Positions 1 to 64,000 of a DNA stretch of 64,000 bases are shown in pieces. Origin of the DNA: Henricia sp. BOLD:AAB3569 (lineage: Eukaryota > Echinodermata > Asteroidea > Spinulosida > Echinasteridae); contig JBBELK010000461.1 of assembly GCA_037783545.1 (NCBI GenBank), forward strand, positions 682,001 through 746,000, given 5' to 3'. Positions within the stretch are counted from its first letter, which is position 1; every line of letters begins with the position of its first letter. The translations under genes were made by a program, and so were the position numbers. Under the pieces are notes generated by a model. That model was not told where the DNA came from, made no database searches, and saw nothing but the letters and a program-made list of their open reading frames with translations.

Positions 1-94
1 GTGGATTTGCGTGGATTTTGTGGATGGATTTTTAAAAACACATTTACATACTTAATACTGAAATAATGTTTTCATTTTGTTTGCATGCCTACAG

Positions 95-214
95 GCGTTG
101 ACATGTTTAGTGCAAATAGCATCAGTTCGTCGATCGTTATTCAACAATGCAGAGAGAGCCAAGTTCCTATCGCATTTAGTCACCGGAGTTAGGGGAATTC
201 TGGAGAGTCCGCAG
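95..214 (+). CDS. XPO7: XPO7 exon A (first in window)
   Basis: Follows cctacag and ends before gtcagt; phase 0 at both ends, 40 codons reading [20 protein letters not shown] onward. Strongly conserved early HEAT segment. Confidence 0.92.
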
Positions 215-3200
215 GTCAGTTCTTGGTTCATACACAAAAAAGTACTCCTACAAAAATGACACCGTGGTTTCAACAACTCTGATAATAAGATCACTGTTTA
301 TAACAAGGACAATTTTAGGTGCCAAGTCTTTGGTGCAGAACCAAAACTGAGCAATTTGGTGCAAAAAACTGGTTGTGGACATAATCATTGCATTGGACAG
401 TTGGAAAAGGTTTCTATCTTCCACTTCAGTAAGGTTTTTTTGGTTAAATGGTTGATTACAATTTTGGGGCATTGAAAATCCTGTATATACATACTGGCTT
501 TAAACTAGTCAATATGTTTACACTAATCTTATTGTTCAGTATGAATATGTGACTTCTTTTAGGGACAGTCCAAATCAGTGAGGAACAACTGCAACCGTGA
601 TTCAAGACCACCAGTTGGCTTCATAGTTCAGTTGGTAGGGTGTCTGCACGTTAAGCAGAAGGTCTGCAGTTCGAATCCCGGTGGAGCCAAGTTGTTTTTC
701 ACTGATTTCCCAAACTCATGGACATTTGTCCACATTTGTACCTTCATATTGTTCAACAGAGTTTATCGGAGGCAAGCAATTACCATGAATTCTGCCGACT
801 TTTAGCAAGACTTAAGTCCAACTACCAACTTGGCGAACTTGTCAAAGTGGATAATTACTCGGAGGTCATTGCACTCATTGCAAAGTTCACCATCACCAGT
901 TTACAGGTTAGTTACGTAGTGTGTGGCTACTGTTGTAGTCAAGACCTTCGTGGCCCTGCAAGTCTGCACAAGTCCGTGGGACTAGTCTGTGGGTAATGTC
1001 ACAAGCTGTTTACACGAACTACTGACTTTAAGGCTGCATTCGGGCGTGCAGTTCTCTCTACTCCGGAGTAATGTGTGCGCATTGCACTCTGGTAACATTA
1101 CGCAAATGGCAAGTCCGCAGTCCGCATGCGTAAATGGCCATCAGTCAAGATGGCCGCCTCTTGCCATGACTACACAAAAAACGCTGTTTCACTGCTCACA
1201 AGAAACTGAAGAAAATACAGACTGTAAGTCGTGAGAACCTTTGATGCCATCTGAAACAAACCTTAGTGGGTTGTTGTTTGTTATCGAGTTGACACGTTGA
1301 GCAAATTCACAAAAAATCCCACCCATATTCCGCCATCTTCGTACAAATCACATGACACACGTCGGGAGTAAGAGCACACTCCCCATTTGTCGGGGAGTAG
1401 CAAGAGCATACTCTCATTGACCCGAGTGTCGTTAATCTTGCCGTTCACGCTCGCAGGAGTGTACTCGTGTTAACACGAGTACATGCCCGAACGCAGCCCT
1501 ATACGCTGGATTTAGTATGCAACAACGGCTGGCTATACGGGAATTGAAGCCATGCGCTGGCCATCTTAGTGCTCCCAAGACAATGCTTTGCCTAGACTGT
1601 TCCCCTGTCGATACGATTGCTGGCATTCCACTTAACACATGTACTCTAGTGAAGACAGTATAACCAGTCTAGATAAGGTATTGTTTTGGGAGTACTAAGA
1701 TGGCGGACGGTGGCTTCATTCAGATAGTCGCCTGTGCAGCCCATTCTATTTAGGTCAGTGACATGAACTGTATTTTCTCTCATTCAATGCTTGGTTATTT
1801 CATTGCTCAGTTTTGTAATTCAAAGTGTGTTAACCAATCGCGTGCTTTTGTTTGGTATGCTCATCCTTCGCACTGTCACGTGGCATGTGTATGAACTGAA
1901 ACTTTGCCGTCCCAAAACTTTCCTCTTTGTATAGGTTTGGCAGTTTGCCCCCAACAGCATCCACTATCTGCTTACACTGTGGCAGCGCATGGTGGCGTCA
2001 GTGCCCTATGTTAAGGCCACGGAACCGCATCTCCTTGAGGTCTACGCTCCAGAGGTGACTAAGGCATACATCACATCACGATTAGAGGCCGTTAGCGCGA
2101 TCCTACGGGATGGATTGGAAGAGCCGTTAGATGATAAGGGCATGGTGCAACAACAGCTAGATCAGGTAATGGACAAATATTGAATGTTTAGGAGTGCAAT
2201 AGTAGACAACAATATTGAATGTTTAGGAGTGCAATAGTAGACAACTATTGAATGTTTAGGAGTGCAATAGTAGACAACTATTGAATGTTTAGGAGTGCAA
2301 TAGTAGACAACTATTGAATGTTTAGGAGTGCAATAGTAGACAACTATTGAATGTTTAGGAGTGCAATAGTAGACAAATATCGAATGTTTAGGAGTGCAAT
2401 AGTAGACAAATATCGAATGTTTAGGAGTGCAGTAGTAGACAAATATCATATGGATCAGGTATATGCACAAATCCATTTCTACCTTTTTCGTAGGCCACTA
2501 TAACTGCGGTGCTTCTATAAACTGGGGTCGATTTCACAAAGATTTACGACGCGTCGCAAACACCAAATCCATCGCAACTCGCCAAACCCATGGCAAAATT
2601 ACAAAGGGTTCGGTGAGTTGCGATGGGTATGGTACTTAAATCGACCCCAGGACGTATTGTAAGGGATTCCACACAGTAAACGCGCCCTGCTGTTGGTGGA
2701 CACAAAATAACACACACTTCTGTTTGCAGTGACGACACAATACTACAATGTGTAATCCATACATAACGTGCAGTGTATAGGTTCTTTCATTTAATGCCAA
2801 AGTAGATTGCAGTTCACAGTGCACTGCTACGCCCACTACCCATACGGTGGTGTCTCATTTATATCACGTTCGTTCATCTGAATATCTGCTTGTTTTATGC
2901 AAGTCGCATTGTAAGACTACTCGAAGTAAGGGCTACCTAAGTCATTTATGTAGAAACCAGCCCTATATAAATATAGAAAATTAATCTGATAATAAGGTTC
3001 TCAACAACAATTTTTCATGAATATGACCTTCTCCCCCAGCTCTCAATCATAGGGCGTTGTGAATATGAGAAGACATGCGCATTGCTGTTCCAACTGTTTG
3101 ATACGTCGGCACAGAAATATCAAGAGCTGGTTCAAGCCAATGCTACAGGATTTGATCTGGCGGCACAACAGGGTAACGTTTATCATTCTTCTTGAGTTGG

Positions 3201-6200
3201 TAAGGCAAGGCTCTCGCATGGATTCTGCAGTTAAAGATAGTATACATGATTGGTAAACTGTTACAAATAGTTTTATCCCCCTGTGTGATTGAAGATATGC
3301 ATGATTAAAACCAACCTGAGCAAAAACCAGCTCTGTACTTCGTCTAACTTTTGAGAAAACAGTCAAAAAGGGGTTTGTAGTCATTTCGCCCCAAAACCAC
3401 TTCGCCCTGAACCACGGCCTGTACACGAAGTGGTTTTAGGGAGGCAAAGTGATTTGGGGCGAAATGGCATTCGGGCGAAGTGGTTTGGGGGCGAATTAAA
3501 TTTTCGTCTCATGAGACGAAAACAAATTGTTTTACTCATTTCTCAAAGACTATAGCACTTCGGACAAAACCATTTCAGGGGAAGTTTTCTACGGTCATCG
3601 TGTTTATATTGTGTAAGTTAGGAGTAAATCTGTGAACCTTTCTGATTTTCAAGATACCAATCATGTATACTGCCTTTAAGGAAGGCCGCAATCATAATGC
3701 CGGTTGGTGTGGGGTGGTGGGGGACATTGTTTTTCCATGAAATTTTTCGCATTTCTCTTGTTGCTTGGTTTATTGAAGTAAAGTAGAAACAAGAACAAGG
3801 CAATGAACAGAGCTTCAAGATTTCTAACCTTGCATATAAAGCTGGGTTTCCATCATGTGACCTTTTCCTACTTCGGAATTTGGAATTTTGACTTTTTTAG
3901 TAGTCCTACTGACGTCTTGACAAGTATTGACAAAGAATATATGAGAATTTTTTAGAAGTCATAAGACTCCTCACGATATGGGTGTGGCCTACAAATTGAA
4001 ATGTACCTCCAGTGGTACATCATACAACTTCTCAGGACGTGTTTAAAACATGTTCAAAACCAGCCGATATCGATCAAATTAACATGGTATTTCATGCCTT
4101 TTTTCGCTCTACCCTTGCACATCATGCAAACATTTCGGGGTCTTCAAACATTTTGAGGAATTTGTAAAAAGTCACATAATTTATTTATTTATATTTATTT
4201 ATTTATATTTATTTATTTATTTCATTTATTTACCCAGGGTGTGCCCAAACAGTTTACAAAAACTGGTTTCCATTGGGGCCCTGCAAACACACATAGAACA
4301 AATATACTAAATTGAACAACTTCACAATCACAAACATGTGAATATTATGTATGTGTTTGGTGAAGTGCCGATTTGAATGAGCTCAAAGAAGACATAGTTC
4401 TAAGGTGTTGGGCTTATGTCTGGAGACTATCACAGAAAAACAATTTCATGAACATGCTTGGTTTTTATTCTTTTCTGCACAAATTAACAATCTTTCACTT
4501 AATATTCTTTGATTTGACTGTGACTTTACATCTATGTATACTCCTAGGTCGGTTGACATGGTTGGTGTACATAATTGGTGCTCAGATTGGTGGCAGGGTC
4601 TCTCTCACCAGCACGGAGGAACATGACGCGCTGGACGGACAGCTAGTCTGCAGGTGGGGGTTAAACAAAGGGGGTACCAGTTGGGCTGACTGGGTACCAG
4701 TTGGGATTTGGGTGATCTGGAAGTCTGGTTGAAATTAATGGGTCACCAATAGGTTAACAGTCGGAAATGGGTTCTATTATTTTTTTGGGTTTATTTTTTT
4801 TCCTGCGACTGTCAAAACGAATCTTTACTACTTTTCCTTCACCTTAGTTGCAAGAGAAGTACTTTTATTTGAAAGTGGTTAAAGGAATTTTTTTCTAAAA
4901 AAAATATGGCTGAATAGAGCTTCTGCACCGGCGGCCATGACATGGGCAGGTTTTCTTATTTAAATGATATAACAATATAACCACAAAGCACCTACTCATG
5001 CATGACACATAGTAACAATGTGATTGCCCCCTGTCATGGCCGCCGTGCAAAGGCTCTATAGAGGCTAACTGCATGTTAACAATGGTTGTTTTAATTGTGC
5101 TTATCTGGTGGTATTGTCAAGAAAAGAATGATTTTTGTAAATGTCCAATAATTTTCATTTTGCAAACCAAAAACTTGAATTGGTAGAAACTACTGATTTC
5201 TATGGTTACGTTTGTTTAGCATTCCAGGGTTACCCTGGGTCAGTCCCAGTCGTGACGTTATTCACTTCAGCTCACTAGGGTCAGCTACCACAGACTTTGC
5301 GCGCTGAGTAGGGTCTTTTAGTTTTGTGATGTCGTGTACGTGGGAGGCACAGCATTGCGAAATGGTGGATAGTGTGATACACACATGAGAACTTTGGCCC
5401 ACTCTAGTTATAACATATTGAGCTCATGCCAATGACGTCATTTTGGGAGTAAACAATGCCGCGTCGTTGTGGAAGCAATGTGCGTGTGCGTTGTGCGTAA
5501 CGCGCTATGCTAAGGCTCCCATTGGTGAACTAAACCGCGTTACGCCCACCAGAGACACACACAGCGTGCACGCACATCGCTTCCACAATGACTCAGCATT
5601 ATTTGACTCCCAAAATGGCGTATTTGCACGTGTTCGAAAGGAGTCAATAGAAGGCAAAACGAAATACTTTATAATTACTGGCATTAGTCCCATAACATGA
5701 AAACAAGCCTTGGTGGTAATAAGATAGTTTCAGTGATATAATAGCATGTTTTGGGTGTGTGGCTAATTCTTTTGTTAATTGTTAACAGGGTTCTGCAGCT
5801 GATGAATCTGATTGATGCTAAACTACCACAGGGAGGATGCGAGAAACTAGACTTAGCCATGCTAAGCTTCTTTGAGCATTTCACCAAAATCTACCTGGGT
5901 AATCAGGTCCAAAAGTCATCCAAGGTAAAAATAGACACGAGTGATTTGCGTGATATTGTTTGTATCTTGTCTCAAAAATAAAGAAACGTAAGTTCTTCCA
6001 CTGAAATAACTATAGCCCCAAGAAGTAGTGTGACAATATACCTTTCTATAACCTCCCTGTATAGATTTACATTATGTAACAAAGACAGACACGCGATATT
6101 TTTGTCTGTCCAGAGGCCGTTTTCACGAGTGCTACAATCCTTTGTAACTCGAGATGCATGTTACCAGGGATGCCAGTCTTCCGGCTATTGCCGGAATTCC

Positions 6201-6858
6201 GGCTTTTTCTTATTTTGGAAAAAGAAATTCGGCAAAGCCTTTTTTCCAGGCCGGAAAAATAAATGGCCAGAAATATTATTTTTAACTCTTCAAGTCCAAA
6301 AAAACGTGGAAAATTGTATCACTTACTGATCAATGATGTCCGAATATGCCCTATGTCATGTATGTACTATGTACAGCCTATGTACATGATTTGCACACAT
6401 GCAGTATGTATGTATCCCGGCCATAATCATTCACGGCTAAAGTACCACGAAACCAGACTATTGATCAGAAGTACATAGACTAAAGAGGGCGCTGTATCCA
6501 TACAGCAGTGGTGCCGGTGACATTGCACACTGTCAATGTACATCTAGGGAGCGCGTGTGGTCTAGTGGGTATGAAGCGGGACTCCCAATCAGAGGTTGGG
6601 GGTTCGAGCCCCACTTCGACCAACGTGTCTGTGTCCCTGGGCAAGCCACTAAATCCCAGTTGCCTCGTCAACCCAAGCGATATATGGGAAGCTGTTAAGG
6701 GGAATGCCACAATCTAACTGCTGATAGGGTTGTGCGCCTGACCAGCAGCCACCTAGTTGAAGCGAAATGGTTCTGGTGATTCCCTGATGGCAGCGGTAAT
6801 AATGGTAACAGCGCCTTGAGCACCCTGCAGGTTGGATATGTGCGCTATACAAATCTAA

Positions 6859-6892
<34 letters not shown>

Positions 6893-9800
6893 GTACATAC
6901 TGTACATGTACATACTGTACATGTACATACTGTACATGTGCTGGCAAGTCCGTGCACACGTACATGTACATACATACATGCAGTTATGATAGTGGATTTT
7001 TGTTCCGGCGCTGAAGGTAAGAGGCACTGGCATCCCTGATGTTACTCGAGACACACGTTACGGTGCTTACCCATCGCAGCTAGCATTACGAAGGATCGTA
7101 GCACTTCATGAAATTGGCTGATGGACAAACCCAAAAGTCACAAAATATCTTTCATGTTACATGGGAATTTTGTACAGGGGTTTTCCGGCTCGTTGTCACA
7201 CATTCTGTTGCCCTTTTGGGGTTTAAGTTCTGAAGCTGTTTCTTTTATTTCAAGTATCACTTCTCACTTTAGTTTTTCTATTTTCCCCTCTATTTAAACA
7301 GCTCTACCGAACATTATCACAAGTATTAGGCCTGCAGGATGAGTCTATGCTGCTCAGTGTATTCGTGGGGAAAATGTGAGTTTGTCTTCATTTTGTGATT
7401 TCTAAAACTGATGGATTTTTTGAACTACTGTAAAAGCTGAAATATCTGCGGTGGTTTTATTTTCGCGCATTTCGCGCACCAGACAGAGCCCGCGAAAATA
7501 ACAACCCGCAAAAATATTGTTTGCAATATTGAAACAAAACATAATTTCCATCCGCGAAAATAACAACTCACGAAAATGTCAGTGATGTTGAAATGCGCGA
7601 AAATATCTGTTTGCGGAAAAAATATTGGCTTTTACAGTACCACACAGAGCATTAGGGGTGTTCACACTATCGCGGAAAAATGGCTTTGCTGTTTTTACCG
7701 CGGTGCGCTGACCTTTTCAATGTGCAGCCAATGAGGTGTCGGAGAAGCCCCAGCTACCAGGGTTGAATTGTCTATTTTGGAAAGATTGGAGATTGGGAGC
7801 TCATTGCGGTGAGCGCAGTTTGAAAGTGTGGTTTGTCTGCGATAGAGTGAACACCCCTGAAGTTGTACGTCTGAATTTCTGAAATTGCCCTGACACAGTT
7901 GTTAGTTTTGTTACTTGTTAAAGGCCCTGTAGATGATCTGTTTTTGAGCGATTCTGCGAATAAAACCATTATAAATCAAAAGAAAGACATCAACAAACTC
8001 ATCCTTAGAAATTTCAGCTTTGTCAAATGTACCATGTTTAAAAAAACCATGCGTTTTCCTGGTCTTGGCGGGGTGTTTCAAATATTCGTTCTCAGTTGAT
8101 CGAGTACTATGTGGCTTGCGTCATGCACTCTGTGGCGCACATCATATACTGCGTGTGCGCGCGATCCATAAAAATGCATCGCGTTGGAACACGCACACGC
8201 AGTACACAGCGCCCATGCATTTTGGACCGCGTAGATGCGAACCAAAAATAAGTAAATCGTTTGCAAACGATCTAAATAATTTCACCTTTACGGATTATTT
8301 TCTGGTAAAATTATATAATTTTGAGCGAAAACCTTTCAATGGATAGTTGCTATTAATTCAATCTTTACTTTCAGAACTTTTCCCCTGTAATCTCGTCGAT
8401 TACTTTTTGGGGTCATTGCAAATGATACACTGGGCCTTTAAATGTAAGTAAGACTTCAGGCTATGCATGTTGTAAATTAATGAAATGTTTTCTGTTTTTT
8501 TTTTTAATTTTACCAGCATAACCAACTTGAAATACTGGGGTCAGAGTGAGCCAATTATTGCCAAGACGCTGAAATTCCTGAGTGAGCTTTCTGTTGGCTA
8601 CAGCAGCGTACGGAAACTGGTCAAGCTAGATGCTGTCCAGTTTATGCTTAGCAACCACACGGTATGATAGTTGTAACAAACGTAATATTTGCTATGTTGC
8701 CCAATCACCATTGAGATTGCTGTGGATTGCTGTGGACTGGGTTTTTACTTTTTTTACAACTTTGCAAACACTGAATATTTGAAGACTTTCGTGGCGAGAG
8801 AAGACTTTTGCTGTGACCAAGATTCAGACCTGGGTTCTAAGACCTCGTGATGTGACCGGTGCTGTGAGAATTTCACGTTTTATGTGCATCTAAACCTCCT
8901 TAATAATTAAGATTCCTTGCAACAAATCTGTTTAATGATCCCTTATGTATAAAAAAACGGATTACAAAGCATTAACATCTTGCAAAATTTTCAGTATTCA
9001 GAAGAAAAGAAAACAAAATTTAAATATGTGATCCTTGGCATTTTAAGTAGTATATAACAAACTTGACTGACTTGCATACTTCAATCTTTCAGAGCTCTCA
9101 CTTCCCATTCCTGGGTATTAACGGGACATTCTCAGTCAGTGACATGCGATGTCGGACCACGTTCTACACCGCCCTCGGGAGGCTACTCCTGGTTGACCTC
9201 GGTGAAGACGATGACCGATTTGACACGTTTATGATGCCCATCACGTCGGCGTTTGAGTTCGTCGGTGTTCAGCTGGATAACGCTAACAAGGGAGCAGTTT
9301 GGAATGAAGCTGAGACCAAGGTAAGAATTAACTGATGATTAAAATAATAGCAGCGCCCACATGGGCGTAGGGTGGTTTGGGCCTCGGGGGTGCGATTTTT
9401 ATGAAACAATTTGGGTCAACAATTTGGGTGATCAGTCTGCGGTTGGAGGCTGAACACCAGTAGACATTTTTGTGAATTAATTACATTTTGAGAGATAATT
9501 TTTCTTGCAAGACCAGTGTTCTCCACTACAGATTTTGTCCGGGGATGCCGCCCGGACAAAACACTCTAAAACACTATGAAAGTACAGCCATGTCATTTCA
9601 AAGTTAGGTTCAAATTCTCCGAACGTGATTCGCTAGCCACTGGTGTCATTATCATGATTATCGTTCACTTACCATGCATATCTATCCGATTGGCGACCCA
9701 AATCCATGTCGATAAAAATAACGGCCACGACAGTTGCATGGATTTTTTTAACGGCGCCCTCAAGTGGCGATTGTGTTCACCTGTTGAGGCTGCTGCATGC

Positions 9801-12800
9801 TCAGCGCACAGCATAGCTACAGGGGGCGTGCGCACCGCGACCGCTGCTGCATGCTACCAGTACCGCTAACCCCCGCCCCCGCTGAGCGACTTCGGATTTG
9901 GATCTGTGGAGAACACTGAAGACGGAAGTCCTCTGCTGCGGGTGGGGGGAGGTGGCTGAGAAATGTAACATTTTATCAGTCAGTAAAGTGTCTGACCACC
10001 TCTTGTGGGAAGGTTGACTACACCAGCCTTTGTAAGACCTGCTTTAGCAGGGTGCACCACTCTGCCTGAAATGCCTCCCTGAGCTCCTGCACTTCAAGGG
10101 TTGTTTGAGAGATACACGGCTGCAGTGGTCAGCTCATCCCATGCCAGTTTAATCAGGGCCCAATTTCACAGAGCTGTTTAAGCGCTAGCTGAAAACGTGT
10201 GCTTACTGTAGCAGAAAAGTTGTGCTAACGTCAAGGCTATTTCACGGCCGCGGCGTGCTTAAGCATGCGCGCGCTTGGAAACCGCTATTGTTGCGTCACT
10301 ATCTTAAGCAAAATTTAGCTCTGCGGTTAAGGCAGGTTTTTAGTTGCTTATACCGTTAACGATGTCTATGAAATAGCCTTACGCTCGGTTAACGGAAAAT
10401 GGGCTGTTAAACAACTCTATGAAATTGGGCCCTGGTTGATAATCCAAGAAAATTAGTTTTCTGAGAGCCCCTTCTTTTTTCACCTAGAAACATACAATGT
10501 CTTCTGGAAGAAATCACTAAAGCAGAACAGTCTTGGAAGAAATTCTAAAATGATTGGTCGATCAGTGCCTTGTTATCCAACACACATCTGTTCTGATAAA
10601 AAGTTTATATTTTAGGAAGATTGTGTTTACATAACACACTATCCGAACTTCCGTTTGTTTTTCAGAGGACGTTAATTGGCTTAGCCAGAGATCTCCGTGG
10701 TATCGCCTTTGCCTTCAACAGCAAGTCAAGTTTCCTCATGCTCTTTGACTGGATGTATCCTTGCAAAACAAAAACTAAAATCATTTTATCCTCAAAGGCT
10801 TTAGAATTGTGTTTGTTGGACCAGTTTGACTTGTCAAGATTGCACTCTATTTGGAGATAGAAGGTGCCAAGAAAACTATTGAAGAAAAAGGGCTATTTTT
10901 CTGTTTTGTGGATTTTATTTATTGAAGTCCTGTGTGTATGTGTATATGTACATATACCTTTGACATGATAATTCCTCCACCATATTCCTTAGCCACTGTT
11001 TAATTAGCTACCCAGCCTACACCCCTATTCTTCAACGTGCTATTGAGCTGTGGTATCATGAACCAATCGTCACGACCCCAATCCTCAAACTAATGACGGA
11101 GTTAGTCCAGAATCGATCGGATCGGCTGCAGTTTCACGTCTCTTCACCAAATGGAATTCTGCTGTTCAGAGAGACGAGCAAGATGCTGGTAGCGTACGGT
11201 CAGCACTTTTCATTTATCTATTTAAAAATTCTCCGTTTTAGGAATTTCACTTTTCAGATTACTAGTAGGGTGGTTTGGATTCGATGTCAAGGCACTTTGC
11301 CATAAGTTGCCTCTCCCCACCCGGAAGTAAATGGGTACCTGCAAGGTTCGCAGCCCCTGAGTGCTTGTGTCAGGCTACCAGGGCTGCATGCTCCCCAGGG
11401 AGGTGTGCCCAATGACCAGGGTAATAATGTTGTAAAGTGCCATGAGTATCCTCTATTCAAAAAATGAAGAATTACTGAGATTAATACTTTGTACATATTT
11501 TCCCAACAGGGACAAGAATACTGACGATAGGAGCTGACATCCCCAAGGACAGAATCTACGCAATGAAATATCCTTTGATTTGTTAGATACAAAATAACCA
11601 ACCTGTGTATGCCTTGGATTATTATTATTATTTCTTTCTGGTATTCATACCAAGGATTCCTCAATAGTGCTCATTGCACTGTCACTCGTAAGCGTGAGGA
11701 AACCCATGAAGAATTAGAAATGGCCAGAGACACCGGGGAATCCCCTTGCTCTTCACGAAAGAATGCTCCGGGATCTTTAAAGTGCGTTACCATTACCTAA
11801 CACACTTGACCAATGGCTTTATATCCCTTCCGAAGGATGGAGCAAGTGTGGTTAAGTGCCTTGCCCAAGGGCACAGGTACCGTAGCCGGATTCGAACCCG
11901 CAACCCCAAGTTTTCACCCATTATTGCGAGTCAATGGCCCTAACCACTCGGCCACGCTACCCCACGGTACAGAATTTGTATAATCTGGATTCACACTGAG
12001 GCTTTTTGCGCGTAAATTTGACGTGTGTTGCTTTGACAAAAAGCGGAAATTTGAAGTGAATTGGCTTTAATCTTTCCTTGACCTTTGACCTCAAGTTGAA
12101 GGGTGTATCTATATGTTTTGGGATGCTGAAAGCGGTGCTTTCTGGTGGATTCGTCAACTTTGGCGTTTTCCAGCTCTACGGGGACAGTTCCCTCGAGGAG
12201 GTCTTACAGATGTTTGTTAAGTTGGTCCTGTCGATACCACATAGCAATTTGCTGGTAGGTTAATTAGGAATACTTAATCCAGTATATTTTACAAAATTAA
12301 ACATAAATTTAGCCCTGCATCATAAAGTTAGTCCCTGTTCACACTGTCATTTCAGTGATCCCATTGACAGGATTATCCCAAATTAAGTCTGAACTATTAC
12401 AACTTTTATGATGTTATTTCCTGTTCACACTGACATTTCATTGATCCGCCAACCCCCCCTCCCCCCTCCCCCCCCCCCCCACCCCCCTCCCCCCCCCCCC
12501 CCACCCCCCTCCCCCCTCCCCCCCACCCCCCTCCCCCCTCCCAAGTTAAGTCTGAACTACTACAACCATGAAGTTGGTACCTGTTCACACTGACATTTCA
12601 TCGATCCTTTTGACAGGATTATCCCAAATTAAGTCTGAACTATTACAACTTTTATGATGTTATTTCCTGTTCACACTGACATTTCATTGATCCGCCAACT
12701 CCCCCCCCCCCCCCACCCCCCCTCCCAAGTTGAGTCTGAACTACTACAACCATGAAGTTATTCCCTGTTCACACTGACATTTTATTGATCCCCTCTGGAC

Positions 12801-15800
12801 AGGATTATCCCAAGTTGAGTCTGAACTACTACAACCATGAATTTGGTACCTGTTCACACTGACATTTCATTGATCCCATTGACAGGATTATCCCAAGTTA
12901 AGTCTGAACTACTACAACCTTCTGGAGTGGCTTGCCAAGGATCACATGGGATTTCTGAGTGGATTGGAACCTCGGGTATTTCTTCACATTCTCTCATCAA
13001 TATCAGAAGGGCTGACGGCCTTAGGTAGGTTTGGAGAGGGTGATTAAAAAGGTTGATGCATGTATGCCATTTGCAATTGACAAATATCAAATTGACACTG
13101 GCAGCCTCGTTTCAGATGCTGAGCCATTGTATTACGTAACGCGTCTTTTCATTTGCAAATTTTATCACAAAAGAAAGCACAGAGACCCTTGTTTTTGATG
13201 GCTATTTGAAATGTCTATATAACAAACAATTTTACTTCATGAGTTGACAAGAAAAACCTTATCCAAAGCATTGATAGTAATGGTAACAAATGCCATGATT
13301 TGTTGCTGTCTAATTGAGCACATTTATGTCGGAAATTAACTACTGGTGATCATTAAAATGCAAAACCATGTTTTTCTTTAAAGGTAGAAAAAGAATTTCT
13401 GAATTATTATCTTTAAGCTTACTTGTTATCAAGATAGTAATGGTAGTAATCATCCTGTGAAATTATTTCGTCTGAATTGCCCCATTCACGAGAATGTAGG
13501 CGATCTTTGGAGCCATTCATTCATGCACAAAAACCGTACATGGATTTTTCAGGGTTTCTGAAGTATTACTGCATCTATGTGGCTGAAATTTCTACAAGGT
13601 AGTTTTCTCGACCTATGCTTTCAATTACCAGTGGAAATCATGCCGTTTTTAACAGTTTACTAAACAAGTATACTACCTTTAAAGGTTTTTGAACCATTGC
13701 TGCATGTAGCTAAGATTTCTGCAGGCTAGTTTACCAACATTCTATGTAATATCGCTCCAGATATTTGTAAAAGGTTTCATCATGCTAATGATACAATAGG
13801 CCTTTGATTAAAAGCTAGTAAGTAATCGTTTTCTTCTAAATCACTGAACAGATACGGTAGTGTGCACTGGCTGCTGTGCTACGCTGGACTTTGTAGTGAC
13901 ATTTCTCCTCAAGAAGATTTCTAAGACAACGGGCAAGAAATCTAAGGAGGAAAATGACAGTTTCCCAAGAATTATGGTGGTTACCCCAGCGATATTACAA
14001 CAGGTAGGCAACGCTAAAGGAAGGTTTAAAGCGGTACTGTGGCCAAGTGGTATGGGTCACTGACTCGCAGCATTCGGGTACAAACTCGGGGTTGCGGGTT
14101 CGATAACCGGCTGTGGTACCTGTACCCTTGAGCAAGGCACTTAAACACACTTGCTCCATCCTTCAGAAGGGATGTAAAGCCGTTGGTCTAGTGTGTTGTG
14201 TAACGCACTTAAAAGATCTCAGAGCACTCTTTCGTAAAGTATCTCTGGCCGTCGGATGCCAATGGCACCACCCACCTATGTATCTCACTGTTTATGTGGG
14301 GTATTAGCTTCGTAAAACCCATTATAATGTGCAGCGCATGTGAACATATCCATATGGAATATGCGCTATATAAATGTAATAATAATTTTAAATAATAATA
14401 GTTTCCCAAGAAGTTTGTAACACTGTCTTTACTCAGAATGTAGGCACTCCCACTCACATGGGCTAAGCAATGCACCTACTCGGCACCAAAAACAGGACGC
14501 AGGCTCTGTCCATTTGTAACAGTTTGTAGTCTATCTTTAATTTCCTAATAATGGCTTAATTTGTATATTTTTGTTTGTCCTTTATGATAATTCAGATGTT
14601 ATCTACAGTGCTTAACATCATCATGTTTGAGGATTGTCGCAACCAGTGGTCCATGTCGAGGCCACTTCTGGGGTTAATACTTCTCAATGAAGATGTGAGT
14701 AACAACCTTTTCCACTTTTTCCATTTTGACTAAAGAACTAATAAAACGGGGTGCAGTTTGCTGTATTCATTGCAGAAAGTTAAATCATGTAATGTTTGTC
14801 ATTGTGGGACGCTATGGGTGAAAAAAAAAAATGTCAAATAGGTCGTCAAACAGGGAATGTGGTATAATTAAACATTTTACACATTTTACACATTTTTACC
14901 ACTGGAGGCATCACGTATTGGTTGTCTGTCTTGTACAAGCGCATAATCAATGCTGCAAGTGAGAACCACTTGTGGATGTGATTTTTGGAAGGACGTATCG
15001 TATGTAAAAGGGGAAATCAGACTGGCGTGGGGAGTCAGTTGGGTGCAGCAGTGATTGCCTTCCACCTCTGTGGCCCTTGTTCGAATCCTGTCCGGGTCAG
15101 TATGTGTATTGGGTTCTCAGTCCCTGCTTGATTCCGTGAGTTTTCTCCTGAACGTGTGTATAGGTGTTTTCCTCCAACCTCTAAAACTGAGCATTTCTTA
15201 ATCATCTCCTCTTCACAGGTTTCTTCAGGCTTATGAGCTACAGTGCAATGGGCACTTTTGCAGAAGCCAATGAATCAATACCAGAAAGCATTAATAATAA
15301 TAGCTTAAGAATCTTTATTGATGTTGAAATTGTTTGTTTTTTTGGACAGTACTTCACAGAATTGCGGGAGCGCATCATCAGTGCCCAGCCGGTAGAGAAA
15401 CAAGAAGACATGAGGACGTGTTTTAAGAACCTGATGGACGGTATTGAAGCAAACCTTAAATCCAAAAACAGGGATCGGTAAGTGCCTTGTGATGTAACGT
15501 TGTGACGTGACTTGTGACGTAACGTAGCTTGTGACGTAACGTAGCTTATGACGTGACTTGGCACAGGGTCAAACCCGTAGAGAAACAGGATGACATGAGG
15601 ACGTGTTTCAAGATGGACGGTATTGAAGCAAACCTCAAATTCAAAAACGGGGATCGGTGAGCACCTTGTGACGAGACATCTGACTTGTGACGTAACGTAG
15701 CTTGTGACGTGGCTTGGAACTTGGCTTTTTGACGTGACTTTAGAAGTGCCTGTTGCAAGCACAAGTGCCACTGATGCACAACTGACAGTGCCCTTTGGTG

Positions 15801-16244
15801 ATGACATTTTAGGTTCATTCTCCCAATTGGTCTGTTGCCCAGGGGCCACTTTCAAAAAGCTGTTTAGCAAAACAATTTGCTCAATTCAAAATTTGTTTGC
15901 TTTATAAAAAAAGGTTAGTAGTCAAAATCTTATGTGGTGTGTTGTAATACAATCCACTGGTGTTCTGCTATTATTGCTAAGAACACAAGTAGACATACGA
16001 TTTGACCATTTTTATAAAGCAAACAAATTTTGGATTAAGCAAATTTTTCTGCTAAACAAAACTTCATGAAATCTGCCCCAACTTTGTTTCCTATATTGTT
16101 TAACTATCAATTTTTTTGGTTCCATATTTCAGATTCACTCAGAACTTATCGGTGTTCCGGCGAGACGTCAACGATTCCTTGAAGACGACAAACAACAATT
16201 CATCAGTTGTCTCATCAATCAGCAGTTCAGACATGATGAGCTAG
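95..16244 (+). CDS. XPO7: Exportin-7 (3' part of gene, 18 exons)
   Basis: Spliced exons: 95-214, 760-906, 1935-2165, 3040-3172, 4548-4653, 5789-5924, 7302-7375, 8517-8661, 9093-9320, 10666-10754, 11008-11198, 11510-11567, 12095-12254, 12886-13024, 13852-14003, 14596-14694, 15350-15477, 16133-16244. They join in phase to 815 residues plus TAG, matching XPO7 from about residue 270 of ~1087 to the C-terminus (ending SSDMMS). XPO7 is an importin-beta-superfamily HEAT-repeat karyopherin that exports cargo from the nucleus with RanGTP. Recognisable blocks include [50 protein letters not shown] and [23 protein letters not shown]7 is preferred over its paralogue RANBP17 because of the Ile-Tyr-Pro and Asp-Tyr-Pro-Lys-Leu-Ser signatures. 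The 5' exons and promoter are outside the window. Two introns look U12-type, and one exon is duplicated in frame. Confidence 0.95.
617..689 (+). other. tRNA-Asn-like pseudogene or SINE head
   Basis: The sequence folds as a cloverleaf of normal spacing: acceptor 617-623/682-688 with one G-U, D arm 626-641, and a perfect anticodon stem 643-647/655-659 with GTT at 650-652. The B-box TTCGAAT is at 670-676, and a T-rich tract follows. Position 33 is C instead of T and the T stem (TGCAG/CCCGG) does not pair. I read it as a tRNA-derived pseudogene or SINE head in the intron 70 bp before exon B. Confidence 0.55.
760..906 (+). CDS. XPO7: XPO7 exon B
   Basis: Acceptor ttcaacag, donor gttagt, 49 codons. 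Carries [20 protein letters not shown] and ends in TSLQ, as in vertebrate XPO7. Confidence 0.92.
1030..1500. mobile_element. MITE-like foldback element
   Basis: Terminal inverted repeats: aggctgcattcgggcgtg at the left and its near complement, ending in gcagccct, at the right. Noncoding interior. Fills most of the XPO7 B-C intron together with the next element. Confidence 0.5.
1536..1735. mobile_element. Foldback element, copy 1 (family also at 54661)
   Basis: Outer arms gaattgaagccatgcgctgg and ggtggcttcattca, with inner complementary arms around gctcccaagacaatg. A diverged copy lies at 54661-54895, itself nested in another transposon. Confidence 0.5.
1935..2165 (+). CDS. XPO7: XPO7 exon C
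   Basis: Starts after tatag with [20 protein letters not shown] and ends QQQLDQ before gtaatgg; 77 codons. Ten bases past the donor a 33-bp minisatellite begins, and the array ends in a second copy of the gatcaggta donor motif. Confidence 0.92.
2172..2451. repeat. 33-bp minisatellite, ~8 units
   Basis: Unit tgaatgtttaggagtgcaat plus agtagacaacta, about eight copies in direct tandem, immediately inside the XPO7 exon C donor. Confidence 0.9.
2523..2649. mobile_element. Short MITE with tggggtcgatttca termini
   Basis: Perfect ends tggggtcgattt and aaatcgacccca, with a second palindrome (gcgatgg/ccatcgc type) inside. The ends resemble the gggcccaatttca ends of the element at 10156. Confidence 0.55.
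3040..3172 (+). CDS. XPO7: XPO7 exon D
   Basis: Acceptor cccccag, donor gtaacg, ends in phase 1 (G of Gly). Reads [20 protein letters not shown] then AAQQ. Confidence 0.9.
3378..3495. repeat. Inverted/tandem repeat of the acttcgccc motif
   Basis: Alternating direct and inverted copies of catttcgccccaaaaccact and its complement; intronic, noncoding. Confidence 0.5.
4178..4231. repeat. (ATTT)n microsatellite
   Basis: Runs of atttattt units; probably the tail of a degenerate SINE that continues into tacccagggtgtgccc. Confidence 0.7.
4548..4653 (+). CDS. XPO7: XPO7 exon E
   Basis: Acceptor ctcctag, donor gtgggg. Reads [20 protein letters not shown] then a [13 protein letters not shown] segment; 106 nt, phases 1 to 2. 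Confidence 0.9.
4914..5060. mobile_element. MITE family C, copy 1
   Basis: Ends atagagcttctgcaccggcg and its complement ending gctctata; the arms carry ggcggccatgaca. Other copies: 41838-41982, 17115-17266, 37299-37430, and an interrupted one at 16297-16757. Confidence 0.65.
5420..5650. mobile_element. Foldback element family D, copy 1
   Basis: Arms include attttgggagtaaacaatgc and gcttccacaatgactcagca ... gactcccaaaat. A second near-identical copy is at 41061-41309. Confidence 0.6.
5789..5924 (+). CDS. XPO7: XPO7 exon F
   Basis: Acceptor gttaacag, donor gtaaaa. Reads [20 protein letters not shown], then [20 protein letters not shown], ending KSSK; 136 nt. Confidence 0.92.
6545..6890 (+). 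mobile_element. tRNA-derived SINE family 1, full copy
   Basis: The tRNA-like head has A-box tggtctagtggg and B-box ggttcgagcccc. A unique body follows (tcgtcaacccaagcgatat, gttgaagcgaaatggttct), then tgcgctatacaaat and an (ATT)n tail. Other copies: 36490-36770, 39378-39480 (truncated) and 39937-40230 (minus). Confidence 0.75.
6888..6985. repeat. tgtacatac tandem repeat
   Basis: Repeated tgtacatac/tacatgtaca units, self-complementary, following the SINE tail. Confidence 0.7.
7302..7375 (+). CDS. XPO7: XPO7 exon G
   Basis: Acceptor taaacag, donor gtgagt; 74 nt. Reads [20 protein letters not shown] then FVGK, the same as vertebrate XPO7 in layout. Confidence 0.9.
7427..7638. mobile_element. 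MITE with actgtaaaagc termini
   Basis: Ends actgtaaaagctgaaatat and aatattggcttttacagt; interior repeats of gcgaaaataacaac. Inserted 50 bp after XPO7 exon G. Confidence 0.55.
7654..7859. mobile_element. MITE family E, copy 1
   Basis: Ends aggggtgttcacactatcgc and gcgatagagtgaacacccct are inverted repeats. A related longer copy spans about 61054-61345. Confidence 0.65.
7922..8437. mobile_element. TTAA-flanked element (aggccc ends)
   Basis: Bounded by TTAA at 7918-7921 and 8438-8441, with inverted ends aggccctgta... and ...cactgggcct. A hairpin of cgcacacgc-type arms lies inside (about 8105-8240). TTAA duplication suggests piggyBac-type mobilisation. Related ends occur at 23729 and 33650. Confidence 0.6.
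8517..8661 (+). CDS. XPO7: XPO7 exon H
   Basis: A T-run and taccag precede it; donor gtatga. Reads [20 protein letters not shown] then a [19 protein letters not shown] segment and NHT; 145 nt. Confidence 0.92.
9093..9320 (+). CDS. XPO7: XPO7 exon I
   Basis: Acceptor ctttcag, donor gtaaga; 76 codons. Contains [20 protein letters not shown], a hallmark of the family. Confidence 0.93.
9514..9918. mobile_element. MITE with cagtgttctccac termini
   Basis: Ends cagtgttctccact and ...gtggagaacactg; noncoding interior. XPO7 I-J intron. Confidence 0.55.
9955..10620 (+). repeat. Dispersed repeat split by a MITE
   Basis: The parts 9955-10155 and 10433-10620 together match one continuous diverged copy at 25085-25450 (gctcctgcactt, ggtttaatca, tggtc motifs). 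They are separated here by the 10156-10432 element, which is therefore younger. Confidence 0.6.
10156..10432. mobile_element. MITE with gggcccaatttca termini
   Basis: Ends gggcccaatttcacagagct and ...actctatgaaattgggccc are inverted repeats. Insertion splits an older repeat. The same end style recurs at 2523, 15842, 47949 and 57216. Confidence 0.7.
10666..10754 (+). CDS. XPO7: XPO7 exon J (U12-type donor)
   Basis: Acceptor tttttcag. Reads [20 protein letters not shown] then SSFLMLFDW and breaks inside Ile (AT|C). The donor is GTATCCTT, an exact match to the GT subtype of U12-type 5' splice sites. Confidence 0.9.
11008..11198 (+). CDS. XPO7: XPO7 exon K
   Basis: Acceptor tttaattag, donor gtcagc. 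Reads [19 protein letters not shown], then [20 protein letters not shown] and [15 protein letters not shown]. The branch-like string TTCCTTAGC lies at 10986-10994, 16 nt upstream of the acceptor as measured from its A. Confidence 0.92.
11510..11567 (+). CDS. XPO7: XPO7 exon L (AT-type U12 donor)
   Basis: A 58-nt exon reading [18 protein letters not shown] and ending in AA of a Lys codon. The following bases are ATATCCTT, the consensus for AT-subtype U12 introns. A GT donor is not available at this position. Confidence 0.85.
11605..11965 (-). mobile_element. tRNA-derived SINE family 2, minus copy
   Basis: Reads (complement) from a tRNA-like head (ggccgagtgg, gggttcgaatcc type) through ggcaaggcacttaa and cttgctccatcc to a (AAT)n tail. 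It lies in the AT-AA intron. Family 2 copies also at 14033-14400, 16785-17040, 18040-18200, 19735-20030, 31965-32245, 37935-38142, 45812-46160 and 57772-57925. Confidence 0.7.
12095..12254 (+). CDS. XPO7: XPO7 exon M
   Basis: Reads [20 protein letters not shown] then [10 protein letters not shown] and SIPHSNLL; donor gtaggt. The start at 12095 preserves the conserved Met-Lys-Leu-Lys-Gly junction but makes the intron end in AA. A start at 12083 (intron ending AC) is also in frame and would add four residues. Confidence 0.85.
12325..12925 (+). repeat. Tandem array of XPO7 exon N acceptor plus exon start
   Basis: About six units of ~80-90 bp, each with tgttcacactgacatttcat, gacaggattatccc and aagtctgaactactacaacc. 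Acceptor-like copies sit at 12370, 12615, 12802 and the genuine 12885. In two units the acceptor part is replaced by C-rich tracts. The first decoy runs into an in-frame TGA after about 20 codons. Confidence 0.9.
12450..12541 (+). repeat. C-rich low-complexity tract
   Basis: Nearly pure C with scattered T and A (CCCCCT/CCCCCA), with a shorter twin at 12700-12724. Both sit at the same position within the exon N array unit. Confidence 0.9.
12886..13024 (+). CDS. XPO7: XPO7 exon N
   Basis: Starts after ttgacag with [20 protein letters not shown] and ends SEGLTAL before gtaggt; 139 nt. Only the last member of a tandem array of acceptor-plus-exon-start copies runs on into the full exon. Confidence 0.92.
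13852..14003 (+). CDS. XPO7: XPO7 exon O
   Basis: Acceptor ctgaacag, donor gtaggc; 152 nt. Reads [20 protein letters not shown], a Lys-rich loop, then TPAILQQ. Confidence 0.9.
14033..14400 (+). mobile_element. tRNA-derived SINE family 2, plus copy
   Basis: Head ctgtggccaagtggtatgg with B-box gggttcgataacc. The body contains gagcaaggcacttaaacac and cttgctccatcc. The end is gcgctatataaatgtaataa. Confidence 0.7.
14596..14694 (+). CDS. XPO7: XPO7 exon P
   Basis: Acceptor aattcag, donor gtgagt; 33 codons reading [20 protein letters not shown] then [13 protein letters not shown]. Near identical to vertebrates. Confidence 0.93.
15040..15195 (+). mobile_element. Another tRNA-like SINE fragment
   Basis: Head-like gcagtgattgcctt and B-box gttcgaatcctgtccgg, followed by a gttttcctccaacc motif typical of LINE-related SINE tails. 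Lies 150 bp before exon Q. Confidence 0.4.
15350..15477 (+). CDS. XPO7: XPO7 exon Q
   Basis: Acceptor ttggacag, donor gtaagt; 128 nt. Reads [20 protein letters not shown] then [19 protein letters not shown] and breaks after CG of Arg. A shorter tandem copy follows about 90 bp downstream. Confidence 0.93.
15480..15750 (+). repeat. Exon Q duplication block and gtgacgtaacgtag repeats
   Basis: The donor-side intron is duplicated along with the exon. Short repeats of cttgtgacgtaacgtagct occur both before and after the 15567-15656 copy. Confidence 0.8.
15567..15656 (+). CDS. Duplicated XPO7 exon Q' (possible cassette exon)
   Basis: A 90-nt tandem copy of the 3' part of exon Q, bordered by cacag and gtgagc. 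Spliced between exons Q and R it adds exactly 30 codons with no stop ([20 protein letters not shown], then ANLKFKNGD), returning to Arg-Phe-Thr-Gln. It has lost the Asn-Leu pair (6 bp) and has Asn-Gly where exon Q has Asn-Arg. The acceptor lacks a good pyrimidine tract and the intron would be only 89 bp, so use is uncertain. It may instead be a decaying copy. Confidence 0.35.
15842..16079. mobile_element. MITE with ggggccactttca termini
   Basis: Arms cactttcaaaaagctgtttagcaaaa-type and its complement ending gaaatctgcccc; inner arms gtttgctttataaa/tttataaagcaaac. Confidence 0.55.
16133..16244 (+). CDS. XPO7: XPO7 terminal coding exon R
   Basis: Acceptor atttcag; completes Arg, then [20 protein letters not shown], a Ser/Asn-rich tail, SSDMMS and TAG at 16242-16244. 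The end matches the canonical XPO7 C-terminus. Confidence 0.95.
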
Positions 16245-16401
16245 CCCATGCTGAATCCTGGGGTGTTTCTGTTTGTAATATATACCTGTACAGAGATAGG
16301 GTATACAGCCATTGCACGGCGGCCATCTTGTGGGTAATCACATTGTCAGTCTGTGTCATCCATGAGTGGGCGCTTTGTGGATCTATTGTCGCATCATTTA
16401 A

Positions 16402-16698
16402 GGGGGCGTGACCAGATCACATTTTTGACCTGCTTTTTCCCATGAGTGTTGAAATTTTGATACCATTCATTGCCATTCTTAAATTTCGCACTCTCATTCC
16501 GTATATTTTCAAATATATTCCGGATATCGTCAAAATACCACCAATGTTTTGTACACTAATTCCGGTTTCATAAAGCAGTGTGGTAATTACACCAACCTTT
16601 TTTGCTTCCACATCCAAATTTCAGATTGCAAATTTCTTGTTTTCTTTCAATGGATATTTTTTGGGGAGGTATTTTCTAGAAAATCTGAACAAGCTCCT
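16402..16698. mobile_element. TTAA-flanked MITE inserted in a family-C MITE
   Basis: Flanked by TTAA at 16398-16401 and 16699-16702; ends agggggcgtgaccagatcac and ...gaacaagctcct. The uninterrupted family-C copies read catttaaataagaaaacctg (complement) at this place, so the empty site has a single TTAA. Relatives: 24171-24529 and 57350-57690. Confidence 0.75.
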
Positions 16699-17114
16699 TT
16701 AAAGAAGAAAACCTGCCCCCTGTCATGGCTACTGGTGCACAGGGTCTATAGGGAAGAGGGACATGATACTTGGGCACTTCCTGATGTAGTTATTATTATT
16801 ATTTCTTTCTGGTATTCATACCAAGGATTCCTCAATAGTACTCATTGCACTGTCACTCGCAAGCGTGAGGAAACCCATGAAGATTTAGAAATTAGAAATG
16901 GCCAGAGACACCGGGGAATCCCCTTGCTCTTCACGAAAGAATGCGCTGGGATCTTTTGAGTGCGTTATCGTTACCTAACACACTGGACCAACGGCTTTAC
17001 ATCCCTTTCGAAGGATGGAGCAAGTGTGGTTGAGTGCCTTGTTTATTCAAACAGTCTGTTGTCATCAAGGCCTGGTCTTGTATTCACGCAAATGTTTAAA
17101 TACCCATTTTTATT

Positions 17115-17266
17115 TGAAATTGAGCCTTTGCACGGCGGCCATGACAGGGTGCAGTCACATTGTCACCGTGCATCATACATGAGTAGGTGCTTTGTGGTTC
17201 CATTGTTACACATTTACATAAGAAAACCTGCCTCCTGTCATGGCCGCTGGTGCAGCAGCTCTATTA
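17115..17266. mobile_element. MITE family C copy
   Basis: Arms tttgcacggcggccatgaca and tgtcatggccgctggtgcag. Confidence 0.6.
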
Positions 17267-18904
17267 ACTTTACATTGTTCCTTAAGGGGTCATTCAAAAT
17301 TGTCAACATTTTTACAGTCCTATTTTTCAAGACCCGACCCCTTTCTCTCCCCACCCCCCTTTCCTCCGAAATAGCTCTTGTCAACATTTTTTTGTCAGTA
17401 CCATGATTTTATACATTTCACATCGCATGTAAAATCATACACGGCCTTCAACTTACCTGCCCTCCCCCACACCCCCTCCTCCTCCTCCTCGTATGCTTTG
17501 TACGGCTGTAAAAATGTTGACAATTATGGACGGCAACTAAATCATTTCTGTTTAAATGGGTTTTTTTCAACATCTCCAATAGACCGCCGAAGTGAATATA
17601 ACCTTTTGTTGGTTGCCTAGGCAATTGGCTCTAAACAAAAAATCACTGAACCGTGTCCCTGTGCTTTTGCAATGGTACTTTTCCGACGGCCATGTTGGTT
17701 TAGAGCCAATTGCCATGGCAACCCACGTCACACTTCGGCTGTTTTTGTAGTTGTTGACAAAAATTGTGTGTGCTCAGTTTAAAATTTGTCTGTCTGGTAT
17801 TTTAATTTTTTTCACAGCAATTGATTAATTCAGTTAGTTTTTCGGGGTTTTGCTGAGCAATTTATATGGGCTTAGTAGCACTTTAGAATCTAAAAGAAAA
17901 AGTGCTACGTGTATTTGGCAAAATGAGGCCTTAACAGTACATTACAAATTACAAAGGAAAACGGTTTAAATTGGAAAGAAAAAAAGTTGACACTCATTTT
18001 TACACCTCATCATTCAAGAATGATTCAGGACTGTATGGTCAAACGTTAGGTGGAAACACCCTAAGATTGTGGTTTCGAGACCATCAAAGCACTTTTGTCC
18101 TTGAGCAAGATCGTTAACCTCAATTGCTCCATCCTTTGGATGGGATGTAAAGCTGTAGGTCACTTCAAAAGATCCCACAGCATTCATTGCTGCCAAGACA
18201 CCATTCAATTATTTAACAGACAAATCCAATTTCAGGCCGATCTGCGCACTTACGAAGCTTAACACAGAGAGCCTCTTTATCAAACTCTGAAGTTTACTAA
18301 TGTATGCACATGAATGCACAATTAGACCTACATGCCACCCAGAACAGCACACGTACACACTCCGTCACTGTACAGTATTGTACTTGTAGCGCATACGTGC
18401 TGCCGACTTGACACGGAGAACTTCGGCTTAAATGCAGAAGTGTGCAGAATGGGCTAATTCGAAATTCGTCAATCTCAATGTTCAGGTGGTGTTTGATTAG
18501 CTCGATCATGAGTGCCTAACAGGCAGCTGGGGCTGCATGCTCCTAAGGGAGTTAAGGTGGTTTTGTAGAATGATATAATTGAGCCCAGTGATCGGGGGTC
18601 GTTATGTGAGTGCCCTGAGCACCATGCTTGGTACATTTGTGCGTGATATAAGAATTGATCATAAATTTATCATCAAGAGGCTGTCCAAAGTTGTCAACAT
18701 TTTCACAGTTCTACAGAGCGTAGTATTTTTCAAGACGCCCCTCCCTTCCCCCGAAATACTACATTTTATTTTACAGTGCATGTAAAGTCCTACACGTCCC
18801 TCGACCGCCCTCCCCCTTCCTACGCTTTGTAGTTCCGTGAAAATGTTGACAACTTTGGACGATCCCCAACATTTACTTTTAAAAATGTTTTGTGGGGGAT
18901 TTAA

Positions 18905-19037
18905 AGGCACCGGCTCGTCAGCAATGCGCGCCCGCCAAATTTGTGCCACGAAATACGCAGCTTCATGCATTTGCTATGGAGCTGCGTATTTCATCGCACG
19001 AATTTGGTGCGCGCGCATTGCTGACGAGCCTGTGCCT
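18905..19037. mobile_element. TTAA-flanked near-perfect palindrome
   Basis: TTAA at 18901-18904 and 19038-19041. Arms ggcaccggctcgtcagcaat and attgctgacgagcctgtgcc, inner arms cgaaatacgcagct/agctgcgtatttc. A short related end occurs near 56820. Confidence 0.7.
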
Positions 19038-19552
19038 TTAATATGGGAAAACTTGGCTGTATTTTTTATACAAGTTGTGAACAATGCAGAAATAGAGGAA
19101 GTAAATGGTCTGGGTTGAGTAAAAAAGGAGACTGCATGTTTGTATAAAATGTATAGTACGAGAATATACAAATTAAACACGGAGAACACAGGTGTTTGTT
19201 GGGGGGGAAAAAGGTTCAATTCCAAAGATTACTTCACATTTCGTGTTCAAGTTTCCCACATTATTACTTTGAAAGTCTGGCAAATTTTGGTAAGAAGCTT
19301 TTCAGTTTCTTTTGAGGTTTTATTTTTGTTCAAGTTCAGGAAACATTTAAGCTTTTGGCTACTGTGGGGAGAGGGTTTTGTATTTTGGGTTTTATGTATT
19401 TGTTTCAAATAGTTTACTTTTTCACAAAATGGTTGACTCTAACATTCAGTGTGCAGTTTCAAAGAGGGAAACACTTGCCTGAATTTGATGCTCGGTCAAG
19501 TGATTTTTTGAACTCGGTATATTTGTATCATGGATATTAAATATGTTTTGCA

Positions 19553-19558
19553 AATAAA
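19553..19558 (+). promoter_or_regulatory. Candidate XPO7 polyadenylation signal
   Basis: AATAAA followed within 40 bp by a T/G-rich stretch. It would imply a 3.3-kb 3'UTR loaded with repeats, so the true site could be elsewhere. Confidence 0.35.
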
Positions 19559-20224
19559 TCATGTATTATAATGATAATATGGCCTGATTGTTGTTTCATC
19601 CAATTATTTGCTCAGTTCAAGTCAGTAATTGTTTTGCAAATAAGAACAAATTCCATAAAAATGCAGTTCCACAAAGTTTGATTCAGTCATATACAACTCG
19701 AATTTTTCAAAGTTTCACTGATTAAATTTTTGTATTATTATTTTTGTATTATTATTATTACTTTTTGGTACTGAAACCAAGGATTCCTCAAATGTGCCCA
19801 TTGCACTGTCGCTCGCAAGTGTGAGGAAACATACCCATGAGAAGAATTAGAAATGGCCAGATAGAGACACCGGGGGAATCCACTTGCTCTTCATGGGACC
19901 AACAGCTTTACATCCCTTCTGAAGGATGGAGCAAGTGTGTTTAAGTGCCTTGCCCTTGCTCAAAGGCACAGGTATCGAATCTGCAACCCCAAGTTTTTAC
20001 CCGAGTATTGCGACTTGAGAGTCAGTGATCTTTCATCCATCCATCTGTCTGCAGGAGTAAAGTAACTGCAAAAACTCATTTAAAAATATTATAATTGCAA
20101 CACTACATGTAATTGTAAGATGCATAATCACTTATGTTGAATGCCTATGACTTGAAAATGTTTATGCACCCCCATTGATGTTAATTGTTACCCCTCCCAC
20201 CTCCCCGTACCCTTTTTCTCCAAG

Positions 20225-20235
20225 GCGCATGCGCA
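20225..20235 (+). promoter_or_regulatory. NRF1-like site upstream of PUF60
   Basis: gcgcatgcgca matches the palindromic NRF1 consensus that is common in housekeeping promoters. It is 171 bp before the chosen ATG, in the only plausible core-promoter stretch. Confidence 0.45.
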
Positions 20236-20405
20236 GATAGGTTTAGTGATTCGCTGGTTTGCGTTCAAGAAAGACGTTCAGCGCTAGGCTACATAGCATG
20301 CATAGTCTGATACCAGCTAACTTTATGCTGTGTGTGCGATTGAGCCAGACTGCCACAAAAAGAACGGAGAAATCGACGACAAAAAATCACTTTGAAGACG
20401 TTCTA

Positions 20406-20459
20406 ATGGCGAGTGCAATGGAACGTTTGGAAGCTGCAACGAACGGGGATTTTAATGAG
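20406..20459 (+). CDS. PUF60: PUF60 exon 1
   Basis: Starts ATG, reads [18 protein letters not shown], donor gtaaat; phase 0. Not conserved with vertebrates, as expected for this variable N-terminus. Confidence 0.65.
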
Positions 20460-23400
20460 GTAAATTGTATTATCAAAGGGGGTTATTAAGAATGTGAATT
20501 TGAAGGGAATTTATGAGCAGCACGAGCGGTTTTATCAACAAAATGGCCGCCAACATGGCCAAGCGGCCATTTTGCATAGGGCACCTAATGCAAAAAATGA
20601 GCTCGCTCCCAGTTCCCTTCCCCATCACATTGTCCCCTCCCCTATCAATGTCTGTGCCCCCATCACGTTTTCCCTATCATCAGGAAGTGTCATTCATTGC
20701 ATAAATAAATCTCAATTTCATTTTCTATTCCTTAGAAATGTTACTTTTGCCCATGAAGATAGGAATTTAACAGTTTGTTGTGGTCTCATTTTTACTCCAT
20801 TTTTTCCTCTTGAGCAGCATCGACGATTCCAAGATTTTGTGTACAATGTACGACTAACTAATTTTTAAACAAAATTAAAACATCCCAGATATGGATGTTT
20901 GAAAATCATACACCTCAGCTCAGGCTCAGGCGACAGACAAAAAACTGAATATAAGTTAGTCGCACGAATGTGGTCACGTGACGACCGATTGTCACGTTCC
21001 TAATGATCCATTTGGTTTCTGGCCGGCCGCTTTGCGTGCAATCGTATGCAATATTTTTTCCGTGATTTTTTCTCTAAAACTAATCCTTTGCGACAGAAAT
21101 GTATGTAAGTATTCATATTCTAAAATCATCCAAGCTATCGATTCCAATAATTATTTTCGTCAAATTCCAGTTGTGACATAAACTAAAAAAATACAATTGT
21201 TTTCTTCTTCTTTTGGCCACAGAATCCTGCAGGAGGTGATTCAGCTGGAGAGCCAGCATTGAAGAAAGTTAAGATGGAGAGCGGGGTCATCGTACCTGAA
21301 GGTAGGGTGCAGTGAACCAGTTGGGGGTTTCTTGGGAGCTCAACTTGCACATTGTCACCTCACGGATGCATACCAACCGACTAATCAAAGACAAAGTGAA
21401 TAGATTGCATAAACAATGGCTCAACACTAAAAATCACTGAGGCTGTACTTTGGAAGTACATGTAGATGGTTTAGCGACAGCTCAATATTTAGAGCCAATT
21501 TATTGCAAACCATGTCGCACTTTGGCTCACCACTAAAGCTTGGAGGTGACTAGTCAGTCAGCTTTCCTTTCATACAGTGGATTGTTGTCATTTTGCCTCC
21601 AAATTAGAATCACACCCACAAATTTCAAGCTGGTTGTGTCCTGTAGTGGTTTTAGATATTCTCGATTAGAAAACAAATAAAAGGCACAACTTACATTGCC
21701 GTTTGTCAATCAAAAACGTATATTTCCGACACTCTTTCACGAATAAATATCTCCTTACGATGTTGCCATGCTGCTATGAGGTTGGCTTGGGCGCGCTCCA
21801 GCATTTTCGGAGTCGACTCCGCGTATCCGATTCCAAAAAAGAATCCCAATTCCATTCGAAATCGATTCCATTTTTCGTATGAAAACATACGTGTACATTG
21901 CGATTTCTTATTGTGTCAAGGACAACCCATTCTAATCGATTCCAGTGTGGAGTCGCCCAAGCTAGCGTAGAATGGAGCCCAAAGCTCAACGTGGTTTTTC
22001 TTTTGAACGTACAGTTGGTGTGACTCTACGGAGGCCCAAGGAGAACGTCCGGGAGGCCCATGGTGGCGCTCTCATGTCACGCGCATTTATACAGCGCGGC
22101 ACGTAACCGTTTAGTTTCGTTAGACGTTCTCTTTGGGCGTCCGTCAATGCACAACTACACGTTAGTAAAAATGATATCTTGATAAGGAGTTGACAACAGA
22201 TTTCTTCGTCGAAGATTGTCGGAAATAGACGTTTTTGATTCAATAACGGCAATGTAAGTAGTGCTTTTTATTTGTCTTCTAATCAAGAATATATAAAACC
22301 ACTACAGGAAACAACTAGCTGGAAATAGTTGGGTGTGATTCTAATTTCGAGGCAAAATGACAACAATCCACTGTATGAAAGTGGTACCTTCTGTCCCTAC
22401 GGGAACCCGTAGGGACAGATCATTCTGTCTAGGAGGTGACCTAAATGTTCCCCTTCCCCCTTTACCGTGGAAAGACTCACATGCGTGACAATGCACCTGC
22501 AGTTGTAAATACTGCTCAAACAGTACACCTTTTTCACAAACAAAAAGTTAAAAAGCAAAATGTAGCCCTCATTTTTCTTAAATTGTTTTTCTACTCTCAG
22601 AAGTTGTTTCACTGGTCTAAACTTTTATAGCTGCTCTTAACTAAATAAATGAAAAATGACCATGCAGACAATTGGAGCTGCACCCTTGTTGGTATGCATC
22701 TTACCAAAACTTAAGGCTACTCATTTTAAATTGTTTGTGACTGTGCAGGTTTTGCTCCTAGAAATCCCCAAATTGTGTTGTAAATTCTTGTCAAATATGT
22801 ACTGTAACTATCCTCTTAGGTGTAAAACTGTAGGTAGTCGGGTAAACTCATTCCACGCATAAATGATGTTAGCTCATAAAGTGACCTTATTTAGGAATGT
22901 ATTTTTTACTAACTAAAACCTAACTGTAATATTTTTCTTCTTTTGTTCTTTTTGTCCGTATTCTGAGTTTAATTTTTACAGAGAGCTACTGTGCAGCGAG
23001 TTTTATTCCCCCATTCCAGCTCAGCATGATGCAAGGCTGATCTCACATAGTAATCCGGTATCTGTCATAATTGACTGCATCGGACTTTGTTAGGAAATAC
23101 TAAGACACAACTTGTTTGTAAACACAAACTGCGAATGATATCTTTACTGTCGGCACTGAAAGTAGGTTTTGCATATGGTATAGTGGTTGCTCAAGCCTTC
23201 AACACCACAAAAACAGTGATTAAAAAATGTATCAGTTTTGTTTCAAAAGTTTGCTGTGACCTGTCTGAACAGTATGTGCAAATCAAAAATGAAATAAAGC
23301 ACAAATTAAGGCCAAGATAATTGGCCTAGAAGACGAACCATGGCCTTTACGGCAGTTGTAAATTTTCAGCTTTTAAAATTTACCAAGGAATTGGCCTTCA

Positions 23401-26400
23401 ACGAATAAGTTTTTGACATTTTTGCACCTGTTCACATTTCAACCACTGTTGTCAAATTTGAAAAAGCTCAAGCGAGATTACAAACATTTTCCTGGCATTT
23501 CCATTGTGGGAAGAAATATCATTTTTCGTCTGGGTGTGTGGATGTGGGAGTGTTCCCCTTTTTAGGGGAAAACGTGGTTTTGTACTTTTCCTTTTTCAGA
23601 GACCGCTAAACGTCGAGCTTTGCTGCCGTGACACCCATAGGATGTGTTTACATCGGTTTGTTCAGTGTGCTGTCACTGGGCTTATTTTGGCTAAAAAAGA
23701 ACAAAAAGACCTTTCATAGAAACGGGATATTAAAGGCAAATTGTATCATTGCAGTGACCCCAAATTTTACTTGAAATGAAAATTTTTAAATCGTTGGTGA
23801 TAATAATAAACCATGTTTTTCTGTCCAAAATAGTATTTTTCTGTAGAAAAGTGATGTTTTAAAAAATGAGTGTGCGCAACATATGTTTAGCATTTACAAA
23901 AACCTGCATAAATTTTAAAGGTTTTCTTAACATTTTTATCTGCTAATGATATAATGTGACTTTAATGACTCGCATCAAAGTGCATGAATTATGATATAAT
24001 TCCACACTGTTTTAAAGTCCACAATGTTGGGAAGGAACTGCATGTGTTTCAATTTTTAAAAATCATTTTATAAAATAATAACTTTATGAAGCAAAGTATG
24101 CTTGTACATTAAATAGGTTCCCCTGCCCCCCTCACCCCCGCCCCCACAATAATATAATTACGGGGTTTAAAGGAGTGTGACCAGATCACTTTTTTTTACC
24201 CATAACTCCCCGGGACTTACCTTATGGGTCATGAGATTTTTATATCATAACATCCGTTATATTTTTCTGATTACGAAACTGAAACTCCCGCGCTTCTAGG
24301 CCGCATATTTCCGAGGATATCGTCGAAAATCCACCGATTATTTGTAAACTAATTTTCCAGTATCAATGTTTATCCACTGAAAGCCGACTCGATAGTTTTG
24401 TTCAATTTTTTACTGGAAATCGCGAATGTTTTCGGGTTTTTGGGACATGGGAGGTGTGTATGGGAGTTACTTGATAATATTGGTAAGTTACATCGAAAAC
24501 TATTTTCCAGAAACTCTGGTCATGCTCCTTTAAGATGATATTGGCTCATTGTTTCAACAATCACCTAGGATGACTTGGCCCCTTCTCTTTACCATTTATC
24601 TTCATTTTTTTCCCCTACATCCATGTTTTTTATTTGTTTTGCAGTTGTGGTAGCCTTGCCGAGTCAGTGTATGAGTACAGCAGTGGGACATGGGACAGCG
24701 CATCGTCTCTAATTTTTTGTTCCTTTTCCTCTTGCAGGTTACCATGGTTACAAATAAAAATATTTAGCAATCTTGGACATCAGTCGTTTCAAAAGGCTTG
24801 TATTTTTTAACTTTCTTCAAGTGGGCTATAAGATCAGACATTCTTCTCAGGCCTTCTCTCCTTATTTGACGTGCATACTGCATTCACAATTAATTACCTT
24901 TTTATAAAATAAAAAATTAACTTTTGGACGACTTAATTTTCACAGCCATATAACACTTTCATACAAAAGAATTTTCTCTTTTGGGGGAAAAAAATTAAAA
25001 TCCATCTATTTTAGATGAAAAAATTTGTCATTCAATACCAACAAAAAATCTATATTCAATTTACAATATACTTTGACTGAAAGATCGCGGAGGCTGAGAT
25101 ATATTTTATTGGGCAGTCATGTGTATGAGTACTTCTTGTGGCAAGGCTAACTGCACCAGCCTCCATAAGAGCCACTGAGGCAGGGTGTGCCACTCTTGCC
25201 TGAAGTGCTTTTCTAAGCTCCTGCACTTTTAGAGCCGTTTTTGAGATGTGTGGCTAGAGGTCAGCCCATCCCGCACAGGTTTAATCATGTTGAAAACCCA
25301 ACAGAATCATTTTGCTCAAACAGGTCCTCTCTGAACTGGAGAAAGTCACTGAAATAGAACAGGTTTTGAAAGCATTTCCAAAGTAATTGGTCATTCAGAC
25401 TTGTCATCCACACGTTCACTGTATTCAACAAACCTTTAAGAAAATTGTGTTTGGTTTTTGTAACCGTATAATTAAGCATAAGACCACCTTTCAACCAATC
25501 ATGATATCACTCTTAGAGTATGTAAAATATTGTGTGGTAAAATGTATAATGAGATGATTTGGTGTAACGCGGCGTTCTTTTCTTGTCTTTTTTGTTTTCC
25601 TTTGTCTTTGTGCATTCATGAGATCTTGCCAGAGACTTGGACCGCCGTCTGAACCAACAGAGAATGGCAATGAGCTCAGCCTAATGAAGATAATCAGCTT
25701 TCCCCCAGACTTAGTTTTTATTGCTCCCCCCTCCCCTCCCCTCCCCTCGCCCACCCATCACTACCCCCAAGCAGTTTTCCCTCGTATTTTAACTTTTCCC
25801 ATTATGAAAAGAATGGTTGTCTCTAATTTAGCCTCATGATTTTAGCAGAATACTACAAGCTCTTTGAAAATTCGAACAAAGTTGCCGTTCATTGTTTGTA
25901 GTAATTGCTGTTCAAAGTGCACAGCTGAAGATTGATGTTTTTTCTGTAAATCTCCTGAAAGCTGGGATCATACCTGCCCCATGTCCAGCAAAATTCTGAG
26001 CACCGAGAAACACAAACGTCAGTTATATGAACTGAAATCCACAAGTAAATTTTCTCAAAAACTTGCTTTTCTGAACTGCAACATTATGATCTCATAGTCA
26101 GTTTTTGAAAGATTTTCATCAGATTTTGTAAAGCATAATACGTATGTACATTGAGCTGCATTCTTGAAAAGTTTTGTAAATTTTTAAGCATGTAAATGTT
26201 GACACTGCAATGTATAAGGTATAAAATTGTTACTCATAGTTCACCAAATACGGTTATCTAAATTACTTAATGAAGGAGTGTGTGCAGTGTGATAGACGTT
26301 GGATCCATAAACTATGCTCTAGGAATAAACTAAGTAGGCTTTTATTATCAGATAGAAGTTGGATGTGAAAGGTCTGTTTAGTCATATATGGTTCAGAAAG

Positions 26401-29400
26401 ACAGAAATGCAAATTACCGGTATATTCCGCCCAAAAGATTGAATGATTGCACAGGCCTTTCTTTTTCAATACAATACAATACCGGTATAAATGCCCCCAA
26501 TTACGGCCCCAACCATGCCCCCGCAAACTAACTGTACCATTTTTCTTTCCTTCTTTTTTTCTTTTCCCCTTTTTTTCTCTCTCTGCATTTTGTGTATTAA
26601 GATATTACGCAGCCCACACTCACACACATACAGCCCTGCTTCCATGTACACACTGTAGTTTACTGCCTGGCCTAGTGAGGCTAGAGATCGCCATGGCGTT
26701 TGTCGCCTTGGCTACAACGCGACTGTGGTAAACAGCCTTATAGTAGTAGTTTGTTACTGATTGTTTCCTGGTGACTTCATCTACAGTATGCAGTACACAA
26801 ACGACTTTGTGCAAATGATACATGTCTTTCAGGTTTGCAATAAGTGACAGAAATTTGTTGACCCCGATTGAGCAAAATCCCTGTAGACAGCACTTCAAAT
26901 TCGGATTCTGGCTGACTGATTTTTCAGAACGGGATGTAATCCAAACATGCCAAAAGTAGTCCCAGTGCTCGATTAAAAAAAAAACCCAAAACACAAAAGG
27001 TTTTTGAGTTCCACGGAATACCAATGGTTTATCAATCACCGAGTTTTAGCAGCAGTTTATTCATGAAATGGAACTTTCATGTACTGCAGATTGACTTGTC
27101 CTGATTGATAGAACATTGTTTAAACAAACTGGGGGAAATACTTTTATGTCACTTAAAACATGATAGACATGTATTTAATGCCTCACAACTATTTGGAGCA
27201 ACATAAAGCCATGATTTGGATGAGTTGCCTCAGGAAATCACAGGGAACTACTGGGGTGCAACTTGGCTGGGGTAATTGTGATGTTCTGAGGTGGCTAAAT
27301 AATTTGTCATCCAAAGTCGGGTGTCTTTGTATTTTAAAAATGACATTTTGTAGGATTAATCAAATTGAGAAAGTGGAAACTTGTTCAAAGATTTCTGCAC
27401 TTGTAAACTGTTGCGGAATAGTCTGTCTCGACTACAAAAAAACCTGAAAGGAACATTTCCTACCATATTGAGTGTTCCCAATAGGCTAAAGTACATGTAC
27501 TTAACTGTATTATCTGCAGGCATTCAAGTTTTAAAAATCCTGAATATATTATTTAAATTCTGAAACGTTTGTATATCTCTTCCTTATTATGTTTGTAACA
27601 CCCCTTGTTCTCTTCTCACCACCTTGATCTCGGCAGTGACTCGCAGTCCCTCCCCCATGCTCATCATGGCAGAGCAGATGGGCCCAGTCTTGGCCGGTCC
27701 AGGAGCTAAGAAGGATCTCTCCATGATTGGAGGATTGCCCAAACTGACTCCCGATCAGCAAGAGGCATTGAACAGGGCTAGGAAGTATGCTATGGAGCAG
27801 AATATAAAGAGTGTGTTGGTTAAGCAGACGTTGGCTCATCAACAACAGGTGTGTGGAGGGTTTCAATCTATCCACTGCCCCCCTTGAACTTGCACCCCCT
27901 CCCCCCTCCTCTCTCACGGTGTACCCTGTTGCTTGAGCGTGTTGGTTAAGCAGACATTGTATTGGCTCATCAGCAACAGGTGTGTCGAGGGTTTAAGTAT
28001 ACCCCCTTCCCCTCCCTCACTCTCCCTTCCTCCCTCCATCCCTCGCAGTGTACATGGGTCATTTGGCATCCTATAAACAGTAATTCCACAATGCTTGAGT
28101 GTGTTGGTCAAGCAGACATTGGCTCACCAATAACAGGTGTGTCAAGGGTTTGTCATTCGATTACAAATGGAGATAACGCCGTTTGTAACAATTTTGCCAA
28201 TCCTGCAATTTAAGTTTTAAAAAATCCTTTTGTCTTTTGTTGTACAGCAAATGAGCAACCTACAGATGGCTGCCCAGCGCCAGCGAGCGATCGCGTTAAT
28301 GTGTCGCGTCTACGTTGGTTCCATCAGCTTCGAGCTCCGCGAGGACACAGTGCGACAAGCTTTCCTTCCCTTTGGACCAATCAAGAGTATCAATATGTCT
28401 TGGGATCCAATCACAATGAAGCATAAAGGTTTCGCATTTGTTGAGTATGATCTCCCTGAAGCGGCCCAGCTAGGGTTGGATCAGATGAATGGAGTTATGA
28501 TCGGAGGACGGAATATCAAGGTATGCGGATAGTCCCTCGAACAAAGGATAATGTCTATTGTTCAAGGGAATCTGTTCAAACGACTAGTCCCTCGAACAAT
28601 GGGTATTATCTGCTGTTTAAGGGATTCTGATTGAACTATATTTTGACAAAAGTCCTTCGAACAATAGATAATGTTGTTGAAAGGAGTCTGGTCCAACTGT
28701 ATGCTTAACTACAGTCCCTTGAACTGCGGGTACTATCTGCTGTTCTAGGTAGTCTGACCCACAGATTTCTATTAACAACAAGATGAGAAACGACTGTTAT
28801 TGAATGGCACATCACTGTAACCGGTTTCAGGCGGTTTGGAACGCGTGTGCGTGTAGTGCGATTTGTGTTCGAACATAACACGCGCGGTCGTCACAAACAT
28901 TGAGAAAGTGCGCATCGGGAGGATTTACGTGTAATTTTTAAGTGCCCAAAAGTATGCAAATGAAGTGCCCAAAACTATGCTAATGAGAAGGCGCGGTTAG
29001 GCGCGTATGGCCTCCGTTTCCTATCTTGTTAATAGATATCTGTGGTCTGACCAAACTAAAGTTAACTACTCATTGTTCAAATTGACAGGTTGGCAGGCCA
29101 AGTAACATGCCTCAGGCCCAGCCTGTCGTAGACCAACTCATGGAGGAGTCTAAACATTACCCCAGGATCTACATAGCCTCAATTCATGGTGATCTGTCAA
29201 CTGATGATATCAAGAGGTAGGTTATTCATTGTATAACTATAGACCAATCCCGTAACTAAGGTCTCCTTCCCTGTATATCTAGGAGACTTCCAGTGCATGG
29301 ACTGTGCGTTTTGTGTTGCTGTTGGAATGAAAAGCGCGCATCTATTGGCATTACATGCACGCGACGCGCCCCCTTCGCGGACGCAATTTTACAAAGAAGC

Positions 29401-32400
29401 GCAACTTGTTCGAAGCGCGTCTTTGTAGGATTGTGTACGCGAAGTGGTCGCATAGCTTGTACGTAATGTATGCGCGTTTTTTGTTATAACACCAACATAT
29501 AATGCACATACCATGCTCTGGAAGCCCCCCAGTTATGGCAGATATACAGGAAAGAAGACCTTAGTTACCGGAATGGTCTATACAGATAATGTACGTGACC
29601 CGCTTTGCAAAAAAGTCAATGTTTAGGCTAGGTCGAGTTTTCGCGACCATGAGAAGAAATCTGCGACAGATCCACATTCATTAAAATACAAAAACACAAT
29701 GAACATTCCTGGCGATAAGACTTTTGAAAATTGCATCATTGAATGTTACTGTTCCTTTGTTGGACTGCCACTATTTCTAAGTGTGCAATATTTTATAATT
29801 AGCTTGTCATTTCCTTTTTTTAATTTCTTCCGACAGTGTCTTTGAAGCATTTGGGACGATTCTAAGCTGTACTTTACCCCTCGACACGGCCACAAATAAA
29901 CACAAGTAAGTCATCTCTTAAGTGGAATCATTGTCGTTTCTTGAAAGTTACATTATTAACATAAGTACGCTTCTGATCTTGGCCCATGTTATTCCAAAAA
30001 CTTAGTCCAGTCAGCCCAGGGTGCTATAGCATCTACTAATCTATTTAATATTGGTTTGATTTTTTGACAGAGGCTATGCCTTATTATAACACCTCGCCCA
30101 CAGATTCTGTATCGTGGTTGGTCGAGAGCGTGTCACGTGACGTTGGCTATTTTTACTATCTTTGTACAAGTGCTCCAAAAAGACTATACCATGCATTCCG
30201 AAAAGTACTATACCCCTAGCAACTCCCGCGCGCGGATCCCGGTCGTGTGTGTGTGGGCGCAACACCTGCGTTACGTGTAACGCGCGCGATCGAACAAAAA
30301 CAACTTCACGCACAGCTAGCAGTTGTACGAACGCGGTGTTGACACTGTAGGAAAGTGAATGCAAACAAAAATTGATGAAACTGATTTCATTTTTATTTAA
30401 GCTTAAATTAAGCAGAATCTGTGGGAGAGGTGTTATAAAACAAATATTGACTGCTTTATCTCGTGGTATAGTAAAACTAGCCTCCCTCGGTGACCCACGG
30501 AGCATTCTATTTTCCCTCGGCTTCGCCTCGGGAAAATAGAATGCTCCGTGGGTCACCTCGGGAGGCTAGTTTTACTATACCACTCGAAGCAGTCAATATT
30601 TGTATACTATGAGTCCATGCAGTCAGCCCAGGATGCCATAGCATCTACGAATCTATTTAATATTGGTTTGACTATTTGACAGAGGCTATGCGTTCATTGA
30701 CTATGAGACCATGCAGTCAGCCCAGGATGCCATAGCGTCTGTGAATCTATTTAATATTGGTTTGACTATTTGACAGAGGCTATGCGTTCATTGACTATGA
30801 GACCATGCAGTCAGCCCAGGATGCCATAGCGTCTATGAATCTATTTAATATTGGTTTGACTATTTGACAGAGGCTATGCGTTCATTGATTATGAGACCAT
30901 GCAGTCAGCCCAGGATGCCATAGCGTCTATGAATCCATTTAATATTGGTTTGACTATTTGACAGAGGCTATGCGTTCATTGACTATGAGACCATGCAGTC
31001 AGCCCAGGATGCCATAGCGTCTATGAATCTATTCGATCTTGGCGGACAGTACCTCAGAGTTGGCCGGGTAAGTTCACTCTTATATATTTCTTGAATCACT
31101 GCCCTATAGAATTTGATATTTTATACACCATACTTCAGAGCTGCCAACCTGCCCGGATTTTGCAACATATTTTCTTGAAAATGACTGATCATGTGACTCC
31201 TGAGTCCTGACACGGATGAAAACCCTCCTGGATTGTCAATTAACAACCTCATTTATGTGTCTGAAGTCAGTAGATCCTACTTTCCATGTGTTTTCTTTAA
31301 AGGCAGCTGCTGTTGCTGCCGTTGGCCGCCGCAGTCCAACTGATTTGAAGTTTATTTCTTCTTTTTCTCTCTCTCTTCCCAAGACCATTACGCCGCCGTT
31401 GGCCAACATACCAACAGCCACAATACAAGGTGGATTACCCCCAGCAGCTGCTGTTGCTGCTGCTGCCGCTACAGCCAAAATTCAGGTAGGCAAATTGTTG
31501 TTTTTTTCTCGCATACCAGGTTTGTAGTCAAATCCATCACAAGTCCAGAGCCAATACAATCACAAGTCCATTATCTTGGTTTAAATTGATTATCTTGTTT
31601 GATTTTGATTCAGTCTTACTTCTGAAGTAAGACTGAATCATTCCAAAATTAGATCTAAAGTTGCCAAACATCCGCCAGCTACTTACATTGAGCGAGTTTA
31701 TTCACGACCATAGTTAACTATATTTCAACTATTTTCAACCGAATGCAGTCTAGTCAACGATGATTAGTCATGTCTGGTCGACCATTTGGAACCAGCCCAC
31801 AGGGCACGGTTGCGCTGGTCACTAGTATCCGTCGCGCATTATAGCTGCAGCGTTTTGCGCAGAACCAAAGGCATTCAGACTTGCACGTAAATGCGCATGT
31901 GTGTTGCCAGAATGACGTTCCACCAGTGGTTGACTCCAGTCGTGAATTGAACTCATTACTGTTCACTTACCATGGGGGTACCGTTGCCCTTGGGCAAGGC
32001 ACTCAACCACACTTGCTCCATCCTTCGGAATGGATGTAAAGCCGTTGGTCCAGTGTGCAATGGTAACGCACTCTAAAGATCCCAGAGCATTCTTTCGTGA
32101 AGAGCAAGAGGATTCCCTGGTGTCTCTGGCTATTTCTAATTCGAATTCTTCATGGGTTTCCTCACGCTTGCGAGTGACAGTGCAATGAGCACTATTGAGG
32201 AATCCTTGGTATGAATACCAGAAAGAAATAATAATAATAATAATTGTTTACTTACTCTCCTAGGCCTTGGATGCCGTAGCAGCACCAGCGGCCGCCGCCG
32301 CTGCAGCAGTCTTGAACCTGGCCCCCACCGCCATCACGTCCCAGTCCCTGCCAGGCGCTGGACTGCTAACAGCTCCCCAGTTAGGTCTCCTCAACATGCC

Positions 32401-35234
32401 ACAAGCTGTCATGGCCTCCAATGCACCGGGCATTATCACAGGTAAGGCAGTATAGACCATAGTCGAATAGCGGCCATCTTGCAGGCCAGTTTCTGTAAGT
32501 GAGGGCATGCGTTATATTGTAGATCAATTAAAATATCAAAAGCTGTCCCACAAGATGGCAGCTATTTAATACAGTCTATACATGTATGTCATAGACCCCG
32601 TTCTCACTAGAGATATCGCTTTGTTCGACAATGATTGGACGAAGAGATTTCCTTATGTTATAAGCACAATGTTGTATTAACAGTGCTCTTATTATCAAGG
32701 TTCCTTGTTATAAGCAAAATGTTGTATTAACAGTGCTCTTATTATCAGGGTTCCTTGTTATAAGCAGAATGTTGTATTAACAGTGCTCTTATTATCAGGG
32801 TTCCTTGTTATCAGCAGAATGTTGTATTAACAGTGCTCTTATTATCAGGGTTCCTTGTTATAAGCACAATGTTGTATTAACAGTGCTCTTATTATCAGGG
32901 TTCCTTGTTATAAGCACAATGTTGTATTAACAGTGCTCTTATTATCAGGGTTCCTTGTTATAAGCACAATGTTGTATTAACAGTGTTCTTATTATCAGGG
33001 TTCCTTGTTAATAAGCAGAATGTTGTATTAACAGTGCTCTTATTATCAGGGTTCCTTGTTATAAGCAGAATGTTGTATTAACAGTGTTCTTATTATCAGG
33101 GTTCCTTGTTATAAGCACAATGTTGTATTAACAGTGCTCTTATTATCAGGGTTCCTTGTTATAAGCAGAATGTTGTATTAACAGTGCTCTTATTATCAGG
33201 GTTCCTTGTTATAAGCACAATGTTGTATTAACAGTGCTCTTATCAATCAAAGTTCAACTTGATGGATGCATTGGAGTAAATGAATGTTTCTATTTGTCTT
33301 CCTCTGTAGGTGTGACACCAATCCGGCCGCCAATTCCCACCATCACCGTTACCACATCATCCTTCATGATGAATTCACAGCTGACGGCCACTATGGCCGC
33401 CGCGATGGCCCAACAAGGCACTACAATGGCCAACAGTGCCATGGCGGCCGTTAAGGCCAGTAATGAGCAAGCAATGGCTGTGGCTAGTGCTGCGGCTGCC
33501 GGTCAGGAAGCCAAGAAGAAACTAGAGAATCAAAATGAGATGCCTCAGACGATCAGTGAGCAGGAGAACATGACGATATCGGGAACCAGTGCAAGGCATA
33601 TGGTTATGCAAAAACTACTCAGGAAGGCCGAGGTGAGGCTTGGCTGTGGTAAAGGCCCACTGTATCATTTGAAATGACCCAAAAATGTTAATAAATGAGT
33701 ATTGAACAAAATTGCACTGTTAGTGACAAAGCATTAAATTGGTCAAATATTGAACAACACGTGACCCGCTATTGTCCAATCGGATCACAAGGATCTACTT
33801 GAGCGTTATATCAAATTAAATTATTGATTTGAATCATTCAGCAACCGCAACAATATAATTTTAAATAAGCATTGATGCATTTATTTTCTGTACCAACAGT
33901 CTCGAGTGGTGGTCCTTCGTAACATGGTTGGCATTGAAGACCTTGACGATGACCTAGAAGGCGAAGTGACCGAGGAATGCGGCAAGTTCGGTCAAGTCAG
34001 TCGAGTGGTCATCTATCAGGAGAGGCAGGGCGAAGAGGAGGATGCCGAGGTCATTGTCAAGATATACGTGGAATTCACCGATCCCAGCGGTCAGTATCGT
34101 GGTTTACTCTCGAACCCATTTTAGGAAGTTTACTTGGAATCAACTTTGAACAATCCACATTAAGCACAACATGCTTTGGGTTGAAGTTGATGTTTTCTTG
34201 CTGTAAATTGTTAAAATCCGATCAGAAAGCAAACTTTACAAAGAGTTTACAAATAGGTGAATTGAAAATGTAAAAAAAAAAGAGGAAAGAATAACAAAGG
34301 TGTTTTGGGCTGGGTAAAGACAGATTATTTGATGTGATTGAAAAATGTGTTTGAAAAATACCAACCTGTGTATACTGCATTTATATAAATTCACCTCCAA
34401 TTAGTGCTATGCACCTATCACTTGTTGCCCCACCCCTCCTCTTAGGTGGGGATTTCGTTACGGTTATCATGCCCCAGGGTGGGGATTTTGACGCATAGAC
34501 ATCAAATTTTCAGCACACCTGGAAACAAAACATCCATGTTTTGCCCCAGGGGTGGGGATTTTGTCGCCTAAATTTTTCCCTAGGGGTGGGGAATTTGTCA
34601 CTCGAAATGTGACAATCCCTCCCCACCTCTTAGGTGGTGCAATCCGGGAGAAGTTTGACAATTGATAGATGGGTCTTTCCACGCTAATGGGCCTATTTGA
34701 AAAATAAGTCAATAATTACTTTCAGATGTCTTCAGTTTATGTCACAATTTTGTCTGTCCACCGTTACATACGTTATGGAAAATTTGTACACAAGCTTTTC
34801 AGAAATGTATGTTGTAGTAGCATTTTCTTACATTTTTGGGCAAAAGTTATCTCCTGGGAACAGTACAAGGGAATTTCTTTAAGTTTGAGATAAACTGAAG
34901 ACATCTAAAAGGAATTATTGACTTATTTTTCAAATAGGCCCATTAGCGTGGAAAGACCCAGATGCATTATCTTATACAAACATACCATTTTGGGAGGAAT
35001 CATTTTATTGGACAGTTGCTACCACTTCTAATTTCCACTTAAGGGTTTCTTAGTCAACTTGTTCATAAAGACTCTGGGTCATTGCCAATCTCGTAACACT
35101 AATTTGCCATATTTGTAATTTCAGAGGGAGACTCGGCCATTGAGGCACTGAATGGTAGGTGGTTTGGAGGTCGCATGGTCCGTGCAGAGTCCTACCCACA
35201 AGCCAAGTTTGATACCAGCGATCTGTCCGGTTGA
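20406..35234 (+). CDS. PUF60: Poly(U)-binding splicing factor PUF60 (complete)
   Basis: Exons: 20406-20459, 21223-21301, 27637-27848, 28248-28520, 29089-29216, 29837-29905, 30965-31067, 31384-31485, 32264-32441, 33310-33632, 33900-34089, 35125-35234. They join in phase to 606 residues (human about 559). PUF60 binds U-rich tracts near 3' splice sites with U2AF and helps recruit U2 snRNP. RRM1 has RNP2 VYVGSI (136-141) and RNP1 KGFAFVEY (175-182). RRM2 has IYIASI (233-238) and KGYAFIDY (272-279). An Ala-rich linker follows, then a U2AF-homology motif domain with an acidic helix and the Arg-Trp-Phe loop (582-584), ending DTSDLSG. The first two exons are less conserved and their assignment rests on phase. 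An in-frame upstream ATG at 20298 could extend the N-terminus by 36 residues. Confidence 0.93.
21223..21301 (+). CDS. PUF60: PUF60 exon 2
   Basis: Acceptor ggccacag, donor gtaggg. Reads [20 protein letters not shown] then GVIVPE; contains a KKVK basic patch resembling a nuclear localisation signal. Ends in phase 1, matching exon 3. Confidence 0.7.
21568..22381. mobile_element. 814-bp foldback transposon with ~110-bp terminal repeats
   Basis: The left end ctttcatacagtggattgtt, continuing through gcctccaaattagaatcaca, is mirrored by the right end running to ccactgtatgaaag. No transposase ORF. Confidence 0.7.
24171..24529. mobile_element. TTAA-flanked MITE, intact copy
   Basis: TTAA at 24167-24170 and 24530-24533; ends aggagtgtgaccagatcac and ctctggtcatgctcct. 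Same family as 16402-16698. Confidence 0.7.
25085..25450 (+). repeat. Dispersed repeat, uninterrupted copy
   Basis: Counterpart of 9955-10155 plus 10433-10620; reads straight through caggtttaatcatgttgaaa where the other is interrupted. Confidence 0.6.
27637..27848 (+). CDS. PUF60: PUF60 exon 3
   Basis: Acceptor tcggcag, donor gtgtgt. Contains [20 protein letters not shown] then [17 protein letters not shown], the conserved helix before RRM1. The 3' edge of this exon with its donor is copied twice downstream. Confidence 0.92.
27809..28145 (+). repeat. Tandem copies of the PUF60 exon 3 donor edge
   Basis: The stretch gtgttggttaagcagac ... caacaggtgtgt at the real donor recurs at about 27939-27986 and 28100-28145, each with gtgtgt after caacag or taacag and a C/T-rich spacer between. 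Confidence 0.85.
28248..28520 (+). CDS. PUF60: PUF60 exon 4 (RRM1)
   Basis: Acceptor tgtacag, donor gtatgc; 91 codons holding all of RRM1. Drosophila-like [17 protein letters not shown] core. Confidence 0.95.
28530..28757 (+). repeat. Four degenerate ~70-bp hairpin repeats
   Basis: Each has agtccctcgaacaa, a loop, and ttgttcaaggga-like complement followed by tctg. The array starts ten bases after the exon 4 donor. Confidence 0.65.
29089..29216 (+). CDS. PUF60: PUF60 exon 5
   Basis: Acceptor attgacag, donor gtaggt. Reads [20 protein letters not shown], then the RRM2 start [19 protein letters not shown]. Confidence 0.94.
29238..29582. mobile_element. Foldback element family G, copy 1
   Basis: Ends tatagaccaatcccgtaact and its complement agttaccggaatggtctata. 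Second copy at 61614-61974. Confidence 0.65.
29837..29905 (+). CDS. PUF60: PUF60 exon 6
   Basis: Acceptor ccgacag, donor gtaagt; 69 nt reading [20 protein letters not shown] then NKHK. Confidence 0.92.
30084..30438. mobile_element. MITE inserted into the exon 7 array
   Basis: 26-bp terminal inverted repeats (ttataacacctcgcccacag left, ctgtgggagaggtgttataa right; one mismatch over 26). It interrupts one array unit. Confidence 0.65.
30441..30602. repeat. Long near-perfect palindrome
   Basis: Arms of about 75 bp: caaatattgactgctttatc ... gcattctattttccctcgg, mirrored to gaagcagtcaatatttg. The centre is cggcttcgcctc. A similar-style palindrome is at 59418-59575. Confidence 0.75.
30965..31067 (+). 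CDS. PUF60: PUF60 exon 7
   Basis: Acceptor tttgacag, donor gtaagt. Reads [20 protein letters not shown] then [14 protein letters not shown]. The only full-length member of an upstream array of 94-bp partial copies. Confidence 0.94.
31384..31485 (+). CDS. PUF60: PUF60 exon 8
   Basis: Acceptor cttcccaag, donor gtaggc. Reads [20 protein letters not shown] then the poly-Ala [14 protein letters not shown]. Confidence 0.9.
31965..32245 (+). mobile_element. SINE family 2, head-truncated
   Basis: gggcaaggcactcaaccaca, cttgctccatcc, gaatccttggtatgaatacc and an (AAT)n tail, 20 bp before exon 9. Confidence 0.65.
32264..32441 (+). CDS. PUF60: PUF60 exon 9
   Basis: Acceptor ctcctag, donor gtaagg. Ala-rich, then [17 protein letters not shown] as in vertebrate PUF60. 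A family-F MITE sits only 15 bp past the donor. Confidence 0.9.
32457..32583. mobile_element. MITE family F copy
   Basis: Ends tagaccatagtcgaatagcg and cagctatttaatacagtcta. Relatives at 37727-37862 and 53573-53722. Confidence 0.55.
32650..33243. repeat. 50-bp minisatellite, ~12 units
   Basis: Unit gttccttgttataagcacaa plus tgttgtattaacagtgctct plus tattatcagg, with few differences among units. It ends 66 bp before exon 10. Confidence 0.95.
33310..33632 (+). CDS. PUF60: PUF60 exon 10
   Basis: Acceptor ctctgtag, donor gtgagg. Starts [20 protein letters not shown], then a Met/Ala-rich region, and ends with [20 protein letters not shown] then KLLRKAE. Confidence 0.92.
33900..34089 (+). CDS. 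PUF60: PUF60 exon 11 (UHM first part)
   Basis: Acceptor ccaacag, donor gtcagt. Contains [20 protein letters not shown] then [20 protein letters not shown]. Confidence 0.93.
35125..35234 (+). CDS. PUF60: PUF60 exon 12 (UHM end, stop)
   Basis: Acceptor atttcag. Reads [20 protein letters not shown] to DTSDLSG and TGA at 35232-35234. Confidence 0.93.
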
Positions 35235-35328
35235 AACCATCCGTCTGCTTCTTGTGGAGACTTCTACTGCAAAATGTGAATATTGCCATCTGAGACGATG
35301 TTAAACATACTGCCGCCCCAACGAAAGA

Positions 35329-35334
35329 AATAAA
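35329..35334 (+). promoter_or_regulatory. PUF60 polyadenylation signal
   Basis: AATAAA 95 bp after the stop, followed by a gtcttgtt stretch. Confidence 0.65.
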
Positions 35335-35352
35335 ATGTGCCGTCTTGTTACT

Positions 35353-35640
35353 TTATAGACCTTTATCACGGTGCGGCCATCTTTCCTTGTCTCCTATTAA
35401 AATGAACGTAACCAAAGCGAGTTTGGTCCCGTGTTGACCAAACTCGGTCAACTTTATTGTGTGCATCACAATGGCACAGGCGTTGCACAATCAAGAGAGC
35501 GCGCAACGTGGACGGTGATTCCCACCGCGAGATTACACGCGCCGTCGCGCAGTAGCGCAGACGCACTGATCGTACCCGACATGTACTATGGGGAACCAGA
35601 AAAAGATGGACACACTGTGATTATGTGATAAAGGTCTATT
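35353..35640. mobile_element. Foldback element, ttatagacctttatca ends
   Basis: Left ttatagacctttatcacggt, right gtgataaaggtctatt. Part of the interior recurs reversed at about 47075-47220. Confidence 0.6.
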
Positions 35641-37726
35641 AGGATACAACATTCAACAGGGCAAATGCATAAAATGTGGTGTTATCAAGCTAAATGGATC
35701 GTATGAGTTTGAGATAAAGCTTAAAATATCCTAGTAGAGGTGGAATATATTTTACAAAGACGTCCGAGCAAATAGAGAGACTAAACATGCCGTATTACCC
35801 ATCTTTTGTTTTACTTTTTGTGCCGGAAAAAGATAAAATAGCTGGTATTTTTTAAAGATACATCCAAAGATATGATCAGATTGGTCCGTATTGTGCGTCC
35901 TGTAACGTTTCACTAAAGTGTCATATTGACATAATGCTTTCATCAAATAAAGACCAAAGTTAGTTCAAAGATTTCTTCAACTGTAAAAATAAATGAACCA
36001 TTCCCGACAAATACTTTGTTTAGCTTGATCATATCACAAATTAGGCATTGAAGAATTTCACGAGATTGTCCTCTTTGTAATTTATAAAATTTTTCAATGA
36101 ACGTTGATGATTTTTCAATGATTTTTTAATCGTGTAAAAACATATTCTTGCATATGTTGTATTATCTATCTGTTTCTTAAAGAAAGTGTTTTTTATAACA
36201 AGGTAATCTGCTAAGTCTCAGTGACGTCTTAGGCTCTTAATAACAGCGTTTGACTGTATTTGTTCTATTATCAGTTTGCTGACATTTTAGCCTGTGAATT
36301 AGACGCAAGTTCAAACAAAGCTTCCAATAGATGAATCCCAAATTAGCCCATTTTGCGCATTGCGCTACAAGTACAGTATTGTACATTGACCGAGTGTGTA
36401 CGTGTGCTGTTTTGCATGGCATGTAGGACTGATTGTGCATTCACGTGCACACATTAGTTCACTCCCAGGTTTGATAAAGAGGTTCTTCATGTTACGCATG
36501 TGTGGTCTAGTGGGTATACAGCCATGCTCATGATCGAGGGGTTATGAGTTCGAGCCCCACTTGTGCCAATGTGTTTGTGTCCGTGGGCAATACACTTAAT
36601 CTCAATTGCCTCGTCAACCCAAGCGATATTTGAGTGCTTGATAGGGTTGTGCGCCTTGGCCAGGTAGCCATCTAGTTGAAGCGAAATGGTTCTGATGGCA
36701 GCGGTAATAGTAATGGTAACCGCACCAGGAGTACCCTTGGGTAGACATGTGCGCTATGTCCACCATTAAGCACTTGAAGTGCGCAGACCGGTCTCAAATT
36801 GGTTATTTCGGGATTCATCTATTGATGAAACAGCGTCGAGACGGATTGTCTTTTAAGGGGCTGTCCAAAGTTGTCAACATTTTCACAGTTCTACAGAGCA
36901 TGGTATTTTTCAAGACACCCCCCTCCACCCACCCCTGAAATACTACTTAACATTTTATTTCACTATCGTGAAATGTCAACATTTTACAGTGCATGTACAG
37001 TGCCTATTCTATGCTTTGAAGAACTGTGAAAATGCTAACAACTTTAGACGGTCCCTTGCAACAATACAATAGTGTATTCAATGTGGTTGATTAAATCAAT
37101 CTTAAGCGGGTCTCCCACTGTGCGATTTCTGCCACAAATTTCCAACAATTAGGTACGATTTGGTATGATTGTGTATAGTGTCTATAGTCAGTCTCGCCAA
37201 ATCGTACCTAATTGTTGGAAATTCGTGGCAAAAATCGCACAGTGGGAGGCCCGCTTTATAATAAAAAATTGTGGCTTAAGTCGTCTCGTCTCATATAGAC
37301 CTTTGCATGGAAGCCATCTTGGAAGGCAGTCTCATTGTCAATGTATGATATGCACGAGTAGTAGGCAATTTGTATATCTATTGTCAAAACCTTTCCCTCT
37401 AACATGGCCGCCGGTGCGAAGGGTGTATTCCACATTGTAAAGCCAATGTAAATGCTTCATTGTTCGTGATGAAGAAAACCTGTACAGTGTATGATAAATA
37501 AAATGAATTGGAAAAAATTGCTTTTGTGGAGAAATTTTTGTGAAGTTGTCATTCCAGATTATAACCTATATAGACGTGAATACGTCATATTTTGTTAGTT
37601 GCCTAGGCAATTGACTCTACACTACAAAATCACTGAACCTTGTCCCTGTGCTTTTGCAATGGTGCTTTTTCTGACGGCCATGATGCTTAGAGCCAATTAC
37701 CATGGCAACATGTCACTTCGGCTGTC

Positions 37727-37862
37727 TATAGACCGTATCGAATAGCCGCCATTTCGTGGGGCACCTTTTGTTACTTAAACCGTTCAGCAATGGAAGCACA
37801 ATATGTGCTCGAGGAACAAAGAAACTGCCCCACAAGATGGTGGCTATTGGATACGGTCTATA
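37727..37862. mobile_element. MITE family F copy
   Basis: Ends tatagaccgtatcgaatagc and ctattggatacggtctata; close copy in opposite orientation at 53573-53722. Confidence 0.65.
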
Positions 37863-38340
37863 CCGAGCAACAAAAGAAATGCACATTTAAAGTTTAATCA
37901 AGTTGACCTCGAAATATTCACATAACAGTTTCATTATTTTATTTATTTTATTTTTTATTTATATACCACATCCAACAGCGGAGGGACCGCCAATTACAGG
38001 AATGGGAGCAAGTGTTGTTGAGTGCCTTGCTCAAGGGCACAGGTGCCACAACCCGTCGCGGCCCGGAATCGAACCTACATTCTAGTACTAGCACAGGAAC
38101 TTAAGTTCGACGCACTAGACCGCTCGGCCATAACACCCCATGACTGCATAAGGCTTCTGTGTGCTGAAAATTCCCACTCTCGAATTGACTACTCTTTTAA
38201 ATATATTTGTTGGGTAAACTGTTAAAAACATGTTGCGTCTCTTTTGAGCAAGTTTGGTTTCATTTTCAAAATGTCGCTTTTGTGTGTCCTTTGTAAAGCT
38301 CCGTATTTTTTTTAGCCCATATTTTAGACGGGTTCCTTGG

Positions 38341-38346
38341 CACGTG
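38341..38346. promoter_or_regulatory. CACGTG E-box upstream of NHP2
   Basis: Perfect E-box 91 bp before the ATG. Myc/Max-type factors commonly act on ribosome-biogenesis genes through this motif; use here is inference. Confidence 0.35.
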
Positions 38347-38436
38347 TAGAAATCTTGCACAAAAAAGCGAACGGTCGTCTGGGTTTCTTTCATAGACGCA
38401 TATGGACGATTTACGTGAAACGTGAACGGCAAAAAG

Positions 38437-38605
38437 ATGAAAACACCAAAGAAAAACAAGGAAAATGGCGAGGCTACAGAAGTTCCTGGAGAAGATGAAC
38501 AACAGGAGCTAACGTACGAAGAGTTGGCGAAACGAATTGCGCCAATTGCCAACCCTCTTGCATCGAAAAAACTCACCAAGAAACTCTACAAAACGATCAA
38601 GAAAG
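38437..38605 (+). CDS. NHP2: NHP2 exon 1
   Basis: Reads [20 protein letters not shown], then [20 protein letters not shown]; ends phase 1 at aagaaag before the atypical donor gttctc. Confidence 0.85.
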
Positions 38606-40389
38606 GTTCTCTCTCCCACATTATCCAAAGTTTACCGCGTTCTGTGCAGTCGGCTATGGGCGCTTGTTGAGTTATTGGACAACTCGACCGTAATTTTTCT
38701 CACTCAAAAAATTGGGTTTTTCCATCATCTGCACTTAACGTTGTCTGATGAGTCATTTTAAAGAAAATATTTCTAATCTTCTTAGTCTTACCTAAAATTT
38801 CACATTTTTCTTTGAAAACACTTGGGATTTTATCGCCATAGAAACAGTGCATGGACTCGATGGAGTCTCAACTGGTAAACGTTCAGTTGATGATAAAATA
38901 TAGCTAATTTCAGTAGTACAACCATGGAGCTATAAAAAGGAGTATAACTAGGGGAAAATTCCGGTAAGAGTTGAGAAGTTGATAATTATATTTTTCTTTA
39001 AAGGAGCTTGTTCAGATTTTTCTAGAAAGTGGATTTTGTTCTAACCCAACAACTATGCTGACATTTACGTTAGTCTAGTATGGGTACAATTTCTGGAACT
39101 GTTCAACTTTAAACAAACAAACATATTTGTTTTCTTTTACTAGCTTCCAAAGTGAAAATGCTGAGAAGAGGCGTGAAAGAAGTTCAAAAATTCATCAGGA
39201 AAGGAGAGAGAGGGTGAGTTAATTATAGAAATATGACATCTTCAGTCTTGTAGTTTCTTGACAAGAACAAGTCGAAACTCCAGCGTGATACTCCGTCCAA
39301 GATGTCTAGAAGGTCAAGGCAATTTACTCATTCATATTCTGCTCCGTTTTAAAACCAAAGTTGGCACTAATATTAGCATGTGTGGTCTAGTGGGTACACA
39401 GCCGTGTTTGTGATCGATGGGTTATGGGTTCGAGCCCCACTTGTGGCAACGTGTTTGTGTCCGTGGGCAAGACACTTATAAACTTTTAACACAGTGCCGC
39501 CATCTTCCTTTTTCTTCAAAAGATGGAATCGCGATTCCAATTCCTAAATTGAAATCAATTCTTATCGTCTTTAGAGAGGATTTTCCCAAGCCTCGTCAAT
39601 TTGTGTTGAGGAAAAAGTAAATATAGCGTTATATGGAGTTTTTACCCCAGTGTCATTCTCAACATTTGTGACAATTTTTCCTCTATACAGGTTTGTCGTC
39701 TTTGCTGGCGACGTCACACCAATTGAAGTCATGTGCCATTTACCCGCTGTATGTGAAGATAGAAACATTCCTTATGCTTATGTACCCGCAAAGAAGGTAG
39801 GTAACCCGTATTTTTCTGAGAAAAAAGGTTCACTGACTCACAGAAAAATTATCAAGGCATTCACCATGAATGTCGCCTGCAATGGCCAAATGCCACCTGT
39901 TGGTGAATTCATGAGCTGAAATATTTATTTTTATCTGACATAATAATAATAACTATTCTTATATATCGCTTTATAACTGAAGGATCAAAGCCCTGTTGCC
40001 ATTATTACCGCTGCCATCAGGAAATCATCAGAATCATTTCACTTCATCTAGGCATGCCGCCCGGCCGTGGCACACATCCTATCAGCACTTAGATTGTAAT
40101 ATTCCCCCTAACAGCTCCCCAATTATCGCATGGGCCGACGTGGCAATTAGGATTGAGTGTCTTGCCCAGAGACACAAACACGGCCATAGTGGGACTTGAA
40201 CCCAGACCCAACCTGCATTTTAAGAAATGCTTTAACCTCTCAACCACTTTTTTTCCCATTCAGGATTTAGGAGCAGCTATGGGTGCCAAACGTTCCACAT
40301 GTTGTGTCCTCATTAAAACCCACGAAGACTACGTCAGTGCCTATGATGAATGCTATGAACTGATTAAGCAGCTTCCTCCACCGATCTAA
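38437..40389 (+). CDS. NHP2: H/ACA ribonucleoprotein subunit NHP2 (complete)
   Basis: Exons 38437-38605, 39144-39213, 39691-39796, 40264-40389 encode 156 residues (human 153). NHP2 is an L7Ae-family RNA-binding protein. With dyskerin, NOP10 and GAR1 it forms nucleolar H/ACA snoRNPs that guide pseudouridylation and support telomerase RNA. Visible signatures: [55 protein letters not shown] then [25 protein letters not shown], and a C-terminal QLPPPI. The N-terminal Lys/Glu-rich tail varies in the family. The start is the ATG that gives the family's usual length. The first donor (gttctc) is weak. Confidence 0.93.
39144..39213 (+). CDS. NHP2: NHP2 exon 2
   Basis: Acceptor tttactag, donor gtgagt. 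Reads [20 protein letters not shown] then ER. Confidence 0.92.
39378..39480 (+). mobile_element. SINE family 1, 5' fragment
   Basis: Head gcatgtgtggtctagtgggt and B-box gggttcgagccccac, broken off after gggcaagacactta. Confidence 0.65.
39691..39796 (+). CDS. NHP2: NHP2 exon 3
   Basis: Acceptor ctatacag, donor gtaggt. Reads [20 protein letters not shown], then the segment [15 protein letters not shown]. Confidence 0.93.
39937..40230 (-). mobile_element. SINE family 1, minus copy
   Basis: Reverse complement of the 6545 element: AAT-type tail first, then gctgccatcag, and gggacttgaaccc near the end. It abuts the NHP2 exon 4 acceptor. Confidence 0.6.
40264..40389 (+). CDS. NHP2: NHP2 exon 4
   Basis: Acceptor cattcag. 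Reads [20 protein letters not shown], ends QLPPPI and TAA at 40387-40389. Confidence 0.93.
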   Translation, partial: DLGAAMGAKRSTCCVLIKTHEDYVSAYDECYELIKQLPPPI

Positions 40390-40709
40390 GCTGTTTGGCT
40401 AAGCACATTGCTCAGCAGAAACGTGGGATGCCAGCATAACCCAACTGTACAAGGATTCCGCTAAGTTAGACGGAATTCTGCTCACCAAATTTGTGAACTT
40501 GGCTGTTAAATGCTTCTCTCTAGGACTAGTGTGTGTCCAAGTCCAAGCCTACCCAGGTTTTTCAAACTCCAAAACATGGTTTTGCTTGGTTGCATGGGCT
40601 TGGGACGTGCTGTGGTGTTTCTAGTACTTGATGTTGATTTATGTTGGTCCTATGCTTGGAAAGAGATGAAAGATTTTAAGACTTAAACCCCTGTATTAAC
40701 TAGAGAAAT

Positions 40710-40850
40710 CGCTTCGTTCGACGATGATTCGACGAAGCAAATTAGCTTCATTCGACGAAGAGGACGTTTCATTCGTCGAAGGAATCGCTTCATTTGACGA
40801 AGCAGATTTCTATTGCGAATGCTCCCTCCGTTCGACGGAGCGATTTGACA
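40710..40850. repeat. Cluster of palindromic ttcgacgaag motifs
   Basis: At least six variants of ttcgacgaag/cttcgtcgaa in 140 bp; a related trace is at 32600-32650. Confidence 0.6.
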
Positions 40851-41060
40851 CATTAAACCAAAAAAACAGGACGCAAAATTTGTAAAAAGGGGACATTGTC
40901 TGTTTTTTAATTTTTTAAATTATAATTTGTCAATTTTTTCATTTTTTTCATTGCCCTAAAGACTGGATATATGCTCATCCAAAGAAGGGTGGGGAACTGG
41001 AAAATTGGCATATGTATGAGTGTAACTTGAAAAAGGCTTTTTGTAAACTGAACACTGTCT

Positions 41061-41309
41061 ATATTGAGCTCGTGCCAATGACGTCATTTTGGGAGTAAAA
41101 CGATGCCGCGTCGTTGTGGAAGCAATGTGCGTGCGCGTTGTGTGTGTCCATAGCGTGCGTAACGCGCTATGCTGAGGCTCCCATTGGTGAACTAAACCGC
41201 GTTGCGCCCACCAGAGAGACACACAACGCGCACGCACATCGCTTCCACAATGACTCAGCATTATTTGACTCCCAAAATGGCATATTCGCACGTGTTCGAA
41301 AGGGGTCAA
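41061..41309. mobile_element. Foldback element family D, copy 2
   Basis: Same sequence and ends as 5420-5650, with a short internal insertion around gtccatagcgtgc. Confidence 0.65.
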
Positions 41310-41837
41310 TAAGGATGTTTTTTGTTTGTATTTGTGCTAGTTAATCCTGGGTTTCATTTTACAAACTGCGGTATATAAGATGCATATTCTAAGTTCCATT
41401 GTAGGACTTAGCATAGATAAACTCCTATCTCTGAGTCTTTTCCACCAAGTCTTCTTTTTGTGAACCAAACTCCAGGTGCCTGTATGTATGCCACAATCAT
41501 GAATTTTTGTAATTCGATACTTTTCATCCTGTAGAGAGTTTACAATTTCTGTTAAAACCATTTGGATGAAAATTTGTGGCTTTTTTTCTTTTTCTAAATT
41601 GTTTTTAGCTTTTACATGTACTTTCTAAAAAATAAACTTAAGTAAATTTAAATGCTTTTATTGGATATCCCCTTCGATCACATGTGTACATTTGTCCAAA
41701 TTCCTGTGACTGAAGGATATATGCAGTACATGTATTATTGTTTTTATTCAATTACACAAGTAGCCTTTGATACCACTTGTATTGCTACATTGCCCAAAAT
41801 ACAGACGGACGTAAACTGTAAACAGATATTTTACAAA

Positions 41838-41982
41838 TAGAGCTTTAGCACCGGCGGCCATGACAGTGGGCAGGTTTTCTTATTTAAATGTGTAACAATA
41901 GAACCACAAACACCTACTCATGCATGACACACGGTGACAATGTGACTGCCCCCTGTCATGGCCGCCGTGCAAAGGCTCTATA
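41838..41982. mobile_element. MITE family C copy
   Basis: Near-identical to 4914-5060; uninterrupted and with a single central TTAA, so it is the empty-site reference for the insertion at 16402. Confidence 0.7.
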
Positions 41983-42961
41983 AATTAATTTTATTTCTTT
42001 AGTGGTATGAATTGTGAATTATTCTTAAAGTTAAAACTTTATTCTAACTGGAGACTTGATTGCTAGAAGTGCTCATTAGAAATAAATGATTAAAACCAGT
42101 GCATGTCTTAGTAGTCTTAATTCTCTTGAAGATGTGTGACTTTTTGATATATTTCTGCAACTTGTTGAAAAGCCAAATTTGATTAAAATTTACTCAATTG
42201 GTCAAAATTAAGAATTGGAAATGCTTTTCAGCATGAAGAGTTCCTTTGCAAAAACAGATAAATGCCGTTTAAGATATTTCATGTACCTCAATATTGTTTC
42301 GTGTGCCTTTCAAAAAATATCCAAAATGTAAAACGGTATAAAATTGGTAAAAGCAAGTCTCTTGTTCAGATTGAATGCTTCGTTGTTGCATTTTGAAGGG
42401 TGTTATCTGAAAAGCATGACGATCATTGGGGTTTCTTCAGAAACGTAAAAGGTCTAGGGGTCAAAAATTAATACAGTTGACGGTAACTAATCTTTATATT
42501 ATGCCGGGATAACTCGGGCGGCTTAAATTAAGTCATTCAGATTTGCCTTTGAAATAAGCAGTAGTATGCTGGTTTCAAACTGTGCACGTGCCATTGCATT
42601 ATACCCAAATTTTCTGCATGCAAGGCTGCTTTCGAGCACCTGGGAGCACCAGGGACGAGCGCTCGAAAGCAGCCCAAACTGTGCCACCACGTGCTATACC
42701 AAATTTGATGAAATACTTTTTCAAAGACGGTTGAGGGCGCAACCGATTGTGCGGTTACCTGACTATTTTGCTGTACAAGAACTGCAGATTTAATGGTCTG
42801 AACTCCATCGTAATTGCGAAGCACGCGTTAATTACGTAAGCAAATGTGTTGGGCAATCGCTCTGTACGACGTGATGAGATGAAATTGTCGCGGAAAATGT
42901 TCTGAAACCAAGAATAAAGTCATAATTTCCACTTAATCGAAACCGTCATCCACAAGGAAAC

Positions 42962-43148
42962 ATGACAAAGGGTGCAGGGCGTCTAAAAAGCGGTGCGCCA
43001 AAGAAAATCAAACGATGGAAGAAGGGCCAGAGTTGTGTGAGCAATCCGACCGTGAACAGACACCGCGAGGCGGCGGCGGGTTCTCGCTTTCGCCCCGGTG
43101 CAACTGTGCACAGTGATCGCGGCGTGCTGCAGGGAGATGGGCGGAAAG
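42962..43148 (+). CDS. RRP12: RRP12 exon 1
   Basis: Begins [20 protein letters not shown]; the start aligns with the family N-terminus. Donor gtgagc, phase 1. Confidence 0.9.
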
Positions 43149-46100
43149 GTGAGCGACTTTTGAGAAAGAAAAAGAGGGGAAATAATCGAGTAGTTGATTA
43201 TAATGGCTTCAGTCAAGGACCTTGTGTACAAAACATATGGCTAATGAGACTGGATGTGGGAGAGACAGGTCCTCGACCACAGTGATTAATTGATTTTTAT
43301 TGCTTTTGTCGCTCCTATGCCCATCTTGTTTATGATGTACATTGTTGGCATGAATAAATAATAATAATAATAATGAAAAAAATGATGGAAAAACCCAAAT
43401 CTTGGATAACCAAATTTAAGATTTTGTGAGGAAACACTTGGAAAATTTGTCAGCTTGTCTCGTATGTTTTGCACACAAGGTCTGAACTTGAAGCCATGAT
43501 AAACTTCTCAATTCTTTACGCCTAATTATACCTTTTTTTTTTACCTTTCATTAAAAGTTAAGAAATAAAACCACTTTATGCCTATTTGAAATTGAGCACT
43601 GAGATGTGGCCCAATTTGGCAAAATCAAACAATTATCCCATTTTTCCCCCAGGTGGCATCCAGTTAACCGAGACGGCTCTAGCACATCACAATGAGGAAT
43701 CGGAAGACTTCAGCATCGCTGACGATTCAACATCTGCTGGTGGAGAGACTTACAAGACGTTCTTAAGTGGTGTTAGTGACTGCTCCAATCCTGCATTTAA
43801 TAAAGTCAAACGATACTGGGAATCCAATGCAGCATCACACAAAGAGGTAAGGGGGATTCACACTGATCATTGTTCACGCATTAACACGCGTCGCCTCAAG
43901 AAAATGCATTGTGGAGGGAATTTGGTGGGAACTAGCCAAGTGGAAATCACATAATCACAGAAACTCTCTGCTTCCCAAGTTAATTTTGTGGTTTTCAGTA
44001 CATCATTTCACTCTAACTTCCAAGTTCTAAGTGTATTCTTATTCCGTTATTAATCTTGTATGTATTTTGGCTGTAATTTTAACTGTTCTTTTCTGAACAT
44101 TCCGTTTTGCTGTTAGGAAAACGTTTCCTGCAGCAACCACAGGCTTTTGGACTGTTTTTTGGTCTCTGTAGTACTGTTTTTGAACATACATTTGTAGCCT
44201 TCATGAACGCTGTATTACAAAGGCATTAATACTGTTCTTTTTGTTATCTCTAGGTCTGTGCTGTATTGGCTGCAGTCACGGAGGTCATTAGGGAACAAGG
44301 AGGCAAAGAGACGGAAACGGAGTACTTTGGAGCATTGGTAATAATTACTTTAGATTAACTTTTTTTTAAAGGAACAAAAGACAAACCTGTGTGCGCGAAC
44401 CTGATTGGCTCGCATTGTTAGCTATTCAACGCAACACGCACACTGTGCCATACGATCATTAGCATTTTGCTACCTCTCAGGTAGTGAAATTCCGTCCTCA
44501 ACACATGGTGGTGATCTCGTTCTGGCGCAAAACACCAGCAGCTGCGAGGCCTTAAACAAAGGCTAACAGCCGACTGACACGAAGGGCCTTGGTTTCGGTG
44601 CGGAAGTGCACAGAACGGGCTGATCTGAAATTTGTCTATTGCCATTTTTGGGAAGTTCATAACGACTTCTCAGTGGGTCATATTTCTTGTTCTTTGTAAA
44701 ATGTATGAGTTGCATTTGTTTGCCACAATGTCTCTTGCTTCTTATACGTATTTCTTCTTAAATTTCCATTAAAATGAAATCTGAGGAAAACATCCATATA
44801 GTTGCCCCCAAAGGGGCTCTGAATAAAGCTTATAAGTCATGACATAAAAAGTCACATTGATGTGGTTTTGAATTCTTGCTAGATGACAGCTCTTGACAAC
44901 GTCGACAGCAAAGAGTCCTTGTCAGCCATCTTGTTTCTTCTAAGTCTTGTTACTAGCCTAGCATTCCCGGGTGGGATTTGAACCTTTGCCCTCCTACATA
45001 GAGGTCATGTGTTTATATTGTTTTTGCTTCTTGCTAGATGACGGCTCTTGACAATGTCGACAGTGAGGAGTCCTTGTCAGCCATCTTGTTTCTTCTAAGT
45101 CTTGTAATTAAAAGGTGAGTTTTAAAATGCACTGCAAACATGTTTAGAACAAAGTGCATTCCTGTGTCAATACACGAATAAGTTGCATGCCATAACGTAA
45201 TTATTTGCTCATTTTTTAGACAAAATGGCAGTGTCCTCACTATAAGGCATTAAAGCAATTGCCATTCTTTGTAAAGTTTGTATCCACTTTTCAGTGGTTT
45301 ATATTTCTTGTCCTTTATATAATAATAATGTGCGAGTTGCATTTGTTTGGCACAATGTCTTTTGTTTCATGAGTATAGTTGGATAAAATATTACACTTTT
45401 GGACCCCAAATTTATAGAATTTCTTATTACTCTTTGTTAGGTTAATATCAACTTTTTTGTAAATGTATTTGAAGTGTATCATCATGAACTTAAAAAAAGA
45501 AAATCATCTGCATTACAGAGTGCCAGCCTCAGTGATACGGTTGAAATTCTCGGCCATCAGCAAATCACTGCTAGACATCATGGCATCTCAGGGTAACCAA
45601 ACGGGAACGACGTCTGTACGATCTTGCCTCGTGTGTCTGAGCACCACGTTACGACAGCAGGATTTCGCTGCGTGGAGTGAGCCCTCTACATTACAGGTGT
45701 ATCATGGGATACTCAGTTACATAATACACCAAAAACCAAAGGTATAGACATTTATTGAGTTCATTATTTTTATATAAATGGTTTGCTCGTTCCATGGTGT
45801 ATCATTTATTTATTTATTCACCACATCCAACAGCGGAAGGACTGCAAATTACAGGAATGGCATCAATTAACATATATATTTGAATAACTATCAACTTCTA
45901 AGTTGAATTAGAAACTACCAGAGACACCGGGGAATCCCCCCCCCTTGCTCTTAACGAAGAATGCTCTGGGATCTTTAAAGTGCGTTACCGAAACCTAACA
46001 CACTTAACATCCCTTCCGAAGGACGGAACAAGTGTGATTAAGTGCCTTGCTCAAGAGCACAAGTGCCATTCCATCACGGCCCGGAATCGAACCCACATTC

Positions 46101-49100
46101 TAGTACTGGCACAGGAACTTGAGTTCGACGCACCAGACCGCTCGGCCATAAGACCCCATCATTCTCAAGACCTGTTTGATTCGGCAGGTTGTGGGTTCAA
46201 ATCCAGACTTTACTTTGCTGCATGTGCCCTTAGGCAAGGTACTTTGCCATATTTGATTAAACTTGTTTCTGAGAAAAATTTACATAGCACCTTCGTTATG
46301 CATGACAGTGACTGCAAAAGCTTCTGTGTGCTAAAGATTCCCACAGATTGACTGTAGTTTTGTTTTCAGTCAAAAAGTGGAGAAATTGTTCGCATCTCTT
46401 TGTTGCCGGTATTTGTATCCAGTCTGCTTTCAATCAGTGTCTTTTTTCTTGTAGATTCGTAAGGCAGCTCAACACGCAATCTCCGCCATTCTGAAAGGCA
46501 GTAGTTTCATGATCGTCCATGATTCGCCACCAGCCCATCCTGCAGCAAGCGCCACAGCCAAATTCTGTATACAGAAGATAGAAACTTCTGGAGGTAAGAC
46601 GACCAATGCATAGTTCCGAGATTGCCCAGTTAACCCTGCCCCTTAGATATTGTTGCTATGTGCTCACAAGCCATCGCAAAAAAATGGCGACACTACGTAC
46701 AAACCAACGGGACTCGGCATGGAAAGCACAGATTCATTGGAGAAAACTCAAAAGTATTTATGTTTTGGGGTCGACAGTTACCGTAGCACACACTGAGCGA
46801 AGGGCTAGTAATGCAGGGATGACATATATTTCATAAAAATGCGCTTTCCTACCTTTGAACTGCGAATCGCCCGACATTGAAACCAAAATTCACCCGGTCA
46901 CTGGCGCGTACAACATACAAACTGTATGGGCAGAAAATCGCGTGATTTGTGTGATGATTGCATCACTTTGACCTATGTGGGCGCCGTCTGCTAGCTCTGT
47001 TGTGATTGGTCGCGGGTTCGGCTTGATTGACAGGTCGGAACTATGCATTTGCCAGGTGCAGACAATTGACCTTTATCATGGTGCGTCCATTTTTGTCTTG
47101 TTTCCCATAGTACGTGTCGGGTCTGCAGGACCACGTGATAGCACGTATAATCTCCCGTTGAGAATCACTGTCCATGCTGCACACTCCCTTGATCGTGCAA
47201 CGCCTGTGCCATTTTGATGCACTCAATGAACAACTTCAGAACAGTCCAAACTGAATAACAATCTGACTCATCTCACACAGTTGGGTCAAATTTGTCAACG
47301 AATAAAATTCAACTTTCCATAGACGGAAAACTCATGTTTACTCATAACAGTTAGAAAGGCATTAAAGCATTTACTTGCAGGTCAAGTGAGCACACATGAC
47401 CACAGCTGTGGACCATGTTTGTTTGTTGAATATATGAACTTTATAATAATTCACATTATTATCATCAATCACCCAAGGAAACAAATTCTTAAATTGACGC
47501 TACTTTCGCAGGTGAGGGTGAAGTGGCAAAGACGATGCACGTCTTAGGATTGCTGAAGGATATCATGCCTTGCCTGCCCCAAAACAGCTCGAAGTCGGCT
47601 TGTGAGACGATTCTAAGACTGATGACACTCAGTAATGTGGTAAGTGATTAAACAGTCATGGTAAAGTACCTTGCTCATAGACAAGTGTCATGAAGAGTAA
47701 TCAGTGTAAAATGTGTTTGTTCAAAAGCAATTTTTGTTAACAAAAATCACCTTTGCTTATGAATGTCTTGATAATGAAAGTTGGCACATCCTTTAAGTTA
47801 GCACAATATTATGCTGCAGTATACAGCTGGAGTCAGAAGTTTACATACATTTGGCAAAAAATATTCAACTGAAATCCGTCTTTTTTGGTGGTTAATCAGT
47901 AACAGTGTCTGCATTATTTTTACATTTTCAAAATATTTGTTTCGAAACAGCAGCCGATTTCCCGAAACTTACGCAGTTGCGTAAGCCCACTTGCGCAACA
48001 TTTTATTGCGTAAGTCGCGCAATAATTTAGCGGTGATAACACGCAAGCTATGGGGCTTGCGCCGTTTTTCAAAAGTTGCGCAAGCTGCGCACTCTTTCGT
48101 GAAATTGGCTGCTGATTCCTTGTACATTTAATTCATTTTGTTTATACCCATAAATTACCGAATCACAGGCTTAATGTACTTTTAAGATAAACTGCTATCA
48201 AATTAAAACCAGGCTTTGATTTTTCACCTTTAAGCTGATAACATCGCTGTGCATGCAAGCCCTACATGGAATGTTCCAAGCTAAGCCTCAGGCTTCGTCT
48301 CTACCATCCAGCTTGAATGCTCAGCTGGTAAACGCGTTGTACGACTACCAGCCGGGAGAGAATGACGTCCAACCAATGCAGGCCTGGCTTGCTGTCATGG
48401 AAACGGCACATACTAATCTAGCAAGGTATTCATATTGTCCAAAGATGTATACGAAAAGTAAATGCTGTATAAACAAAACAAAAAAAATCAAGTTTTCACA
48501 CTGGGGATGTCTCTTTTCTAAGACCTTTAAATTTTAACTTGAGTCGGATTTGCTATTGTGTATTTGATGCTTTCACCAAGGCTTGGGATGGATATGTCAT
48601 TAGTACTATACCATTGTTTTAACCCATGAACCGTCAGTACTACTAGTACAAATTTGTACCATAAGGCTATGCATTAGAAAAATTGAAGATTAAAAAGTTA
48701 AGTAATATTTATGACCATTTTTGTTGGGGGCAAAAGGTCTTGAAAGGTCTCGGCAAGCCCTTTTCAAGACCATAAACAAAAAATACCTTAGAAATTCACT
48801 ACAGTTTAGATCATGTGACCAAATGTAATAATGGGATAGCAATTAAGCATGGCATGTGTGTATTGTTTTGCCCTTACCCGACGTAATTATTAACACTGTA
48901 TACTCGGTGCTTTCCCGAGATACTATGAAAAAATAGAGATACAAAATTGCAGCTACCTTTTACATGTGATCATTTTGTTGTATGTTCACTCCACTTAGAC
49001 TCAACCAGAAGCTGTGCATCAGTCATTTACCTCGCCTCTTCAATGCTGCTATGGCATGTTTCCTGTCACAAAAGAGTGAAATTGCTGTCGCTGCTTATCA

Positions 49101-52100
49101 AGTCATGAAGGTGAGTGACCTTTGACACCAAGGCCAGTGACCTTTGACACAGGCCAGTGACCTTTGACACCAAGGCCAGTGACCTTTGACACAGGCCAGT
49201 GACCTTTGACACAGACCAGGTGCATATTTAAATCTGTAAATTTTAGGGGTAGTAATAATAATGTAGACATCTTGATCGATGTTTCTCCTAATAAGTGCGC
49301 AGTTCAAGTCCATTTTTTGTATCATGTATTTTGTCGTCAGACCGTGCTGTATGACTGCGTCAAGCCAGCTTGTGATTGGCTAGCCAATGAGCTTCAAGGT
49401 AACTTCTCAACTCCGGTGCACAAGATGTTCCAAACTGTAGAGGGCGGTCTTTCATACAAATATCACTCGTCGTGGGGACTGGTGCTACAAGTCATTCGGG
49501 TTTTCTTTGAGGTAATGACTTGTGACAATTAATTTGGTTTATCGTTGGAGTCGTGTGTTTACCTAAACCTGCTGCCATTTTGACTTGTTGAGTTTGTGCT
49601 TGGGTTATGAGCCAATGAAATATTGTCTTCTGCGGTAATTTGATTTTTATGTGCGAAGAAATGTTTCAGGATCATGCGATTGTTTTAGGGTTATCCGGTT
49701 CATAAGTGTAACGTCACACGCGGCGTGCGCACCACGGTAAAAGGGGGCATTTTGGCAAAACAGACCATAATTTCCACAAAATACCTTTGTCTGGTCTCAA
49801 AATAAAAGAAATAAGTTTAAGTTGTTTTGAAGAGATAACTCAGGCCCAAAAAGGGTTACAAATTGTGTGACAACGTGCCTTTCTAAAAACCCTGTGTACA
49901 AATTTATAATATACGCTCGTAACCGGGACGGCCTAAAATGTAACACAAGTGTCTGCCCGGTTACGAGCGTATAATGGAAATTTGTACACGGGGTTTTTAG
50001 AAAGGCATTTTGTCACACTATTTGTAACCCTTTTGGGGCCTAAGTTATCTCTTTTTTATTTTGAGACCAGACAAGGTATTTCCTCGAGAATATGGTCTGT
50101 GGAAAGACCCAAATAATGGTGCGTGTACCACGTGTGATGCAGTCACTTACGAACCGGATAGTGAACAAAGAAATTACAACATTTTTGAGCTCGACCATAA
50201 CTTTCAGAAATGTTTAACAACTTCACAGGTTATTGGCAAGGAGGGGTGTCAATTCATGAGGAAATGTCTGCAGTCCATGTGTGATCTGAGAAGCACACAT
50301 CACTTCCCCTACACCGCTGAATTGGATCGTGCCATTGGAATGGCTGTGCGCACTATGGGGCCTGACTTCGTCCTTGGGGCTGTTCCACTTCAGATCACGG
50401 GGGATGAGTAAGTGGCTCTGAGAAATTGCTACATGTATCTTGCCTTACATTAAGTACTGTTATATTGCCAAAGGGAAAGCATTATGGCAATGGCGTCGGC
50501 ACTGTCTCAAAAAGATTGGGATGTTATGAAATTCGTAAAAATGATGAGCAGAGTTGAAGCTACACTGGTAAATGGAAGTTGATCTCAGCTAAGAATGGAT
50601 TCACACTGAGCTTTTTTCGTAGATAATTTCTTTGTGCAATGCTTTGAGAAAAAAGCATCACGGAGAGAACTTGGAGTAAAACAATATACTGAAAACCACA
50701 GAATCAACTTGAGCAGATATGTTTTTTGGGGTTTTTAGTGCGTCGTTTCATTCCAAATTCTTCCACACTGCTTTTTCTTGAAGCAATGCATGTTGCATTT
50801 ATACAGGAAAAGTTTGTTGACACTGAGGACTGTCCAGTGGAACTTTGCAGAAAATATCATCACAACACTTTTTCATTGTTTTTGAAATCTGTCGCACATG
50901 CACATTTTAAAAACCTGGCTAATATTCAGTACATTGTACTACTATTTCTAGAGACAATTACGGCTTTCCACGGAGCTGGCTTCTACCCGTCATACGAGAC
51001 AATGTTTGTAACACTGAGCTGCAATTCTTCACTTCGTATTTCCTGCCTCTTGCTGCCAAGCTTAAGGCAAAAGGTATTGTTGTAGCATAGGCGTAATAGT
51101 GGGGGCGGGGCAAAGATATCAATTTGCCGCCCCCCACTTTTTTGCCTTCCAAAATATGATGTAATTCATATTTTGTCGGCAAAATCATGTTACTGTCGGC
51201 AAAAATAATTTTTTTTAATGATACTAATATAACACCTCTGATAAAACGCCACGAAAATGGCAATGCTATTACATTATATTACATGTATGTCTATACAAGC
51301 TGTTGTATCACTCACCCGCTCACCCGCATTCTCATCGGTAAATTTTCAAGGATGTCATAACAAAATCACCGATCTTTTGTAAGCTAATTTATCCGTTCCA
51401 TAAAGCACTGCAGTGATTACACCAACCTTTTTGTTTCCTCATCCAAATTGGAGATTGCAACTTTCCGTTTTTATTCAAATGGATAGTAACTTTGGGAGGT
51501 ATTTTATATGATTCTTAGGTAAAAAGGAAATCCATTTTCTGGAAAAATCGGAACATCAATGATTTTGAATGTCTCTTTTCAGCCACTGAGTTTGAGCAAC
51601 ATGGCCGCAATGTAGAAAGCAAGACCTATAACATCCTGCAGTCCCAGATATGGTCACTGCTTCCAGGGTTTTGTAAAGACCCTACTGATGTGTGTCCAGG
51701 ATTTAAAGGAATTGCTCGTATTCTTGGGTCTGCTCTCAGCGATCGGCCAGATTTACGATTGGATGTCTGCGCTGCGATTCGGCACCTCGTCACTCGTAAT
51801 ATGGAGAATGGTGAGTTGTGAGGGCGGTATACAGGTTACTTTCATTAATTGTGCTCATTGTTGGCTCTGTACTCGGCATATTGATTGCTTTCCGGTGACG
51901 TCACGCCTTTCATCCACCATTTTGGTTGTCATTTTTAATGACCCACGTGGCCTGAGTGATAACCGGCAAAGAGAGCAAGAAAAGCGCATTGGTTGCACTT
52001 ACCTCTGTTGCTTAACCTTGCTTTATGTTGTTGCGCCATGGCTGTTGTATCGATAAAAATGTATTTCTTCAGGCTAAAAATTGCGATCAAGTAGAAGCAC

Positions 52101-55100
52101 TTTCGTTCTTACAAGCTGAGTGCATGCTCAATAATTTGAACGTATCGCAGCGCGCGCGTGCGGCATCTTCGAATGAAAATACGCTGGCGTGTACGCGCGG
52201 GACCATTGACCACCAAACATTTCCGGATGTTCTACGTCGCGGAAAGCAATCAATAGACGTCATATGGACCGATGCAATAGTTACCTTAGTTCATATACGA
52301 GTAATTGTATCCACTCGCTTTAATATATGCAAACATCTCATTTGGCACTGGCAAGCTCTGTGGTTGAGTTAAGACATCTAGTATGCAGAGGGTTGTGGGT
52401 CTGAGTCCCACACAAGCACACAGTGAAGTTTTTAGCATGTGTTTCTGGAAAAAGAATTTAGAGTGCCTACTGCGTCATGTAAGGGCAAATTTAAATTATT
52501 TTAAATTTAACTGTTTTTGGTGTTTTTTTGGTCCAATTTTTGTGTTGCTTTTTAAAATTGTGTGTTTACATAACCCATTTGGAAATGTACTAGACATGTG
52601 CTTGAAGAAGTTAAGATCATAATTAATTCCTTGACCTTGCAGACGTGAATCGGACGGAGCTATCCCGCTTTGCCAAGAACTTCCTCCCCATTTTCTTCAA
52701 TCTCTACACGAGTGGCAACGCTCGGGAGGACATGACACTTGCATCCATTCTGGAGACGGCAAAAGTCTACTTGAAAATCGCTGATAAGAAGGTATTGTTT
52801 ATATTCTTTATCTGGAGAGCAAAACTAAACATGTAGACCTGTTTGCTTTAAGGTTTCACTCTAAAATTAGCGGCCTCACGTTGTGACTTTAGCAGGATCT
52901 TCTTCTTTTGCGTTTGAAGAAGACTGCTTGCTAGGGTCATGAGGACGCTAATTTGACAGTGCGGTTTTACTGCTCGTTGGTAAACAGTTTGCAACAGTCT
53001 TGGGTATTAATTATCTTTATTTTTATGGTCTTGTCATTTTTGTCAAAATCTAGTGGCGATATTTAATTTTTTTTTCCTAACTTCAATTTTTCGGCAGTGG
53101 ATCTGCAATCCAACGAATACAAAAAAACACCTAATAAGCACACACTCATGAACATGCTTTGTTTTTCCCTTTAGTTGATAATCGGCCTTAATGTCAAACT
53201 GGCCTGTAAGCTGGCCATTGGCCAGTGACCAACACTCATTCATGAACATATTTTATGCTTTTCCCTTCAGCTGAGCCTGTTTGACAAACTGGCCGGTAAG
53301 CTGGCCACTATGGCTAGTGACCAACACTCATTCATGAACATGCTTTATGCTTTTCTATTTAGCTGATAATCGGCCTTTATGTCAAACTGGCCGGTAAGCT
53401 GGCCACTGAGGCCAGTGACCAACACCCCCTCATGGATCTTGCTATTGCGCTAACGCCACACCTGGACGAGGATTACATGACCAAAATGTTTGGTATCGTT
53501 TCAATTCTTCTCAAGGTCAGTCTACCAAACATTGCTCTTAAAAAAAACGGTTCTTAAAAACAGGAAATGTGGTATAGACCGTATCGAATAGCCGCCATTT
53601 CATGGGGCAGTTTCTTTGTTCCTTTAGGACATGCATGGTTGCACATATTGTGCTTCCATTGTTGAAAGGTTTAAGTAACAAAAGGTGCCCCACGAAATGG
53701 CGGCTATTCGATACGGTCTATTTCAAAATAACAAGAAATTTCGAATTCATGCCCTATAACAGGCTGCTCGGCAAAACCAGTTATTTCACATGTTTTATGA
53801 AATGTCTTTTTTCTGGAATGGTTACAATTCACAAATTTCCTGTACATATCTGTCCAACACATAATGCTATCCTTCTAGTTTCTGCATCAGCTCAAGGTCA
53901 GACACATCTTTTGATGATAGTTTTTATGAGCTTTTGTCTTGACCAGGACAAATGTTTGTTTTTTGTCCGAAGATTAAAAATAAAAATAAAAAATAAATAA
54001 GGGTGTCCCATCTGTAACGTTACACCAGTTTTGCTGCTTTTTCACTTTGATCTTTTAACTGAAACAATTAACCTGCTGAAAAATACTTGATAACATTGCC
54101 ACTTCTCAGAAGGTATGCTGTACACTGGTTCACAATCTGTAAAGATATGGTTATTACAGGTCACTTAAAATTGACACTCTGGTTGACGGATATTTCATGT
54201 TATTTTGAAATACAGTAAACCTCGGATAAGTCGGATCCAACGGGACCGAGCAATTTTCTCCAACTTAAGCGAAAATCCGACTTACGCGAAGATGAAAAAA
54301 CGCATAGGAATTCATTGATCTCCAACCACCCAATGGTCACCCAATGGTCAACAGTAAAAAAAGCATGAATTCCAACACCAAAACATTTTATTTGTACACT
54401 ACATTTTCATTTTCATGACTTACTAATAGTAATACGGCAGAAAATCGTAAGCATTTTGCCGGGCGCGATCGGGCTTCGAGCGTCGCCATCATCTGATCAT
54501 GGCCATGCAGTACATACATGTACACATGTGTACTGCTCAGCCCACCCACCTTGGCCAATGAAAAATGCAGCCTGTGATCACGTGCGCACATAAAAACTGC
54601 TGCTGATATCAAATGCACATAGTATATGTACGTACGTGTACGGTACATACCATCGATATTTATATACTGGATGAAGTATGCAATAGCAGTTGGCTATACG
54701 AGAATTGAAGCCACGCGCCGGCCGCCATTGTACCCCACAAACAATGCTTGGCCTAGACTGCTCCCCGGTCCATGCGATCGCTTCGCATTCCACTTAACAC
54801 ACGTATACGTAGACCATGTAGACTAGTGAAGACAGTATGACCAGTCTATAGGCACGGCATTGGCGGATGGTGGCTTTAATTTTAGACATCGTTGCTTCAT
54901 CCAGTGATTAAATATCGATGGTACAATGTATATATACACGCACACATTGTACTGTATGTACTGTACAGTGTACAATTAAGTTCATGCAGGCGGCATTTCG
55001 GGAAGCCGCATGGGGCGGCCGTAAAACTGGCAAATCCCTCAACTCCCCGCAGTAAACTGATGTGAAATTAATATACGAACTTTCGTCAATCCGACTTAAA

Positions 55101-57181
55101 AGAGGTAAAACACAAAGGAATTGAACAAATGTTCCAGGTTGATGTGTCCGAGATAAGCAAAAATCCGACTTACGCGATCCGACTTAAGTGAAGATTTTTA
55201 TTAGGAATGACATACGAAATCAAACGTTCTAAGCGATTTTTTCCGCGATCAGTGAAAATCCGACATAAACGTATCCGACTTAAGCAAGTTTTACTGTATC
55301 ACAAAGGTATCTAATCTTCTTTGTCTGTTTTTTTGACAGAGCACCGATCACACCATACAAAAGAAGGCCTATCGTATTCTAGAGAACCTCTGCGATAGTA
55401 CTAGCGATTCTAGTAGGCAGTATGTGGTGTCCAACTTGCAGCAGCTGCAGGATATTCTAGTCACTTCGTTGTCATGTGCATCGCCTTCATCCAAGGGGGT
55501 AAGATGGACAGGACATCTTATAAAATGCAAATATTTTGGCCAATTTGGGACACAAAACTAACGGAGTGTTTACACTTGATCCCGAGATTGGGGTGAAACA
55601 CCGAGCTTGGGATCAGCTCCGGATCACAAACTTAGTGTAAACGCTCTCGGGACCATAATTGGCTCCGGATCAGACCCCAAGATTTTTGTCATGCGTCGGC
55701 AGAGGGTCGAACCCCGTGCAATTAATCTTGACCACATCCCATCCACAGCTGTTGCGGGGGAAAAGCGCTCAAAATTCATATATGTACATGCTCGAGATCA
55801 ATTGCACAATGTAAACGCAGCACTCTGAATCATTGCAGTTAAATACCGACGCATTCTTATCAGGGGATCAATCTTGATCGCGAACTCAGGACCAGTGTAA
55901 ACACAGCGTTAAGCTGTTGGTTAATCAGTTTACAACTGTAGTTTTGAATGTCATTCGACTTCATACTCCATTGATGTCATTGATTGGTATCGGCAGTTAA
56001 AACTGAATCAGTCAGTGCACTTAAGCGCAATAATTATGGTGACATACGCTGGATATTCCCAGTACGTATTGCATCCCAAGCAATCTCGGGGTGTCAAGTC
56101 AATAGTTTGCTTCAACATTTGGTGTGCCAAGAAGAATTTCAAATTGCTCATTCGCTGACTGTGGAAGACTAATGCTAGCTGAGTAAGCAGTTAACAATAT
56201 TTTTATTTGCGATGTAATTGTCAAAATCTTTGTGTTGTAAAGTGTGTAGTTTTAATGCTTTACAAATGACGTTGTTTATGGTGGCCATGTTTGATTGTAC
56301 ATTTTGGAATGCTACAGTTTTATGCTTGTGCTTGGCAAAACACTTCTAATTAGTATGGTGTCCTTTCCACAATCAGCCTCGCCTCAGGTGCCTAATCCAC
56401 ATCATCAAGGCTCTACCGAGCAAGGAACCAGACTTCCTAGAAACCATCATTCCAGAGGTCATCCTATGCACTAAAGAGGTCAACTCTAAGACCAGGGTCA
56501 CGGCCTTTGACCTCTTGGTTGACCTAGGTCACGCTATGATCAGGTGGTCGGAGGAACAGGAGACGAGGGAAGGTATGTCACCAGGCATCATATTCTGCCA
56601 ATTCTAACTGAATTTTCATTTGTACAATCTGTTCTCGTTATTCTCTTAACAAGTTTGCAAAAAAAACATGTCAGAACTTTCACTTTTGGAGAACTGTGGC
56701 CCTGGAAAGAGCTGTTTGTTTTCTCATCGTTTCGAAGAGTATACTCATCGTTTCGAAGAGTATACTCATCGTTTCGAAGAGGATTTGTAAACACGTTCGT
56801 GACACGAATTTGTCTGTCACGCATTGACGAGCCTCATCTTTAATGCACCTGTTACTTAATATATCAGGAGACCTGTAAACATATTACTTAATAAACAGAA
56901 AACGTATATGTTTACGGTGTCGTTAAAATTTGGCCCCGTCCAGAGATGTTCTTGCACACAGGCAAGAATACCTGCATGTAATGAAATGAACTGATTCTTA
57001 ACTGTAGTCACTGCTTGCACTTGTTCCGTGTTTGAGCAAGCTAATTATTACTGTCATATTTGTTTCCATGCAGTTGGTATACGTCGCTATATTGAGATGC
57101 TGTCAGCTGGTTTAGCTGGTTCCCCGCATATGGTCAGTGCAACTGTTCAGGCTCTAACACGGATAGTCTTTCAGTTTAAAG
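42962..57181 (+). CDS. RRP12: RRP12-like protein (5' 18 exons; 3' end not found)
   Basis: Exons: 42962-43148, 43653-43846, 44254-44337, 45038-45114, 45519-45741, 46455-46593, 47512-47639, 48235-48425, 48999-49110, 49341-49511, 50229-50407, 50952-51073, 51583-51810, 52643-52791, 53363-53515, 55340-55498, 56377-56572, 57074-57181. All phases join, giving 933 complete codons plus one base. RRP12 is a HEAT-repeat protein that binds pre-ribosomes and Ran and acts in 40S and 60S maturation and export. Matches include the N-terminal [80 protein letters not shown] and [13 protein letters not shown]. About 370 C-terminal residues expected from human RRP12 (~1297 aa) are missing after 57181. Confidence 0.93.
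43653..43846 (+). CDS. RRP12: RRP12 exon 2
   Basis: Acceptor cccccag, donor gtaagg. Contains [20 protein letters not shown] then [12 protein letters not shown]. Confidence 0.93.
44254..44337 (+). CDS. RRP12: RRP12 exon 3
   Basis: Acceptor tctctag, donor gtaata. Reads [20 protein letters not shown] then ETEYFGAL; 28 codons. Confidence 0.93.
44883..44950 (+). pseudogene. Decayed copy of RRP12 exon 4
   Basis: Preceded by cttgctag and reading [20 protein letters not shown] then SLV, but it diverges before the donor into gttactagcct and tRNA-like B-box sequence (complement of ggttcaaatccc). No GT donor and an in-frame TGA follow, so it cannot replace exon 4. Confidence 0.8.
45038..45114 (+). CDS. 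RRP12: RRP12 exon 4
   Basis: Acceptor cttgctag, donor gtgagt. Reads [20 protein letters not shown] then SLVIK; about 155 bp after its decayed copy. Confidence 0.9.
45519..45741 (+). CDS. RRP12: RRP12 exon 5
   Basis: Acceptor attacag, donor gtatag. Reads [20 protein letters not shown] and ends [14 protein letters not shown]. Confidence 0.92.
46455..46593 (+). CDS. RRP12: RRP12 exon 6
   Basis: Acceptor cttgtag, donor gtaaga. Reads [20 protein letters not shown] then [18 protein letters not shown]. Confidence 0.92.
46603..47048. mobile_element. Foldback element with atgcatagttccga ends
   Basis: Left aatgcatagttccgagatt, right ggtcggaactatgcattt; begins ten bases after the RRP12 exon 6 donor. 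No coding interior seen. Confidence 0.5.
47512..47639 (+). CDS. RRP12: RRP12 exon 7
   Basis: Acceptor tttcgcag, donor gtaagt. Reads [20 protein letters not shown] then [12 protein letters not shown]. Confidence 0.9.
47949..48114. mobile_element. MITE with cagccgatttc termini
   Basis: Arms gcagccgatttcccgaaa and tttcgtgaaattggctgctg; interior repeats of gcgtaag and gcgcaa. Confidence 0.55.
48235..48425 (+). CDS. RRP12: RRP12 exon 8
   Basis: Acceptor ctttaag, donor gtattc. Contains [20 protein letters not shown] then [15 protein letters not shown]. Confidence 0.92.
48999..49110 (+). CDS. RRP12: RRP12 exon 9
   Basis: Acceptor cacttag, donor gtgagt. Reads [20 protein letters not shown] then AVAAYQVMK. 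The donor sequence is the founder unit of the minisatellite that follows. Confidence 0.9.
49111..49215 (+). repeat. Minisatellite founded on the RRP12 exon 9 donor
   Basis: About five units of gccagtgacctttgacac(caag). The first unit is the donor itself (aag|gtgagtgacctttgacac); later units change gtgagtg to gccagtg. Confidence 0.85.
49341..49511 (+). CDS. RRP12: RRP12 exon 10
   Basis: Acceptor gtcgtcag, donor gtaatg; 57 codons. Contains [20 protein letters not shown]. Confidence 0.92.
49763..50098. repeat. 336-bp palindromic element
   Basis: Ends agaccata and tatggtct. The inner arms gggttacaaattgtgtgaca and gtcacactatttgtaaccc, and ctcgtaaccgggac/cccggttacgag, pair over most of the length. 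It ends about 130 bp before exon 11. Confidence 0.65.
50229..50407 (+). CDS. RRP12: RRP12 exon 11
   Basis: Acceptor cttcacag, donor gtaagt. Contains [20 protein letters not shown] then [19 protein letters not shown]. Confidence 0.93.
50952..51073 (+). CDS. RRP12: RRP12 exon 12
   Basis: Acceptor atttctag, donor gtattg. Reads [20 protein letters not shown] then [16 protein letters not shown]. Confidence 0.92.
51583..51810 (+). CDS. RRP12: RRP12 exon 13
   Basis: Acceptor ttttcag, donor gtgagt. Contains [20 protein letters not shown] then [20 protein letters not shown]. Confidence 0.93.
51880..52256. mobile_element. Foldback element with attgattgctttcc ends
   Basis: Left tattgattgctttccggtga, right cgcggaaagcaatcaata, in the RRP12 13-14 intron. 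Confidence 0.45.
52643..52791 (+). CDS. RRP12: RRP12 exon 14
   Basis: Acceptor ccttgcag, donor gtattg. Contains [20 protein letters not shown]. Confidence 0.93.
53138..53430 (+). repeat. Tandem copies of RRP12 exon 15 acceptor and exon start
   Basis: Units of 96 and 92 bp with exon starts at 53175, 53271 and the real 53363, each after a pyrimidine tract and ttag or tcag. The first decoy hits TGA after 17 codons. The second stays open for 31 codons until a TGA formed across the next acceptor. Confidence 0.88.
53363..53515 (+). CDS. RRP12: RRP12 exon 15
   Basis: Acceptor ctatttag, donor gtcagt; 51 codons. Starts [20 protein letters not shown]. Last of three tandem acceptor-plus-exon-start copies and the only one with a complete exon. 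Confidence 0.88.
53573..53722. mobile_element. MITE family F copy
   Basis: tatagaccgtatcgaatagc to ggctattcgatacggtcta, the reverse-oriented twin of 37727-37862. Confidence 0.65.
54213..55296. mobile_element. TA-flanked ~1.1-kb DNA transposon remnant
   Basis: Ends cagtaaacctcggataagtc and gacttaagcaagttttactg with flanking TA on both sides, as in Tc1/mariner/pogo-type elements. Interior copies of aatccgacttacgcgaag. No transposase ORF. A foldback (54661-54895) is nested inside. Confidence 0.6.
54661..54895. mobile_element. Foldback element, copy 2 of the 1536 family
   Basis: gagaattgaagccacgcgcc to gcggatggtggctttaattt, nested in the TA-flanked element. Confidence 0.55.
55340..55498 (+). 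CDS. RRP12: RRP12 exon 16
   Basis: Acceptor tttgacag, donor gtaaga. Contains [20 protein letters not shown]. Confidence 0.92.
55567..55912. mobile_element. Element with gtgtttacacttgatccc ends
   Basis: Left gagtgtttacacttgatccc, right aggaccagtgtaaacacagc, noncoding interior; 70 bp after RRP12 exon 16. Confidence 0.45.
56377..56572 (+). CDS. RRP12: RRP12 exon 17
   Basis: Acceptor caatcag, donor gtatgt. Reads [20 protein letters not shown] then [17 protein letters not shown] and [15 protein letters not shown]. Confidence 0.93.
57074..57181 (+). CDS. RRP12: RRP12 exon 18 (last found)
   Basis: Acceptor ccatgcag, donor gtaaga. Reads [20 protein letters not shown] then [15 protein letters not shown]. 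It ends in phase 1, so a further exon must follow. Confidence 0.92.
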
Positions 57182-57215
57182 GTAAGACACAACTTTTGTC
57201 ATTGTATTTTGACCA

Positions 57216-57353
57216 GGGTCCTATTTCATAAAGCCCACTTAGAAACATTCCTGAATAAACATTCTTAACTCATGTTTTTAAAGATAGTTAAAATATATTA
57301 TATTGTTCCTTAATCCACTTAAGAATGTTTTTAACTTTTATGAAAAAGGACCC
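57216..57353. mobile_element. MITE with gggtcctatttca termini
   Basis: Arms gggtcctatttcataaa and tttatgaaaaaggaccc; inner taagaatgttt/aaacattctta. 35 bp past RRP12 exon 18. Confidence 0.6.
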
Positions 57354-59417
57354 AGATCACCTTTTGTAGGCCCTCATTTTTCCCGTGGTTGTTAAGATTT
57401 TTATACCATATCATTTGTCATATTTTTCTCATTACCATTTTGAAATTGCGCGCTCTCAATCCGTATATTTTCAAGGATATCGTCAAAAAACCACCAATGT
57501 TTTGTAAACTAATTTATCCGTTCCATAAAGCAGTGCAGTGATCACACCAACCTTTTTGCTTCCACATACAATTGGAGATTGCAAATTTCATGTTTTCTTC
57601 CCATGGATAGTATTTTGGGGAGGTTTTTAATATGATAGGTAGGTTAGGACGAAATCCATTTTCTGGAAAAATCTGAACTTCTCCTTTAAAGGTGCGTGTT
57701 CAGATTGCCATTGAACCCCCAATTTGCATAGAAAAGTGATGAAATATATTTTCCCCTCATTATATCTTCTATGAAAGAGTCCTCTGGATCTTTTAAATGT
57801 GTTACACAACACCGTGGACCAATGGTTTTACATCCCTTCAGAGCAATGGACCAATTATGGTTAAGTGCCTTGCTCAAGCGCACAGGTATCGGGACCAGGT
57901 GTCGAACCCGCAACACCAAGTTTTCACCTCATTAAGGAGGTTTAGATGCACGTAAAACATGATCCCTTGATCATTATTACCTGAAGAAATCTTAAAACGG
58001 ACGAAAACAAAAAACCTGCATCCGTGGCGAGATAACTTTGTTGTTGTGATCAAGATTCGAGCCCAACTTCTAAGGCCTCGTCAAAATGTAACTAGTGTTG
58101 AAAGATTTTTGCATTCACGTTCGCGTTTTACGTGCCTCTAAACATCCCTAATGTTGCGAGTCTCGGCCCAAACCACTTAACCACAGGACCCCACAAATTA
58201 TCATTCACTGTATACTAACAGTCCAAACTCCACATAAACACCCTGCGGTTTATCACTCGTCAACATGATTGATTGCCTTGCCTTAATGCCAAGTCCTGTC
58301 CCGTCTATTGAATAGATCTTTCTGCTCTCCCCCTCCCCCCCCCCTCCCCCCATGACCAGCACAGCCCTTGCAGAGAGCTGTTTGTCAATTCAGCTGTTTG
58401 CATGTGTAAAACATACCAAAAAGTCAATAATACCCTGATAAAACAACGCCGTTTCTGTCTCATGGAGTTAATTATAATTCATGCTCACATATGGTACATG
58501 CAGTAACCGATATTTGTTCGACTGAAACGAAGCCACCACATCATCCTTCAACACACAAGTACTGTTTTATTGACAATAATGCTTTTTATACAGATATGTA
58601 TTCAAAAAATTACCCAAAACTTTCTCATTTTAATTTTAAATCAAATTTAGAATTTTAAATCACAATTTTGTATCTGCCACAAAAATAAATTGATTTTTAC
58701 AATTGGAATTAATTGTTTTATAATTTTGCATAAATTACAGTATATCACCATGCCTTACAATCCACTAACCCAGAAACATTTCAGATAATCCAAATCTGAT
58801 ATGGTGGCCATCTTGGTGACAATCGCTAAGTCCACTTGTTAGGTGTGTAAACACTAGGCACTTTGTGTTTCATTGTTATATTATTTAAATAAGAAAACTA
58901 ACAAAGCATGTTCATTCCCATGCCAACAAAATGACAATCAGGTCAATCAAATTTTTAAAAAGAAATACATTTTTTACAAAAACTGTATGTCTAAATAAAA
59001 TAGTTTGTTCTCTTTTTTTGTCCTGCCATAAAAAAAAGCTTATATACCCAGCATGATATGTGACAGAGGGACTCCTCTCCGACACCTCAACACACTCTTC
59101 CTATTTGTTAACGTACCCCCGCCCCTTCTAAAACCTAAGAGGAATTCCTTTAAAGTTCCTTGGATGTTTGAGACACAATGGAAGAGGAGTACCCACTGTC
59201 ACATATTGTACTGCATATGAAAAAGCTAATGGCTCCAATATCAATTATTATTTTATAAAATGAAGCTTTTGCGGACACTGTGCAGCACAGAGCCCAGATT
59301 CGATGCGCGTGCAAGTTGGGCGCACCACGAACACACGCGTACGCGCTCATCAAGGGAATGGATTGCATGCGTGTGCAATGCGCGCCAGAGTACAGTAACC
59401 AAAAATACAAAGCTTCA

Positions 59418-59575
59418 TTTTATATAACAATAATAATATTGGATGTCTTTTCGGGTTATATGAGAATATACCGCACTCGTCATGAAAATACCGAACTCGC
59501 TTCGGCTCATTTAGTATTTTCATGACTCGTGCGGTATTTTCTCATATCACCCTCAAAGCCATCCAATATTATATA
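59418..59575. repeat. Long palindrome, cgcttcggctc centre
   Basis: Arms aataatattggatg ... tgaaaataccgaactcgctt mirrored to catccaatattat; same architecture as 30441-30602. Confidence 0.65.
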
Positions 59576-60534
59576 ATTAATTTTTTAACCGTCAATACGA
59601 TAAATTTGTTTCATACATGTACATGTAATTCTATGCATTAGAAAAAAAATGACGTTCGAAGGGTTAAACAAAATGAACAATTCAAACGGGTGATTTTCAG
59701 AAGGGCCGATTGACTTTAAAATGGCAAAAATTACATTTAAACATCAGATTGCTGACGGGGAATTTGCAGGCATTTATAATTACAGAAGTGATAGCCATTT
59801 TAATGTAAATGGCTGATCAATAAGTAATTTTTGAAACGGAAAGCAGCAGGTGGTGATGTATTTTACTGTTTTATTGGATACATGTATGTAATTGAGTGGG
59901 GAAATAAAACCATCCAGGTGAAACTTTTGTTTCTCTTTCGTAAACAAAAAAGTGTAATTTCTGGTTGATATTTTTGACAATTGTGGAAGTCTTGTGAATT
60001 GATACAATACTAAAAATGTGAATTTGGATTTATGGGCATATGCAGGGGGTACCGGTAAGGAAATTTGCAGATGTCCGGCATTTAATTATGCACCGATCAA
60101 TTGTTTAACCCCCTGCCGCACCCCCTACATGTAGGTGGGGGTTTGGTCACGTTTTTCATGCCCCAGGGTGTTGACGCGCATGTTTTGCACCTCAGGATGG
60201 GGATTTTGTCACAAAAAAAGTGACAATCCCCACCACTTAGGTGAGGTAGCTGGGGGGGAGAAACAATTGATATGTGCGTTTGACATCTACACTCGCAGTA
60301 ATTTCTGAGGAAAATGGCCAAAACAGTTCATAATAACAAAGCTATCCGTACATTGGGGTGTACAATGACAGTGCATCGACATAACAACAATACTTTACTT
60401 TAATGAGTTCAGTTGTTTTCCTTCCTCCAACTAAAAATAAACCTGCGTCTACGTACAGCAATGTTTGAAATATTACCGGCATTAACTGGTTAAAATAGGA
60501 TGGAAATTCTGCGCATAATGCGTCAGAATTTGGG

Positions 60535-60750
60535 GTGATAGGTCAGTGGTCACTGCTGTTGTGTCCTTAGACAAGACACTTTACTCCACCCAGGTGTATG
60601 GTTGGGAAACCCAACTACATGTAACTGCTGGGGTAAACCTACGATGGACTGGCATCCCATCTGTAGGGGGAGTAACAATACTCCATGCCAATGAAACTGG
60701 GGATGAGTGCCAGCTTGGCTCGTTAAGTAACTTTACCTTTACCTACAGAT
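60535..60750 (+). repeat. LINE/SINE 3'-tail-like repeat
   Basis: gtgtccttagacaagacact then acgatggactggcatcccat resemble tRNA-SINE and LINE tail modules. A fragment only. Confidence 0.4.
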
Positions 60751-61613
60751 TCCAGGCGGTATCCGAGTATCGCCAGACATTTCTATTCATATTTTAATGC
60801 CCTTGATTTCTTAATATATAGTCGCAATAAAATCGGCACAGGCTTTGCAAGAAGCGACTAATTTTTGTAGAGCAAGTCGCATTTTGTTTGAAGGACACTT
60901 TGTAAGTGAAATCAGCACCTTTGGACCAAAATCTGATACAAAAAAAGAAATGACAGGAAGATTTCTAAACATCATTTGTGGCAGTTACTTAAAAGAAGAC
61001 ACTGCATAGAACTTTCAGCTGTTTTCTATATCTTTGTTTGGGGAAGGTTTAAAGAGGCGTTCACACTATCACAGAAAATGGCTTTGCGCGTGCCTGTTCC
61101 ATTGGTTTGTACAGGAGCTAATTTGTCGATTGTGCGCGGGCAATGCGCAACATGTTTAGAGCTGGGTCAAAGTTCAAATTTTTTGAACTTTGACCGCGGT
61201 GCGCTGACCTTGCCAATGCGGTATCAGAGAAGCCCCAAGTTACCGGGGTGGAATTTTTCTATTTTGGAAAGATTGGTGATTCGGAGCTCATGCAATGCGG
61301 AAAGAGCAGCGTGATTTTTACGCGACGGTGTGAACGCACCTTAACTCTTCACAGAGGAATATTTTTCTTTCTAATGCCAATAATGACAGACTTTATGAAA
61401 TACTTACACGTACAAGGAAATAACAGAAACTTATAATTTACATGTAAGTAATACATCCAAAGTTTGCAAATTCAGTTGTACTTTATAAATAGGTATATGC
61501 TCAGATAGTACTTTCATTTAGTATGTGTATTTAAAGTAGAATAGTACTAGAACCACTGGCTTACAGAGTTTAACTCAAAATAAACATTCATTAGAAACAT
61601 TTCTGGCAGCTGT

Positions 61614-61974
61614 CTATACACCAATCCGGTAATAAGGTCTTCTTCCCTGTGCATCCGCCATAGCTGGGGGGCTTACACTGAATGAACTGTATGTTTTTGC
61701 TGTTGCTGAAGCTGCATTTGTTTACTTCGAACAAGTTGCGCGTCTTTGTAGGGTTGTGTGCGCGCGAAGGCGGGCGCGTCGCGTGTACGCAAAGGCGGGC
61801 GCGTCGCGTATACGCGAATTAAGGAGGCTCGTTCGTACCGTGCATGTAATGGATGAGCGCTTTTCGTTCTAACAGCAACACAAAACGCACAGCCCATGCA
61901 CTGGACGCCCCCCAGCTATGGCGGATATACAGGGAGGAGATATTAGTTACCGGATTGGTCTATAGAGTAGACGG
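61614..61974. mobile_element. Foldback element family G, copy 2
   Basis: Ends ccaatccggtaataaggtct and gttaccggattggtctata; arms include cgccatagctggggggc and gccccccagctatggcg. Lies just beyond the glycosyltransferase stop codon. Confidence 0.65.
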
Positions 61975-62043
61975 GTGTGATTTTAAAGCACTTGTTTTTG
62001 GAAGTCGAGACAAACAATTTTGTTCAATCATATTTCATAGTTT

Positions 62044-63576
62044 TTACTTTTCACTATATTTTAAACATACACGTATTGACAGCTCACGCAGTTTTCTGTT
62101 TACTGCTTCAGTGGACACTTTGGTTGATTTTTCTTGCACGTTTTCATTTGCCGCGTCTGTATTCTCCCAGCTTTGGTAGTAGATACCGCTTCGTTTAGCG
62201 ATGTACTCCATGTGCCAGTTGCCCGTTTGTCCTCTGGGCCACATCTCAAGGACCCCCGATCCTTCTTGCATGAAGAGCGTAAAACCGAACGCTGCGCCAT
62301 GCATGCCCACCATGATGTCTGTGTTTCTGATCAACTCCAATTGCTTCGGAATGGACAGTTTGTCAAGCTGTTCCCCGTGGATGTTGTACTCGGGAAAACT
62401 CCCTCTGGAAGCACTGAGCAGCTCTTGTTCATTGGAGATTTTGCGGGAGACGATGCCTTTAGGGTTCCTCGGATGTGCAACGTAGTTCCTTCTCCAGATG
62501 AAAAGGACATTCAGACTTTGTGTTTGACAGCGTCTCCGTCGATCAGTCTCCGGTTTTAGAGAAACTCCAAGCGCACTCAGCACGTCCTTTCTGAATCTGT
62601 CCACCAGGGTTAAAGGTCGTAGCACCTGCAATAGAATTGGACTCTTGGCTCGGCTGAATCCAAACAACACGTTCCGGAAACGGGTCTGTTTCTTTAAGTC
62701 CGTCAATCGGAATACTCTCCTGAAAGTCCCATTGAAGAGACCATCGAGTGAGGTGTGGGGGTGAGCATCTAAAATCCAAAGGTCGGTGTTTTGGAATGTT
62801 TGATTGTACAACTGCATCATTAGGAACGTATCGTACAAGTCAATGACCGTCCAGTAAACATTTGCATATTCAAATCGCGTGAGAATAATCACAAAGTCAC
62901 CTTCGTATTCTTGTATTTCGTCTTCTTTGGCCTCGAAGGGACGCTTGAATATTTCTATGCCATCAGTTATCTGGCTCCCTCGCATCAATTGGTGCCCAAA
63001 GTTGTAGTTTCCTCGGTCGGGTATGTTGGAACAGTTCCCTACGTTAAACAATCCTCGATCAATGTGGTAATACTCTGCATTCTCATCCTGCAGTAGCACA
63101 TCCTTTATGTGCTCCCCACCTTTTGCTTTCGTGTGCCCATTGGACGGATCAACAATAACATTTCGCATCATCACTGTCATGTTCTCATAAAAGTCGATGT
63201 CACCACTGCAGTAGGACTTTGACTTGTGGTACAAATTGAGGAGTAGTTTACTCCCCGAGACTTCCACTTTCCTGACCTGCAGTTTTCTGCTGACCTTGGT
63301 TGTTTGGGCTTGAACAGCAGTCGTCTTAACTGCCTTTGTCATGACGTTGCTGCTGATCTTGAGGTCCTCCGTTCCCATTGTTGGCTTGACCAAATGATTC
63401 ACAATGCCAACATCTTGACGCTTTGGCTTGTTTTGCTCCCTGTCGGTCCGTTCCAAACCATTACTTCCGTCTGTCTCTCTCGAAGCTAACCAGACATACG
63501 TGAGCAAAGCCTGTACAGCTATCAGACCCATAAGAGTCGATAAGCTGCGCTTTCTGGCTTGCAGCATCAAGCGCAT
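62044..63576 (-). CDS. GT61-family type II membrane glycosyltransferase
   Basis: Uninterrupted 510-aa ORF. Residues 1-10 are basic and 11-31 (SLSTLMGLIAVQALLTYVWL) form one hydrophobic signal-anchor, giving a Golgi type II topology with a stem of about 80 residues. Four N-glycosylation sequons (NMT, NCS, NQT, NGT) fit a lumenal domain. The C-terminal half has GT61 (DUF563) features: FIWRRNYVAHPRNPKGIVSR near 365, and DIMVGMHGAAFGFTLFMQEG with the conserved HGA near 426, followed by GVLEMWP. GT61 includes plant beta-1,2-xylosyltransferases and animal EOGT. EOGT itself is an ER protein with a signal peptide and KDEL-like tail, absent here, so the acceptor is unknown. The start is the ATG just before the signal-anchor. 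It may be nested opposite an RRP12 intron. Confidence 0.85.
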   Translation of the reverse strand: MRLMLQARKRSLSTLMGLIAVQALLTYVWLASRETDGSNGLERTDREQNKPKRQDVGIVNHLVKPTMGTEDLKISSNVMTKAVKTTAVQAQTTKVSRKLQVRKVEVSGSKLLLNLYHKSKSYCSGDIDFYENMTVMMRNVIVDPSNGHTKAKGGEHIKDVLLQDENAEYYHIDRGLFNVGNCSNIPDRGNYNFGHQLMRGSQITDGIEIFKRPFEAKEDEIQEYEGDFVIILTRFEYANVYWTVIDLYDTFLMMQLYNQTFQNTDLWILDAHPHTSLDGLFNGTFRRVFRLTDLKKQTRFRNVLFGFSRAKSPILLQVLRPLTLVDRFRKDVLSALGVSLKPETDRRRRCQTQSLNVLFIWRRNYVAHPRNPKGIVSRKISNEQELLSASRGSFPEYNIHGEQLDKLSIPKQLELIRNTDIMVGMHGAAFGFTLFMQEGSGVLEMWPRGQTGNWHMEYIAKRSGIYYQSWENTDAANENVQEKSTKVSTEAVNRKLRELSIRVCLKYSEK

Positions 63577-63609
63577 TGTGAATGTCCAGGCTGATCTCAG
63601 AGTCTCTCA
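63577..63609 (-). other. 5'UTR segment of the glycosyltransferase exon
   Basis: On the minus strand the 33 bases before the ATG follow a strong pyrimidine tract and ttattcag. This suggests a noncoding first exon lies upstream (higher coordinates) and argues against a simple intronless retrocopy. Confidence 0.45.
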
Positions 63610-64000
63610 CTGAATAATAGGAAAGAAAAGAGTTGTCAAGGTTGGTAAGGAGAACAAAAGCTGCCTTTGTTTAATCTTGCACACAATCGGCTGAGCTAAA
63701 AGCAATTTGTGGCCATTTGCAAAGCACGTAGCTCGCCATGTGCTGTCAATTTCCACTGCGCTTTTCCGCCTCACTAGCTCATGAGACAAATATATCCTGT
63801 TTGATGTTTCCGCCTTGCGAGTCAAAAACCAAACTTTTTGGCAGCAAGCCTGTGCTACATGCTAGTGAGGCCAAAGTAAACATAATTAGCCAATGAAAAT
63901 ACAAGATTGTGGCCTCTGGGAAAGTCACCGACACTTTCAGTGGAGCTGCCCTTGAGGTCTCATTAGTGCATTATGGTTGTCATTGGCTAGTTACATACAT
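63610..64000. other. Upstream of the glycosyltransferase
   Basis: No coding exon or clear repeat recognised; presumably 5' intron or promoter of the minus-strand gene. Confidence 0.4.

Follow-up and report, generated by a model that had tools for sequence, protein, structure and literature searches.

Tandem copies of exon edges, with decoy splice sites, in XPO7, PUF60 and RRP12

Several exon edges of XPO7, PUF60 and RRP12 lie in or against tandem repeats, and some of these repeats copy the splice junction itself, which raises the question of whether junctions attract duplication or are reached by local duplications by chance. We studied this in the window, that is, the whole stretch of DNA analysed (64,000 nucleotides, G+C 0.41, a value that suits amphioxus without being diagnostic). 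We rebuilt the gene models on 50 exon cores and retained 43 of the 46 exon-to-exon steps attempted (GT-AG borders, matching phase), giving 86 junctions. The XPO7 L-M step had no solution, the NHP2 1-2 and RRP12 1-2 steps were left out as uncertain, and the XPO7 J-K step was retained despite a weak donor. The real exons match homologues and join in phase without decoys or an extra intron. Besides the three genes named above, the window holds a fourth, NHP2-like gene at 38.4-40.4 kb. XPO7 matched the Exportin-7-like TPR repeats of Pfam, with no match to solved structures at E 0.001. Viral and prokaryotic collections gave pattern matches to the window, but none confirmed as a relative, and a phage collection searched with 28000-32000 gave no match.

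A junction was counted as crossed when a local repeat extended 6 bp or more to each side of it. Six of the 86 junctions were tandemly duplicated together with their splice dinucleotide, four of them acceptors and two donors. We call such an array a mirage, the term in print for amphioxus, and its copied sites decoys.

12321-12921, + strand: acceptor mirage of XPO7 exon N; real acceptor 12886, decoy acceptors 12371, 12617 and 12803
15389-15720, + strand: donor mirage of XPO7 exon Q; real donor 15478, decoy donor 15657, unit 179 bp, only two copies
27809-28151, + strand: donor mirage of PUF60 exon 3; real donor 27849, decoy donors 27980 and 28137
30008-31042, + strand: acceptor mirage of PUF60 exon 7; real acceptor 30965, decoys 30683, 30777 and 30871, outlying decoy 30071
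44857-45114, + strand: near-whole duplicate of RRP12 exon 4 (acceptor plus 73/77 bp); two copies only, 155 bp apart
53139-53434, + strand: acceptor mirage of RRP12 exon 15; real acceptor 53363, decoys 53175 and 53271, spacing 90-98 bp

The sequence itself shows that the copies exist, which splice dinucleotides they carry, that they have diverged and that they lie on the intron side. The XPO7 N array contains two more partial copies without an aligned acceptor, as well as C-rich inserts. The 94-bp units of PUF60 exon 7 (30606-31033) are homogenised: over 64 bp three decoys agree with the real exon edge at 98-100%, and those 188 and 282 bp from the real acceptor match it at 50/50 bases, while the outlying copy agrees with the near decoys at 88-92% across 75 bp. 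In RRP12 exon 4, the real exon (45038-45114, acceptor 45038) has a donor, whereas a good donor is missing where the upstream copy (acceptor 44883) ends, and only a weaker one lies 88 bp on; mutually exclusive exons were dropped as the first choice of interpretation.

Two further donors are abutted by arrays that start 3-6 bp inside the intron, and other arrays in the same genes are purely intronic.

2166-2475, + strand: donor of XPO7 exon C (2166) and its array, 33 bp x 8.3 at 2172-2446 according to TRF
49111-49219, + strand: donor of RRP12 exon 9 (49111) and its array, with 20-22-bp units from 49114
28530-28629, + strand: intronic direct repeat of PUF60 exon 4, starting 9 bp inside the donor at 28521
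32656-33243, + strand: intronic minisatellite (50 bp x 11.7) lying 67 bp ahead of PUF60 exon 10 (33310), with no junction copied

At the two abutted donors, the junction copies are degraded. Past the XPO7 C array, a second donor copy reads GATCAG|GTA (2453-2461), and the 9-mer GATCAGGTA is present at just two places on the + strand, 2160 and 2453, flanking the array; the copy's alignment score of 27 was not reached in any of the 3138 control placements, the best of which scored 25. In the RRP12 9 array, two units carry AAGG, with CC replacing the donor GT. The minisatellite at 32656-33243 is the background process at work without an exon edge, and 56723-56784 is another purely intronic array. 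The repeat beside PUF60 exon 4 was absent from the list in the preliminary description.

That description had named nine copied exon edges, PUF60 exon 8 with a 'perhaps'. Eight of these places were recovered, six as duplicated junctions and two as abutted donors. The ninth, PUF60 exon 8 (31300), was not: its junctions score 21, compared with control maxima of 29 (31384) and 31 (31486), there is no repeat cluster, and its alanine-coding piece is a short GCT-rich match that was dropped for lack of excess over controls. The wider claim that edges are tandemly copied across several unrelated genes stood, and the same has been described in other amphioxus genes.

Repeats were collected by a seed-and-extend scan, which replaced a blastn self-comparison over a concern that blastn loses near-diagonal matches. 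The scan gave 71 direct and 18 inverted local matches at a score of at least 56 (blastn, 40 and 9 at score 50). Repeats as such exceed chance; repeats targeted to junctions do not clearly do so. When the 86 junctions were rotated against the repeat clusters at four score thresholds, six clusters duplicated a junction, compared with 2.9-4.1 expected (p 0.037-0.19); at the strictest threshold the expectation was 2.93 (p 0.037), and relocating the clusters gave 2.95 (p 0.030). Clusters touching or spanning a junction within 10 bp numbered eight or nine, compared with 3.8-6.7 expected (p 0.005-0.15), and exceeded the null at three of the four thresholds (p 0.015, 0.038 and 0.005; 0.15 at the lowest), which leaves room for some targeting. 

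The excess of touching clusters, and the array starts 3-6 bp (two arrays) and 9 bp (a third) inside a donor, favour a process acting at splice motifs, such as AG|GT slippage or break repair at transcribed exon edges, that makes the duplications and turns exon edges into hotspots. We nevertheless regard such a process, which the preliminary description had suggested, as unlikely. Junctions inside repeat copies numbered six, compared with 4.0-5.4 expected (p 0.23-0.46), and repeats crossed 6/86 junctions, a rate like the 15-19/303 found by threshold at other positions (Fisher p 0.31-0.49). Repeat cover at score 40, profiled outside the unsolved XPO7 L-M stretch, was level from 40 bp inside the exon to 300 bp into the intron and had no peak at the junction: on the exon side it was 9.9% at 20-40 bp and 8.6% at 0-20 bp, compared with 3.5% in the exon interior, and on the intron side it was 9.1% at 0-20 bp, 8.4% at 20-60 bp, 12.4% at 60-150 bp and 12.1% at 150-300 bp, compared with 3.7% in the deep intron. 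The arrays had been said to begin or end at AG or GT; in six of the eight cases, however, the repeated stretch runs on and ends 34-89 bp inside the exon, and arrays of the same type exist purely within introns. In a 60-mer match, 12 of the 86 junctions beat the best of their own 60 distant controls, namely the eight array junctions (at XPO7 C and RRP12 9 the match stops short of crossing the junction), the donors of RRP12 exon 4 and PUF60 exon 4 and, barely, the XPO7 R acceptor and the RRP12 15 donor.

We consider it probable that the mirages are ordinary local tandem duplications, with units of about 20-180 bp, which span or abut junctions by chance in a minisatellite-prone genome and are filtered by selection. 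The initial duplication would arise by slippage or error-prone repair, and later unequal exchange would add and homogenise units. Selection would clear duplications from exon interiors, leaving those at edges and in introns. A duplication that takes in an edge may also be recognisable for longer, since constraint acts on one of its copies, the real exon. Arrays that halt just within a donor could be explained by selection against expansion into the exon. Among 13 comparisons of real with decoy sites, similarity was higher on the exon side than on the intron side in 11, the same in one and lower in one. This lends weak support to tandem duplication filtered by selection, the comparisons being non-independent, with margins often small and gap columns uncounted (in three comparisons the exon side has 10-12 of them).

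Twelve of the 15 decoy copies have an aligned junction, the other three being two at XPO7 N and the single copy at RRP12 9; for XPO7 C the decoy alignment gave no copy. AG or GT was retained in all 12, and in nine of them the splice score equalled or exceeded that of the real site. Read as extended exons, 14/14 decoys run into a stop within 2-33 codons, mostly as chance would give: 78-99% of random intron stretches of 83-282 nt contain a stop. The decoys would probably be ignored by splicing, with exon definition favouring the real pair, since each appears to copy only one of its exon's two good splice sites. Some decoys have possible partners nearby: two PUF60 7 decoys and one more could pair with the real donor to give exons of 197, 291 or 385 bp, an XPO7 N decoy could do so over 222 bp, candidate donors lie 121 and 219 bp beyond an RRP12 15 decoy and 88 bp beyond the RRP12 4 decoy (score 7.3), and a candidate acceptor lies 88 bp before a PUF60 3 decoy. 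Exon definition alone may therefore not suffice.

Could the arrays instead mark steps by which introns are gained or slide, an idea put forward for amphioxus globins and for tandem genomic duplication generally? Intron gain was proposed from similar arrays (PMC3087553), and in potato a duplicated intron-exon boundary became a new intron (PMC4974935). The preliminary description had raised this published hypothesis, but no gained intron was seen in the window: none of the 14 decoys could be read as part of a harmless new intron, and the real exons need none. The stops after all 14 decoys count for less here, being likely by chance anyway, and we hold this reading to be very unlikely.

The retained AG or GT, the strong decoy scores and the stop that follows use of any decoy would also suit decoys that are regulatory, their competing sites routing some transcripts to nonsense-mediated decay, as in self-control of PUF60, a splicing factor that helps to recognise 3' splice sites. 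Chance alone predicts such stops, however, and XPO7 and RRP12, which are not known to be splicing factors, carry the same arrays. Published mirages are also reported to leave splicing unaffected (PMC3087553). We accord this reading very little credence, and equally little to the form of it in which the decoys, as strong as the real site, are kept as poison splice sites that divert part of the transcripts to decay and the PUF60 exon 7 array is a self-regulating switch.

An assembly artefact, in which alleles of a highly heterozygous animal were joined in tandem, is highly improbable: amphioxus heterozygosity reaches 3.2-4.2% (PMC12500494), one published mirage was misassembled in a draft genome (PMC3087553), PGBD5 repeat numbers differ across two assembly versions (PMC3902484), and the two-copy cases, XPO7 Q and RRP12 4, have a pattern that a mis-join could produce, but six of the eight cases show at least three copies with a fairly regular period, the two-copy cases are beyond allelic divergence (87% alike over 99 bp for RRP12 4; 78/86 aligned exon bases for XPO7 Q), and resequencing upheld the PGBD5 repeats (PMC3902484).

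In one window, 8/86 junctions carry or abut such arrays. The published reports cited here go gene by gene, and no genome-wide count was found in the literature searched, which included few subscription papers. PUF60 decoys equal to the real acceptor offer a natural test of how the spliceosome chooses among equal sites. Automatic annotation may make false exons of the copies, as the PGBD5 authors suspected (PMC3902484).

Among known systems, the more distant comparisons are an earthworm metallothionein paper, which in its available part describes intronic minisatellites rather than junction copies, and an amphioxus huntingtin paper, whose available part reports tandem repeats in scaffolds and leaves mirages unmentioned. 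The potato case (PMC4974935, and the Rogers model cited there) likewise involves duplication across an intron-exon boundary, but that copy became a new intron, an outcome not seen here. In amphioxus VCBP3, complete or partial copies of adjacent coding exons lie in introns, some with splice sites; in contrast to the case here, the available text does not present them as regular tandem arrays (PMC2632668). Lancelet PGBD5 has imperfect repeats (60 and 108 bp) that overlap or abut splice sites, as here, but in a single gene, and its authors omitted an extra exon that the JGI model had made from copies (PMC3902484). The amphioxus Adh3 mirages are reported to show length and somatic instability (Canestro 2002, cited by PMC3087553 and PMC3902484).

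Judged by sequence, the anatomy of the present arrays matches that of the amphioxus mirages already in print, which occur on acceptor and donor sides with units of 10-160 bp and are reported as harmless to splicing (PMC3087553; PMC3902484). Units here likewise span the boundary, on acceptor and donor sides, and decoys often keep AG or GT. A close likeness is to the globin genes BflGb6 and BflGb9 (PMC3087553), for which RT-PCR was done, whereas our arrays lie in other genes and are known from their sequence. The units there are 150-160 bp, compared with about 20-180 bp here, but in both the tandem units span either a donor or an acceptor, taking in the end of the intron and the start of the exon. 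In both, too, a cluster has several units, which are homogenised inside it and diverge towards its border, and many decoys keep their AG or GT.

Reading frames and family matches place all four genes of the window, which is eukaryotic by its gene content and has a G+C content of 41%, on the + strand:

1-16.2 kb, + strand, partial gene for exportin-7 (XPO7); a 522-residue piece matches Pfam PF25795 at E 2e-97
about 21-35 kb, + strand, PUF60; the closest match among solved structures is PUF60, entry 7q8a, at E 6.6e-85
38419-40386 (38.4-40.4 kb), + strand, NHP2-like gene between PUF60 and RRP12; Pfam Ribosomal_L7Ae (L7Ae family)
~43 kb to beyond 57 kb, + strand, RRP12; match at E 2.5e-140

The preliminary description had listed XPO7, PUF60 and RRP12 and left the fourth gene unnamed; the name NHP2 is our own assignment. 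Fifty exon cores (lettered in XPO7, numbered elsewhere) were placed, and donor-acceptor pairs were solved from their consensus scores and from reading phase, with no stops allowed. We kept 43 of 46 exon-to-exon steps, giving 43 donors and 43 acceptors (86 junctions). The XPO7 J-K step was retained despite a weak donor, the opening step in both NHP2 and RRP12 was left out as uncertain, and the XPO7 L-M step had no solution under these criteria.

The local direct repeats are genuine. At scores of 56 or above, seed-and-extend scanning over distances up to 1500 bp detected 71 direct matches, compared to 18 inverted ones by identical rules. In six of the 12 repeat clusters a repeat copy contained a junction, and two clusters started 3-6 bp inside a donor. 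When a gapped search was run with the 60-mer around each junction, nine of the 86 scored at least 40, each above its 60 distant controls, namely the junctions of XPO7 C, N and Q, PUF60 3 and 7, and RRP12 4, 9 and 15, plus the RRP12 exon 4 donor. Six of these nine matches crossed the junction; those for the RRP12 4 donor, RRP12 9 and XPO7 C did not. Twelve junctions in all exceeded their own controls, the extra three (PUF60 4 donor, XPO7 R acceptor and RRP12 15 donor) with scores of 22-32. A copy tentatively listed in the preliminary description at PUF60 exon 8 showed no excess over controls in this search.

Where an acceptor was duplicated (four cases), the copies lay upstream and the real exon was the final unit; where a donor junction was copied (two cases), they lay downstream and the real exon came first. 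The repeats extended into the exons as follows:

XPO7 N, 34 bp
PUF60 7, 69 bp
RRP12 15, 72 bp
RRP12 4, 73 bp
PUF60 3, 40 bp
XPO7 Q, about 89 bp

Only the XPO7 C and RRP12 9 arrays ended at a donor. The XPO7 C array seems to be bracketed by two donor copies, since the exon-edge 9-mer GATCAGGTA has one further + strand occurrence in the window, just past the array. At RRP12 9, two units carried AAGG plus CC in place of the donor GT, and the remaining units varied there. RRP12 exon 4 was copied almost whole, its upstream copy having no good donor at its edge. The exon is also flanked by 44647-44741 and 45268-45368 (621-627 bp apart, 79-88% alike), as if an older, larger duplication had taken it in. 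At PUF60 7, three near decoys (copied junctions resembling splice sites) matched the real exon at 98-100% identity across 64 bp and had a common 3ʹ end unlike that of the real exon, so these units were probably homogenised following an older duplication. An outlying decoy is set apart from the main array by some 500 bp of different sequence (30083-30600), which might represent an insertion into an older array. At XPO7 N, C-rich tracts (12453-12542) occupy the expected acceptor place in two partial copies.

Other elements in the window were:

11619-11903, 16790-17081, 19746-19992, 31977-32241, 45994-46159 and 57817-57912, both orientations, short dispersed elements with tRNA-like stretches, up to 97% alike, SINE-like by appearance
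21567-22381, 49830-50053, 41085-41279 and 34670-34960, inverted pairs lying close together, each 80-182 nt long and 83-94% complementary, resembling foldback or MITE-type elements
617-689, tRNA match inside an XPO7 intron (Rfam RF00005, 43 bits)
32656-33243, minisatellite of 50 bp x 11.7, ending 67 bp ahead of PUF60 exon 10, whose junction is uncopied

The junction could be aligned in 12 of the 15 listed copies, and AG or GT was intact in all 12. Judged by sequence, the decoys look functional: nine of the 12 equalled or exceeded the real site under simple consensus weights, and by the same weights XPO7 N 12371, XPO7 Q 15657 and RRP12 4 44883 scored lower, the last by 5 bits. Several had a potential splice partner within 400 bp. 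Read as extended exons, 14 of 14 decoys (the 12 plus 53271 and 2458) met a stop within 2-33 codons, which is no sign of design, because random intron stretches of 83-282 nt contained a stop in 78-99% of trials.

The preliminary description had suggested a genome-wide process behind such copies, with slip duplication at splice-site motifs among its candidates. When all 86 junctions were rotated through the gene region at thresholds of 40, 50, 56 and 70, clusters reaching to within 10 bp of a junction numbered 9, 9, 8 and 8, compared to 6.71, 5.13, 4.80 and 3.82 expected (p 0.15, 0.015, 0.038 and 0.005, respectively), and this rise at three of four thresholds favors targeting. However, junctions inside repeat copies showed no excess under this rotation (6 vs 5.37-4.01 expected, p 0.46-0.23), and repeat cover was flat over the edge, at 8-12% between 40 bp on the exon side and 300 bp on the intron side, and exon interiors and deep introns had 3-4%. 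A duplicated junction was present in six clusters, compared to 4.06, 3.79, 3.41 and 2.93 expected (p 0.19, 0.14, 0.084 and 0.037, respectively), or p 0.18, 0.13, 0.076 and 0.030 when clusters were relocated instead. Without requiring crossing, local repeats at score 40 took in 9 of the 86 junctions and 19 of the 303 other positions (Fisher p 0.14); at score 70 the counts were 3 of 86 and 14 of 303. With crossing required, 6 of the 86 junctions compared to 19, 18, 17 and 15 of the 303 positions at scores of 36, 40, 50 and 60 (p 0.49-0.31). Crossings, cover and, at most thresholds, duplicated-junction counts thus give the splice-motif process no clear excess. We read the duplication process as local and not keyed to AG|GT, with exon interiors cleared by selection; one window is a weak test, and some targeting may still contribute. 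The mild excess at edges could come from constraint on the exon copy keeping a duplication recognisable; between real and decoy copies, the exon side was more alike in 11 of 13 comparisons, with gaps uncounted and many differences small.

Under local duplication, small tandem duplications may originate through slippage or repair, unequal exchange would then amplify and homogenise the units, and those on the intron side would survive. Exon definition should favor the real splice pair, because each decoy copies only one of the exon's two good sites; given the potential partners near several decoys, it may not suffice alone.

Arrays of this kind have been termed mirages in amphioxus. One report adds amphioxus PGBD5 repeats to the known cases and cites troponin C (PMC3902484), and in another, VCBP3 introns are described as containing exon copies, splice sites included (PMC2632668). 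The window arrays share the anatomy of the published mirages and are therefore filed as further members of this known class.
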